In this document: piece after piece, positions 1 to 64,000 of the stretch | How positions within the stretch are numbered: the first letter of the stretch is position 1 | Layout: the number at the start of each line of letters is the position of its first letter | From: Halichondria panicea | Lineage: Eukaryota; Porifera; Demospongiae; Suberitida; Halichondriidae | Reading direction: 5' to 3' | DNA length: 64,000 bases | Assembly (NCBI RefSeq): GCF_963675165.1 | Contig: NC_087380.1 | Span: 1,103,303-1,167,302, forward strand | Program-made: the position numbers and the translations under genes | The notes under the pieces: model-generated | Seen by the model: the letters and a program-made list of their open reading frames with translations, nothing else | Database searches by the model: none | What the model was told of the DNA's origin: nothing

Positions 1-1745
1 GGCTGGTACAGTGAGGTCAGGACAGGTAGTCGGTGGAGGTTCAGTGGGTCCTGCATAAGTTGAATCAATGAACTCAAGTGGTGGAAGTGTACACAACTCA
101 CCTTGACAAGTTGGAGTTGACCCACTCCAGCTCCCTCCACTCACACAGACCCTGGTAGTGTCCCCTCCAGTGAGAGTGTAGCCATTACTACAGCTGTAGG
201 TAGCTCCAGTGTTCACTGGTCTGTTGTCAGGGGATCCACCATTGTAGGAAACCATCAGTGTGGGTAATACTAGATCAGAGCAGGTTATCTCTGTACGAGA
301 AAATAGGTACCAACAAAAGAATAGTTGACACTCAGTACCACTTACGCTGACAAGTTGGGGGTGACCCATTCCAGATCCCTCCATCCACACAGACCCTGCT
401 GGTACCTCCAGTGAGAGTGTAGCCAGTGTTGCAGGAGTGCACAGCACTAGTGAGGAAAGGTCTGTTGTTAGTGGATCCAGTACTGTACATAATCATCCCA
501 TTGTTCAGTGATGGTAAGTCAGAGCAGTCAGCTGTATGGGAGATGATACACTCAACAAACAAACAGTACAAAGTCCATTCCACTTACGCTCACAAGTTGG
601 AGCAAACCCACTCCACACTTCATCACTCCCACAAGTCCTGGTGGTGCTGCTGATTCCATTGAGAGTGTAGCCAGGGTTACAGGTGTAGGTGGCCACAGTG
701 TCCACTTGTCTGCTGTCAGGGAATCCACCACCTCCATAGTCAATGTCTCCATTTGCCAGTGAGGGTAGGTCAGAGCAGGTTATCACTATGGGAACAGGTA
801 CACACTCAACGTACACAATATTACACATTCAGTCATTCCTTACTCTGACACACTGGAGCTGTTGTTGAGCTCCACTCTCCATCACTCCCACAAGTCCTCA
901 CTGACACTCCAACCAGAGTGTAGGGAGGGAAGCAGCTGTAACTGGCTGTAGCTCCCACTGGTCTGTTGTTAGTGGATCCACCAGCATAGAGTATGCCTCC
1001 ATTAGAGATGGTCGGGAGGTTATCAGAACATGTGACTGAAGTAGGTGCAACTGCAAGAGGAGGGGGGGGCAAAGGTTATGAGGATAATGGAACTAGGAGA
1101 GTTGTGATGGTTTCAAGAACTTATGAAGATGAACGTGTACACACATGCTGGCTGATATAAAACACAGAAGTAAGACAATGATACTCACTCACCCAGGTTG
1201 GCACAGAGGGTCATATCTCCTCCAGTAGTTGGTACAGTACAACAGTAGGACCCAGTTGGAGTGACAGGGTTGTTAGCCTCTCTACGAGCCAGTCTGATGA
1301 CCTGAGGTGCCTTCCTTAGAACGTAGAACTGCTGTCCAGCAGTCGCTGAGGCACTATTCCACAGTATCACACTCCCATCAGGATACATCCACTGTCCTAG
1401 TCCTCCATTACCATTGTTGTCATTGTTTCTACAGCAGGTAGTGAGGTCAGTGTGACAAGTGAGAGATGGAAGACCACCAGTAGCATCCTCTCCAATGGTA
1501 GTGATGAAGATCTCAGTATTGTCAGTGGTGATACTAGGACCAGATCCCAGTGTCAGGTAGACTATGAATGGTTAGACCATAGATTAAGGAATTATACAGA
1601 GCTCATAGGTATCACCAATAGCAGTAAACCAAGCTAGTTGAGATATCACACTCAGGATATCTAGCTTATCAACTAGATTACCTTGTCCCCAGCAGGTGGA
1701 CACAGCACACAACAGCAGCAGAAGCTGAACACTTTGAGTCTCCAT
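1..1745 (-). CDS. Receptor gene A: Ig1 + at least 5 sushi domains (3' end outside window)
   Basis: Leftmost copy of the receptor array; only its 5' part is in the window. Exons read from splice sites and frame: signal peptide 1682-1745 (METQSVQLLLLLCAVSTCWG), Ig1 1193-1561, sushi exons 844-1050, 588-785, 346-531, 102-290, and a fifth cut by the edge at 1-50. All complete internal exons are multiples of three and join in phase 1. Ig1 shows an LxC strand-B cysteine, a QW core tryptophan and a GSYCC strand-F motif. Each complete sushi exon has the four cysteines and the late tryptophan of the CCP fold. No lesion is visible. The last visible exon resembles the final sushi of genes C and F, so A may also lack Ig2; this is inference. 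A secreted or membrane-anchored surface receptor is expected; ligand unknown. Confidence 0.85.
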
Positions 1746-2184
1746 TGCATGCACAACCTTCCTTGTCTCTGTTTGGTTAATATCTGTTTGGAAATTGTTT
1801 CATTAAGGATCTTTACCCACATAGAACAAAAACGGCCAAGAACAAATGGCTTGTTAATGTACATGTATGTAGGTGCTGTTTGTGTCAAAAACCCTACTAG
1901 TAAACTTTCTATGACCTTTATGTTATGATGGCCGCAGTGCAGGGCACCGTTTGTGACAATTAAAGCGTCACACGTAAATCAGCCGATACAGTGAAGAGCA
2001 TTTTCATGTACATTAAACTGCACATGGTGTTTTGTACCCCATTATGGAAAACCATCAAATTTTTGAGGTGAAACACATTGTGAGAAGGGGAGGGACTGAT
2101 GAAGTATGTATAACTGTGTGCTCTGTACAAACTAACAAATAAAATTCAAGACATAATTACTTTCTACTTGAGTCATGTGATAGT
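1746..2184 (-). promoter_or_regulatory. Spacer between genes A and B: 5' flank of A, 3' flank of B
   Basis: No gene seen. The spacer is one version of a block repeated between most array members. It includes a stretch near GATGGCCGCAGTGCAGG, and close to the A start a conserved GATCTTTACCCAC segment followed by an A/T-rich run. The conservation suggests the spacer is copied with each gene duplication and contains the promoter. No individual transcription-factor site is claimed here. Confidence 0.4.
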
Positions 2185-5100
2185 TCAGTTATTGTATATT
2201 CCTCCAGCAGCAGGAGCCTCACGCCCACTCACAGTCGAGTAGGCATTGTTCTGTGTGTAGCTGTAGTCACCTTTGACCTCTCTGGAGGCTGGGATCTCCT
2301 CATAAGTGGCAGGGACGGTCTCGTAGGTAGCGGCTGCACTTTGACCCTGGTCAGTAAGGGAGATATCTCGAGGAACAGTCCTGTGTGTGGAGAGACAAGT
2401 AAACTTTGTACATAATTATAGCAATTTGTCATAACAGCTTGTTTAGTCCATATAAAGCTTGTTTACACTGTTCAAACAAAGTGCTACTTAAACTAATGTA
2501 CACAAACCACACAAACCACTTTTGTGTCTACTTAAACCAACTCACATTTTCCCTCCTCTCTTGTACCGGAGCACTAGGTAGGTCACCATCACTACAGTGA
2601 CTGCAATCACCACCATTGCTACCAGGGCCACCACTCCTCCCACCACAGCACCAGTGTTGTCACACTGACAGAGAGAGGTCTCATCAGTAGAGGCTGTAAT
2701 GGAATGCATTAGGACATGCAACCTAACAATAATAGCTTCACTTACTTGTAGTGGAGGGAGAGGTAGTGATGACTTCAGTCACTGAAACACGGCATAATCA
2801 AATGATGAGAACACAGACCCACTTACCTAACTCCACACAGAAGGCTTGGATGACCCCGGTATTGTCAGGAATCACACAGCAGTAGGAGCCAGTGGGGCCT
2901 GACACAGACCCTCGACGATGGAGTCTGAGTGCACCTGTATCTCCAACACTGTACAGTAGATCAGTGTCTGAATCAGTAATGTCCAGACTCCTAGTGACAA
3001 CTGTTCCATTCGGTAGTAGCCAATCTCCTAATCCATTATCACTATTGGGATTATCTCGTCCTGTACAGCAAATAGTTGAGTCAGTTCTGCAAGTCAATGC
3101 TGTCTCAGTGGTATCTCCGATGGTGTCTATGGCAACCTGTGAGTTCACAGCAGCATAGTTGGTGGTTCCCATGGAGACGTAGACAGGAGGTACTGTGGGG
3201 GTGGGGGATTGTAAGTCTGTTAGAGTACATTGTACTAGCTTACATTGACAAGTGAGAGCTGATCCACTCCACAATCTGTCAGCTCCACACACTCTGTTAG
3301 TGCTGGTAATGGAGGGTACGTATCCATTCAAGCAGCTCTGTGTAGCCACGGTTCCCTCTAGTCTGGGGGTGGTAGCTGGACTGTAGATGATCACTCCATT
3401 GGCTGGTACAATGAGGTCAGGACAAGTGGCTGTGGAGACAGCACAATGTATTAACCATCAACACACTAGCTTGTACTCCTTACCTTGACAAGTTGGAGGT
3501 GACCCACTCCACACTCCATCACTCCCACAAGTCCTGGTGGTGCCTCCATTGAGAGTGTAGCCAGTGTCACAGGTGTATGTGGCCACAGTGTCCACTGGTC
3601 TCAGACTAGCAGTCCCCATATTGTAGCCAATCATTCCATTGATTGGCACAGTGAGGTCAGGACAGGTGGTGGGTGGTTCAGTGGGTCCTGTGTTCACTGT
3701 ATCAAGAAAGGTGAAGCAACTGTTAAGATGTAGTGGAACTCACATTGATAGGTTGGAGCTGTTCCACTCCAGGTGCCATCATTCTGACAAACTCTGAAAC
3801 TCCCTCCAGTGAGAGTGTAGCCATTGTCACAAGTGTAGGCAGCAATGGTATTAATAGGTCTGCTGTCAGCAAGTCCATCAGTGTAGGCAATGCCTCCATT
3901 CATTAGTGGTGGTAAATCAGAACAAAATCCTGAAAATTACAATCATTCAAAACAAACAGTACCGAGCCCGTCCACTTACGCTGACAAGTTGGAGTTGATC
4001 CACTCCAGGTCCCATCATTCTGACAAACTCTGAAATTCCCTCCAGTGAGAGTGTAGCCATTGTCACAAGTGTAGGTAGCAAAGGTATCAACAGGTCTGCT
4101 GTCAACAAGTCCAGCCTCATAGGTAATGCCTCCATTCATTAGTGGTGGTAAATCAGAACAAGTTCCTGAAATAGTGAACAAGTAAACAGTACAACTTGAA
4201 TTCCACTTACGCAGCTGACAAGTTGGAGGTGACCCATCCCAGATCCCTTCAGTCACACAAAACCTGGTGGTACCTACACTGAGAGTACCTCCAGTGAGAG
4301 TGTAGCCAGGGTTACAGGAGTATGTAGCACTAGAGCCGAAAGGTCTGTTGCTAGGGGATCCACCACTGTACATGATCATCCCATTGATCAGTGAGGGTAA
4401 GTCAAGGCAGTTAGCTGTATGGGAGACGTTGCACTCAACAAACAAACAGTACAAAGTCCATTCCACTTACTCTGACACACTGGAGCAAACCCACTCCACA
4501 CTCCATCACTCCCACAAGTCCTGGTGCTGCCTCCATTGAGAGTGTATCCAGTGTCACAGGTGTAGGTGGCCACAGTGTCCACTGGTCTGCTGCCAGGGGA
4601 TCCAGCACCCCCATAGTCGATGTCCCCATTTGTCAGTGAGGGTAAGTCAGAGCAAGTTATCACTATGGGAACAGGTACACACTCAACGTACACATTATTA
4701 CACATTCAGTCATTCCTTACTCTGACACAGTGGAGCTGGTGTTGAGCTCCACTCTCCATCACTCCCACAAGTCCTCACTGACACTCCAACCAGAGTGTAT
4801 GGACCAAAACAAACGTAACTGGCTGTAGCACCCACTGGTCTGTTGTCAGTGGATCCACCAGCATAGGTTATGTCTCCATTAGTGGGGGCCGGAAGATTAT
4901 CAGAACATGTGACTGCAAGAAAGGGAAAAGGTTATGAGCATGATACAATGGAACTAGGAGAGGTGTGATGGTTTCATGAACTCATGAAAGGAGTGAACAT
5001 ATACATACTTAGACTCGCTGGCCAGTTCCATCATCACTTCTTGAGGATTGGGACTGGTCAACTGCAAATCAACGAGTTGTTCTCATTACCGAAATCGGTA

Positions 5101-6130
5101 ATGACCAATCACAGTGCAGAAGCAATGTCATGTGACATACTTCGCCCACGTAATTCGTTGTAGCTGGGCTGGGTCTTATGTTGTGTTAGATAAACCACGG
5201 GACATAACCCACATTCACTTGATAGTTACGCAACTTTGGTCAACCACACAAACCACAATATGATGTCATGCAACTAATTAAAATTCCACTAGAACAGATT
5301 TTGGCAGTTGACCAGTCCTAATCCTCAAGAAGTGATGATGGGACTGGCCAGCGAGTCTAATACATACTATAGAGGGCCATTTGTGACAAAAATGGGTAGT
5401 AAATGTAAATTAAAGAAAAAGCACGTTCAGTAAACGCGTCTAGGAAACGCGTATTGCCTATCTACACATGTAGGAAATGCATTATGCGTATAGACTCGAA
5501 GGAAATACGTTGTGAGGCCCCTAGCCTCGACTCCAGCCCCTTCAACAGTGGCGCTTTTCCCTGCGGCCTGGAATCGAGGCTATGAGGCCCCATTCAGATG
5601 AAGCAAGGGTCAGAGGTCAAATTAGAGGTCAGCTGGCACTGGCCAAGGGTTTGGTGTATCTCGATCTCGCGCACACAAGTACTTCTAGGCCAAGGGGGAA
5701 TTCCAATGTGATCAATTGCTATCAGGTGACTTGAATAGGAGGCAGCAATTTTACATGCGGTTGAGCAGGATAAGATGAGATAATGGATGTGGTTAAAATA
5801 ATGGTTTTGTAGCTTGTACAGTGACGTATTATACATTCCATTGTGGCATGAGTTCACGTAAAGAGTGCTCAGACGTTCCTCCTTGAGAGGTGCGGCTGAT
5901 TCACGAGATCTAAGATTAACGGTAGTCTTGCGGATCATACTTGAACTGATTTTGGTAATTCAAAGTATGGCCAGTGAGACTAAGATTAAGGGGTACGCTT
6001 TAATATATGTTCGTACATCTATGCTAGTTGAGATATCACAGCTAGGATTACCTTGTCCCCAGCAGGTGGATACAGCACACAACAGTAACAGCAGCAGAAG
6101 CTGAATACCTTGAGTCTCCGTTGCAGCCAT
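2185..6130 (-). CDS. Receptor gene B: 7 sushi + Ig2 + TM + tail, no Ig1
   Basis: Exons: signal 6052-6130, sushi 4721-4912, 4471-4662, 4211-4414, 3980-4165, 3744-3929, 3484-3696, 3244-3429, Ig2 2827-3192, stalk mini-exon 2746-2781, transmembrane 2546-2693, tail 2185-2380. All internal joins keep frame, giving about 727 residues. The usual METQ start codon is ACG, and an in-frame ATG four codons upstream (6128-6130) replaces it. Ig1 is absent; the space holds a foldback transposon, but the signal exon splices in phase to the first sushi. In the fifth sushi (3744-3929) the fourth cysteine codon reads Tyr. The tail contains YETV, YEEI and YSTV and ends GGIYNN. Likely a functional type I membrane receptor of unknown ligand. 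Confidence 0.82.
5001..5368. mobile_element. Foldback MITE with 9-bp target duplication in gene B intron 1
   Basis: The element spans 5010-5359, begins TAGACTCGCTGGCCAG and ends with the inverted match, with arms of about 55 bp that differ at a few bases. It is flanked on both sides by ATACATACT (5001-5009 and 5360-5368), a 9-bp target-site duplication typical of Mutator-like elements. The interior has no convincing coding frame, so it is non-autonomous. It lies where gene B should carry Ig1. A second element with the same TAGACTCGC terminus and another 9-bp duplication sits at 40454-40746. Confidence 0.88.
5360..6051. other. Gene B first intron, non-array sequence with small hairpin
   Basis: About 690 bp between the MITE and the signal exon, without recognisable Ig1 sequence. 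It holds an imperfect inverted repeat near 5511-5591 whose arms share TAGCCTCGA, and short repeated ACGCGT motifs around 5435-5455. A minus-strand open frame at 5594-5938 has no similarity to any array domain that I can see and is not called. The array sequence resumes near 6020 (AGTTGAGATATCACA). Confidence 0.5.
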
Positions 6131-6190
6131 GCACAACCTCTTCCTTATCTCTGTTCGGAAATTTTAATATCTGTTTATAACTCCTATATG

Positions 6191-6299
6191 AGCAGAGTTC
6201 AAACGTGGGCGGATGAATGTGCATGACAGTGCATGAAATTTCTATTTTTAGCACTTCATGCAAATGCACACATTCATCCGCCCACGTTTGAACTCTGCT
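6191..6299. mobile_element. Short foldback element at the B/C junction
   Basis: Arms AGCAGAGTTCAAACGTGGGC (from 6191) and its reverse complement (ending 6299) form a near-perfect hairpin of about 109 bp. It lies in the 361-bp B-C spacer exactly where the cytoplasmic-tail exon of gene C would be expected. The rest of 6131-6491 keeps only the transmembrane-proximal part of the usual intron. No clear target duplication was identified. Confidence 0.7.
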
Positions 6300-6491
6300 A
6301 GCTACGTGTACTGATAGTGGAGTTGCATGCCCTCTCTTCTTTTATACGCCCTTGATATTACTTAGTTAGTAATTATGACAATAAATACTTTCAGTTTGTT
6401 TAGTCCATATGAAGCTTGTTTACGCTGTTCAAACAAAATGTGTCTACTTAACTAATAACACAAACCACACAAACCACTTTAAACAACTCAC

Positions 6492-9400
6492 AGTTTCCCT
6501 CCTCTCTTGTACCGGAGCACTAGGTAGGTCACCATCACTACACCAGTTACTATAGCCACCACTGCCACCACTCCTCCCACCACAGCACCAGTGTTGTCAC
6601 TCTGGGGACAGGAACAGCCAGTAGAGGCTGTAATGGAATGTATGGAAATAGCAAAAAGGAGCAGGACTTCAGCCACTTATTGCACAAAGCTTATTTACGT
6701 ACCATACCTAACTGCACACAGAAGGCTTGGATGAGAGTATATTGTGTACTTACATTGACAAGTGAGATCTGCTCCACTCCACGATCCGTTAGATAGACAC
6801 ACTCTGGTAGCAGTGCTGGTAGTGGAGGGTACGTATCCATTCAAGCAGATCTGTGTAGCCATGGTTCCCTGAGGGTGTGGTGAGGTACTAGAGCTATAGA
6901 TGATCACTCCATTGGTTGGTTCAGTGAGGTCAGGACAGGTGGTGGGTGGAGGTTCAGTGGGTCCTGCATGAGTTGAATCAATGAACTCAAGTGGTGGAAA
7001 GTGTGCACAACTCACCTTGACAAGTTGGAGGTGACCCACTCCAGCTCCCTCCATTCACACAGACCCTGGAGGCATCCCCTCCAATGAGAGTGTATACCCA
7101 TTACTACAGCTGTAGGTAACTCCTGTATCCACTGGTCTGATGTCAGGGGATCCACCATTGTAGGAAACCATCAGTGTGGGTAAATCAGAGCAGGGTATCT
7201 CTGTACGGGAATAGGTACATTCAACAAAAGAATAGTTAACACTCAGTAACACTTGAATAGTGAACATACATTCAAACCGTATAAATCTTACGCTGACAAG
7301 TTGGAGCTAACCCACTCCACACTCCACTCCCACAAGTCCTGGTGCTGCCTCCATTGAGAGTGTAGCCAGTGTCACAGGTGTAGGTGGCCACAGTGTCCAC
7401 TGGTCTGCTGTTAGTGGATCCACCACCACTATAGTTGATGATCCCATTTGTCAGTGAGGGTAGGTCAGAGCAGGTTATCACTATGGGAACAGGTACACAC
7501 TCAATGTACACACTATTACACATTCAGTCATTCCTTACGCTGACACACTGAAGCTGTTGTTGAGCTCCATTCTCCATCACTCCCACAAGTCCTCACTGAC
7601 ACTCCAACCAGAGTGTAGGGACCAAAGCAGCTGTAAACAGCTGTAGCACCCACTGGTCTGTTGTCAGTAGACCCACTAACATAGGTTATGGCTCCATTAG
7701 AGATGGTTGGGAGATTATCAGAACATGTGACTGAAGTAGGTGCAACTGTAAGAGGGGTAAATTATGACAATAGAGAGTTGTATGGCTTCATGAACACATA
7801 CACATAAAACCATAGATAGTAGAGGAGAGGGATTGGAAACGCATACGTAAATGCCCAGCCCATGCGTGTCACGGTTAAATTTCTTCCTTTCCTGCCTCCG
7901 TCACTAGAAATTGACCTTTGTCCTATGATAATTTTAGTATTTTAATCTTTAACAGCCAAAAGACAGGCAGGAAGGCTACTACTGACTAGCCAGAAAGAGA
8001 CATGAGACAGGCAGGAAGGCTACTAGGATCAAGTTAGGCTACTAGCTTCCATTCGTGTTTCAGAAGTTAGTATTAGAGGAGTTTTCGCCATTGTATGAAA
8101 TAGTTTACAGTGGGATCAGACACAGTGTTAATAGAAGTTCAAGAACATGTTAACTTCTCTTTTATAGATCTAGATCATAAACAATTCATTATACAAACAA
8201 TTTAACATAATTATTGTATGTCTACTCGTGATGTAAAGACAGAAATAATGATGCAATTTTCTTGAACGTCCTCTTTGGTATATAGTGGTTCAGTGAACGT
8301 GCTACAGTCTGCCGATGTAAACTCTGAAGAAGCATCATCAGATGCACACAATCTGAGATTAAAAACAGTATCAGTTTGAGGTAACAGTTACCTTGGGTCT
8401 TCCACAACTGACACTTCCGTCGTTTATTCTCTCATAACTCTTCCCCAAAAAACTTGCCGATCCATTCGTATAACTACAAATAAAGTGTACAATAGCATGT
8501 AGTAACATTAAAGGGTCACTTCTAGCCTATATACATTTGCTACTTCAACACCTACACTTCCACAAAATCCCACAAGTGAAAGTCATGAGTGTGATAATAA
8601 ATTTGTCAGCAAATACTACCATGGAGAGTCAATCACAAAGTTGCTACATTTAAAAAACACTTAACATACCACTGTACTTGTCTTCAATCTCAAACAGGCT
8701 GTACTTCTTTTTGGAGAGATAAAAAAATCCCACAATCCTCAGCCAGTCAAGGAAAGCTTAAAAAACTCATGAAACTCCTTTAGTAGACACTTCTAGGTTA
8801 AGGTTACAACTATACTAGGTACTAAGAGCATAGTACTAACTGGCATAGCCCTGTGCAATATCCCTGAGGCCAAGGCACTTCTCTGTCCTTCTAAAAAGAT
8901 GCCTTGCTTCAGTTACCGCTACAGCATTGCGTGGGCGTAGGCGAGACACGGATGGGCCGAAATTGTACTGAGTCCCACGCATGCGTTTCCAATCCCTCTC
9001 CTCTACTGTCTATGATAAAACACAGCAATTATTGACTCACCCAGATTAGCACACAGGGTCATCTCTCCTCTAGTAGTTGGTACAGTACAACAGTAGGACC
9101 CAGTTGGAGTGAGGGGGTTGTTAGCCTCTCTACGAGCCAGTCCGATGATCTGAGTTAAACCATTCCTGTTAATGTAGAACTGCTGTCCAGCATCATCTGA
9201 GGGACCCTTGCGCAGTACCACACTCCCATTAGGATACGTCCACTGTCCTAGTGCTCCATTACCATTGTTGTCACCACTTCTACAGCAGGCAGTGAGGTCA
9301 GTATGACAGGTGAGAGAAGGGAGACCACCATCCTCTCCAATGTCAGTGATGAGGATCTCAGTATTGTTAGTTGTGATGCTAGCACCAGATCCCAGTGTCA

Positions 9401-9593
9401 GGTAGACTATGAATGGTTAGACCATAGATTAAGGAATTATACAGAGCTCATAAGTATTACCAATAGCAGTAATCTAAGCTAGTTGAGATATCACACTCAG
9501 GATATCTAGCTTATCAACTAGATTACTTTGCTGTCCCCAGCAGGTGGACACAGCACACAACAGCAGCAGCAGCTGAACACTTTGAGTCTCCAT
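6492..9593 (-). pseudogene. Receptor gene C: degraded copy (Ig1, 4 sushi, TM; Ig2 and tail lost)
   Basis: Exons: signal 9527-9593, Ig1 9041-9406, sushi 7539-7745, 7292-7480, 7016-7200, 6754-6963, transmembrane 6492-6627. The third sushi is 185 nt: a 2-nt gain shifts frame and reaches a TGA (7055-7057). Ig2 is reduced to its last ~30 bp (about 6707-6735), with its acceptor and the stalk deleted. No tail exon can be found, and a foldback element occupies its place. The last base of the signal exon is A rather than G at the donor. A 1.2-kb TIR element sits in the Ig1-sushi intron. With several independent lesions, C is probably a pseudogene. Exon skipping could at best make a tail-less protein. 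Confidence 0.75.
7804..9021. mobile_element. 1.2-kb TIR transposon-like element in gene C intron
   Basis: The element is 7811-9014. Its ends are near-perfect inverted repeats of about 34 bp starting CATAGAYAGTAGAGGAGAGG. It is flanked by ATAAAAC at 7804-7810 and 9015-9021, read as a 7-bp target-site duplication. The same intron in other array genes (for example near 27286-27295) has the uninterrupted ATAAAACACAG sequence, which supports insertion. The interior has no recognisable transposase; a 61-codon minus frame at 8222-8407 matches nothing I know. Superfamily undetermined. Confidence 0.85.
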
Positions 9594-10241
9594 TGTGGTT
9601 AATATCTGTTTGGAAATTGTTTCATTAAGGATCTTTACCCACTCACATGGAGTGCATTAGAAAAACGTTAAAATAGAATAAAAACGGTCTAGAACAATGG
9701 CTACAACAAAAAAAAGTTCTATGAAAATATATGGAGTGCCATTTGTGTCAACACACACCAATGCTGTAAAAACTGTATGTTTAATGTAAATGCTCATCAC
9801 TGTATCAGTCTCCCGATTACCTAATCGTGCTCACGCTTTACTAGTAAACTTTGTGCACTGTCTATGACATTATGTTATGATGGCCGCAGTGCAGGACACC
9901 AGTTGTGACAATTAAAGCATCAACAGAAGGTGAAGGGTTAAGGTTGCAGTAACACACAGCACGAGGACATTAATCTGGACACCGATATAGTCAAGTGGGA
10001 GGCTGATTTAGAGCTCGATTTAGTAAATCAGCCAATACAGTGAAGAGCATTTTCAAATTAAACTGTACACATGGTGTTTTGGTACCCCATTATTATATTA
10101 CATGGAAAGCCATCACATTTTTGAGGTGAAACACATTGTGAGAAGGGGAGGGCTGATGAAGTACGTATAACTGCACGCTGTGTACAAACTAACAAATAAA
10201 ATTCAAGACATAATTATTTTCTACTTGAGTCATGTGATAGT
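9594..10241 (-). promoter_or_regulatory. Spacer between genes C and D
   Basis: No gene seen. Longer form of the conserved array spacer. It includes GATGGCCGCAGTGCAGGACA near 9880, a GAAGGGTTAAGGTTGCAGTA segment near 9935, and an AGGTGAAACACATTGTGAGA segment near 10121-10140. Close to the gene C start it carries the GTTAAAATAGAATAAAAACG block; on the minus strand this reads as a TTTTTATT/TTTTAA A/T-rich run and is a candidate core-promoter element. That is inference from conservation and position only. Confidence 0.4.
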
Positions 10242-12793
10242 TCAGTTATCGTATATTCCTCCAGCAGCAGGAGCCTCACGCCCACTCACAGTCGAGTAGG
10301 CATTGTTCTGTGTGTAGCTGTAGTCACCTTTGACCTCTTTGGAGGCTGGGATCTCCTCATAAGTGGCAGGGACAATCTCGTAGGTAGCGGCTGCACTTTG
10401 ACCCTGGTCAGTAAGGGGGATATCTCGAGGAACAGTTCTGTGTGTGGAGAGAACAGATGATATTACTTAGTTAGTAATTATGACAATAAATACTTTCAGT
10501 TTGTTTAGTCCATATGAAGCTTGTTTACACTGAACAAAGTGTGTCTACTTAAACCAACTCACATTTTCCCTCCTCTCTTGTACCGGAGCACTAGGTAGGT
10601 CACCATCACTACAGTCACTGCAATCACCACTGCTACCAAGCCCACCACTCCCCCCACCACAGCACCAGTGTTGTTACTTGGGGGACAGGGAGAGCTCTCA
10701 TCAATAGAGGCTGTAATGGAATGTATGAACTGCAATGACAACCCACCAGCTGCTAGTACCAACCTAACACAATACATGCTGCGCTCATCTCAATAATAGT
10801 ACCCACTTACTTGTAATGGGAGGAGAGGTAGTGATGACTTCAACAATCACTGAAACACAGGATAATGCAGGATAAGGATGAGAACACAGACCCATGGCCA
10901 CTTACGTACCTAACTGCACACAGAAGGCTTGGATAACCCCAGTGTTATCAGGAATCACACAGCAGTAGGAGCCAGTGAGGCCTGACACAGACCCTCGACG
11001 ATGGAGTCTGAGTGCACCTGTATCTCCAACACTGTACAGTAGATCAGTGTCTGAATCAGTAATGTCCTGACTCCTAGTGACAGCTGTTCCATTTGGTAGT
11101 AGCCATTCTCCTAATCCATTGGCACTATTGGGATTATCTTGTCCTGTACAGCAAATAGTTGAGTCAGTTCTGCAAGTCAATGCTGTCTCAGTGGTATCTC
11201 CGATGGTGTCTATGGCAACCTGTGAGTTCATAACAGCATAGTTGGTGGTTCCCATGGAGACGTAGACAGGCGGTACTGTGGGGGCGGGGAATTGTAACTC
11301 TGTTAGAGTTCATTCTACTAGCTTACATTGACAAGTGAGAGCTGACCCACTCCAGGTCCCATCATTCTGACATTGTCTGAAACTCCCTCCAGTGAGAGTG
11401 TAGCCATTGTCACAAGTGAAGGTAGCAATGGTATTAATAGGTCTGCTGTCAGCAAGTCCATCAATGTAGGTAATGACTCCATTCATTAGTGGTGGTAAAT
11501 CAGAACAAGGTCCTGAAATAGTGAACATACATTCAACCTTCAACATTCAACATTAAATTCGACTTACGCTGACACACTGGAGCTGACCCACTCCAGGTAT
11601 CCCCACTCACACAAGTCCTCACTGCCTCTCCACCAAGACGGTAGCTATTGTTACAAGAGTGAGTAGCTGCACTGCCCACTAGTCTGTCGTCACGGGATCC
11701 AGCACTGTAGGTGATCATCCCATTGGCCAGTGAGGGTAAGTCAGAACAAGGTATCTCTGCATAGGAGTCGATGCACTCAACAAACAAACAAGTACAAGTC
11801 ATATACTCACCTTGACAAGTTGGAGGTGTCCCATCCCAGATCCCTCCACTCACACAGGTCCTGATGGTATCCCTTCCAGTGAGAGTGTAGCCAGGGTTGC
11901 AGCTGTAGGTAGCTCCAGAAAAAATAGGTCTGTTGTTAGGGGATCCAATATTGTAGCTGATCATTCCATTGGTCGGAGCAGTCAGGTCAGGGCAGGTGGT
12001 GGGTGGTTCAGTGGGTCCTGTGTCCACTGTATAGGGAGTGACATCATCCTCAACATTTACTTCACAATCAGTAATGTTATTCTTCACTGATTACGTGTGT
12101 ACACTCACGAACACAAACTGTACAAGAGTTACAGAGCTCACCTTGACAAGTTGGAGGTGACCCATTCCAGCTCCCTCCACCCACACAGACCCTGGTGGTA
12201 CCTCCATTGAGAGTACCTCCAGTGAGAGTGTAGCCAGTGTTGCAGGAGTACACAGCATTAGAGAGGAAAGGTATGTTGTTAGTGGATCCAGCACTGTACA
12301 TAATCATCCCATTGGCCAGTGATGGTAATTCAGGGCAATTACCTGTATGGGAGACGATACACTCAACAAACAAACAGTACAAAGTCTATTCCACTCACGC
12401 TGACAAGTTGGAGCTGACCCACTCCACATTCCATCACTCCCACAAGTCCTGTTGGTGGTGCCTCCATTGAGAGTGTAGCCAGTGTTACAGGTGTAGGTGC
12501 CTGTAGCACCCACTGGTCTGTTGTTAGTAGACCCACCAGCATAGGTTATGGCTCCATTAGAGATGGTCAGAAGAATATCAGAACATGTGACTGGAACAGT
12601 GGTAGATATAGAGTAGGAACGATTATGATACTGCATAACAGTACACACAGAGCTATACTCCTATAGACGGAACCGATGACATGTTAGAATGTAGCTATTA
12701 ATCAACTCTAGATAGATTACCTTGCTGTCCCCAGCAGGTGGACACAGCACACAACAGAAACAGCAGCAGAAGCTGAACACCTTGAGTCTCCAT
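10242..12793 (-). CDS. Receptor gene D: 5 sushi + Ig2 + stalk + TM + tail, no Ig1
   Basis: Exons: signal 12721-12793, sushi 12399-12590, 12142-12342, 11811-12026, 11568-11756, 11327-11512, Ig2 10910-11275, stalk 10811-10849, transmembrane 10563-10710, tail 10242-10437. All lengths and phases agree, giving about 600 residues with no lesion. Ig1 is absent, with only about 130 bp between the first sushi and the signal exon, and the signal splices in frame (GQQ-V) to the sushi. The transmembrane helix is GAVVGG...VVMVTYLVL followed by the stop-transfer RYKRGGK. The tail has YEIV, YEEI and YSTV and ends GGIYDN. This is the most compact open copy in the array. Confidence 0.87.
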
Positions 12794-13472
12794 TGCATGC
12801 ACAACCTCTTCTTTATTAATGGTTAATATCTGTTTGGAAGTTGTTCCATTAAGGATCTTTACCAACCCACAATCAACAGACAGACGTTAAAATAGAATAA
12901 AAACGGCCCAGAACAATGGTTATTCTATGAAAATTATAGGTGCTGTTTGTGTCAAAACACCAATATCGTATGTTTAATGTGGGCTCACACTTTACTAGTA
13001 AACTTTGTCTTATTAGTAAAACCAGTATAGGATTGACAGTGGGTTTGCCTGTGTTTAGTAAAATTTTGACATTATGTTATGATGGCCGCAGTGCAGGGCA
13101 CCAGTTGTGACAATTAAAGCATCAACAGCAGGTGAAGGGTTAAGGTTGCAGTAACACAGCTAGTGCGAGGATATTAATCTGGACAATGATATAGTCAAGT
13201 GGGAGGCTGATTTAATAAAGCTTGAGCTCAATTTAGTAAATTGGCTGATACAGTGAAGAGCATTTTCATGTAAATGAAACTGCACACATGGTGTTTTGAC
13301 ACAAACGTACCCCATTATTATATTACATTGAATGCCATCAAATTTTTGAGGTGAAACACATTGTGAGAAGGGGAGGGGCTGATGAAGTACGTATAACTGT
13401 GTGCTCTGTACAAACTAACAAATAAAATTCAATGACATAATTATTTTCTACTTGAGTCATGTGATAGTTCAG
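12794..13472 (-). promoter_or_regulatory. Spacer between genes D and E
   Basis: No gene seen. Full-length conserved array spacer of about 680 bp: A/T-rich GTTAAAATAGAATAAAAACG block near 12885-12905 upstream of D, GATGGCCGCAGTGCAGGGCA near 13081, then the AGGTGAAACACATTGTGAGA segment near 13350 before the E stop codon. Expected to contain the D promoter and the E 3' UTR. Confidence 0.4.
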
Positions 13473-16400
13473 TTATTGTATTCCTCCAGCAGCAGGAGCC
13501 TCACGCCCACTCACAGTCGAGTAGGCATTGTTCTGTGTGTAGCTGTAGTCACCTTTGACCTCTCTGGAGGCTGGGATCTCCTCATATGTGGCAGGGACGG
13601 TCTCGTAGGTAGCGGCTGCACTTTGACCCTGGTCAGTAAGGGGAATGTCTCGAGGAACAGTCCTGTGTGTGGAGAGAACAGATGATATTACTTAGTTAGT
13701 AATTATGACAATAAAAGCTTTCAGTTTATTTAGATCCATATGAAGCTTTTAACAGTTAACTGAACAAAATGTGTCTACTGACACGCTACACAAAACCACA
13801 CAAACTACTTTTACAAACTCACATTTTCCCTTCTCTCTTGTACCAGAGCACTAGGTAGGTCACCATCACTACAGTCACTGCAATCACCACCACCATTGCT
13901 ACCAGGGCCACCACTCCTCCCACCACAGCACCAGTGTTGTCACTCTGACAGAGAGAGCTCTCATCAGTAGAGGCTGTGATGGAATGTAAGAACTGCAATG
14001 ACAACCCACAAGCTGTTAGTACCTAACACAATACATGCTGCGCTCATCTCAATAATAGTACCACTTACTTGTAATGGGAGGAGAGGTAGTGATGACTTCA
14101 ACAATCACTGAAACAGGATAATGCAGGATAAGGATGAGAACACAGACCCATGGCCACTTACGTACCTAACTGCACACAGAAGGCTTGGATGACCCCAGTG
14201 TTATCAGGAATCACACAGCAGTAGGAGCCAGTGAGGCCTGACACAGACCCTCGACGATGGAGTCTGAGTGCACCTGTATCTCCAACACTGTACACTAGAT
14301 CAGTGTTTGAATCATTAATGTCCAGACTCCTTGTGACAGCTGTTCCATTTGGTAGTAGCCATTCTCCTAATCCATTGGCACTATTGGGATTATCTTGTCC
14401 TGTACAGCAAATAGTTGAGTCAGTTCTGCAAGTCAATGCTGTCTCAGTGGTATCTCCGATGGTGTCTATGGCAACCTGTGAGTTCATAACAGCATAGTTG
14501 GTGGTTCCCATGGAGACGTAGACAGGCGGTACTGTGGGGGCGGGGAATTGTAAGTCTGTTAGAGTTCATTGTACTAGCTTACATTGACAGGTTGGAGCTG
14601 ACCCACTCCAGGTCCCATCATTCTGACATTGTCTGAAACTCCCTCCAGAGAGAGTGTAGCCATTGTCACTGAAGGTAGCAATGGTATTAATAGGTCTGCT
14701 GTCAGCAAGTCCATCAGTGTAGGTAATGGCTCCATTCATTAGTGGTGGTAAATCAGAACAAGGTCCTGAAATAGTGAACATACATTCAACCTTCAACATT
14801 AAATTCGACTTACGCTGACACACTGGAGCTGACCCACTCCAGGTACCCCCACTCACACAAGTCCTCACTGCCTCTCCAACAAGACGGTAGCTATTGTTAC
14901 AAGAGTGAGTAGCTGCACTGCCCACTAGTCTGTCGTCACGGGATCCAGCACTGTAGGTGATCATCCCATTGGCCAGTGAGGGTAAGTCAGAACAGGGTAT
15001 CTTTGCATAGGAGTCGATGCACTCAACAAACAAACAAGTACAAGTCATATACTCACCTTGACAAGTTGGAGGTGTCCCATCCCAGATCCCTCTACTCACA
15101 CAGGTCCTGGTGGTGCTCCCTCCAATGAGAGTGTAGCCAGGGTTGCAGCTGTAGTTAGCTCCAGAAAAGATAGGTCTGTTGTTAGGGGATCCAATATTGT
15201 AGCTGATCATTCCATTGGTCGGAGCAGTCAGGTCAGGGCAGGTGGTGGGTGGTTCAGTGGGTCCTGTGCTCACTGTGTAGGGAGTGACATCATCCTTAAC
15301 ATAACTACATTTACTTCACAAATCAGTAATGTTATTCTTCACTGATTACGTGTGTACACTCACAAACACAAACTGTACAAGAGTTACAGAGTTCACCTTG
15401 ACAAGTTGGAGTTGACCCACTCCAGCTCCCTCCACTCACACAGATCCTGGTGGTGGTACCTGCAGTGAAAGTACCTCCAATGAGAGTGTAGCCAGTGTTG
15501 CACGAATGTGTAGCACTAGAGCCTAAAGGTCTGCTGTTAGTGGATCCAGCACTGTACATAATCATCCCATTGGTCAGTGAGGGTAATTCAGGGCAGTTAG
15601 CTGTATGGGAGACGATACACTCAACAAACAAACAGTACAGAGTCCATTCCACTCACGCAGACACAATGTAGCTAACCCACTCCACATTCCATCACTCCTA
15701 CAAGTCCTGGTGGTGTCTCCATCAAGAGTAAAGCCAGTGTCACAGGTGTAGGTGGCCACAGTGTCCACTGGTCTGCTGTTAGTGGATCCAGCACCACCAT
15801 ATATAGTCAATGTCTCCATTTGTCAGTGAGGGTAGGTCAGAGCAGGTTATCACTATGGGAACAGGTACACACTCAACGTACACATTCAGCCATTCCTTAC
15901 TCTGACACACTGGAACTGACCCACTCCACACTCCATCACTCCCACAAGTCCTGGTACTGCCTCCATTGAGAGTGTAGCCAGTGTTACAGGTGAAGGTGGC
16001 CACAGTGTCCACTGGTCTGCTGTCAGTGGATCCAGCACCACCATAGTCAATGTTCCCATTTGTCAGTGAGGGTAGGTCAGAACATGTTATCACTATGGGA
16101 ACAGGCACACACTCAACGTACACAATATTACACATTCCTTACTCTGACACACTGGAGCTGGCCCACTCCACTCTCCATCACTCCCACAAGTCCTCACTGA
16201 CACTCCAACCAGAGTGTAGTCACCAAAGCAGCTGTATCTGGCTGTAGCACCCACTGGTCTGTTGTTAGAGGATCCACCAGCATGCCATAGGTTATGGCTC
16301 CATTGGTGGGGGCCGGGAGATTATCAGAACATGTGATAGTAGGTGCAACTGTAGGAGGTGAAGGTTATGCAATGAAACTGAGCAAATTTGATCGGTATTA

Positions 16401-17145
16401 AAATAATTACGTGAGTAATAGATGCGGCGCATGTACTTCATAACCTCTGACCTTTTAGTCTTGACCTATGTAGATCTACTGTGCTGGTACCAAGCTATAC
16501 TGAAACTAGCCATGGCACCAAGCTAGTTATTCAAGGCGCGACTAGGTAAGGTAGCTTGAGATAAGGGGATGCTCCAATACTCGTGCTTCCTACTCCCCTG
16601 CACTCACCCAGGTTAGCACAGAGGGTCATATCTCCTCCAGTAGTTGGTACAGTACAACAGTAGGACCCGGTTGGAGTGAGGGGGTTGTTAGACTGTCTAC
16701 GGTATAGTCTGACGAGCTGAGGTGCATTCCTCACAATGTAGAACTGCTGTCCAGCAGCCACTGAGCCACCATTGTTCAGTACCACACTCCCATCAGGATA
16801 CGTCCACTGTCCCAGTGCTCCCATACCATTGTTGTCAGCTTTACTTCTACAGCAGGTAGTGAGGTCAGTGTGACAGGTGAGAGAAGGGAGACCACCATCC
16901 TCTCCAATGTCAGCGATGAGGATCTCAATATTGTCAGTAGTGATACTAGGACCAGATCCCAGAGTCAGGTAGACTATGAGGTTAGACCATAGATTAAGGA
17001 ATTATACAGAGTTCATAGGTATCACCAATCTAAGCTAGTTGAGATATCACACTCAGGATACTAGCTTATCAACTAGATTACCTTGTCCCCAGCAGGTGGA
17101 CATAGCACACAACAGCAGCAGAGGCAGAACACCTTGAGTCTCCAT
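13473..17145 (-). pseudogene. Receptor gene E: Ig1 + 7 sushi + Ig2 + TM + tail, several lesions
   Basis: Exons: signal 17082-17145, Ig1 16608-16973, sushi 16143-16348, 15901-16092, 15657-15852, 15397-15600, 15057-15272, about 14814-15000, 14583-14765, Ig2 14166-14531, stalk 14069-14107, transmembrane 13823-13973, tail 13473-13662 (ends GGIQ). First sushi is 206 nt, owing to a 5-nt gain near GCATGCCATAGG. Third sushi is 196 nt, owing to an extra TATA. The sixth sushi acceptor AG has become AA, so only a frame-shifting AG 2 nt on remains. The seventh sushi has lost a cysteine through a 3-nt net deletion. Each affected exon is symmetric, so a shorter frame-preserving transcript is possible. As it stands, E reads as a decaying copy of the full architecture. 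Confidence 0.72.
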
Positions 17146-17807
17146 TGCATGCACAACCTTCCTTATCTCTGTTTGGATAATATCTGTTTGGAAGTTGTTC
17201 CATTAAGGATCTTTACCCACCCACATGGAGTTAGGACGTTAAAGTAGAATAAAACGGCCCAGAACAATGGCATTTTGTTGTAAATTTTCTATCATATACA
17301 CATGTACCTGAACTGAATGTAAAAACTGCATGTTTAATGTACATGAATTACTGTTTGATCAGTCTCCCGATTACCTAATCGGGGTCATCCTTTATTAGTA
17401 AACTTTGTGCGCTGTCTATGACATTATGTTATGATGGCCGCGCAGTGCAGGGCACCAGTTGTGACAATTAAAGCATCAACAGCAGGTGAAGGGTTAAGGT
17501 TGCAGTAACACGGCTAGTGTGAGGACATTAATCTGGACAACGATAGAGTAAAATGGGAGGCTGGTTTAGTAAAGCTTGATTTAGACGGTAAATTGGCTGA
17601 TACAGTGAAGAGCATTTTCATTAAACTGCACACATGGTGTTTTTACACAAAAAGGTACTCCATTATTATAATTATTACATTGAAAACCATCACATTTTTG
17701 AGGTGAAACACATTGTGAGAAGGGGAGGGGCTGATGAAGTATGTATAACTGTGTGCTCTGTACAAAGTAACATCAATATTTTCTACTTGAGTCATGTGAT
17801 AGTTCAG
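17146..17807 (-). promoter_or_regulatory. Spacer between genes E and F
   Basis: No gene seen. Conserved array spacer, with the GATGGCCGC block near 17433, the AGGTGAAACACATTGTGAGA block near 17700, and the A/T-rich block next to the gene E start. It carries the E promoter side and the F 3' flank by position. Confidence 0.4.
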
Positions 17808-20800
17808 TTATTGTATTCCTCCAGCAGCAGGAGCCTCACGCCCACTCACAGTCGAGTAGGCATTGTTCTGTGTGTAGCTGTAGTCACCTTTGACCTCTCT
17901 GGAGGCTGGGATCTCCTCATAAGTGGCAGGGACGGTCTCGTAGGTAGCGGCTGCACTTTGACCCTGGTCAGTAAGGGAGACATCTCGAGGAACAGTCCTG
18001 TGTGTGGAGAGACAAATAAACTTGTACATAATTATAGCAATTTGTCTTAACAGCTTGTTTAGTCCATATAAAGCTTTGTTTACACTGTTCAAACAAAGTG
18101 CTACTTAAACTAATGACACAAACCACAACTCACATTTTCCCTCCTCTCTTGTACCGGAGCACTAGGTAGGTCACCATCACTACACCAGTTACTATAGCCA
18201 CCACTGCTACCAGGGCCACCACTCCTCCCACCACAGCACCAGTGTTGTCACTCTGGGGACAGGAACAGCCAGTAGAGGCTGTAATGGAATGTAGCATTAT
18301 GAGAAAAGAAAGGACTTCAGCCACTAATTGCACAAAGCTTATTTACGTACCATACCTAACTGCACACAGAAGGCTTGATGATCATTATTGTTAATCTATT
18401 AGAGTACATTGTGTACTTGCATTGACAAGTGAGATCTGCTCCACTCCACGATCCGTTAGTTAGATAGACACACTCTGGTAGCAGTGCTGGTAGTGGAGGA
18501 TCCGTATCCATTCAAGCAGATCTGTGTGGCCACGGCTCCCTCTAGTCTGGGGGTGGTTGTTGGACTGTAGATTATCACTCCATTGGTTGGTACGGTGAGG
18601 TCAGGACAGGTAGTCGGTGGAGGTTCAGTGGGTCCTGCATGAGTTGAATCAATGAACTCAAGTGGTGGAAAGTGTACACAACTCACCTTGACAAGTTGGA
18701 GGTGACCCACTCCAGCTCCCTCCACTCACACAGACCCTGGTGATGTCCCCTCCAGTGAGAGTGTAGCCATTACTACAGCTGTAGGTAGCTCCAGTGTCCA
18801 CTGGTCTGATGTCAGGGGATCCACCATTGTAGGAAACCATCAGTGTGGGTAATACTAAATCAGGGCAGGTTATCTCTGTACGGGAATAGGTACATTCAAC
18901 AAAAGAATAGCTAATACTCAGTACTACTTACGCTGGCACACTGGAGCTAACCCACTCCACACTCCATCACTCACACATACCCTGATGGTACCTCCATTGA
19001 GAGTGTAGCCAGGGTTACAGGTGTAGGTAACACTAGAGCTGAAAGGTCTGTTGCCAGGGGATCCAGCACTGTACATAATCATCCCATTGATCAGTGAGGG
19101 TAAGTCAGGGCAGTTAGCTGTATGGGAGACGATACACTTAACAAACAAACAGTACAAAGTTCATTCCACTTACGCTGACAAGTTGGAGTTGACCCACTCC
19201 ACACTCCATCACTCTCACAAGTCCTGGTGGTTATGCCTCCAGTGAGAGTGTAGCCAGTGTCACAGGTGTAGGTGGCCACAGTGTCCACTGGTCTCAGACT
19301 AGCAGTCCCCATATTGTAGCTAATCATTCCATTGGTTGGTACAGTGAGGTCAGGACAGGTGGTGGGTGGTTCAGTGGGTCCTGTGTTCACTGTATCAAGA
19401 AAGGTGAAGCAACTGTTAAGATGTAGTGGAACTCACATTGACAGGTTAGAGCTGACCCACTCCAGGTCCCATCATTCTGACAAGCTCTGAAACTCCCTCC
19501 AGTGAGAGTGTAGCCATTGTCAAGTGAAGGTAGCAATGCTATTAATAGGTCTGCTGTCAGTAAGTCCATCAGTGTAGGTAATGACTCCATTCAATAGTGG
19601 TGGTAAATCAAAACAAGTTCCTGAAATAGTCATTCATTCAACAAGTGAACAGTACAATTTGAATTCCACTTACGCAGCTGACAAGTTGGAGGTGACCCAT
19701 CCCAGTTCCCTTCAGTCACACAGATCCTGGTGGTACCTCCAGTGAGAGTGTAGCCAGTGTTGCAGGAGTGCACAGCACTAGAGCTGAAAGGTCTGTTGCT
19801 AGGGGATCCAGCACTGTACATGATCATCCCATTGGCCAGTGATGGTAAGTCACGGCAGTTAGCTGTATGGGAGACGATACACTCAACAAACAAACAGTAC
19901 AAAGTCCATTCCACTTACGCTGACAAGTTGGAGCTAACCCACTCCACACTCCATCACTCCCACAAGTCCTGGTGGTGCTTCCATCGATGATAGCGTAGCC
20001 AGTGTCACAGGTGTGAGTGGCCACAGTGCCCACTGGTCTGCTGTCAGTTGATCCAGCACCACTATAGTCGATGATCCCATTTGCCAGTGAGGGTAGGGCA
20101 GAGCAGGTTATCACTATGGGAACAGGTACACACTCAACGTACACATTATTATACATTCAGTCATTCCTTACTCTGACACACTGGAGCTGGTGATGAGCTC
20201 CACTCTCCATCACTCCCACAAGTCCTCACTGACACTCCAACCAGAGTGTAGCCACCAAAGCAGCTGTAAGTGGCTGTAGCGCCCACTGGTCTGTTGTTAG
20301 GGGATCCACCAACATAGAGTATGCCTCCATTAGAGATGGTCGGGAGATTATCAGAACATGTGACTGAAGTAGGTGCAACTGCAAGAGGGGGGGGGCAAAG
20401 GTTATGAGGATACAATGAAACTAAGAGAGTTGTGATGGTTTCATGAACTTATGAAAATGAACATGTACACATGCTGGCTGACATAAAATACAGAAGTAAG
20501 GCAATGATAATCCACTCACCCAGGTTAGCACAGAGGGTCATCTCTCCTCCAGTAGTTGGTACAGTACAACAGTAGGACCCGGTTCGAGTGAGGGGGTTGG
20601 TAGTCTCTCTACGAGCCAGTCTGATGACCTGAGGTGCCCCCCTTACACTGTAGAATTGCTGTCCAGCAGTCGCTGAGGCTCCATTACCCAGTATCACACT
20701 CCCATCAGGATACGTCCACTGTCCCAGTGCTCCATTACCATTGTTGTCAGCAACACTTCTACAGCAGGTAGTGAAGTCAGTGTGACAGGTGAGAGAAGGG

Positions 20801-21074
20801 AGACCAGCATCCTCTCCAATGTCAGTGATGAGGATCTCAGTATTGTTAGTAGTGATACTAGGACCAGATCCCAGAGTCAGGTAGACTATGAATGATAGAC
20901 CATAGATTAAAAAATTAGACAGACAACACAGAGCTCACACCAATACAATAATTATAGCAGTAAACTAGTTAGCTAGTTGAGGTATCACAATATTATCACA
21001 GGATTACCTTGCTGTCCCCAGCAGGTGGATACAGTACACAACAGCAACAGAAGTTGAACACCTTGAGTCTCCAT
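17808..21074 (-). pseudogene. Receptor gene F: Ig1 + 8 sushi, Ig2 lost, two frameshifts
   Basis: Exons: signal 21008-21074, Ig1 20520-20885, sushi 20172-20378, 19919-20113, 19674-19862, 19437-19620, 19174-19389, 18932-19117, 18687-18875, 18421-18634, transmembrane 18134-18278, tail 17808-17997 (ends GGIQ). The fourth sushi is 184 nt (a CA dinucleotide lost at the cysteine codon). The eighth is 214 nt: a 4-nt TTAG duplication creates a TAA at 18456-18458, so even with sushi 4 skipped the frame stops before the membrane helix. The eighth exon has a GC donor (GCAAGT). Ig2 is only a remnant near 18352-18380, as in gene C. It encodes the largest sushi number in the array. Either a pseudogene or a source of a truncated secreted form; the sequence cannot decide. 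Confidence 0.72.
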
Positions 21075-21397
21075 TGCATGCACAATCTCTTCTTGTACAA
21101 GAGATACAGTTATCTGTTTGGAAGTTATTTCATTAAGGATCTTTACCCACCCACATGGAGATACATACTGAGGTTAAAATAGAATAAAAACGGTCCAGAA
21201 CAATATTTATCCATTATCTTATCACTATCCATGCCTTTTATATCCTTTATAGAAAAATATGGAGTGCCATTGTGTCAAAACACCAATGTGTAAAAAACTG
21301 CATTTTTAATGTATAAAAACTCATTACTGTATCAGTCTCCCGATTACCTAATTCGGTTTACTAAATCAGTTATTTTCTACTTGAGTCATGTGATAGT
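21075..21397 (-). promoter_or_regulatory. Short spacer between genes F and G
   Basis: No gene seen. This 323-bp spacer retains the block near the F start (GTTAAAATAGAATAAAAACG near 21173-21192) and the tail-proximal CTTGAGTCATGTGATAGTTC, but lacks the middle of the longer spacers. It appears to be a deletion derivative. Confidence 0.35.
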
Positions 21398-23900
21398 TCA
21401 GTTATCATATATTCCTCCAGCAGCAGGAGCCTCACGCCCACTCACAGTCGAGTAGGCATTGTTCTGTGTGTAGCTGTAGTCACCTTTGACCTCTCTCGAG
21501 GCTGGGATCTCCTCATAAGTGGCAGGGACGGTCTCGTAGGTAGCGGCTGCACTTTGACCCTGGTCAGTAAGGGGGATATCTCGAGGAACAGTCCTGTGTG
21601 TGGAGAGAACAGATGATATTACTATTAGTAGTAATTATGACAATAAAAGCTTTCAGTTTGTTTAGTCCATATAAAGCTTGTTTACACAACAAAGTGTGTC
21701 TACTTAAACTAATGACACAAACCACTTTAAACCAACTCACATTTTCCCTCCTCTCTTGTACCGGAGCACTAGGTAGGTCACCATCACTACAGTCACTGCA
21801 ATCACCACCACCACTGCTACCAGGGCCACCACTCCTCCCACCACAGCACCAGTGTTGTCACACTGACAGAGAGAGCTCTCATCAATAGAGGCTGTAATGG
21901 ACAACCCACAAGTTGTTAGTACTAACCTAACACAATACATGCTGTACTCATCTCAATAATAGTACCACTTACTTGTAGTGGAAGGAGAGGTAGTGATGAC
22001 TCCAGTCACTGAAACACAGCACAATACAGTAACAGGATGAGAACACAGACCCACTCACCTAACTCTACACAGAATGTCACATCTACTCCAGTATTATCAG
22101 GAATCACACAGCAGTAGGAGCCAGTGGGACCTGACACAGACCCTCGATGATGGAGTCTGAGTGCACCTGTATCTCCAACACTGTACAGTATATCCGTGTT
22201 TGAATCAGTAATGTCGAGACTCCTAGTGACAGCGGTTCCATTCGGAAACAGCCAATCATTGGCACTATTGGGATTATCTTGTCCTGTACAGCAAATAGTT
22301 GAGTCAGTCCTGCAAGTCAATGCTGTCTCAGTGGTATCTCCGATGGTGTCTATGGCAACCTGTGAGTTACTAGCAGCATAGTTGGTGGTTCCCATGGAGA
22401 CGTAGACAGGAGGTACTGAGGGGTGGGGGATTGTAACTCTGTTAGAGTTCATTGTACTAGCTTACATTGACAAGTGAGAGCTATTCCACTCCAGGTCCCA
22501 TCATTCTGACAAGTTCTGAAACTCCCTCCAGTGAGAGTGTAGCCATTGTCACAAGTGAAGGTAGCAATGGTATTAACAGGTCTGCTGTCAACAAGTCCAC
22601 CAGTGTAGGTCACGGTAATGACCCCATTTATTAGTGGTGGTAAATCAGAACAAGGTCCTGAAAATGAATAGTGAACATACATTCAAACTGTATAAATCTT
22701 ACGCTGACACACTGGAGCTGACCCACTCCACACTCCACCACTCCCACAAGTCCTGGAGCTGGTGTTGAGCTCCACTCTCCATCACTCCCACAAGTCCTCA
22801 CTGACACTCCAACCAGAGTGTAGGGACCAAAGCAGCTGTACTCAGCTGTAGCACCCACTGGTCTGTTGTCAGTGGATCCACCAGTATAGGTTATGCCTCC
22901 ATTAGTGGGGGCCGGGAGATTATCTGAACACGGGATTGGAGGAACTGCAAGAGGAGATATGGAAAGCGCATGATACAATAGAACTGCATAGAAAAGTTGT
23001 AATGGTTTCTTGAACTCATGAAAGGGATAACACATACAAATACTAGGTGGGTACTGAGGGAGGTGGCTGAATACTGAATACTGACAAATACGGCGGTCAC
23101 AAAAATGTGGCATTGTATACATTCCCTGAGATCAATTCAAATTTTGTATATCAGTATCAAAATTCAAATTCTAAGCGAGTATTTAAATATATGATGCATG
23201 TGCTTCATAACCTCTGACCTTTTAGTCTTGACCTATGTACTGTGCTGCTACCAAGCTAGCTAGCTATAGCCCTGGTACCAAGAGAGGAGCGACTAGGTAT
23301 GGTAGCTTGAGATAAGAGAGTGCTCCAGCACCCATGCTTCCTACTCCCTTGTACTTACCTAGGTTAGCACAGAGGGTCATATCTCCTCCAGTAGTTGGTA
23401 CAGTACAGCAGTAGGACCCGGTTGGAGTGAGGGGGTTGGTAGTTTCTCTACGGTTTAATCTGATGACCTTACGAGTATTCTTATTAATGTAGAATTGCTG
23501 TCCAGCATTATTTGAGGCACCATTCCTCAGTATCACACTTCCATCAGGATACGTCCACTGTCCTAGTGCTCCACTACCATTGTTGTCACCACTTCTACAG
23601 CAGGCAGTGAGGTCAGTGTGACAGGTGAGAGAAGGGAGACCAACATCAGCATCCTCTCCAATGTCAGTGATGAGGATCTCAGTATTGTTAGTAGTGGTGA
23701 TACTAGAACTGGATCCCAGAGTCAAGTAGACTATGAATGATTTATAGACAGAGCTCACAGGTATCACCAAGATATAGCTAACCTAGTTGAGATATCACAC
23801 TCAGGATACCTAGCTTATCAACTAGATTACCTTGTCCCCAGCAGGTGGACACAGCACACAACAGCAACAGCAGCAGAAGCTGAACATTTTGAGTCTCCAT
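21398..23900 (-). CDS. Receptor gene G: Ig1 + fused sushi + sushi + Ig2 + TM + tail, one frameshift
   Basis: Exons: signal 23831-23900, Ig1 23359-23730, a recombinant sushi exon 22703-22944, sushi 22466-22657, Ig2 22059-22415, stalk 21973-22008, transmembrane 21741-21891, tail 21398-21593 (ends GGIYDN). The recombinant exon is 242 nt: a nearly complete first sushi is joined at CCAG to the last third of another sushi out of frame, so its end is in the wrong phase. Skipping it would restore the frame and leave signal-Ig1-sushi-Ig2-TM-tail, since all flanking exons are phase 1. Ig2 is three codons shorter than in its neighbours. The short architecture suggests an internal deletion of several sushi exons by unequal exchange. 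Confidence 0.65.
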
Positions 23901-24163
23901 TGCATATGATTGCATGCACAATTTGCAACCTCTCTTATGTCCATCTCAGATGGTAAAGATCGTTAATCGAACAACTTCCTTACACACGATTGTTGTCTAA
24001 AAGCCATTGACATTTTTATTTTATTTTTTGAGTTGAAACATAATTATTGTGAGAAGGAGAGGGGCTGATGCGTAAATATCTGCACGCTGTGTAAAAACTA
24101 AAAATACAAACTATACAAAAATAAATACTTTATACTTATTGAGTCATAATTATGATAAATCAG

Positions 24164-27100
24164 TTATTGTATTCCTCCAGCAGCAGGAGCCTCACGCCCA
24201 CTCACAGTCAAGTAGGCATTGTTCTGTGTGTAGCTGTAGTCACCTTTGACCTCTTTGGAGGCTGGGATCTCCTCATAAGTGGCAGGGACGGTCTCATAGG
24301 TAGCAGCTGCACTCTGACCCTGGTCAGTAAGGGAGATATCTGGAGGAACAGTCCTGTGTGTGGAGAGACAAATAAACTTTGTAGTAATTTGTCATAACAG
24401 CTTGTTTAGTCCATATAAAGCTTGTTTACACTGTTCAAACAAAGTGCTACTTAAACTAATGTACACAAACCACACAAACCACTTTAAACCAACTCACATT
24501 TTCCCTCCTCTCTTGTACCGGAGCACTAGGTAGGTCACCATCACTACACCAGTTACTATAGCCACCATTGCTACCAGGGCCACCACTCCTCCCACCACAG
24601 CACCAGTGTTGTCACACTGAGCACCGACAGAGCTCTCATCAGTAGAGGCTGTAATGGAATGTATATGAACTGACAACCCACAATAATTATGTCACCAACC
24701 TAACACAATACATGCAGTATCCATCCCTCCACTGGTAGGCACCACACAGCAGTAGAGACCACCAGGAGCAGCAGCTGTTCCACTCATCATCAGACTGACA
24801 CTCATCTGATCTCTGCTAACATACAACGCTCCATCCTCCATAATAACAGAGCCATTAGGATAGTACCAATCTCCAGTGTTCCCCTCACAGCAGCCAGCAA
24901 GGTCAGTATGACAGACGAGGCCACTCCCATCTCCCACGGTGGACAGAGGGATCTCAGAGAGCCCAGACAAGTAGTTGGTGGAGGAGAGGGACAAGTACAC
25001 AGGGGGAGGGACTATGGGGGGGTCGTGATAATATATATAGCCACATTGCAAAAATGACCGCTTACTCTGGCAAGATGGTGAGGTGCTCCAGTTACCAGTA
25101 CTCAAACATGTGATGGTTTCAGAGCCAATCAGAAGGTATCCAGTGTCACAGGTGAAGGTCGCCTCTCCTCCGATTATTGTGCTGGTTGGTTGTCCGGGAG
25201 ATCCGTTGTCAATAGAGGGAGGGGGGCCACAGGAAACTGTCAACAAGGATATTTAGTATTTGCTATAACTATTAATTTTGTCCTCACCTCGACAAGTTGG
25301 AGGTGACCCATTCCATGTTCTGTCATTCTGACAAACTCTGACACTGTCTCCATTGAGAGTGTAGCCAGTGTTGCAGCTGTGTGTAGCTATGGTGTTGATA
25401 GGTCTGATGTCAGTGGATCCACCATTATAAGAAATGGCTCCATTAGGCAGAGAGGGTAAGTCAGAACAGATTAGTATCTCTGTATGCATAGGAATATATA
25501 TACTCAGCAAATACAGCACAAGTATTTACTTACGTTGACAAGTTGGAGCTGACCCACTCCACACTCCATCACTCCCACAAGTCCTGGTGGTGCCTCCATT
25601 GAGAGTGCAGCCAGGGACACAGGTGTAGGTGGCCACAGTGCCCACTGGTCTCGGACTAGTAGTCCCCGTATTGTAGCTGATCATTCCATTGGACGGAGCA
25701 GTGAGATCAGAGCAGGTGGTGGGTGGTTCAGTGGGTCCTGTGTTCACTGCAATTATCGAGTGTGAGATGCATAACTTAACTATACGTTAACTTGACGTAA
25801 TTATTTCTAACCATAAATTTGATTCCATTGGGTTTATGCGTATAAGTCCATACGGTATAGACTCTCGTTAATATGGTCACCCTTGGGACAGTGCAGCTTG
25901 GCCGAAATAGCGAGGTGGCTATATTTCAGGAAATAATCACGACTAAAAAATGACCCTACCTCAAATCTAAATGCGGTTCTGTCTCAAGGATAATGAATTG
26001 TTATGCTCTCAACTTTATCTGCCAAACCACAGCACAAACGTCATATCCGGCCGTAATAAATGTCATGATACATTAAAACCTAGTTTGGGGCAGCCAGCTG
26101 GTCAGTATAATACAGAATAGCGAGTGGTAATTTTTGTGCAGTAAACATCTAGCTAGCTATCTGTGCCAAACCAAATGCCGTTAGGCCATGCAAGTTAGTT
26201 TGTAGTTTCTCAGGCCCTCGAAGTTAAAGTTAAATATTATGTGACCTCAAATTAGAGGCACTAAAAGAAAAAGGATAAATTTGTATGGGTTTTTGGTCAT
26301 GAATATAATTATGACTAAAATTAAATTATGCACTTCCACTTATTGAGGAGGTTAGGGGTGTTTTCAATTAAAATTATATGAATATCATTATCATAATCCG
26401 GTTGCTATTTTAGGAATGATACCCTGAGAAACTACAAATTGACTTTGTGTAGGAGTTACAGAGCTCACCTTGACAAGTTGGAGGTGACCCACTCCAGATC
26501 CTTTCAGTCACACAGACCCTGGTGGTACTAACAGTGAGAGTGTAGCCATGGTTACAGCTGTAGGTAGCACTAGAGCCGACAGGTCTGTTGTTAGTGGATC
26601 CAGCACTGTACATAATCATCCCATTGGCTAGTGAGGGTAGGTCAGGGCAGTTAGCTGTATGGGAGATGATACAGTCAACAAACAAACAGTACAGAGTCCA
26701 TAATTATACGTACGCTGGCAATTAGGAGGTAGCCCATTCCCACTGCCACTCCACACTCCATCACTCCCACAAGTCCTGGTGGTGACTCCATTGAGAGTGT
26801 AGCCAGTGTCACAGGTGTAGGTGGCCATAGTGTCCACTTGTCTGCTGTTAGTAGATCCAGCACCACCATAGTCAATGTCCCCATTTGTCAGTGAGGGTAG
26901 GTCAGAGCAGGTTACTATGGGAACAGGTACACACTCAACGTACACATTATTACACATTCAGTCATTCCTTACGCTGACACACTGGAGCTGACCCACTCCA
27001 CTCTCCATCACTCCCACAAGTACTAGTCCTCACTGACACTCCAACCAGACGGTAGTCACCAAAGCAGCTGTAAGTGGCTGTAGCACCCACTGGTCTGTTG

Positions 27101-27854
27101 TTAGGAGATCCACTAGCATAGGTTATAGCTCCATTAGAGATGGTCGGGAGATTATCAGAACATGTGACTGAAGTAGGTGCAACTGCAAGAGGTGGGGGGG
27201 GGGAGGCAAAGGTTATGAGCATGATACAATGAAACTAGGAGAGGTGTGATGGTTTCATGAACTCATGAAGGGTGAACACACACACATAAAACACAGCAAT
27301 TATTGACTCACCCAGGTTAGCACAGAGGGCCATATTTCCTCCAGTAGTTGGTACAGTACAACAGTAGGACCCGGTTCAAGTGAGTGGGTTGTTAGCCTCT
27401 CTACGGTTTAGTCTGATGACCTGAGGTGCATTCCTGTTAATGTAGAACTGCTGTCCAGCCTGCGCTGAGCCACCATTGCTCAGTACTTCACTCCCATCAG
27501 GATACGTCCACTGTCCCAGTCCTCCCATACCATTGTTGTCAGCAACACTTCTACAGCAGGCAATGAGATCAGTGTGACAGGTGAGAGAAGGGAGACCACC
27601 ATCCTCTCCAATAGTAGTGATGAGGATCTCAGTATTGTCAGTGGTGATACTAGGACCAGATCCCACAGTCAGGTAGACTATCGGCGGAATGGTTAGATCA
27701 TTTATAGACAGAGCTCATAGGTATCACCAAGCTAGGTATGGTATCCTGAGTGTATCACACTCAGGATACCTAGCTAATCAACTAGATTACCTTGTCCCCA
27801 GCAGGTGGACACAGCACACAACAGTAGTAGCAGCAGAACACCTTGAGTCTCCAT
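24164..27854 (-). CDS. Receptor gene H: Ig1 + 5 sushi + divergent sushi + Ig2-B + TM + tail, nonsense in Ig1
   Basis: Exons: signal 27791-27854, Ig1 27312-27677, sushi 26973-27182, 26714-26914, 26469-26654, 25534-25746, 25288-25479, divergent sushi 25066-25236, Ig2-B 24700-25011, transmembrane 24498-24648, tail 24164-24353 (ends GGIQ). All lengths keep phase, but Ig1 has an in-frame TGA at 27376-27378, where other copies read Pro or Arg just before TGSYCC. Ig1 is a phase 1-1 exon and B and D naturally lack it, so skipping could rescue the gene. H belongs to the subgroup (H, I, J) with the second Ig2 type (VYLSLSSTNYLSG, GGLYCC), a C-proximal sushi starting SCGPPPSI, and no stalk exon. The intron 25747-26468 is unusually long. 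Confidence 0.68.
25747..26468. other. Long intron of gene H with inserted MITE
   Basis: About 720 bp between two sushi exons, whereas neighbouring introns are near 50-60 bp. The right-adjacent part near 25750-26140 matches the long intron of gene J (34303-34814), including GGGACAGTGCAGCTTGGCCG. An inverted-repeat element of about 250 bp lies near 26197-26446, with ends reading TTTGTAGTTTCTCAGG and its complement CCTGAGAAACTACAAA. No coding signal was found. Confidence 0.6.
26197..26446. mobile_element. MITE with TTTGTAGTTTCTCAGG ends
   Basis: Terminal inverted repeats are visible at about 26200-26213 and 26424-26440. The same terminus recurs in AASDH intron 5 (46965-47146), so this is a repeated family rather than a chance palindrome. 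Exact ends and target duplication are uncertain. No coding capacity. Confidence 0.6.
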
Positions 27855-28400
27855 TGCATGCCTTATCTCTGTTTGGAACTGCTATTTGGTAGTTGTTCCA
27901 TTAAGGATCTTTACCCACCCACATGGAGTGCATAAGACAGACGTTAAAATAGAATAAAAAAGGCCCAGAACAATGACTTTTTTAAAAAAATGCCTGTTTC
28001 ACTGTATTAATTCTCTATAATTATTGTAATGCTTGACGAAATCAGTGTAAACTCATGCGCTCTCTATGACATTTAATATTATGATGGCCGTGCAGTGCTG
28101 GACACTAGTTGTGACAATTAAAGCATCAACAGAAGGTGAAGGGTTAAGGTTGCAGTAACACAGCTAGTGCGGGGATATTAATCTGGACAACGATATAGTG
28201 AATTAGGAGGATAGTTTATCACCCGATACGTACAGTGAAGAGCATTTTCATGACATTAAACTGCATATTATTATTACATGGAAAGCCATCATATTTTTGA
28301 GGTGAAACACATTGTGAGAAGGGGAGGGGCTGATGAAGTATGTATAACTGTGTGCTCTGTACAAAGTCACGAGACATAATGATTTTCTACTTTTGATAGT
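27855..28400 (-). promoter_or_regulatory. Spacer between genes H and I
   Basis: No gene seen. Conserved array spacer with the A/T-rich GTTAAAATAGAATAAAA block near 27942, GATGGCCGTGCAGTGC near 28083, and AGGTGAAACACATTGTGAGA near 28299 before the gene I stop codon. Confidence 0.4.
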
Positions 28401-31400
28401 TCAGTTATTGTATATTCCTCCAGCAGCAGGAGCCTCACGCCCACTCACAGTCGAGTAGGCATTGTTCTGTGTGTAGCTGTAGTCACCTTTGACCTCTCTG
28501 GAGGCTGGGATCTCCTCATAAGTGGCAGGGACAGTCTCGTAGGTAGCGGCTGCACTTTGACCCTGGTCAGTAAGGGGTATATCTTGAGGAACAGTCCTGT
28601 GTGTGGAGAGAACAGATGATATTACTTTGTAGTAATTATGACAATAAAACCTTTCAGTTCCATTGAAGCTTGTTTACACTGACAAAGTGTGTCTACTTAA
28701 CTAATGTACACAAACCACACAAACCAACTCACATTTTCCCTCCTCTCTTGTACCGGAGCACTAGGTAGGTCACCATCACTACAGTGACTGCAATCACCAC
28801 CATTGCTACCAGGGCCACCACTCCTCCCACCACAGCACCAGTGTTGTCACTCTGAGCACCCACAGAGCTATCATCAGTAGAGGCTGTAATGGAATGTATG
28901 AACTGCAATGACAACCAACAAGTCACTAACCTAACACAATGCACGCTGTGTCCCTCCCTCCACTGGTAGGCACCACACAGCAGTAGAGGCCACCAGGAGC
29001 AGTAGCTGTTCCACTCATCATCAGACTGACACTCATCTGACCTCTGCTAACATACAACGCTCCATCCTCTATAACAACAGAGCCATTAGGATAGTACCAA
29101 TCTCCAGTGTTCCCCTCACAGCAGCCAGCAAGGTCAGTATGACAGACGAGGCCACTCCCCTCTCCCACGGAGGACAGGGGGATCTCAGAAAGCCCAGATA
29201 AGTAGTTGGTGGAGGAGAGGGACAAGTACACAGGGGGAGGGGCTATGGGGAGTCGTGACAATAATTACAAAAACAACCGCTTACTCTGACAGGATGGTGA
29301 GCTGCTCCAGTTACCAGCACTCAAACATGTGATGGTTTCAGAGCCAATCAGAATGAATCCAGTGTCACAGGTGTAGGTCGCCTCTCCTCCGATCATTGTG
29401 CTGGTTGGTTGTCCGGGAGATCCGTTGGTAATAGAGGGAGGAGGGCCACAGGAAACTGTTTTTATAACAATTCAGCATAATTATAGCATCTATAGGACAT
29501 ACAGAGTAGCTAGATGTAAAGTGCATCTATATAAAGAATGTACAGAAATATTTAAACACACTGACAGTATCAATATCTTCTATATTGTGTGTACTATATA
29601 ACAAGTTTGTTCCATAAAGTTATAGCGTGTGGGAAGAATGAGTATTGGTACATTGATGTTCGAAATCTAATTGATACCAGGGAGAGACCATTAACTGAAC
29701 GGCTATTGTAAACAATCTCTCTTCTTTCAACCGGTGGGTTGGGAAAGTCTATCATGTCATGTAAAACATTTTAACAAGGTTTACTATTTGCTGTATAATT
29801 ATGTGCTATTTGTTCTCACCTTGACAAGTTGGAGTTGGCTCACTCCATGTTCTGTCATTCTGACAAAGTCTGACCATGTCTCCATTGAGAATGTAGCCAG
29901 TGTTGCAGCTTTGTGTTGCTATAGTGTTGATAGGTCTGATGTCAGTGGATCCACCATTATAGGAAATGGCTCCATTATGCAGAGAGGGTAAGTCAGAGCA
30001 GATTAGTATATCTGTGTGCATGGATAGGCTCAACAAAAATACAGTACAAGTTCATTACTTACTCTGACACACTGGAACTGACCCACTCCACACTCCCCTA
30101 CAAATCCTCACTGCCTCTCCAACAAGACGGTAGCTATTGTCACAAGAGTGAGTAGCTGTACTGCCCACGGGTCTGTTGTTGGTGGATCCATTACTGTAGG
30201 TGATCATCCCGTTGACCAGAAAGAGTAAGTCAAAACAGGGTATCTCTGCACAGGAGTCGATACACTCAACAAACAAACAGTACAAGTCATATATTTACTC
30301 ACCTTGACAAGTTGAAGGTAACCCAGTCCACCTCCCTCCATTCCCACAGGTCCTGGTGGCACCTCCAGTGAGAGTGTAGCCAGGGTTACAGGAGTAGGTA
30401 GCTCCAGAAAAGATAGGTCTGTTGCCAGGGGATCCAGCATTGTAGCGGATCATTCCACTGGTCAGAGCAGTCAGGTCAGAGCAGGTGGTGGGTCCTGTGC
30501 TCACTGTGTATATAGGGTGTGATATCCTTAACATACAATTATATACTCACAAACACAAACTGTACAAGAGCTACATAACTCACCTTGACAAGTTGGAGGT
30601 GATCCAGTCCAGCTCCCTCCACTCACACAGAACCTGGTGGTACCTCCAATGAGAGTGTAGCCAGGGTTACAGGAGTGTAAGGCGCTAGAGAGGAAAGGTC
30701 TGTTGCCAGGTGATCCAGCACTGTACATAATCACCCCATTGGTCAGTGGCAAGTCAGGGCAGTTAACTGTATGGGAGATGATACACTTAACAGTACAAAG
30801 TTCATTCCACTTACGCTGACAAGTTGGAGCAAACCCACTCCACACTCCATCACTCTCACAAGTCCTGTTGGTACTGCTGACTCCACTGAGAGTGTAGCCA
30901 GTGCCACAGGTGTAGGTGGCCACAGTGCCTTCAAGTCTGCTGTCAGGGGATCCAGCACCATAGTCAATGTCCCCATTTGTCAGTGGGGGTAGGTCAGAGC
31001 AGATCACTATGGAAACAGGCACACACTCAACGTACACATTCAGTCATTCCTTACCCTCACACACTGGAGCTGACCCACTCCACTCTCCATCACTCCCACA
31101 AGTCCTCACTGACACTCCAACCAGAGTGTAGTCACCAAAGCAGCTGTAACTGGCTGTAGCACCCACAGATCTGCTGTTAGTGGATCCACCAGCATAGAGT
31201 ATGCCTCCATTAGTGGGGGCCAGGAGATTATCAGAACATGTGATTGGAGGAACTGCAAGAGGGATATGGAAAACGCATGATACAATGGAACTGCATAGAA
31301 GAGTTGTGTTGGTTTCATGAACTCATGAAAGGGATGAACACATACAAATACTAGGTGGGTGCTGAGGGAGGTGGTGACTGAATACTGACAAATACTAGGT

Positions 31401-32255
31401 GGGTGCTGAGGGAGGTGGTGACTGAATACTGACAAATACAAAAGTCACAAAAATGTGGCATTCTATATTCCCTGAGATCAATTCTGCGCAAATTTGGTGT
31501 AGTATCAAACAATAGATTCTACGCGAGTAATTAAAGATGATGCGTTGCATGTGCTTCATGACCTCTAACCTTTGAGTCTTTACCTATGCTGAACTAAACT
31601 ACTGTAGCTATATCCCTGTAACTAGCCGTGGCACCAAGATAGCTGTTCAAGGAGCGAATAGGTAAGGTAGCTTGAGATGAGGGGGTGCTCCAGCACCTGT
31701 GCTTCCTACTCCCCTGCACTCACCTAGGTTAGCACAGAGGGTCATATCTCCTCCAGTAGTTGGTACAGTACAGCAGTAGGACCCGGTTGGAGTGACGGGA
31801 TTGTTAGCCTCTCTACGGTTTAGTCCAATGACCTGGGGACCATTCCTGTTAATGTAGAACTGCTGTCCAGCATTCACTGAGGCACCATTTCCCAGTATCA
31901 CACTCCCATCAGAATACATCCACTGTCCTAGTGGTCCATTACCATTGTTCTCAGCATTACTTCTACAGCAGGTAGTGAGGTCAGTGTGACAGGTGAGAGA
32001 AGGGAGACCACCATCCTCTCCAATGTCAGTGATGAGGATCTCAGTATTGTTAGTAGTGATCCTAGGACCAGATCCCAGAGTCAGGTAGACTATGAATGGT
32101 TAGACTATAGATTAAGGAATTATACAAAGCTCATATATAGGTATCAGTTGAGATATCACACTCAGGATATCTAGCTTATCAACTAGATTACCTTGTCCCC
32201 AGCAGGTGGACACAGCACACAACAGCAACAGAAGCTGAACACTTTGAGTCTCCAT
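28401..32255 (-). CDS. Receptor gene I: Ig1 + 6 sushi + divergent sushi + Ig2-B + TM + tail, intact
   Basis: Exons: signal 32192-32255, Ig1 31724-32089, sushi 31055-31252, 30815-31006, 30584-30766, 30303-30503, 30063-30245, 29820-30011, divergent sushi 29285-29455, Ig2-B 28931-29242, transmembrane 28733-28883, tail 28401-28596. Every exon length fits the phase 1 rule and no stop or broken splice site was found, so this is the best full-length reference copy (about 800 residues). Ig2-B has CHTDLAGCC, a DWYYPNGS core and GGLYCC. The helix follows STDDSSVGAQSDNTGAVVGG. The tail carries YETV, YEEI and YSTV and ends GGIYNN. Expected at the cell surface as a type I receptor with tyrosine-based signalling; ligand and adaptor unknown. 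Confidence 0.88.
31320..31445. repeat. Tandem duplication in gene I intron 2
   Basis: A unit of about 55 bp containing ATACTAGGTGGGTGCTGAGG and GGTGGTGACTGAATACTGAC is present twice head to tail. A single, slightly different copy lies in the same intron of gene G (near 23037-23090), so the duplication arose in I or was reduced in G. Confidence 0.75.
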
Positions 32256-32674
32256 TGCATGCACAACTCTCTGTTTGGTTAATATCTGTTTGGAAATTGT
32301 TTCATTAAGGATCTTTACCCACATAGAATAAAAAAGACCAAGGAACAAACGGCATTTTATTTGTTAATGTACATGTATGTAGGTGCTGTTTGTGTCAAAA
32401 ACCCGGGCTCATGCTTTACTAGTAAACTTTCTATGACCTTTATGTTATGATGGCCGCAGTGCAGGGCACCGTTTGTGACAATTAAAGCATCACACGTAAA
32501 TCGGCTGATACAGTGAAGAGCATTTTCATGAACATTAAACTACACACATGGTGTTTTGTACCACATTATGGAAAACCATCAAATTTTTGAGATGAAAAGA
32601 GAAGGAGAGGAGCTGATGAAGTATGTATAACTGTGTGCTCTGTACAAACTAACAAATAAAATTCAATGGCGTAA
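32256..32674 (-). promoter_or_regulatory. Spacer between genes I and J
   Basis: No gene seen. A 419-bp array spacer closely similar to the A-B and K-L spacers (GATGGCCGCAGTGCAGGGCA near 32448, ATACAGTGAAGAGCATTTTC near 32508). Confidence 0.4.
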
Positions 32675-35600
32675 TTACTTTCTACTTGAGTCATGTGATA
32701 GTTCAGTTTTATTGTATATTCCTCCAGCAGGAGCCTCACGCCCACTCACAGTCGAGTAGGCATTGTTCTGTGTGTAGCTGTAGTCACCTTTGACCTCTCT
32801 GGAGGCTGGGATTTCCTCATAAGTGGCAGGGACGGTCTCGTAGGTAGCGGCTGCACTCTGACCCTGGTCAGTAAGGGGGATATCTCGAGGAACAGTCCTG
32901 TGTGTAGAGCATACTTAGTAGTGATTACGAAAATAAACTTTCGATCAGTTTGTTTATTTAGTTCATTGAAGCTTGTTTACACTGAACAAAGTAAATAATG
33001 ACACTCTACACAAACCACACAAACCACTTTAAACCAACTCACATTTTTCCTCCTCTCTTGTACCAGAGCACTAGGTAGGTCACCATCACTACTGTCACTG
33101 CAATCACCACTACCACTGCTACCAGGGCCACCACTCCTCCCACCACAGCACCAGTGTTGTCACTCTGGGGACAGGGAGAGCTCTCATCAGTAGAGGCTGT
33201 AATGGAATGTATGAACTGAAATGACAACCCACAAGTCACTAACCTAACACAATGCACGCTGTGCTCGTCCCTCCACTGGTAGGCACCATACAGCAGTAGA
33301 GGCCACCGAGAGCAGCAGCAGTTCCACTCATCATCAGACTGATACTCATCTGACCTCTGCTAACATACAACACTCCATCCTCCATAACAACAGAGCCATT
33401 AGGATAGTACCAATCTCCAGTGTTCCCCTCACAGCAGCCAACAAGGTCAGTATGACAGACGAGGTCACTCCCCTCTCCCACGGAGGAAAGGGGGATCTCA
33501 GAGAGCCCAGACAAGTAGTTGGTGGAGGAGAGGGACAAGTACACAGGGGGAGGGACTATGGGGGTCGTGATAATAATTGTATATGCAAAAATAACTGCTT
33601 ACTCTGACAGGATGGTGAGCTGCTCCAGTTACCAGTATTCAAACATATGATGGTTTCAGAGCCAATCAGAATGAATCCAGTGTCACAGGTGTAGGTCACT
33701 TCTCCTCCGATCATTGTGCTGGTTGGTTGTCCGGGAGATCCGTTGGTAATAGAGGGAGGAGGGCCACAGGAAACTGTAAACAGGGTTATTTAGTGATTAC
33801 TATTTGCTGTATAATTATGTGCTATTTGTCCTCACCTTGACAAGTTGGAGGTGAGCCATTCCATGTTCTGTCATTCTGACAAACTCTGACACTGTCTCCA
33901 TTGAGAGTATAGCCAGTGTTGCACCTGTGTGTTGCTATGGTGTTGAGAGGTCTGATGTCAGTGGATCCACCATTATAAGAAATGGCTCCATTAGGCAGAG
34001 AGGGTAAGTCAGAACAGATTAGTTTCTCTGTATGCATAGGAATATATATACTCAGCAAATACAGCACAAGTATATTTTCTTACGTTGACAAGTTGGAGCT
34101 GACCCACTCCACAATCCATCACTCCCACAAGTCCTGGTGCTGCCTCCATTGAGAGTGTAGCCAGGGTTACAGGTGTAGGTGGCCATAGTATTCACTGGTC
34201 TCTGACTGGCAGTCCCCATATTATTGTAGCCAATCATTCCATTGGTCGGAGCAATCAGGTCAGAGCATGTGGTGGGTGGAGGATCAGTGGGTCCTGTGTT
34301 CACTGAAATTATAGAGTGTGAGATGCATAACGTAATTATTGTACTATCTATAACCATAAATTTGATTCCAACAATCATCATTGGGTTTATACGCACATAC
34401 CCAATATGGTATAGACTCTCGTTACTATGGTCACCCTTGGGACAGTGCAGCTTGGCCGAAATAGCGAGGTGGTCGCATTTCATCAAATAGCCGTGGCTAA
34501 AAAACGACCCTACTTTGAATCTAAATGCGGTTCTGTCTCGAGGATAATGAATTGTTATGCTCTCAACTTTATCTGCCAAACCACATCCCAAACGTCATAT
34601 ACGGCCGTAGTAAATTTATACTAGTTTAGGGCAGCCAGCTGGTCAGTATAATATGGAATAGTGAGTGGCCACATTTCAGGGTAATTTTTGTGCAGTAAAC
34701 ATCTAGCTACCAAACCAAATACCTGGTATATATATCGAAGCCGTGCTTCAGAGAGCCGGAATAGCAAAAGTCTACTGTACTCACAGACACGAATTGTACA
34801 AGAGTTTAGCTCACCTTGACAAGTTGGAGGTGATCCATCCCAGTTCCCTCCAGTCACACAGACCCTGGTGGTACCTCCATTGAGAGTACCTCCAGTGATA
34901 GTGTAGCCAGTGTTGCAGGAGTGCACAGCACTAGAGAGGAAAGGTCTGTTGTCAGTGGATCCAGCACTGTACATAATCATCCCATTGGTCAGTGAGGGTA
35001 AGTCAGGGCAATTAGCTGTATGGGAGACGATACATTCAACAAACAAACAGTACAAAGTCTATTCCACTTACGCTGACAAGTTGGAGCAAACCCACTCCAC
35101 ACTCCACCACTCCCACAAGTCCTGGTGCTGTCTCCACTGAGAGTGTAGCCAGGGTTACAGGTGTAGGTGGCCACAGTGTCGACTGGTCTCGGACTACCAG
35201 TCCCCATATTGTAGCCGATCATTCCATTGGCTGGTACAGTGAGGTCAGGACAGATGGTGGGTGGTTCAGTGGGTCCTGTGTTCACAGTGTAGGGTGTGAG
35301 ACAACACAACTACGTTTACTTCACCAGAAGTGATTCACACCAAATTTTCTTAGTTGGGTTTACGCGTGTATGCTCACAAAAACAAACTGTTACAACTCAC
35401 CTTGACAAGTTGGAGTTGACCCACTCCACTCTCCATCACTCCCACAAGTCCTGGTGGTGCCTCCATTGAGAGTGTAGCCAGTGATGCAGCTGTAAGTGGC
35501 TGTAGCACCCACTGGTCTGTTGTCAGTGGACCCACCAGCATAGGTTATGCCTCCATTAGTGGGGGCCAGGAGATTATCAGAACATGTGACTGAAGTAGGT

Positions 35601-36522
35601 GCAACTGCAGATAATGTTATGAACATGATACAATGGAACTAGGAGAGATCATGGTTTCATGAACTCGTGAAAGGGGTAAACATACTAGCTGTATTAGTAA
35701 TGCAGTGATAATATTGATTTATTTCAGAGGTGTAGAAAGATATTTTTGTATGTATGCCTTAGTATTTGGGTCACAAACATTTGTCAATTTTGAAAGAGTA
35801 TTTAAAGATGCTCCGCATGTGCTTCATTACCTCTGACCTTTTAGTCTTGACCTATGTACTGTGCTGGTATACTAAGCTAGCTAGCTAGCTATATAGCCCT
35901 GTAACTAGCCGTGATACCAAGCTAGGAGCGACTAGGTAAGGTAGCTTGAGATAAGGGAGTGCTTCCTACTCCCCTGCACTCACCCAGGTTAGCACAGAGG
36001 GTAATATCTCCTCCAGTAGTTGGTACAGTACAACAGTAGGACCCGGTTGGAGTGAGGGAGTTGGTAGCCTCTCTACGAGCCAGTCTGATGAGCTGAGGTC
36101 CACCCCTTAGAATGTAGAACTGCTGTCCAGCATTCAATGAGCCACCATATTGCAGTACCATACTCCCATTAGGATACGTCCACTGTCCTAGTGCTCCATT
36201 ACCATTGTTGTCAGCACTTCTACAGCAGGTAGTGAGGTCAGTGTGACAGGTGAGAGAAGGGAGACCACCATCCTCTCCAATGGTAGTGATCTGGATCTCC
36301 ACATTATTAGTAGTGATGACAGGGCCAGATCCCAGAGTCAGGTAGACTAGATCTATGAATGGTTAGATCATAGATTAAGCACACCAATAGCAGTAAACTA
36401 AGCTAGTTGAGATATCACACTCAGGTTACCTAGCTTATCACTAGATTACCTTGCTGTCCCCAGCAGGTGGATACAGCACACAACAGTAACAGAAACAGAA
36501 GCTGAACACCTTGAGTCTCCAT
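32675..36522 (-). CDS. Receptor gene J: Ig1 + 5 sushi + divergent sushi + Ig2-B + TM + extended tail
   Basis: Exons: signal 36450-36522, Ig1 35984-36346, sushi 35401-35604, 35072-35275 (or to 35284), 34815-35015, 34084-34302, 33836-34027, divergent sushi 33603-33773, Ig2-B 33244-33555, transmembrane 33043-33196, tail 32675-32897. All can be joined in frame (about 770 residues). The usual acceptor of the second sushi has changed from CACAG to CACTG. The next AG, 9 nt downstream, keeps frame and corresponds to the acceptor used by the equivalent exon in A, C and F. The usual tail stop is read through: after GGIY the frame continues NKTELSHDSSRK to a TAA at 32675-32677. The tail keeps YETV, YEEI and YSTV. 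Confidence 0.82.
34303..34814. other. Long intron of gene J shared with gene H
   Basis: A 512-bp intron between two sushi exons. It aligns by eye with the left part of the gene H intron (25747-26140) but lacks the MITE found there, so H shows the later insertion. No coding signal. Confidence 0.55.
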
Positions 36523-36852
36523 TGCCTGCACAACCTCTTTAGTTAGCCTCCTTAATTAACAGACATCAGACACAGTTCTTTGTTTCATTAACGATCTTTA
36601 CCCACTCACATAGGCTGATTTTTCTCTGATATACGGAGAAATTTTTTTGTATTGTTATATACTGCATACAAAATTAATGTCTCTGTTGTACCAGAAGTTC
36701 ATTAATCTTAAGAACTCCTGGTTGTACTCAATTTTTGAGGCGAAACACATTGTGAGAAGAAAAGGGGTTGATAAAGTACGTATAGATCTATCTGCATGCT
36801 CTGCACAAGCTAAAAATTAAATAATCATTTTCTACTTGAGTCATGTGATAGT
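36523..36852 (-). promoter_or_regulatory. Spacer between genes J and K
   Basis: No gene seen. This 330-bp spacer keeps CGATCTTTACCCAC near the J start and the GCGAAACACATTGTGAGA block near 36739. It lacks the GATGGCCGC middle block of the longer spacers. Confidence 0.35.
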
Positions 36853-39800
36853 TCAGTTATCGTATATTCCTCCAGCAGCAGGAGCCTCACGCCCACTCAC
36901 AGTCGAGTAGGCATTGTTCTGTGTGTAGCTGTAGTCACCTTTGACCTCTCTGGAGCCTGGGATCTCCTCATAAGTGGCAGGGACTGTCTCGTAGGTAGCG
37001 GCTGCACTTTGACCCTGGTCAGTAAGTGAAATATCTCGAGGAGCAGTTCTGTGTGTGGAGAGAACAGATGATATTACTTAGTAGTATTATGACAATAAAA
37101 GCTTTCAGTTTGTTTAGTCCATATGAAGCTTGTTTACACTGTTTAAACAAAGTGCTACTTAAACTAATGACACAAACCACACAAACCACTTTAAACCAAC
37201 TCACATTTTCCCTCCTCTCTTGTACCGGAGCACTAGGTACGTCACCATCACTACAGTCACTGCAATCACCACCATTGCTACCAGGGCCACCACTCCTCCC
37301 ACCACAGCACCAGTGTTGTCACTCTGAGCACCCACAGAGCTCTCATCAGTAGAGGCTGTAATGGAATGTATGAGACAACCCACAAGCTTTTAGTATCAAG
37401 CTAACACAATACATCATGCTGTCCTCATTTCAATGATAGTGCCACTTATATATATTGGGAGGAGAGGTAGTGATGACTTCAGGCAGGCATGATCATCAAT
37501 AATTAATGTGACTCACTTACGTACCTAACTGCACACAGAAGGCTTGGATGATCACAGTATTATCAGGAATCACACAGCAGTAGGAGCCAGTGGGGCCTGA
37601 CACAGACCCTCGACGATGGAGTCTGAGTGCACCTGTATCTCCGACACTGTACAGTAGATCAGTGTCTGAATCAGTAATGTCCAGACTCCTTGTGACAACT
37701 GTTCCATTCGGAAACAGCCAATATCCTAATCCATTGGCACTATTGGGATTATCTCGTCCTGTACAGCAAATAGTTGAGTCAGTTCTGCAAGTCAATGCTG
37801 TCTCAGTGGTATCTCCGATGGTGTCTATGGCAACCTGTGAGTTCATAACAGCATAGTTGGTGGTTCCTATGGAGACGTAGACAGGCGGTACTGTGGGGGT
37901 GGGGGATTGTAACTCTGTTAGAGTTCATTGTACTAGCTTACATTGACAAGTGAGAGCTGATCCACTCCACAATCTGTCAGCTCCACACACTCTGGTAGCA
38001 GTGCTGGTAGCGGAGGGTACGTATCCATTCAAGCAGATCTGTGTAGCCACTGTTCCCTTAGGGTGTGGTGAGGTACTAGAGCTGTAGATGATCACTCCAT
38101 TGGTTGGTAGAGTGAGGTCAGGACAGGTGGCTGTAGAGACAGCACAATCTATCAACCATCAACACACTAGCTTGTTCTCTTTACATTGACACACTGGAGG
38201 TAAGCCACTCCACATTCCATCACTTCCACAAGTCCTGGTGGTGCCTCCATTGAGAGTGTAGCCAGTGACACAGGTGTAGGTGGCCACAGTGTCCACTGGT
38301 CTTGTCCCCATATTGTAGCGAATCATTCCATTGGACGGAGCAATCAGTACAGGGCATGTAGTGGGTGGAGGATCAGTGGGTCCTATGTCCACTGTTTTAG
38401 GGTGTGAGATCATCAGCATAACTATGCTACCAGAAATTTAATCTACACAATTTTCAATGGTTTACGCGTATACATACTAAAGTTGAAACATTAACTGTAC
38501 AACCACAAAACTCACCTACACAATTTGGAGCTGACCCACTCCAGCTCCCTCCACTCCCACAAGTCCTGGTGCTGCCTCCATTGAGAGTGAAGCCAGGGTT
38601 ACAGGTGTAGGTGGCCACAGTGTTCACTGGTCTCAGACTAGCAGTCCCCATATTGTAGCTGATCATTCCATTGGCTGGTACAGTGAGGTCAGAGCAGGTG
38701 GTGGGTGGTTCAGTGGGTCCTGTGTTCACTGTGTAGTGTGTGAGATCCTCAACATAACTACGTTTACTTCACAACCATGCAGGAATGATTCGCATAATCT
38801 TCCTTAATTGGGTTTACGTGTGTACCGTATAGCAGGTAATTTTTGTGGGGTAAAAAAATTCTTTTAACTCGAAAACGGTGATTTTTATGTGTAACAAATG
38901 ACTTCATGGCGTGCACTGCATTGATTGCGTTTCGGTAAGCCACGCCTACGTTTTAGTGGAGAAAATTTTTGTTGAGGTCAGATTGCCCATGAAAATAACG
39001 AATATTTTACCTCATGAAAATTATGCAAACTGTACAAGAGTTACAGAACTCACCTTGACAAGTTGGAGGTGACCCACTCCAGCTCCCTCCACTCACACAG
39101 ATCCTGGTGGTACCTCCAGTGAGAGTGTAGCCAGTGTTACAGGAGTGCACAGCACTAGAGGAGAAAGGTATGTTGCCAGGGGATCCAGCACTGTACATAA
39201 TCATCCCATTGGCCAGTGAGAGTAAGTCAGGGCAGTCAGCTGTATGGGAGACAATACACTCAACAAACAACAGTACAAAGTCCATTCCACTTACGCTGAC
39301 AAACTGGAGCTGACCCACTCCACAGTCCATCACTCCCACAAGTCCTGGTGGTGTCTCCATTGAGAGTGTAGCCAGGGTTACAGGTGTAGGTGGCCACAGT
39401 GTCCACTGGTCTGCTGCCAGGGGATCCAGCACCACCATAGTTGATGATCCCATTTGTCAGTGAGGGTAGGTCAAAGCAGGTTATCAATATGGGAACAGGT
39501 ACACACTCAACGTACACATTATTACACATTCAGTCATTCCTTACTCTGACACACTGGAGCTGGTGTTGAGCTCCACTCTCCATCACTCCCACAAGTCCTC
39601 ACTGACACTCCAACCAGAGTGTAGGGAAGGAAGCAGGTGTAACTGGCTGTAGCACCCACTGGTCTGTTGTTAGTGGACCCACCAGTATAGGTTATGGCTC
39701 CATTAGAGATGGTTGGGAGATTATCAGAACATGTGACTGAATTAGGTGCAACTGCAAGAGGGGGGGGGGTGAAAGATGAGGATACAATGGAACTAGGAGA

Positions 39801-40437
39801 GTTGTGATGGTTTCAAGAACTTATGAAGATGAACATGTACACACATGCTGGCTGATATAAAACACAGAAGTAAGGCAATGATACTCACTCACCCAGGTTA
39901 GCACAGAGGGTCATATCTCCTCCAGTAGTTGGTACAGTACAACAGTAGGACCCGGTTGGAGGGACGGGGTTGGTAGCCTCTCTACGAGCCAGTCTGATGA
40001 CCTGAGGTGCCCCCCTTAGAATGTAGAACTGTTGTCCAGCAGTCGCTGAGCCACCTTCTTGCAGTACCACACTCCCATCAGGATACGTCCATTGTCCCAG
40101 TGTTCCCATACCATTGTTGTCAGCTTTACTTCTACAGCAGGTAGTGAGGTCAGTGTGACAGGTGAGAGAAGGGAGACCACCATCCTCTCCAATGTCAGTG
40201 ATAAGGATCTCAGTATTGTCAGTAGTGATCCTAGGACCAGATCCCAGAGTCAGGTAGACTATGAATGGTTAGACCATAGATTAAGGAATTATACAGAGTT
40301 CATAGGTATCACCAATAGCAGTAGATTCTAAACTAATCCAGTTGAGATATCACACTTATCACAACTAGATTACCTTGTCCCCAGCAGGTGGACACAGCAC
40401 ACAACAGCAACAGAAGCTGAACACTTTGAGTCTCCAT
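36853..40437 (-). CDS. Receptor gene K: Ig1 + 6 sushi + Ig2 + TM + tail, one sushi acceptor lost
   Basis: Exons: signal 40374-40437, Ig1 39893-40258, sushi 39545-39751, 39295-39486, 39054-39239, 38516-38728, 38185-38391, 37942-38130, Ig2 37525-37890, transmembrane 37205-37355, tail 36853-37048 (ends GGIYDN). All are phase-compatible. The second sushi (39295-39486) has lost its acceptor: the usual CCCATAG reads CCCATAT. It is probably skipped, in frame. The stalk mini-exon is also unusable (donor ATAAGT, acceptor gone), so Ig2 joins the helix exon directly, as in the Ig2-B genes. With the second sushi skipped the product is about 714 residues. Otherwise the gene is open from start to stop. Confidence 0.8.
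38729..39053. other. Long intron of gene K with repeat-like sequence
   Basis: A 325-bp intron between sushi exons, without coding signal. From about 38824 it contains TACCGTATAGCAGGTAATTT, which resembles the left end of the inverted-repeat element at 55014-55212, so a degenerate copy of that family is likely. Confidence 0.45.
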
Positions 40438-40444
40438 TGCAGCA

Positions 40445-40755
40445 CAACCTTCCTAGACTCGCAAGCCGTCACTGTTGCAGGCAAACAGTAGACTGGTCAA
40501 ACTCCGTGTAGAGACTCGTGTAAGGTTTGCCACGATATTTGTGGCAACTAACCGCATGCGGTTACCACAAGATCGTTGATAGTGACGTATCACTAGAAAA
40601 CCCTACGTAGCACAGCAGTATAGTGACGTCACGAAAACCGCAGCCACTTAGAATCTTATCTGATATGCTGACTGTGCAACACAAGTCTCTACACGGAGTT
40701 TGACCAGTCTACTGTTTGCCTGCAACAGTGACGGCTTGCGAGTCTACAACCTTCC
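40445..40755. mobile_element. Foldback MITE upstream of gene K
   Basis: The element 40454-40746 begins TAGACTCGCAAGCCGTCAC and ends with the inverted match, with arms of more than 55 bp. The 9-bp flank CAACCTTCC is repeated at 40445-40453 and 40747-40755. Terminus and duplication length match the element in gene B, so both belong to one Mutator-like MITE group, though their interiors differ. It starts 17 bp upstream of the K start codon, inside the probable 5' UTR or promoter. Confidence 0.9.
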
Positions 40756-41204
40756 TAGTCTCTGTGTTTGGTTAATATCTGTTTGGAAGTTATTTCATTA
40801 AGGATCTTTACCCACATAGAATAAAAAAGACCTAGAACAAATGGCATTTTATTTGTTAATGTACATGTATGTAGGTGCTGTTTGTGTCAAAAACCCGGGC
40901 TCATGCTTTACTAGTAAATTTTCTATGACCTTTATGTTACGATGGCCACAGTGCAGGGCACCGTTTGTGACAATTAAAGCATCACACGTAAATCGGCTGA
41001 TACAGTGAAGAGCATTTTCATGAACATTAAACTACACACATGGTGTTTTGTACCACATTATGGAAAACCATCAAATTTTTGAGATAAAAAACATTGTGAG
41101 AAGGAGAGGGGCTGATGAAGTATGTATAACTGTGTGCTCTGTACAAACTAACAAATAAAATTCAAGACATAATTATTATCTACTTGAGTCATGTGATAGT
41201 TCAG
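40756..41204 (-). promoter_or_regulatory. Spacer between genes K and L
   Basis: No gene seen. Array spacer of the A-B/I-J type, separated from the K start by the MITE insertion. It includes GATGGCCACAGTGCAGGGCA near 40941 and the GTCATGTGATAGTTCAG segment next to the L stop. Confidence 0.4.
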
Positions 41205-44180
41205 TTATTGTATTCCTCCAGCAGCAGGAGCCTCACGCCCACTCACAGTCGAGTAGGCATTGTTCTGTGTGTAGCTGTAGTCACCTTTGACCTCTCTGGA
41301 GGCTGGGATCTCCTCATAAGTGGCAGGGACGGTCTCGTAGGTAGCGGCTGCACTCTGACCGTGGTCAGTAAGGGAGATATCTCGAGGAACAATCCTGTGT
41401 GGAGAGCATACTTAGTAGTGATTACGAAAATAAAATTTCGATCAGTTTGTTTATTTAGTTCATTGAAGCTTGTTTACACTGAACAAAGTAAATAATGACA
41501 CTCTACACAAACCACTTTAAACCAACTCACACTTTCCCTCCTCTCTTGTACCGGAGCACTAGGTAGGTCACCATCACTACAGTCACTGCAATCACTGCTA
41601 CCAGGGCCACTACTCCTCCCACCACAGCACCAGTGTCGTCACTCTGACAGAGAGAGCTCTCATCAGTAGAGGCTGTAATGGAATGCATTAGGACATGCAA
41701 CCTAACAATAATAGTTTCACTTACTAGTAATGGGAGGAGAGGTAGTGATGACTTCAGTAACTGAAACACGGCATAATCAAATGATAAGAACACAGACCCA
41801 CTTACCTAACTGCACACAGAATGTCATATCTACTCCAGTGTTGTCAGGAATCACACAGCAGTAGGAGCCAGTGGGGCCTGACACAGACCCTCGACGATGG
41901 AGTCTGAGTGCACCTGTATCTCCAACACTGTACAGTAGGTCAGTGTCTGAATCAGTAATGTCCAGACTCCTAGTGATAGATGTTCCATTCGGAAACAGCC
42001 ATTCTCCTAATCCATTGGCACTATTGGGGTTATCTTGTCCTGTACAGCAAATATTTGAGTCAGTTCTGCAAGTCAATGCTGTCTCAGTGGTATCTCCGAT
42101 AGTGTCTATGGCAACCTGTGAGTTCATAGCAGCATAGTTGGTGGTTCCCATGGAGATGTAGACAGGAGGTACTGTGGGGGTGGGGGATTGTAACTCTGTT
42201 AGAGTTCATTGTACTAGCTTACATTGACAAGTTGGAGGTGATCCACTCCAGGTCCTATCATTCTGACAAACTCTGACACTCCCTCCAATGAGAGTGTAGC
42301 CATTGTCACAAGTGTAGGTAGCAAGGGTATTAACAGGGCTGGTGTCAGCCAGTCCATCAGTGTAGGTAATGCTTCCATTCATTAGTGGTGGTAAATCAGA
42401 ACAAGTTCCTGAACAAACATTTAACAAATAAATAGTACAAAGTTAACTTCACTTACTCTGACACACTGGAGCTGACCCACTCCAGGTACCCCCACTCCTA
42501 CAAGTCCTCATTGCCTCTCCAACAAGACGATAGCCATTGTCACAAGAGTGAGTAGCTGTACTGCCCACTGGTCTGTTGTTGGTGGGTCCACCAGCACTGT
42601 AGAAGATCATCCCGTTGGCCAGAGATCTAGAGGGTAAGTCAGGGCAGTTAGCTGTATGGGAGATTACACACTCAACAAACAAACAGTACAAAGTTCATTC
42701 CACTTACGCTGACAAGTTGGAGCTGACCCACTCCACACTCCATCACTCACACAAGTCCTGGTAGTGGTACTTCCAGTGAGAGTGCAGCCAGTGTTACAGA
42801 TGTAGGTAGCTGCAGAGAAGATAGGTCTGTTGCCAGGGGATCCAGCACTGTAGCTGATCATCCCATTGATCAGGAAGGGTAAGTCAGAGCAGGTAGTGGG
42901 TGCAGGAGGATCAGTGGGTCCTGTATTTGCTGTGCAGGGTGTGAGATACTCAACATTACTACGTTTACTTCAACCAAAAATTTGATTCAAACAGCATGGG
43001 TTTACGTGTGTATATACTCACAAACACAAACTGTACGAGAGTTACAGAGCTCACCTTGACAAGTTGGAGGTGACCCACTCCAGATCCCTCCACTCACACA
43101 GAACCTGGTGGTACCTCCAATGAGAGTACCTCCAGTGAAGTGTAGCCAGTATTGCAGGAGTGTGTAGCACTAGTGAGGAAAGGTCTGTTGTCAGTGGATC
43201 CAGCACTGTATGTAATCATCCCATTGATCAGTGGCAAGTTAGGGCAGTTAACTGTATGGGAGACGATACATTCAGTCATTCCTTACTCTGACACACTGGA
43301 GCTGGTGATGAGCTCCACTCTCCATCACTCCCACAAGTCCTCACTGACACTCCAACCAGAGTGTAGGGATTGAAGCAGCTGTAAGTGGCCACTGGTCTGT
43401 TGTTAGTGGATCCACTGGTATAAGTTATGGCTCCATTAGATATAGCCGGGATATTATCAGAACATGTGACTGAATTAGGGGCAACTGCAAGAGGAGGGGG
43501 GGGGGGGGGAGTGAAAGATGAGGATACAATGAAACTACGAGAGTTGTGATGGTTTCATGCACTTATGGAGATGAACATGTACACATAATTATGCTGGTTG
43601 ACATAAAACACAGAAGTAAGGCAATGATAATCCACTCACCCAGGTTAGCACAGAGGGTCATATCTTCTCCACTAGTTGGTACAGTACAACAGTAGGACCC
43701 GGTTGGAGTGAGGGTAGTCTCTCTACGATTTAGTATGATGACCTGAGGTTTACCCCTTACAATGTAGAACTGCTGTCCAGCAGCCGCTGAGGCACCATTT
43801 TGCAGTACCACACTTCCATCAGGATACCTCCACTGTCCTAGTGCTCCCATGCCATTGTTGTCACTACTTCTACAGCAGGTAGTGAGGTCAGTGTGACAGG
43901 TGAGAGAAGGGAGACCACCAGTAGCATCCTCTCCAATGGCAGTGATGAGGATCTCAGTGTTGTTAGTAGTGATGCTAGGACTAGATCCCAGAGTCAGGTA
44001 GACTATGAATGGTTAGACCATAGACAGTTAGACAGAACTCATAGGTTACTAGGTATCACCAAATAATAGGCTGAACAGCATCTATAAAACTAAGTTAACA
44101 TTACCTTGTTGTCCCCAGCAGGTGGACACAGCACACAGCACAAGTAGCAGAATTAGAAGCAGAACACCTTGAGTCTCCAT
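41205..44180 (-). CDS. Receptor gene L: Ig1 + 5 sushi + Ig2 + TM + tail, one frameshift
   Basis: Exons: signal 44105-44180, Ig1 43640-44002, sushi 43287-43484, 43055-43251, 42708-42929, 42457-42651, 42223-42408, Ig2 41806-42171, stalk 41725-41760, transmembrane 41531-41672, tail 41205-41394 (ends GGIQ). The second sushi is 197 nt: GTGAGAGTG has become GTGAAGTG, a 1-nt loss. This exon is symmetric, so skipping it keeps the frame. Everything else is open. L is the first gene of the array. Its start lies 204 bp from the divergent AASDH start, and its 5' flank differs from the other copies, containing an interferon-response-like element. Confidence 0.72.
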
Positions 44181-44384
44181 TGCTGCGACCACTTCACATG
44201 TCCATTCTGTAACCATGAAAGATAGTGTGAAGTTGACCGCAAAAGCATTTATCTGTTTGAAAGTTGTTTTACTTTCAGTTTCACTTTACCTCACCGGCCT
44301 CATTTCAAAAGGGGGGCGTGTGCTCCTGCCAACCACGTGGCATCAAATCATTATAGTGAATGCTGCTGGGTTTACTAGGTAATT
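44181..44384. promoter_or_regulatory. Compact divergent promoter between gene L and AASDH
   Basis: Only 204 bp separate the two start codons, which point away from each other, so both genes must share or abut core promoter sequence unless more 5' exons exist. The left half retains the array flank (ATCTGTTTGAAAGTTG). The right half holds a G-rich run near 44310 and no obvious TATA box. Confidence 0.55.
44271..44290 (-). promoter_or_regulatory. Interferon-stimulated-response-like element upstream of gene L
   Basis: On the minus strand the sequence contains GTGAAACTGAAAGT, a perfect GAAANNGAAA core as bound by IRF-family factors in other animals. It lies about 90-110 bp upstream of the L start codon. 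The aligned flanks of the other array genes lack it (they read GATCTTTACCC there). A 10-bp match can occur by chance; the support is position and the immune-like gene beside it. Confidence 0.4.
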
Positions 44385-47300
44385 ATGAGCCTCCTGGACT
44401 GCATCTGCTGCAGGAGACATGGCCACAGTGTTGCTGCATGCTGGGACCCGTGTTCTGGAGAATTGTTATCCATGGTTACCTATTCTGAGCTGCAAGAAAA
44501 GGCTCTTCAACTAGCTACTATTCTAAGGAACCACCATTCAGCCTGTGGTAATGTGGGACTGTATGGGGAGTGTTGTCCAGAGGTGATTGCTGCATTGATT
44601 GCTGTGATGGCTATACCGGGAGCTTACGTTCCACTCTCAATTCATCAGCCATTGAAGCAACGAGTGGAGTTTCTACGCAAGAATGGAATTGATATTATAC
44701 TGGTACAAGAATCTGTCCTAGAGGTGGGTCACTATACATTGTGTTAGGTTTAGATTCGTGCATTGTAATTTATTATAGTTGCTCACTTCTGAAATTCAGC
44801 ATGTGGCAGGGCTGCATTGAGGGGGTGTATAAAATCCTGGATGGCGGGCCTGTAACAGTGGTATAGTTTAGTATAATTATACTAAGAGTAGGAGGGGTTG
44901 TCATGTTAAGGATGGTGGCACTGACTGAGAAGTAACTGTAACCCCAACCCCGAAAGCAGAATAGTACGTATCAATAATCCACTGACCCTCTCCCCACCTA
45001 GACATTCCTGAGTGATGCCATCACCCTCCTTCCCGACTGTACTCTCTCTCTTAGTTGCCACACTCTAGCATACGGACTGGTTCTCGCCAGACTACACTGG
45101 ACAGGCCCGGCCAGCACAACTACTGAGTCTGCCAACCACGGCCCGGCCAGCACAACTACTGAGTCTATCAACCACGGCCTGGCCAGCACAACTACTGAGT
45201 CTGCCCCCACTACAAACACTCGCAATGAACCTGCATTTCTAACTAAATACAGAGAAGAAGTGAACACTTACTGTTGGCCGTGTCAGAAAGAAGGCCGTGC
45301 TTCCAACCCATGGCTGCTACCAAGTACCGCCCACTCATCCTCACCAGCCTATGGTACCGCCCACTCATCCTCACCAGCCTATAGTACTGCCCACGCATCA
45401 TCACCAACATATGGTACCTCCCACTCGTCCTCACCAGCCTACAGTACCGCCCACGCATCCTCACCAGCATATGGTAACGCCCACGCATCATCACCAGCAT
45501 ATGGTACCGCCTACGTCCTCTCAACTTCTGGTACAACTGGAGACCCAGTGATTGTACAAGCACTTCATTGCAGTATAGTACCCAATATTGTGGATCTGAG
45601 GGAGAGATTCTCGTGTGGAGAGTATGATGTCGTCTTTAATGCCGCTCCTTTGACCTTTGACCCATCTGTTGTTGAGGTCAGTTCATCACATGCACTATGA
45701 CGATGGTGTCATTATTATTATGATTATAAGTTATATATATATATCTGTGTGAATGTGCTTATGTGGTGTTGCTGCTTTCAACTGTTTTCTCCTAGATTTT
45801 GCACAAAACAAATAAAATTCGATTTGTTCTGTCCCTCTGCAGATCTTTGTATCGCTATCTTCAGGGTCATCTCTGCTCACAGTGCCAGAGAATGTGAAGA
45901 GTATCCCTTCACAGTTGGCAAAGGCTCTACGATCTGTTACCGTGCTACAAGCCACACCCACTTTAATTAGACGGTTTGGCAGAGAGGAGCTGAGACATGG
46001 CTTGCTGGGACCTTATTCTAAATTAAAAGTCCTTGCATTCGGAGGAGAAAGCTGTCCCGATTACAACACACTGGCTACGTGGAAGGATTGCAAGGTAGTA
46101 CCAGTAGTGGGCGAACTGAAATTATAATAGGTACTCTGTAATTATGGTGTGTGCGTAGATATAATTATTCTTTTAATTTTATTGTTTGATGTGCTGTAGA
46201 CGTGTCCACTTAATTATTATCTCTTTCTTTCCACAGAATGCCACCACATTTTTCAACCTCTATGGACTGACCGAGGTGTCTAGTTGGGCCACTTGTTATC
46301 AATTTCCAGATGCTGCCGGAACCGTGTTACTAGGCAACCCACTGCTGGGGTCAAAGGTGGAGGTCCGGAATGACGAGGGTCAACCAATAGAGTGTGGAGA
46401 AGGTGTAATTTGGACGGGTAAGAAAAAATTACATCAAACCACATGTATAGCCAGCGTCTAGTGTAGCATCTTCGAGCAGCCATAACTTGATACAATTTCA
46501 ATGATGTTGTGGTTTTCTAAAAGAAGCTTCAATAGTTCGTAGCTATTTTATTTGTATCATATAATTATAACACGACTAGTTTTTCGAAGCTAGTGTACAT
46601 CAAACGGTTAATTACTTCGCATGCTATTTATCCTGCTTGGAATTATTACTGCCACAATAATAATCATTATGTAATATTCGTACATTTCTTGTACTGTTGC
46701 AGGTGGTGACTATCGTGTGTGCTTAGTGGGTGATGAGAGTGTGATGTGTGAGGATGGTGGGCGTATGAGGTGTACGGGGGACGTGGGGAGGGTGCTCCCT
46801 GGAGGAGGTGTGGTCTATGTCGGCCGACGAGACAGACAGGTGAAGAGGCGAGGCCACAGAGTCAACCTGGACTATATTCAACATGTGAGATTATGTGTGC
46901 ATTGTTTTGTGTGTAGCTTTTTAAGAGAATTTTTTAATCTACGTGCATGTGGTTTTTTCAATATCAATTTGTAGTTTCTCGATCAGACTATTACTCCTAA
47001 AATAGCAAGCGGATTGAGGCAAATGATAATAATAATAATAATGATTTAATTGTGTGGGTGTGTGGGGAGGACCTCAGGACAAGGCTGTGCAGGTGTGTGG
47101 TGTGGGTGCTCATCCAAGCGCGAGGGCCTGAGAAACTACAAATTGACTCTGAATAACGTACTTGATATGTAATGTGTCAGTAAGTACATTGTGCGCCACT
47201 GTCTCCACTACTGCAGGGGATTGAGTCACTGGACCACGTCACGTCGTGTGTGGTGACCACGACCTCCTCAGGCCATGGACCCCGCCCACAAGAGCAAGGG

Positions 47301-50300
47301 AAAATCCCCCACCCACAATCTGTCTCAGAAGTTTTGGTAGCTTTCATTGTGCCGGCTGAGATATTGAAAGTGAATGTGAGCAAGTATTGCGGTGATGTGT
47401 TTGCTGCATTGAGAGCCACTCTTCCTCGATCCTGTGTTCCTGATGAGATTGTGCTGATAAAGCAACTGCCTCTGACCCACCACGGTAACTGTACAGTAGC
47501 TTGTTGGAGGGAATGCCATACTCACCATCAGAATTTTAGTTACAGAGAGCTGATTCTTTTTCAAAATGAAGGGGGCCTAACGTTAAATAGAGCATCTTTA
47601 AATGGCCAGAAATTTAGTTTCGTTGGTCTAGTTTTATGATTGTATGACTTGTGTGTATTTGACCTTTACTACCTTCCATTCTCTCAGGTAAAGCTGACAT
47701 CACTTCTCTCACAAGCTACTCTAACCCAGCTATCTACATCGAGTCTCCATCAGAGGGGGACCTCACGACAAACAAACCACTGAGCCAGGAACTACTGAGT
47801 AATCTACTCTGTGAATCAGCTCTGTGTACTACAGGTGTATCTGCCTGGGGCAATGATGTCAGGCTAACAGAACTAGGAGCTAACTCCTTCGACATTGTTC
47901 GATTATCCACTCACTTTCTGAAGATTGTTCCGTCTCACGCTGCAACTGAAGACATAGAATCTGCACTGGTTGAATTACTCCTGACTGCAACTCTAGACGA
48001 GGTGGCCACTCAGCTATTCAATATGCTCCAAGATGGAACAAAGAGAAAGCGTTTTATTTCCGATAATGAGTTACCAACAGGGCGTAAGTCTGCTAGGGTC
48101 ACGCACTCAGTACAAGGTCAAAGTTCTCAACAGGAGGTGTTGAGTTGGAGAGCAGGGAAAATGTTCAGAAATGGGCAGTAAGTGAATAGCAAATACTATA
48201 AGTACACGTATATAGTACCTCCAGCTTATGCCCTTACGTACAATTGTCTCTATAATGCTCAGTGTAAAAGTCATGTATGGTACTTTCAGTGTATGCCCAA
48301 GTATGCAATTCTCTTTATTATTACCCGAGGCGCGCGTGGGCGGCCACGGGTATAGTAGTCTGTTTGTTTGTTTGTTTGTTTGTTTGTGATTGGCTTTTCT
48401 ACTCACCTGGATGCCACAGCACTGCGTTTACAGCATGGATAGCCTTCACACAACAATATCTTGGTTTAAATAGTGGCAGATTTTGATGTTAAAGCTTCTT
48501 TGTCGAGCAAAAGCTAAGAAGCTTGAACAAGCTTGTGACTAGGTCTGCTTACCTGGATGTTCTAGCACTGCGTTTACAGCATGAGTAGCCTCCACACAAC
48601 AAGTTAGTACTTTGGATAGTGGCAGCTTTCAGTGTTAAAGCTTCGTTGTCTAATAAAAGCGAGCAAAATGTAGCTTGAACAGAACTTGCACATGCGTTAC
48701 TTATAACTGAAGTGATCCTGTACCAAGAACTATGGAACAGGGTCACTAAAGTAGAAAGCTGTATATACCAAGAACAATGGAACAGGGTCACTAAAGCAGA
48801 AAGCTTCAATTATAGCTCCTGCTTTTGGAATCTAGGACCTGGAGCCATACTTCTCTGAGACTCCAGGCTTCTTGCTGTGATCCTAATCCACAGTGCATAT
48901 ACTACCACTAGATACCTGTTCTCAAATGTTTCAGCATGCCGCCTCCAGTCTGGTTTAGTTTTATTGTTCCTTAGTTGCTGTGCAAGTCATACGTGATAAC
49001 AACATCACTATATGCACTGCATTATATTTCATAATCATGTCACCAGCCGAGGGTTTGCACTTTAGTGCTCTAGTTTATTCAGCGTTTCTCTTCTATAATT
49101 ATATGCAGGCTACTTCCTCACTTCATTTCAGATGACCACAGCAACCTCTCTTTTGACAAACGCTCTCTCCACTTCACTGTTCGTTGGAGTGTGAACACGG
49201 GTAAGTGTGTGGACTCCTCCCCCCTCCTCGTGGTGGGAGGCCTCAGCGGTGGGCCCACTATCTTCATCGGCTCTCACTCTGGACTGTTCCAGGCCATCGA
49301 GCATCTGTCGGGGGCTGTGAGGTGGAGACAGCAGCTGCCTGATAGGATCGAGTCCTCGGCTTGTGTGTCAGCATGTGGATGCTACGTGGCTGTCGGTGAG
49401 GCATGTATGTATACTGGATGCCTGTAGATCCTGTAGGTACCTTAAGTATACCTTAAGATGGCATATTTTCACAGGCAGATTTATCTGCGATTTCACTGTT
49501 TACGGTATTGTGAAATTAATGTTATTCATATAGTGGCTATAATTATTCATTTTCTAATTATCTGCGAATAAAAATGTTGCAGCAATAGCAGAAATTAATA
49601 CCCGCGAAAGTATATCACCTTAAGTACTGTAATACTGTAATACTGATTGTGCTATGTATTGTACTGTAAATGCGTGGGTGGTGAAAGAATGCACGCTACT
49701 GCTAATCATGTGTGGCAGTGTGTATTGTGTGTGTGTTCATATAAATTATACATGTTTGCAATATTGTTAGTTCCGGTATAGATATACTAACCAGTGGCTT
49801 ACTACGACTGTTTAAGCAATGTTGTACAGACTTTCAAACTGCCATAACTCATAAAAGAAAGGACCAGATCTGGAAACTGACTGCACTGGCTTTTGTGTGT
49901 GTATGTATATTTCCTGTGTCTATTTACCGTGCGTATATACACATGCATATGATTTTAATCATTAATTTTATCAATAACTTTTTGATTACCGATTTCTTAA
50001 CGAAACAGTTGCTATAGAAACTCAGAGTGTTATACACAAAATAATTAGATCAAAATGGTTAATGATTTGTGAAATTTTACTAGTTAGCAAGTTCTCTTTG
50101 AAGCCTCTTAGCCGTGTATTTATCACCTCTTTTGATCTAGTCGACATCATAGCATTCCTACTAACCATCTAGATAAAGTAAAAATTCATTGGTAGTTACA
50201 TAAAATGAATCAAGGTTAGATAGACTATATTCGCTGTTTGCTCTACAACTACTACCATCATCATTCTCCACAAGCCATATCGTCATGACGTCTCGAATCT

Positions 50301-53300
50301 CTTTGCTCTCTGCTAGATCTGATTTTGCTAGCAGTTCCAGCACTCTATTCTTTGCTAAGAGTGGCTTTGCCTCCATCCACAAAGCTGTGGCTAAGAACAA
50401 TCATGTTCGTGTCAAGATTCTCCTAGGCACGGCTACAAACCAAGAAAGGCTCACCAGGGACAAACGAAGGATGACTCCATTACTAGTAGCTGCTACGTTC
50501 GGTTCCACTGCAGCTTTCCAAATACTGATGAACTCTGGAGCAAATTTCAAAGCTCGATCTGCTGATGGTTTAACAGTCGTACAATGTGCCGCTGCTCATC
50601 GCCATAGTAGCATTATTCTCTCACTAAACTCGGAACATCTTCTCTGTGGCTTGCAAGAAATCTTCGAATATTTGAGTTCATTTCCTGAGATGAAAGAAAT
50701 GCACAATACTCTGATAGTACTCGATCATGCCATTGCGGCTCGGGTGTGTGTGGGCGGAGTCAACAGCACAACACTACAAGAGAAGATCTTACAATGCAAT
50801 GGGCTGCATGTTCTAGCCGACATCTTAGACGTGTGTACAAGAAACGACTCTGAAACCATGATGAATCTAATTGGTACCGTGGCAGTTCAAATCATCGAGA
50901 AATTGTCCAGCTGTGTTTTAATAGTCCCTGGAATCCTCACCACTTCAATTCCACACAGCGTTGTCATTGCAATGCAGACGAACTCTGAGACGCTAGTATC
51001 TGCCCTTGCTATTTTGAAGAAGATGACAAAAGAAGTTTTTCTAGAATTAGGAGCTCCTTCGATTATCATGAACATTGCTATGACCTCGCAGAGCGAACAC
51101 GAACGAGAGGTTACCATAGAAAGCATGTGCAGTATTACAGATATGGCACAAATCTATTACGAGCTTGGTTTTCTACAAAATATTCTCCAGCTACTCAAAA
51201 GACCATCGCTAGGTAACAAGTTCTTACTTATCATTCTAAATTTATTGAAAGTCATGATAAACGTTGGAGGGAAGGTTCTAATAGAAATTGTTGAAGTTGG
51301 ATTTATGCAAGTTTTATTGGAACATTTTATGAATCAGAGCACCGTGGTTACTATCCAAATAATGTCATTGCTCAGAACTTTATGTTTAAATAGCGATAAA
51401 GCACGTAGTATTATCACAAAATCAAAGCAAGCTTTACAAAAACTAATCCACCTGTCGAGGTTCTATTTAAATCAAGATTCCAAATTTGAATCGTTTGAAA
51501 TTGTCTGGTTGTTAGCTGAAAATTCGGACAAAGAGAGAACGGGTTTAGCCTGTTTGTTAGGGTCGGCTTGCATCATGCGTGTTTTGAGTGTAGGGAGCAG
51601 CCAGTTCCAGTTCATAGCTGTCACGATGCTTAGACTCATATCCCCAGACGTGTACGGACTACAAGACGAAATAACAGGCGCAGGAGGTGTGGCTTCAATT
51701 CTCAAGCTAATACGATTAGCTAGTAGTGATGTTCAACTAGAAGCACTGAAGGTGTTGGAAAATCTAAGTTACGACATTGCTTTGCGAACGAATAAAAACA
51801 CTCAAAAATCTATATTGGAATTGGGCGCTATTCAACTTTTGCTTAGACTATATTCAACAACTAAAGATGATAGACTGAAGCTTCAGGCTTGCTGTACGCT
51901 AGCCGCTGTTTCCATTGGCAACCCAGCTATGAAAATAACTATTATTCACGATGCGAAATTCTCTCTCAAAGAATTAATCGAAGTAATTGACAGACCTCAA
52001 CAGGACCAAACTGTGCTGTGTACAGCGATGAGAGCGCTCTGTTACTATGCATACAATAGCACCAAAACGCAATTGAGCATTTGCGAGGTCAAAAAAGTGT
52101 CAGTTGAACCTTTCAGAAATTTAATGTCTAGCAGAGACAAATTTGTGAGCTCACTATCCGCCTTTCAACTTATTGTTTTGGTGAGAGTACTAGAAACTAA
52201 AGAAGACAAAACACAAATAGTAGCTAATAGTTTGCGACTTTTGATTAACGAGCTTGAGTTAGCAGTAGGCCGGGAAAATATCTCACTACAGGTTCATATT
52301 TGCTCCTTATTGAGTGCTTCACTGCACATTCGTGTTGGTCTGCCAAATGCTGTGCTTGCGTATGGTGTAGCATCAATCCTCACCAGACTATTGCTGTCTG
52401 ACATCGAGCAATGTCGTAGAACGTCCGCCATTACACTCAGCTACCTCACACTCACCCCCAGAGGATCCAGAACCATTCTTGGCTATTGCAGAAAGTCTCC
52501 ACGGCTATTCCAACTATTGAAACGGCACAGTGCTGGCTACGTTTTGTCGGGAAGTTTTCTGGAGGGTTGGGAGCACTACCGAACTACTCACCTCCTCCGA
52601 GCGGAGAGGGGGTGGGCTGTACAAGAGGAGGAGTTAGTGGCAGCACCAATGGCAGAAGCTAAAGTGTTCGGTAAGTGAATTAAGTATCCAATTTTTTTTA
52701 CACTGTTGAATATGTAAATATTTAAACGTTTAAAGTGTATTTAAATAACAGTCCTATCTTCTCTCCCTTGCATATACAGGGTCTTGGTGCATTGACTGTG
52801 ACACTACAATTCTAATCAAAGATGACAGAAAGACCCCCTCTGATGATTATACCCCCCACCCTGACAACAGTAGACCACCTCTAATATCCATCGAAACTTT
52901 GAGTTCTTCGCCTAAGACACCATCTTTCGCACACGGACAGCAGCTGCCTCTCAGTAATGCCTCGAGGCCGGACAGTACATTACAGTCACTCAAACTGCCT
53001 AGTATTGCTGTCAATAACCACTTGGTTGCTCATTGTTTTGCTGATACGTATAAAAATCAATTTGAAATATGAATTGTCAAGTCACTTTTATAATTGTATA
53101 TAACATGCTGTTTGAGGTATAATAATTATATGTACTTGCATGTGTGTACTTGATGGCATGCGGTGTACAGTACAACCTCGATTATTCGAACACCTTGGCT
53201 CCAGAGACAGGATGAATAACTGGTTACTAAATTGAAGTAGCATTCTGTTTGAGCTATATAGTATAACGTGAACAGTGCATGCATGCATGGACACAATTTC

Positions 53301-56300
53301 TCACACAAATGATACTTTCAGTTTGTATACCCACAAACACACGCACACGCTTTTACCGTATATTCATCAGATGGCTACACCTGAGGCATAATAACCAAAT
53401 ACAGATTTTCTACTTATCAATAACCTGCCATGTATGTTCCTTTTGAGTGCCCATGAATAAATATACTGGCAGACAGTCTGCCTATGACTTTGCAGCTCTA
53501 ATAACACGTGTATACCAACATGCAATTTCGGGTATACATGAATATACTCCCTGTCATGGTTAAAAATCACCTGATATTCAGCTTCCACAAGCAATATCTA
53601 TAACACAGTCACAAACCAACAGCATTAGACTGTTTTGCGAGCAATCGAACATTAATTATGCCAACTTTTAGAGCGTTGATCACTTCGCAAAAATAATTAT
53701 ACCATGATTATTTTTGTTATAATTATACTGGTGATGACATACGATCTTTGCTGGAACGCAATAGTTAGATCGCAAAAGGTCAAATTTTCTGCTGATTTGG
53801 TTCATTCGTAGGTTTTTCACCAGCATGCAAGTAACACACATTACCACGCTAAATATAATCACACACACAGAGTTACGATTTGAACAGTGGGAATTTTTTT
53901 CAGCATGCAAAACAGCACTATAGCAAACATTACATACCTAAAGGTTTTCCTCCAAGATGTCTGCATAATTATATAATGGTGTTTATTATAGATAATTATA
54001 CAAAAGACTCCATGGTAACAGCATTACACACAATACTAATCCTACACACACTGTTACATAACATCTAATTGGCAAACTATAGTCTAATCCTAGCAATACA
54101 CATGCAAGAACTTATTGAAGCAACTATAGGACAACACAACTAGCTAACTCAATCATCGTTTTCTACGGTCAGTACACAGTGACACTTGTTATTGGTCTCG
54201 TCTTTCGAATACTCTGGACACTTACAAAAAACTTGATAAGCAGACACAATTCTGTGTCTGTTGTTACTATCAGCTGCTCCAAGTCCCGCACCTGTGCTTG
54301 CTCCAGCACCTCCCCCGACAGCAAGACCACCAAAGAAACCGAGAACCCCACCAATAATTCCACCTATGATGGTCCCCGCCACTGGCACAACGGATCCAAT
54401 CACAGCCCCTGAAACTACGCCTCCAGCGGTACCTCCGGCAGCACCAAGACCTGCACCAAGACCACCTGCAATAGCCGCTCCTTTCTTGACTGGAAGCCTG
54501 GGGTATACACGAATTTGAAAATCTGTCTGAACACTGAGTTCCAAGTCTTGTGCAAGGGAACCGCTGTTCCTAGGTCTTTCCTTGACAACCGTGATAATTT
54601 TTATGAAACTTTTCAAGTCATCTCTGTCTATGCGGAATCCATTGGGAAGTATCTCTCTGGCTACAGTCTCAAGAGCTGCTTTTATCTGGGGTTGAATGAG
54701 AGTTTTAATAGTGTTCTCTTCGGTGTTAGACATTTTAAATTAAGATGTCCCAATAGTACCAACAGACAGCTGAGTTTAGTTCTGGACTATAGTTTTCTAA
54801 CTATGGAGTTTATTGATCAGTAGATCTGTTACTAGCTATTTCACGAGCTATATCCAATCAATGTTGAACAATATACTGACCCCCCACATGCAAACAAGTG
54901 TGAAATGCCACATCATCCAACTAAATACATGCATTGACTTCACTCTTGATATGAATAATTTATGAGAACTATAAATTACTGTCAATTACTTAATGTACAT
55001 ACATAGATTGATACCGTATAGCGGGTTACTTTCGAGGCATTAATTTGTGCGCTCAAACTAAACATTTTGCGAATTTTATTTTTGAGGTTAAAATGACCAC
55101 ACCCCTACAGTAGAGAGATCTTTTAACCGATGTAAACCAATTTTCGAGGTTCAAGGTTAATCCTAGAAAACCTCGAACATTATAGTACCTCAAAAATAAT
55201 CAGCTATACGGCACCTCCATGATAATAGTTATTACATGGCTATGTGTAAAGGCCCATGACCACAATCTACTACATACCGGGCCAATAAACAGCTTGTGGC
55301 ACAAATTGCCATGTAATAACTACTTTGTTGCCTTGCATGAAATTCTGCATAGAAACCACTTGCGGCATAGATACGAACAAAAATGATAATTTGGTAGTTT
55401 TATTCTGTTTTTGGTGGCTAGAATTACATCGAAACCATACATATGCTGTCTAGTACATTTATCACAGGAACAATAAATGTGTCATTCAGTGTCACTATAA
55501 AAGCAATGATTTGAAGAGTATACAGGTGGAGGGAGGGTGGGCTCTCAACATGCAATATACTGGCATAACTGTTCCTTTGATCTCAGAGGTCAAAAGGCAA
55601 CAAACTGTTGTTATACTACATCATTATAATACTAAACTTTACATGCATATTTTCTCAGTTACACTTCGACAACTATAATACATTTGGGTGTCTATATGAA
55701 TATTTTAAATACTAGACAGACAGTCTGGCTATGGCTGAGCAGCTCTAGCACGTGTATCGAAATTAATAACGATTATCGATAATCTTTGGCATACGTGAAT
55801 ATGAATATTCTCCTTGTTAAAGTTAAAAATCACCTGATATTCAATCAGCTTTCACATTGCTTGTAGCTAAGGTTACTGTCTAGCATTTTCTCATGAATAT
55901 AATGTTTTGGAGGACCAAGAAAGTATAGAATACTACACAATCTATTTGTTTTGTACAAAAAATGCAGTGGCTATAATTATTATAAGTTGTAGACAAGAAA
56001 TACATCAAAACCGCTAAGCATGCACAATCATTTTGTCAGCCTACTGAAGCTTCTATAATAGGAAGGAAGGGAAAGGGAAACTCGAAGAGAAATTTTTTAT
56101 GCACGCAAGCCAGTAGCTCTCTGTATAGAGAGATTGAGCGTATTTTTCGACACTTATCGCCTATATACTATAGCGGCTATAACTCTTTCCGATTGTAGTT
56201 TAAGGTACATGCATGCACAGTCATTTTCTTAGTTTAACTTTGACCCTCCCATAAATATTGCGGATAATCGGATAATTAAAGGCCTGTGTTTAATATCCCC

Positions 56301-58129
56301 CCCTCTCTTGGTTCAGGTTGCTATGACGGTCGATTGTACGTCTTCTCTGCTGACGATGGGTCTCTGAACTGGACCTTTGCTACTCCCCACAGTGAAGGTA
56401 CCCCCTGTGTGGACCCCACCTCAGGACATGTCCCCCACACTGGGGGTAGGCCCCCACCAATCAAGAGCTCCCCTTGTGTGGACCCCACCTCAGGACATAT
56501 GTGGTTTGGAGCACATGATCACTACATATATGCCATTGACGTACAGGTATACAAAATATGTGCGAACATTAAAACTTGTCTATAGTGCCTATATATAACT
56601 ATAAGCAGGCCACCCTCTATAATACAACCAGGTTAATAGGCCCTAAAATCTCCATGCATATAGCATGTGTTTGTACCTGTGTTTAGTAGGCCACCTCTTT
56701 ATACAGCCACTGCATGTTGGTCTGCCCGAGGGTGACCACTATATACAGTGTACCACTTCCATAATTGATGCTCATTATTGTACAGACAAAATCTCTCGTG
56801 CACAAAGTCTACCCTGGTGGGGGGTCTTGTTTTGCTACCCCCTGCGTTGATCCTACAACTGGGCTTGTGTACTGTGCTACACTGCAAGGGAGGGTTGCTG
56901 CCATCAACGCTGTAAGTTGTGTTGTCTATAGTTGTGAAAGTACACCTATTGAGATACCTCTCAAATGTGTTGTAAAAACTGTTATAAACAGTAATTATTA
57001 TTATTATTAGCTTTTTAAATACAGCTGATTCATACAATATACCACTTAATCTATATTGCAGCCTTATACAGCAGTCATTGTGATGTTTCTATACATGAGC
57101 ATGGAACCCATGCATCCTTTGCAAGTCTTGTAAACCACATACTCTTATACACAGCTTTGCCAAATTTGCCTCATCATTATGACCATATATACTCCTATAC
57201 TGCATACCTAACAGGCGTGCACATGTTCATTACAGTCTGGTTTGCATTCTATTCCATTCATCCGCACATGCACAGGTATCTGGACAGATGGAGTGGACTT
57301 TTCAATGCCCTAAACCAATCTTCTCCTCACCGACTTGCATCCCCTCAAGGAGAGAGGTGTTTGCAGGCTGTGTGGATGGGAGTGTGTATGTACTCAGGGA
57401 GGGGGGAAAGTTGGTGAGCTGTTATAGACACACACACACACACACACAAATGGTGACATGTCTGATGCCTGCCTATAGCTATTGACTCTAAAACTGAATC
57501 TCTTATAAAGTTTATTTTACAAGTCACTATTTCTATAAGTACACATGCACGCAGAGTTTGTTTCTCATACTTTGCTTTAAGGAAGCACTTACATGCATGG
57601 TGTAGGATATAACTTTCACTATTCTGAATGCCCATGCAGCCCGATTAAATTATTCCGATGTAAATTGTCACTTCATGCAGGTATTATGTATATAGGCAGA
57701 CTAGTAACTCAGGCACACACTCTCTCCTAGAATGCTGTACTGAGTACGGATGATGCTGTCTTCTCCAGTTGTTGTATTCTAGAGTCTGATTCCAAGCTCC
57801 GTGTAATTTGTGGATCACATGACAATCACATGCACTGCTGGAACGGTAACTACGAGTACGAATGGAAGACACAACTGGACTCCCCAGTGTACTCTACACC
57901 TTGTCCCCTTTCCCTAACCACCACTCGCCAAAAATCAGATATTTTTCAAACAGTGTGTGTTTGCTCAAGTTCAGGGTGTATGTATATTGTTAATGTATTC
58001 ACAGGTACTATTCTGGGAAAGTACTGTTTTCCGGGCCCAGTTTTTTCGTCCCCAATTTGTTATGAACATTCTATAGTAGTTGGTTGTCGGGACAATTATG
58101 TTTATTGTGTAGCCGTTCAGATTGTGTAA
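44385..58129 (+). CDS. AASDH: AASDH orthologue: adenylation + carrier + PQQ-propeller protein
   Basis: Twelve exons: 44385-44723, 45002-45676, 45843-46094, 46237-46417, 46703-46884, 47217-47484, 47688-48083, 49132-49395, 56317-56546, 56786-56911, 57276-57413, 57731-58129; about 1,150 residues. Family knowledge: an acyl-AMP-forming enzyme, also called beta-alanine-activating enzyme, with a phosphopantetheine carrier and a C-terminal PQQ-type propeller. Seen here: P-loop STSGTTGDP (near 45521-45547), NLYGLTE, RCTGDVG, GRRDRQVKRRGHRVNL, LPLTHHGK, a carrier motif LGANSFDIV, then repeated propeller blades (VDSSPLLV, VGCYDGRLYV, GCVDGSVYVL, ending VVGCRDNYVYCV). Odd points: the usual P-loop lysine is Val, tandem repeats expand the linker before it, one blade has a 23-residue duplication, and intron 8 (49396-56316) contains two genes. 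Confidence 0.9.
45106..45210 (+). repeat. Coding minisatellite 1 in AASDH exon 2 (36-bp unit)
   Basis: About three head-to-tail copies of a 36-bp unit encoding PASTTTESANHG. They sit in frame in the segment before the adenylation P-loop. The unit is Thr/Ser-rich and probably disordered. Confidence 0.85.
45326..45515 (+). repeat. Coding minisatellite 2 in AASDH exon 2 (30-bp unit)
   Basis: Six full copies plus a partial of a 30-bp unit encoding TAHSSSPAYG and close variants (TAHASSPTYG, NAHASSPAYG). The last partial copy runs directly into AYVLSTSGTTG, the P-loop segment. The repeat is in frame and likely length-variable between individuals. Confidence 0.9.
46965..47146. mobile_element. MITE in AASDH intron 5
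   Basis: Inverted ends CAATTTGTAGTTTCTC (46965-46980) and GAGAAACTACAAATTG (about 47130-47145). They match the element in the gene H intron. The interior holds an (AAT)n-like run. No coding capacity. Confidence 0.65.
48350..48810. repeat. Repeat-rich part of AASDH intron 7
   Basis: Contains a (TTTG)n run at about 48361-48387. Two diverged direct copies follow of a segment that includes CACTGCGTTTACAGCATG (near 48419 and 48567). There is also a near-perfect tandem duplication around 48720-48808 (GGAACAGGGTCACTAAAG twice). The rest of the 1-kb intron shows no coding signal. Confidence 0.7.
49396..50284. other. AASDH intron 8, 5' part before the nested gene
   Basis: AT-rich, about 890 bp, with no gene recognised. 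The stretch 49460-49620 has repeat-like sequence with short complementary segments (for example TTCACAGGCAGATTTATCTG). It presumably includes the promoter or 5' UTR of the nested ANKAR-like gene, although no specific element is identified. Confidence 0.4.
50285..53072 (+). CDS. Ankyrin/armadillo-repeat protein, ANKAR-like, nested in AASDH intron 8
   Basis: Two exons, 50285-52670 and 52780-53072, splice in phase 1 (TTCG/GTAAGTG to TATACAG/GG), giving 892 residues. Near residues 58-110 are two ankyrin-type repeats (MTPLLVAATFGS, DGLTVVQCAAAHRH). From about 130 to 740 are helical armadillo-like repeats such as GGVASILKLI and GAIQLLLRLY. The end of exon 1 (GSFLEGWEHYR) resembles the conserved C-terminal region of animal ANKAR as I recall it, and exon 2 adds a Ser/Pro-rich tail. 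Vertebrate ANKAR is longer at the N terminus; a further 5' exon may exist or this may be a shorter form. ARM proteins are usually protein-binding scaffolds; the specific role is unknown. Same strand as AASDH. Confidence 0.82.
53073..54148. other. Gene-free interval between the nested genes
   Basis: AT-rich; no gene recognised. About 53440-53600 is a repeat whose diverged direct copy lies at 55690-55870 (both contain ACAGTCTG, TTAAAAATCACCTGATATTC and CACGTGTAT), so nested gene 2 lies between the copies. Confidence 0.5.
54149..54733 (-). CDS. Intronless 194-residue protein with glycine-zipper membrane segment
   Basis: Single open frame on the strand opposite AASDH, inside its intron 8. The N-terminal ~80 residues are polar and mixed helix/strand (KTLIQPQIKAALETVA). 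Residues about 83-155 are almost entirely Gly/Ala/Val/Ile with G-x3-G spacing (GAAIAGGLGAGLG, GTIIGGIIGGVLG), as in glycine-zipper membrane proteins. The C-terminal ~40 residues contain four cysteines (CKCPEY, CHC). No signal peptide is seen. I do not recognise the family. A membrane-inserted or oligomeric protein is a plausible inference from composition only. Lack of introns, in an intron-rich neighbourhood, suggests retrocopy origin or lateral arrival, but neither is shown. Confidence 0.65.
   Translation of the reverse strand: MSNTEENTIKTLIQPQIKAALETVAREILPNGFRIDRDDLKSFIKIITVVKERPRNSGSLAQDLELSVQTDFQIRVYPRLPVKKGAAIAGGLGAGLGAAGGTAGGVVSGAVIGSVVPVAGTIIGGIIGGVLGFFGGLAVGGGAGASTGAGLGAADSNNRHRIVSAYQVFCKCPEYSKDETNNKCHCVLTVENDD
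54734..56316. other. AASDH intron 8, 3' part
   Basis: About 1.6 kb with no gene recognised. Contains an inverted-repeat element at about 55014-55212 and the second copy of the dispersed repeat at about 55690-55870. The final 40 bp form a pyrimidine-rich acceptor tract before exon 9. Confidence 0.5.
55014..55212. mobile_element. MITE-like element with CCGTATAGC ends
   Basis: Starts ACCGTATAGCGGGTTACTTT and ends CAGCTATACGGCA, an inverted match over about 9-10 bp at the tip with weaker similarity inside (TTTCGAGG/CCTCAAAAA). A related left end occurs at 38824 in gene K. No coding capacity; exact borders uncertain. Confidence 0.55.
57428..57448. repeat. CA microsatellite in AASDH intron 11
   Basis: An uninterrupted (CA)n run of about ten units, 14 bp after the exon 11 donor. 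Confidence 0.9.
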
Positions 58130-58331
58130 GTGAGAGGGAGTTTTGTAATCTTTTATCACAGTTTTACTTTCACACCATTGGAATGATTAGTTTTCAGTAT
58201 AAAATGGTAAACTGAAACAACCAAAACAAACTTCAATATTGATTTTATATGTCAACAAATTTTTAACAGCTAGCTAGCTCTTAACGTGCCAACTGCATGA
58301 AATTTATTTTGTTGCTAATCACTGCGTGGCT

Positions 58332-61300
58332 ATGAAACTTCTGTTGTTGGTCTTCTCTCTTCTCTTATGCCTGGTATCAGGTAAGTCCATTCACTTATTC
58401 CAGTATTGCCCATTATATCTCATGACATTGTGTATAGGTGCTGATGCAAGCTGTAGTTTTAGCGATGTGACTGCCACTAGGTTGTCTGCAACAGATCTTT
58501 CAATTCAGTTCCGATATTTTTACCGTCCTGGTGGGATATCAAACATTTCAGTGTATAGTAACGAGTTTTTTGTGACTATATTAGATAGCATTTCTATTGG
58601 CCCCGAGATTGTTAGTGCGGACAAGGTGCAGTACGACTATCTGTACAGTGGAGCTTCAGGCCCACGTTGCTTTCGAGCTCAGCCTGATATATTAGGTTGT
58701 CCAATGTCAGAGGACTGTGCAAATTCATCCTACAGCACCACCAGTAAGTCTCCCACATCATCAACGCTGTTTATGATTATTGTTCTTTCTCTTGTGTATA
58801 GGACCAAACGTGGCCTCTTTTACAGCAGATCAAATCAGCAGTCAAGATTCAGACCAAGTATTCTTGCAGTGGGTGATCAGTGACACGCACACTAGCACCT
58901 TCACCTACTGTACACTAGAAGACAGTCCATTGATAGTCTTCAAAGAGGTGCAACCCAGCTCTCAATCGAGCACAGTGGTGAGGCTACAAGAAGCCACCTC
59001 ATACACTTGCTATATCAGCGATTGGAACGAAAATAACATTGGACCAAGTTTTAACACCATCTTTACCACAAGTACGTTGTATTCATTCTTAATAAATTTA
59101 TAAATGATAAGAGTAATTTTCCCTCAGGACCGGCGCCACCTTATGCCTTGGTAGTGAATAATATTGAATCAGATAGTGTGAACCTGTCATGGAATTACAG
59201 GAACGTATCAGATCGTACCTTCACCGTGTTCGTCGACAAAGACTGTATTGGGAATGGATACCCGGAAACTACCGGATCTGAAACTAACCTCATCATCAAT
59301 GGACTCTCCCCATTCACATTCTACTGCCTTCGAGTAACAGCTACGATATCCAGTGCAAATGTCACCAGCCTACCCGTCTCAACTGGTGTAAGAACATCCG
59401 AAGCAGGTAACAGGGAAACTACGTATAATTATGTATCGTCATTCCGTGTACATTTCATTCCATAATTGTACTGACTAAGTCTTTTTTTAGTTCCTGGCGT
59501 AGTAAGGAACCTCGTGGCCACACCCACAAGCACCACGACAGTGCTGCTGAGCTGGGATGAGCCATTACCTAGGAATGGTGTCATCACCAGTTACCATGTG
59601 TCGGTGGATGGTACCTCATTTAGGGATATAGATGGAAATACGACCATGATCTATGTTGGTGATTTAGGTATGTACGATATTGGTTTGACTAGCATGTCAT
59701 GTGATAGGGCTTGTATAGAGCTGTAGAATTCATCTCTTAGTTTTAACGCTTTGTAGTGAAGTTATGACCTCCCGAAAGGCAAATTGTTCGTTTTCAGAAC
59801 AAATTCAGTTTATTGTCAAAATTGACAGTTTTTCTCCCTCCCAGAACTTTAACCTGAGCATATCATGTGATAGGGCTTGTCTATAGAGCTACAAAAGAAT
59901 GTATCTTTTAGTTTTGATATTGATTGCTTTTTAATAACATTATGGTTTGACAGATGCATGTAGGTCTACTAACTACAATTTCAGTGTGTCAGCTTGTACA
60001 AGTGCTGGCAGGGAGGGAGAGGCTGTAGTAACCGCAGCAACACTTACGCCAAGACCAGAAATCCCTGAGATGGTGGAAGTCAATCGACAAAGTAACTCCA
60101 TCACCTGGACTACAGTTACTCCCACTGATTGCATACGAGGCACTCTGATACGTTTCCAACCAGTGCAGAGCCTTGAAGACCCGGTATCCATCAATACCAT
60201 CTACACAGGCAGTGCATTACCAACTACTATCACACTTCCACTCATTCTAAAGCAGGGTGTGGCCTACAACGTCAGCCTTAGGTCGTATGGGCCTGGGGGC
60301 ACAAGTGATCCTACACAGCCAATCCTTTCATCACGTGAGTACTGTACACCTGGCATTCCCATCCTATATCCTAAAGTTCTATAATTATTATACCATGCAA
60401 CCGTATACGTTTTTCACACGTGTCGAACTGTATACATACTTATACTGCAGCTGTTATGGACAGCTCTTTTCCGTATGATCGAACAAACTTCCTACAACTA
60501 CAGTTCACTGGTGTGGGAACTTGCGATGAATTGAATGTAAGTAAACAATAATTGCAGCTGGCATGCTCAACAACTTATTTATATGGCGTTTTTCTTTTTC
60601 CACAGAAAACTGTGTCTCTAAGGAAAGTGGCTGATGCTTTGTTAGAGAGAATGTCGTCCATTTGTCCTGACTACAATGGACCAAATATCGACTTAAACTC
60701 TTTGAACTGCATCGGAGAAAATCAAGTGTTGTTTCGGTTTCAAATCCTCAGTCAAACAGACGTAGAGTTTTTGTCGTGCCTAGAATATTGGTATACAAGT
60801 GACTCCTCGTACCTTTTAGTGGCTGACCAATTACTACTTATCGATAAGTCATGTAATCAACTTTATATTAGTTCTCTCAGAGACCCAGCTTGTATGATAA
60901 CGACTACCTCGTGTTCAATATCTGGGCCTGTTGCTGGTGGTTTCATTGGTGGGATAATCATCGGCGCATTGCTTGCCGCTATTGTCATTGTTATCACACT
61001 ATTGACGTGTTTTAGGAGGAAACTTGTTCAAAGAAACACGCAGAAAACTGGCATAGGAAGTTGCACGGTGCTAGATACAGTGGGTATTAACTACAAGAAG
61101 AAAGCAAAGAAAGCAAAGCCGATCGCGCATCACCAACAAGCATCGCGTACTTCTAGCGAGGAAGATAATTACGAGATGCTACCCTACCAAGGAGATGGTA
61201 CTGTTGCTAGCGAATACGTGGAAAATCCAAGTAACAAGACGAAATCAACCGGAGCTACGAAAGAAGTAACTGTCGATCCTGATTATGAAGTACCGGGGAT

Positions 61301-61910
61301 CTTCTTTATGGACAGACAGAAAGCAGCTGCCGAAAATGTACCGCCTTCACCTCAGTATGAACCGATTGAAGGCGATCCTCTCTCACCCGTGAAGCATCTT
61401 CCCTTGAACAATAAGTCTTCCTCTAGCAAGCAAACCAACACACTACCTAGTTTGCTCAGCCATGGAGCTTTGCCTAGCCATGGAGCTAAAGTGCCATTCG
61501 TCAAGCTAGCACCAGCCCCCACAAACGAGAACCCACCAAATCAGACTACGCCAAAAGTATTCAAAATGCCTGCTCTACCCACGAAGCAAGAAGACATCCA
61601 ATTATCCACCACTAAGGAGGCAACAAAAAAGAAACAGTAAGAGCCAAGTGTATGGTTATAAGATATGAAAAATGCCTTTACCAATTATTTTTTTGCATGA
61701 TGTCATTGAATTTGTCTTTTGTACAGACCACTTGTACCGAAAATTTCCCAGTCCGGTGCGGCTGACCAGAAACCGAGCGTGATATCGAAAGCGAAAATGT
61801 TTGAATCCGCTCTAACAGGACCACAGCCTCCGAAACCAAAACCAAAACCGAAAGGCAAAGATGTACCGTGTGGAGGCAATACAGCCTACCAGTTGTGGAA
61901 ACCCAAGTAA
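58332..61910 (+). CDS. Type I membrane receptor with fibronectin-III domains and tyrosine/proline-rich tail
   Basis: Nine exons: 58332-58380, 58438-58743, 58802-59071, 59128-59406, 59491-59667, 59954-60334, 60451-60536, 60606-61636, 61727-61910. All phases agree. Order: signal peptide (MKLLLLVFSLLLCLVS), an unrecognised Cys-containing segment, about four FN3-like domains (for example NNIESDSVNLSWNY and TVLLSWDEPLP...ITSYHVSV), an extracellular domain with paired cysteines encoded by exons 7-8, a helix GGFIGGIIIGALLAAIVIVI (near 60935-60995), a basic stop-transfer, and a ~270-residue cytoplasmic region. That region has NYEML, EYVENP (a pYxN Grb2-type site), DYEVPG and QYEPI, and ends with PPKPKPKPKGK. 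Probably an adhesion or signalling receptor. The start ATG at 58332 is preferred because it begins the signal peptide. Confidence 0.85.
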
Positions 61911-62406
61911 CTATAGAGACAAGAATACTGCCAGCTAGAGTAGAAATCACATTATTTGACAAGACAATTATTTCAATTTATTATTGTGTCTACATTTTAA
62001 TTGCGTTAAGTGCACTCATTGTGTGTGTGTACAAAGCTAATTGTGTGTATATTTCCTATTCAGACAAGTGTCAATTTGTAGTCAACAAGACTGTGTACTG
62101 TACAAGACCTTTAATAGCTAATACCACGCTGTATTTCTGGCAGTCATACAAGTACTCCCATATATCGTGGTCGTCGTGTAGAGATCTATTGTACAGATAA
62201 TCTCTATCATTGATCTGTCGCCAAAAGCTGTGTTGAGCAATTCAAAACAATCAAATGCCCTGTAGTAACGGAAGCTGCATGTGCAAGAACAACAAGACAG
62301 TTTAGTTTAGACTTGATAGTCTAAAAAATCAATTTATAGCTTATGCTTATAGCTAGCTTATGCTCAGTGCTGCAACAAGTTATTGTCCCAGAGCAAACTA
62401 ATTATC
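61911..62406. other. Interval between the FN3 receptor and the last gene
   Basis: About 500 bp, AT-rich, no gene recognised. It must contain the FN3 receptor 3' UTR and the promoter of the next gene. A plus frame at 61868-62200 overlaps the end of the receptor in another frame and is not considered coding. Confidence 0.4.
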
Positions 62407-64000
62407 ATGGAGAGATTTCTATGCATTCTTGTTGCTCTGTGTGCCCTGTGCACTGTCAGCTACTCAATGCAAGGTAAGGTGTTTGTATATATCTCTATGG
62501 CAATTAGTGCCTCAAGAGCTACAATTATAAGACTGCATGATTGTATAACGTATAATAATATATGGCTATAAGAGCATGATTGTTGATGGCATACTATTTT
62601 TGATGCAGATGACACTCTATTGGATGATGAAGATACTGAACAACAGAGTAAGTATAATTATAGTATCATATCATTGCATGCACACATTGTATACAACAGT
62701 CCTGGCAATTAATGTACATGCAGTGCAGTGCATATCATGCGGTGGTAGTTTCGTAGGTATATAGTGTATGGTATAGCTACTGCATGCATGCGATGTTACT
62801 ATAGCTCTACGTATGATTGCATGTGCTTTGTTTGTGTGCAGGAGGGATGTTTACTCTGGAGTTAGACTCAGAGCTCGGCTGTATTGACTGGCAATCCTAC
62901 CACCAAGACGTAAGTGCATTAATTGCTTAGTCTACGGTCATAGCAACTATGTAGCAGGTGGGGTTCGTTGCTTCCGTTCTCATACCGAAACTGGAGCACC
63001 CTCATTTGGAAATAAATAGAGCTTTAGAGAAGTTTGCATAATTAAAACAATTAAGTGTACAATTTTTTCAAGAAAGAGAAACCCCAAAAACAGGCTATAG
63101 CAATTATGTGGTACTTACCCATAGTACCACATAATGCATTATGTACCTATCCCATATTTGACATTATTGTCTATAATTATAACAGTCTGCATTGCATGCA
63201 TTTACTGTATAGGACAATTTGTAATGCCTAGACTAGTAGATTTCTTAAGGAGAGTTGCCAAATTACAAAAACAGCCCTTAGAGTATAATTACATAACAAG
63301 CACGCCATAACATGTAGTGTTTATGTGTCACTGTAGACCTTGTGACTCGTTATTCAGTTGTTAAATGCACTTAGCATAATAATGTTATTTACTGTTTAGG
63401 TTCCAGTCAAGAGCAGTATCTTAGAGGGCCTAATAGCAGCCGTTAATAACAGCTGTCGATGTGACTTCACAAGACATCACATTGTACACGATGCTATCAA
63501 CTGTGACCAACATGCTCGCAACGTGTTCCTTTTGAACGGTGAAATAAGGTAATTACTAGTTTTTGTGTAAAGTTGATTTTTTGTTACAAGGAGCAACAAA
63601 ACACGACTTTGAGGGCAAGTTGAAGTGTCCCAACACACAAACACACACACAAGAAAGTGTCTGTACATAAATCCATTGACACACACACATACACCCCTCC
63701 CCACACATACACACAGTTTTATGGCAAATTCAGAGACATCGCATATGCCTGACCTACTGAGAGGAGTGGAGGAGTGGGCGGGCTCTAGACCTGTGTTTCC
63801 ATTCGTATTTAGTCCTGGTGAAGTGGTGATGCCCACAACAATCACCCTGACAATGACAAAGGCAACCACAGGACTAATCAACAGTGGTGACGGAGCCAGT
63901 GGGAGTGGAAGTGGGAGTGGGTACGCTGATATAGACGCCATGGTTACGGTTACCCAGGCAACCACATCAGAAGCACCTACTACTACCACTACCACTACAA
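62407..64000 (+). CDS. Secreted or membrane protein, 5' part (3' end outside window)
   Basis: Exons: 62407-62473 (signal peptide MERFLCILVALCALCTVSYS), 62609-62647 (acidic, DDTLLDDEDTEQQ), 62842-62909, 63400-63548, 63717 to the edge. Splice sites and phases agree throughout. Exons 3-5 encode a domain with SSILEGLIAAVNNSCRC, later cysteines, VFLLNGEI, and an LLRGVEEW segment. A Gly/Ser linker (SGSGSGSG) and a Thr-rich stretch continue to the window end, looking like the mucin-like stalk of a membrane protein. The domain resembles in spacing the pre-membrane domain of the neighbouring FN3 receptor. Family not recognised by name. The intron before exon 5 contains (CA)-rich sequence (about 63638-63716). 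Confidence 0.72.

Follow-up and report, generated by a model that had tools for sequence, protein, structure and literature searches.

A tandem array of 12 receptor-like units, all on the minus strand, runs from position 44180 to the left edge of the window (the whole 64,000-nucleotide stretch of sponge DNA analysed here), and it probably encodes a diversified family of recognition receptors, shaped by exon mosaicism and birth-and-death and signalling through SH2 docking. The products would be animal type I membrane receptors expressed at the cell surface, with a distal V-like Ig domain (IgA) and a stalk of sushi domains as the binding part, and binding variety would come from one variable IgA patch together with a stalk whose length and make-up are specific to each gene. 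The receptors would gather into clusters on binding a ligand, their tails would then be phosphorylated by a Src-family-like kinase, and the phosphorylated tails would serve as docking sites for SH2 proteins. New specificities may arise because exons are duplicated, lost and exchanged among units. Recognition genes are largely unknown in the sponge phylum; if confirmed in sponge, the array would supply concrete candidate receptors for discriminating self from non-self or for discriminating microbes, and would be a second case, beside Botryllus, of one protein plan serving such discrimination. Its exon organisation also offers a clear test of whether the swapping of symmetric exons can build variable receptors.

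Layout and integrity of the array

Domain mapping by tblastn located 11 transmembrane (TM) exons and a twelfth unit clipped by the left edge, with zero domain matches in 44181-64000 (Table 1); the twelve same-strand tandem copies in 44 kb described by an earlier sequence-only reading were thereby borne out. The modelled gene order is signal peptide, Ig-like A, sushi domains, Ig-like B or C, transmembrane helix and tail, and the exons of the spliced unit models connect in frame. The single architecture which that reading had assigned to all copies is complete in 7 of the 12 units (U1-U6 and U8) but fails in the others, since U7 and U10 have no second Ig, U9 and U11 no IgA, U10 no tail, and U12 is clipped. 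A signal-peptide exon is present in all 12, and two dissimilar kinds of membrane-proximal Ig occur: 6 units have IgB and 3 have IgC. The reading frame is preserved throughout in four units, U3 and U4, which keep every domain, and U9 and U11, which lack IgA; the remaining units carry frameshifts, a stop, a lost splice site or absent domains, or are cut by the window.

Table 1. Coordinates and content of the 12 units and of two representative exons (letters a-h, sushi classes; dagger, damaged sushi exon; SP, signal peptide)
Feature	Coordinates	Strand	Content
U1	41205..44180	-	SP, IgA, sushi a b† b c d, IgB, TM, tail; frameshift in sushi exon 43251-43055
U2	36853..40437	-	SP, IgA, sushi a e† b e e f, IgB, TM, tail; acceptor AG missing, sushi exon at 39484
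U3	32675..36522	-	SP, IgA, sushi a e b e g h, IgC, TM, tail; open, 770 residues + stop; second sushi acceptor set by hand at 35281
U4	28401..32255	-	SP, IgA, sushi a e b b c g h, IgC, TM, tail; every exon intact, 802 residues + stop
U5	24164..27854	-	SP, IgA with in-frame stop, sushi a e b e g h, IgC, TM, tail
U6	21398..23900	-	SP, IgA, sushi a† d, IgB, TM, tail; frameshift in first sushi
U7	17808..21074	-	SP, IgA, sushi a e b d† e b b f†, TM, tail; no second Ig; 2 frameshifted sushi exons
U8	13473..17145	-	SP, IgA, sushi a† e e† b b c d, IgB, TM, tail; 2 frameshifted sushi exons
U9	10242..12793	-	SP (12793-12721), sushi a b b c d, IgB, TM, tail; no IgA; open, 588 residues + stop
U10	6492..9593	-	SP, IgA, sushi a e b† f, TM; no second Ig, no tail; 1 frameshifted sushi exon
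U11	2185..6130	-	SP from in-frame upstream ATG, sushi a e b d d e f, IgB, TM, tail; no IgA; open, 715 residues + stop
U12	1..1745	-	SP, IgA, sushi a e b b, then window edge; exons in view intact
IgA exon of U4	31724..32089	-	variable patch between C-strand W and RLxRR stretch
Tail exon of U4	28401..28596	-	YETV, YEEI, YSTV

That the copies differ in domain content and integrity, as the earlier reading had also said, is plain from the domain losses, from a frameshift or lost acceptor in 8 of the 67 sushi exons and from the stop in the IgA of U5. The same damage, the domains missing from U7, U9, U10 and U11, and a sushi dN/dS of 0.67-1.31 (computed on the 59 undamaged exons, the 8 damaged ones being excluded) are what would be expected of a mostly decaying cluster of neutral copies with little function. 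We regard this explanation as very unlikely, given that an uninterrupted frame runs from start to stop in U3, U4, U9 and U11, that the dN/dS of IgB is 0.40 (bootstrap 0.24-0.67), and that the flanks of the tail exon are far less conserved than the exon itself.

Ectodomain composition and probable exon mosaicism

The identity of the stalk is secure: the spliced U4 product matches Pfam Sushi above cut-off over 7 stretches at E 5.9e-61, and a chance match is thus ruled out. The 67 sushi exons sort into 8 classes, with class a supplying the first sushi exon in every one of the 12 units, and uncut units hold from 2 to 8 such exons, damaged ones counted; among the 59 that are neither frameshifted nor lacking an acceptor, 2 encode fewer than 4 cysteines. 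The solved structures that best match one sushi exon belong to complement receptors and regulators. Like the array, CR1, CR2 and factor H have sushi domains, but none of them is known to have a distal V-like Ig of the array kind or such a tail. Hydractinia Alr ectodomains consist of Ig-type domains and are not known to contain sushi.

IgA, IgB and IgC are here called Ig-like and, judged by sequence, probably belong to the immunoglobulin superfamily, with a putative Ig fold. They give no Pfam match above cut-off, the best being I-set at E about 0.07 in 2 of 17 members. A search of solved domains matched IgC to NCAM2 Ig1 at E 4.8e-4, and at E up to 5 Ig-domain chains account for 11 of its 14 matches and other chains for 3; with a profile of all three types, Ig domains make up 8 of 9 matches with the limit set at E 1 and 10 of 12 with it at E 5, all of them weak. 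AlphaFold models of IgA and IgC are both poor (mean pLDDT 38.0 and 42.1, respectively), and in a fold search with the second of these poor models no match reached E 0.001 or better, although Ig domains are frequent among the 50 listed. Six invariant cysteines and a YCC motif mark the Ig domains of the array. TIM-1, -2 and -4, which are among the weak matches to the profile, share the YCC, and the TIM-family and NCAM-type Ig domains have the F-strand GxYC(C) motif in common with the array, IgC aligning with NCAM2 Ig1; however, these are vertebrate proteins of other architecture, with only weak similarity to the array domains. A search for relatives of the Ig domains gave 17 pattern matches in 84,980 prokaryote species genomes and 81 in IMG/VR, of which 0 were confirmed, a null result to be expected because the gene is animal.

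Variation in IgA is uneven. Pooled IgA has pN 0.110 and pS 0.130, and pooled IgB 0.049 and 0.116; the IgA variation is concentrated in columns 66-90, with only 16 of 5000 shuffles equally strong (1512 of 5000 for IgB). In the IgA patch pN/pS is 1.47, with a bootstrap interval of 0.88-2.59 that is not significantly above 1, and in the rest of IgA it is 0.63; over the whole of IgA the ratio spans 0.55-1.21. IgA is not alone in being loose, since the TM exon has a dN/dS of 0.93. For signal peptides, the dN/dS set comprised 10 of the 12 units, U9 and U11 being left out.

Distances for different exons are mostly uncorrelated within units, with p < 0.05 in only 2 of 32 Mantel tests, each on 6-11 short sequences and of little power. 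When the splice phase was not fixed, 74 of the 80 near-complete ectodomain exons chose phase 1-1 sites; exons that are mostly symmetric in this way would allow domains to be added, lost or perhaps skipped with the frame kept. One review, in its available portion, treats sponge Ig-domain proteins mainly as adhesion molecules (PMC11999971), and the array could accordingly be read as ordinary adhesion or tissue molecules in many tandem copies with no recognition role. In our judgement, however, fast turnover, clustered IgA variation and exon mosaicism are untypical of structural adhesion genes, and we find that explanation quite improbable.

The tyrosine tail

A tail is encoded in 10 of the 11 units that have a TM exon, the exception being U10, in whose gap no tail was found (best 60-mer identity 0.47). 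Tails are about 62-73 residues long and each of the 10 carries three YxxV/I motifs, with further tyrosines conserved, whereas ITIM, ITAM, ITSM and hemITAM patterns each occur in 0 of 10. In 30-column windows the p-distance stays at 0.00-0.10 within the tail exon; it is about 0.1-0.34 across most of the intron before it, and on the downstream side it is 0.17-0.29 and then rises. Conservation stops close to the borders of the exon. The interval of the tail dN/dS is wide (0.19-1.27), and synonymous change is nearly absent at codons 35-60, so gene conversion or constraint at the nucleotide level may add to selection on the protein. The description of a rapidly turning-over, linked family whose ectodomains vary and whose tyrosine tail is constrained finds support.

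YEEI is the classic Src-type SH2 ligand, but the general sorting signal, Yxx-hydrophobic, accommodates YxxV/I as well. The units might instead serve in endocytosis or scavenging, as receptors of microbes or of opsonised particles, in which case the stalk would bind complement-like proteins or glycans and the YxxV/I motifs would serve clathrin adaptors instead of SH2 proteins; the complement receptors and regulators among the sushi relatives and the lack of ITIM and ITAM patterns in all 10 tails are consistent with this. Three motifs, conserved tyrosines and a near-invariant exon nevertheless exceed, in our judgement, the needs of one sorting signal, and we hold endocytosis as the main role to be unlikely; SH2 docking remains our preferred interpretation of the tail.

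Comparison with allorecognition systems

The earlier reading had taken an Ig-plus-sushi family with such a tail to be undescribed, which does not stand: although no comparable sponge array was found in the literature surveyed (titles and abstract openings mainly), the fester co-receptors (FcoR) of Botryllus are a close architectural analogue. In the available portion of PMC12065747, these have a signal sequence, a variable-type Ig, sushi, two C2-type Ig domains, TM and a long tail with an ITIM, a hemITAM or a core Y-x-x-I/L/V motif, and they are clustered, with varying gene content. So described, they have in common with the array a type I membrane protein with signal sequence, distal Ig, sushi, membrane-proximal Ig, TM and tyrosine tail, encoded by a clustered multigene family, and the core motif recurs in the array, three times in each of the 10 tails. 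There are differences as well: on the same description the co-receptor has a single sushi and two C2-type Ig domains, and the array 2-8 sushi exons and at most one membrane-proximal Ig; its tail may bear ITIM or hemITAM, and array tails only the core motif; and the array is set apart by its six invariant Ig cysteines with YCC, a comparison in which the co-receptors are known by description and not by sequence. Fester itself, as portrayed in the accessible parts of PMC12065747 and PMC3549757, resembles the array in an Ig and sushi ectodomain with exon-wise variability, but it carries a lone sushi and three TM helices, and no signalling domain is known in it (PMC12065747). Hydractinia Alr genes are, in the excerpt of PMC11067881, likewise clustered, IgSF-type and single-pass, with many pseudogenes; their candidate members are said in the available text of PMC12065747 to include ITAM and ITIM tails, unlike those of the array.

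These likenesses invite the proposal that the array is an allorecognition locus, whose products would compare tissues as self or non-self and guide whether they fuse or are rejected. By analogy, its genomic form would be that of the co-receptors of the fuhc locus, with a nearly identical protein plan as far as described; the pseudogene-rich clusters of Hydractinia and a distal Ig with a variable patch point the same way. On the other side, no counterpart of the fester-type partner gene (three TM helices) of the co-receptors was noticed among the units in the list of open reading frames, and neither a fester nor a HECT ligase gene was noticed in the window. We consider allorecognition unlikely. 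A more specific form of it, a sponge histocompatibility-type locus that would recognise self or non-self through its V-like Ig with variable patch, exchangeable sushi stalk and tyrosine tail, and would form an independent counterpart of Botryllus fester/FcoR and Hydractinia Alr, seems to us unlikely as well. According to the available portions of two studies (PMC6208332, PMC8242945), the sponge genes that change upon microbial challenge include some with sushi and Ig domains, and on the one haplotype represented here microbe recognition fits the array equally well.

Layout and integrity of the receptor array

Mapping of domains by tblastn with five seed exons over the window reveals a repeated minus-strand order of IgA (the distal Ig-like domain), sushi domains, IgB or IgC (two unlike membrane-proximal Ig-like types) and a transmembrane (TM) helix, running from 44180 to the left edge; the same five seeds find no match in 44181-64000. 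The twelve units, numbered U1 to U12 from right to left, are counted from eleven TM exons plus one unit, U12, that is incomplete because it is cut by the window edge. The DNA is animal-like with short introns, many of those in U3, U4 and U11 being 42-62 bases long. Exon borders were placed by consensus splice sites and reading frame; additional scans located the tails and the signal peptides. Since frame had been imposed when the borders were first placed, the choice was repeated with phase left free, and under this unconstrained procedure 74 of 80 near-complete ectodomain exons have phase 1 at both ends.

Spliced models of U3 (with one acceptor placed by hand), U4, U9 and U11 read without interruption from start codon to stop codon. 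Two of these open genes, U9 and U11, lack the IgA exon, the signal peptide joining the first sushi in frame, and they constitute a possible second receptor form. U1, U2, U6 and U8 are in frame only with one or two damaged sushi exons omitted, an omission that should be taken as a model, not an observation. The remaining damage comprises a stop within IgA of U5, two frameshifted sushi exons in U7, which has no second Ig, and one in U10, which has neither second Ig nor tail.

If units had been copied whole, inter-unit distances would be expected to agree across exons. Within the limits set on the Mantel test by short exons and few units, 2 of 32 exon pairs reach p < 0.05, the clearest correlation (r 0.80, p 0.013) linking a pair of neighbouring sushi exons, and the remaining results are about what chance would give. 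Divergence is 1.7% between U8 and U9 in IgB and 0.8% between U7 and U10 in the TM exon, consistent with local copying.

Ectodomain divergence and tail constraint

IgA, IgB and IgC are mutually related by tblastn, and all 17 aligned copies share six cysteines, a tryptophan and a GxYCC motif. The Ig pattern CC...W.YP.G...YCC and the very short introns resemble those of sponge genes, which suggests that the window comes from a sponge. None of the three has a Pfam match above cut-off. IgC matches NCAM2 at E 4.8e-4, with Ig-domain chains making up 11 of the 14 matches listed for it at E up to 5; in two profile searches, Ig chains are 8 of 9 and 10 of 12 of the matches listed, all weak. The two AlphaFold models of Ig domains are both poor. 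Hence the domains are called Ig-like, their fold being unproven. Of the 67 sushi exons, which form eight classes (a to h) at the chosen distance cut, 8 are damaged; among the 59 undamaged ones, 2 carry fewer than four cysteines. Class a opens the stalk in all twelve units, and a largely preserved order follows: e, next b, and after these c, d, f or g-h. Both g and h accompany IgC exclusively, and d or f precedes IgB or the site of a missing IgB.

Pooled pairwise counts among units place dN/dS at 0.21 in the signal peptide, 0.40 in IgB, 0.47 in IgC, 0.48 in the tail, 0.83 in IgA and 0.93 in TM, with wide bootstrap ranges for every part except IgB; undamaged sushi exons range by class from 0.67 to 1.31. 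Variable IgA columns are clustered at 66-90, a pattern equally extreme in 16 of 5000 column shuffles (1512 of 5000 for IgB). In this patch, defined post hoc from the same data, pN/pS is 1.47 (0.88-2.59) versus 0.63 (0.39-1.06) elsewhere in IgA, and stays above 1.3 whichever single unit is removed; given that range and the post hoc choice, excess replacement is only suggested.

The tail exon, present in 10 of the 11 units having TM, diverges by 0.00-0.10 per 30-column window, and divergence climbs on either side of it, mostly to between 0.1 and 0.35. All ten tails carry YETV (YEIV in U9), YEEI and YSTV (YLTV in U5); ITIM, ITAM, ITSM and hemITAM patterns occur in none of them. Even synonymous differences among units are nearly absent from tail codons 35-60, and selection on the protein does not by itself account for this.

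Proposed signalling and related families

YEEI is an SH2 ligand, and Yxx-hydrophobic is a sorting signal. The most economical reading is that the stalk and distal Ig domain would bind a ligand, whereupon receptors would cluster, tail tyrosines would be phosphorylated and SH2 proteins would dock there. Of this scheme, the parts directly shown are receptor anatomy and the way constraint is distributed. Either a microbe or a cell of the same species may be the ligand, and the evidence does not tell the two apart.

The nearest described family is the Botryllus fester co-receptors (FcoR), in which a single sushi is combined with two C2 Ig domains and some tails bear ITIM or hemITAM motifs (PMC12065747). 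The array resembles them in its general domain plan, its clustered genes and the core tyrosine motif. Since the tested domain counts differ and FcoR was compared by description, not sequence, it is not classed as a member. A second parallel is the Hydractinia allorecognition family Alr, whose clusters contain many pseudogenes (PMC11067881). In sponges, sushi- and Ig-domain genes are reported to be among those that change following microbial challenge, and the covered parts of these reports describe no such array (PMC6208332, PMC8242945).

Neighbouring genes

Individual features of the array and of the DNA to its right are listed in the table. Because the ankyrin/armadillo frame is flanked by propeller exons, it seems to be nested in an intron of the propeller gene.

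Coordinates of individual array features and of the right-hand neighbourhood
Feature	Position	Strand	Observation
U11	6130-2185	-	open gene without IgA exon
U10	6963-6492 (part of the unit)	-	membrane-proximal Ig exon lost; TM exon nearly identical to that of U7
U9	12793-10242	-	open gene without IgA exon
U7	18634-18134 (part of the unit)	-	membrane-proximal Ig exon lost; TM exon nearly identical to that of U10
Tail exon of U4	28401-28596	-	example for tail codons 35-60
Right neighbour of array	starts 44379	+	AMP-binding and beta-alanine-activating-enzyme propeller exons
Low-complexity repeat	45002-45700	+	AHSSSPAYGT-type, within AMP-binding exon
Propeller-matching exons	49074 and 57731		beta-alanine-activating enzyme
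824-codon open frame	50204-52678	+	ankyrin and armadillo matches (Pfam)
196-codon open frame	54149-54739	-	glycine-rich hydrophobic stretch; no Pfam match
Second receptor-like gene, beyond array	58278-61640	+	fibronectin type III exons (Pfam), hydrophobic helix, long tail with several tyrosines
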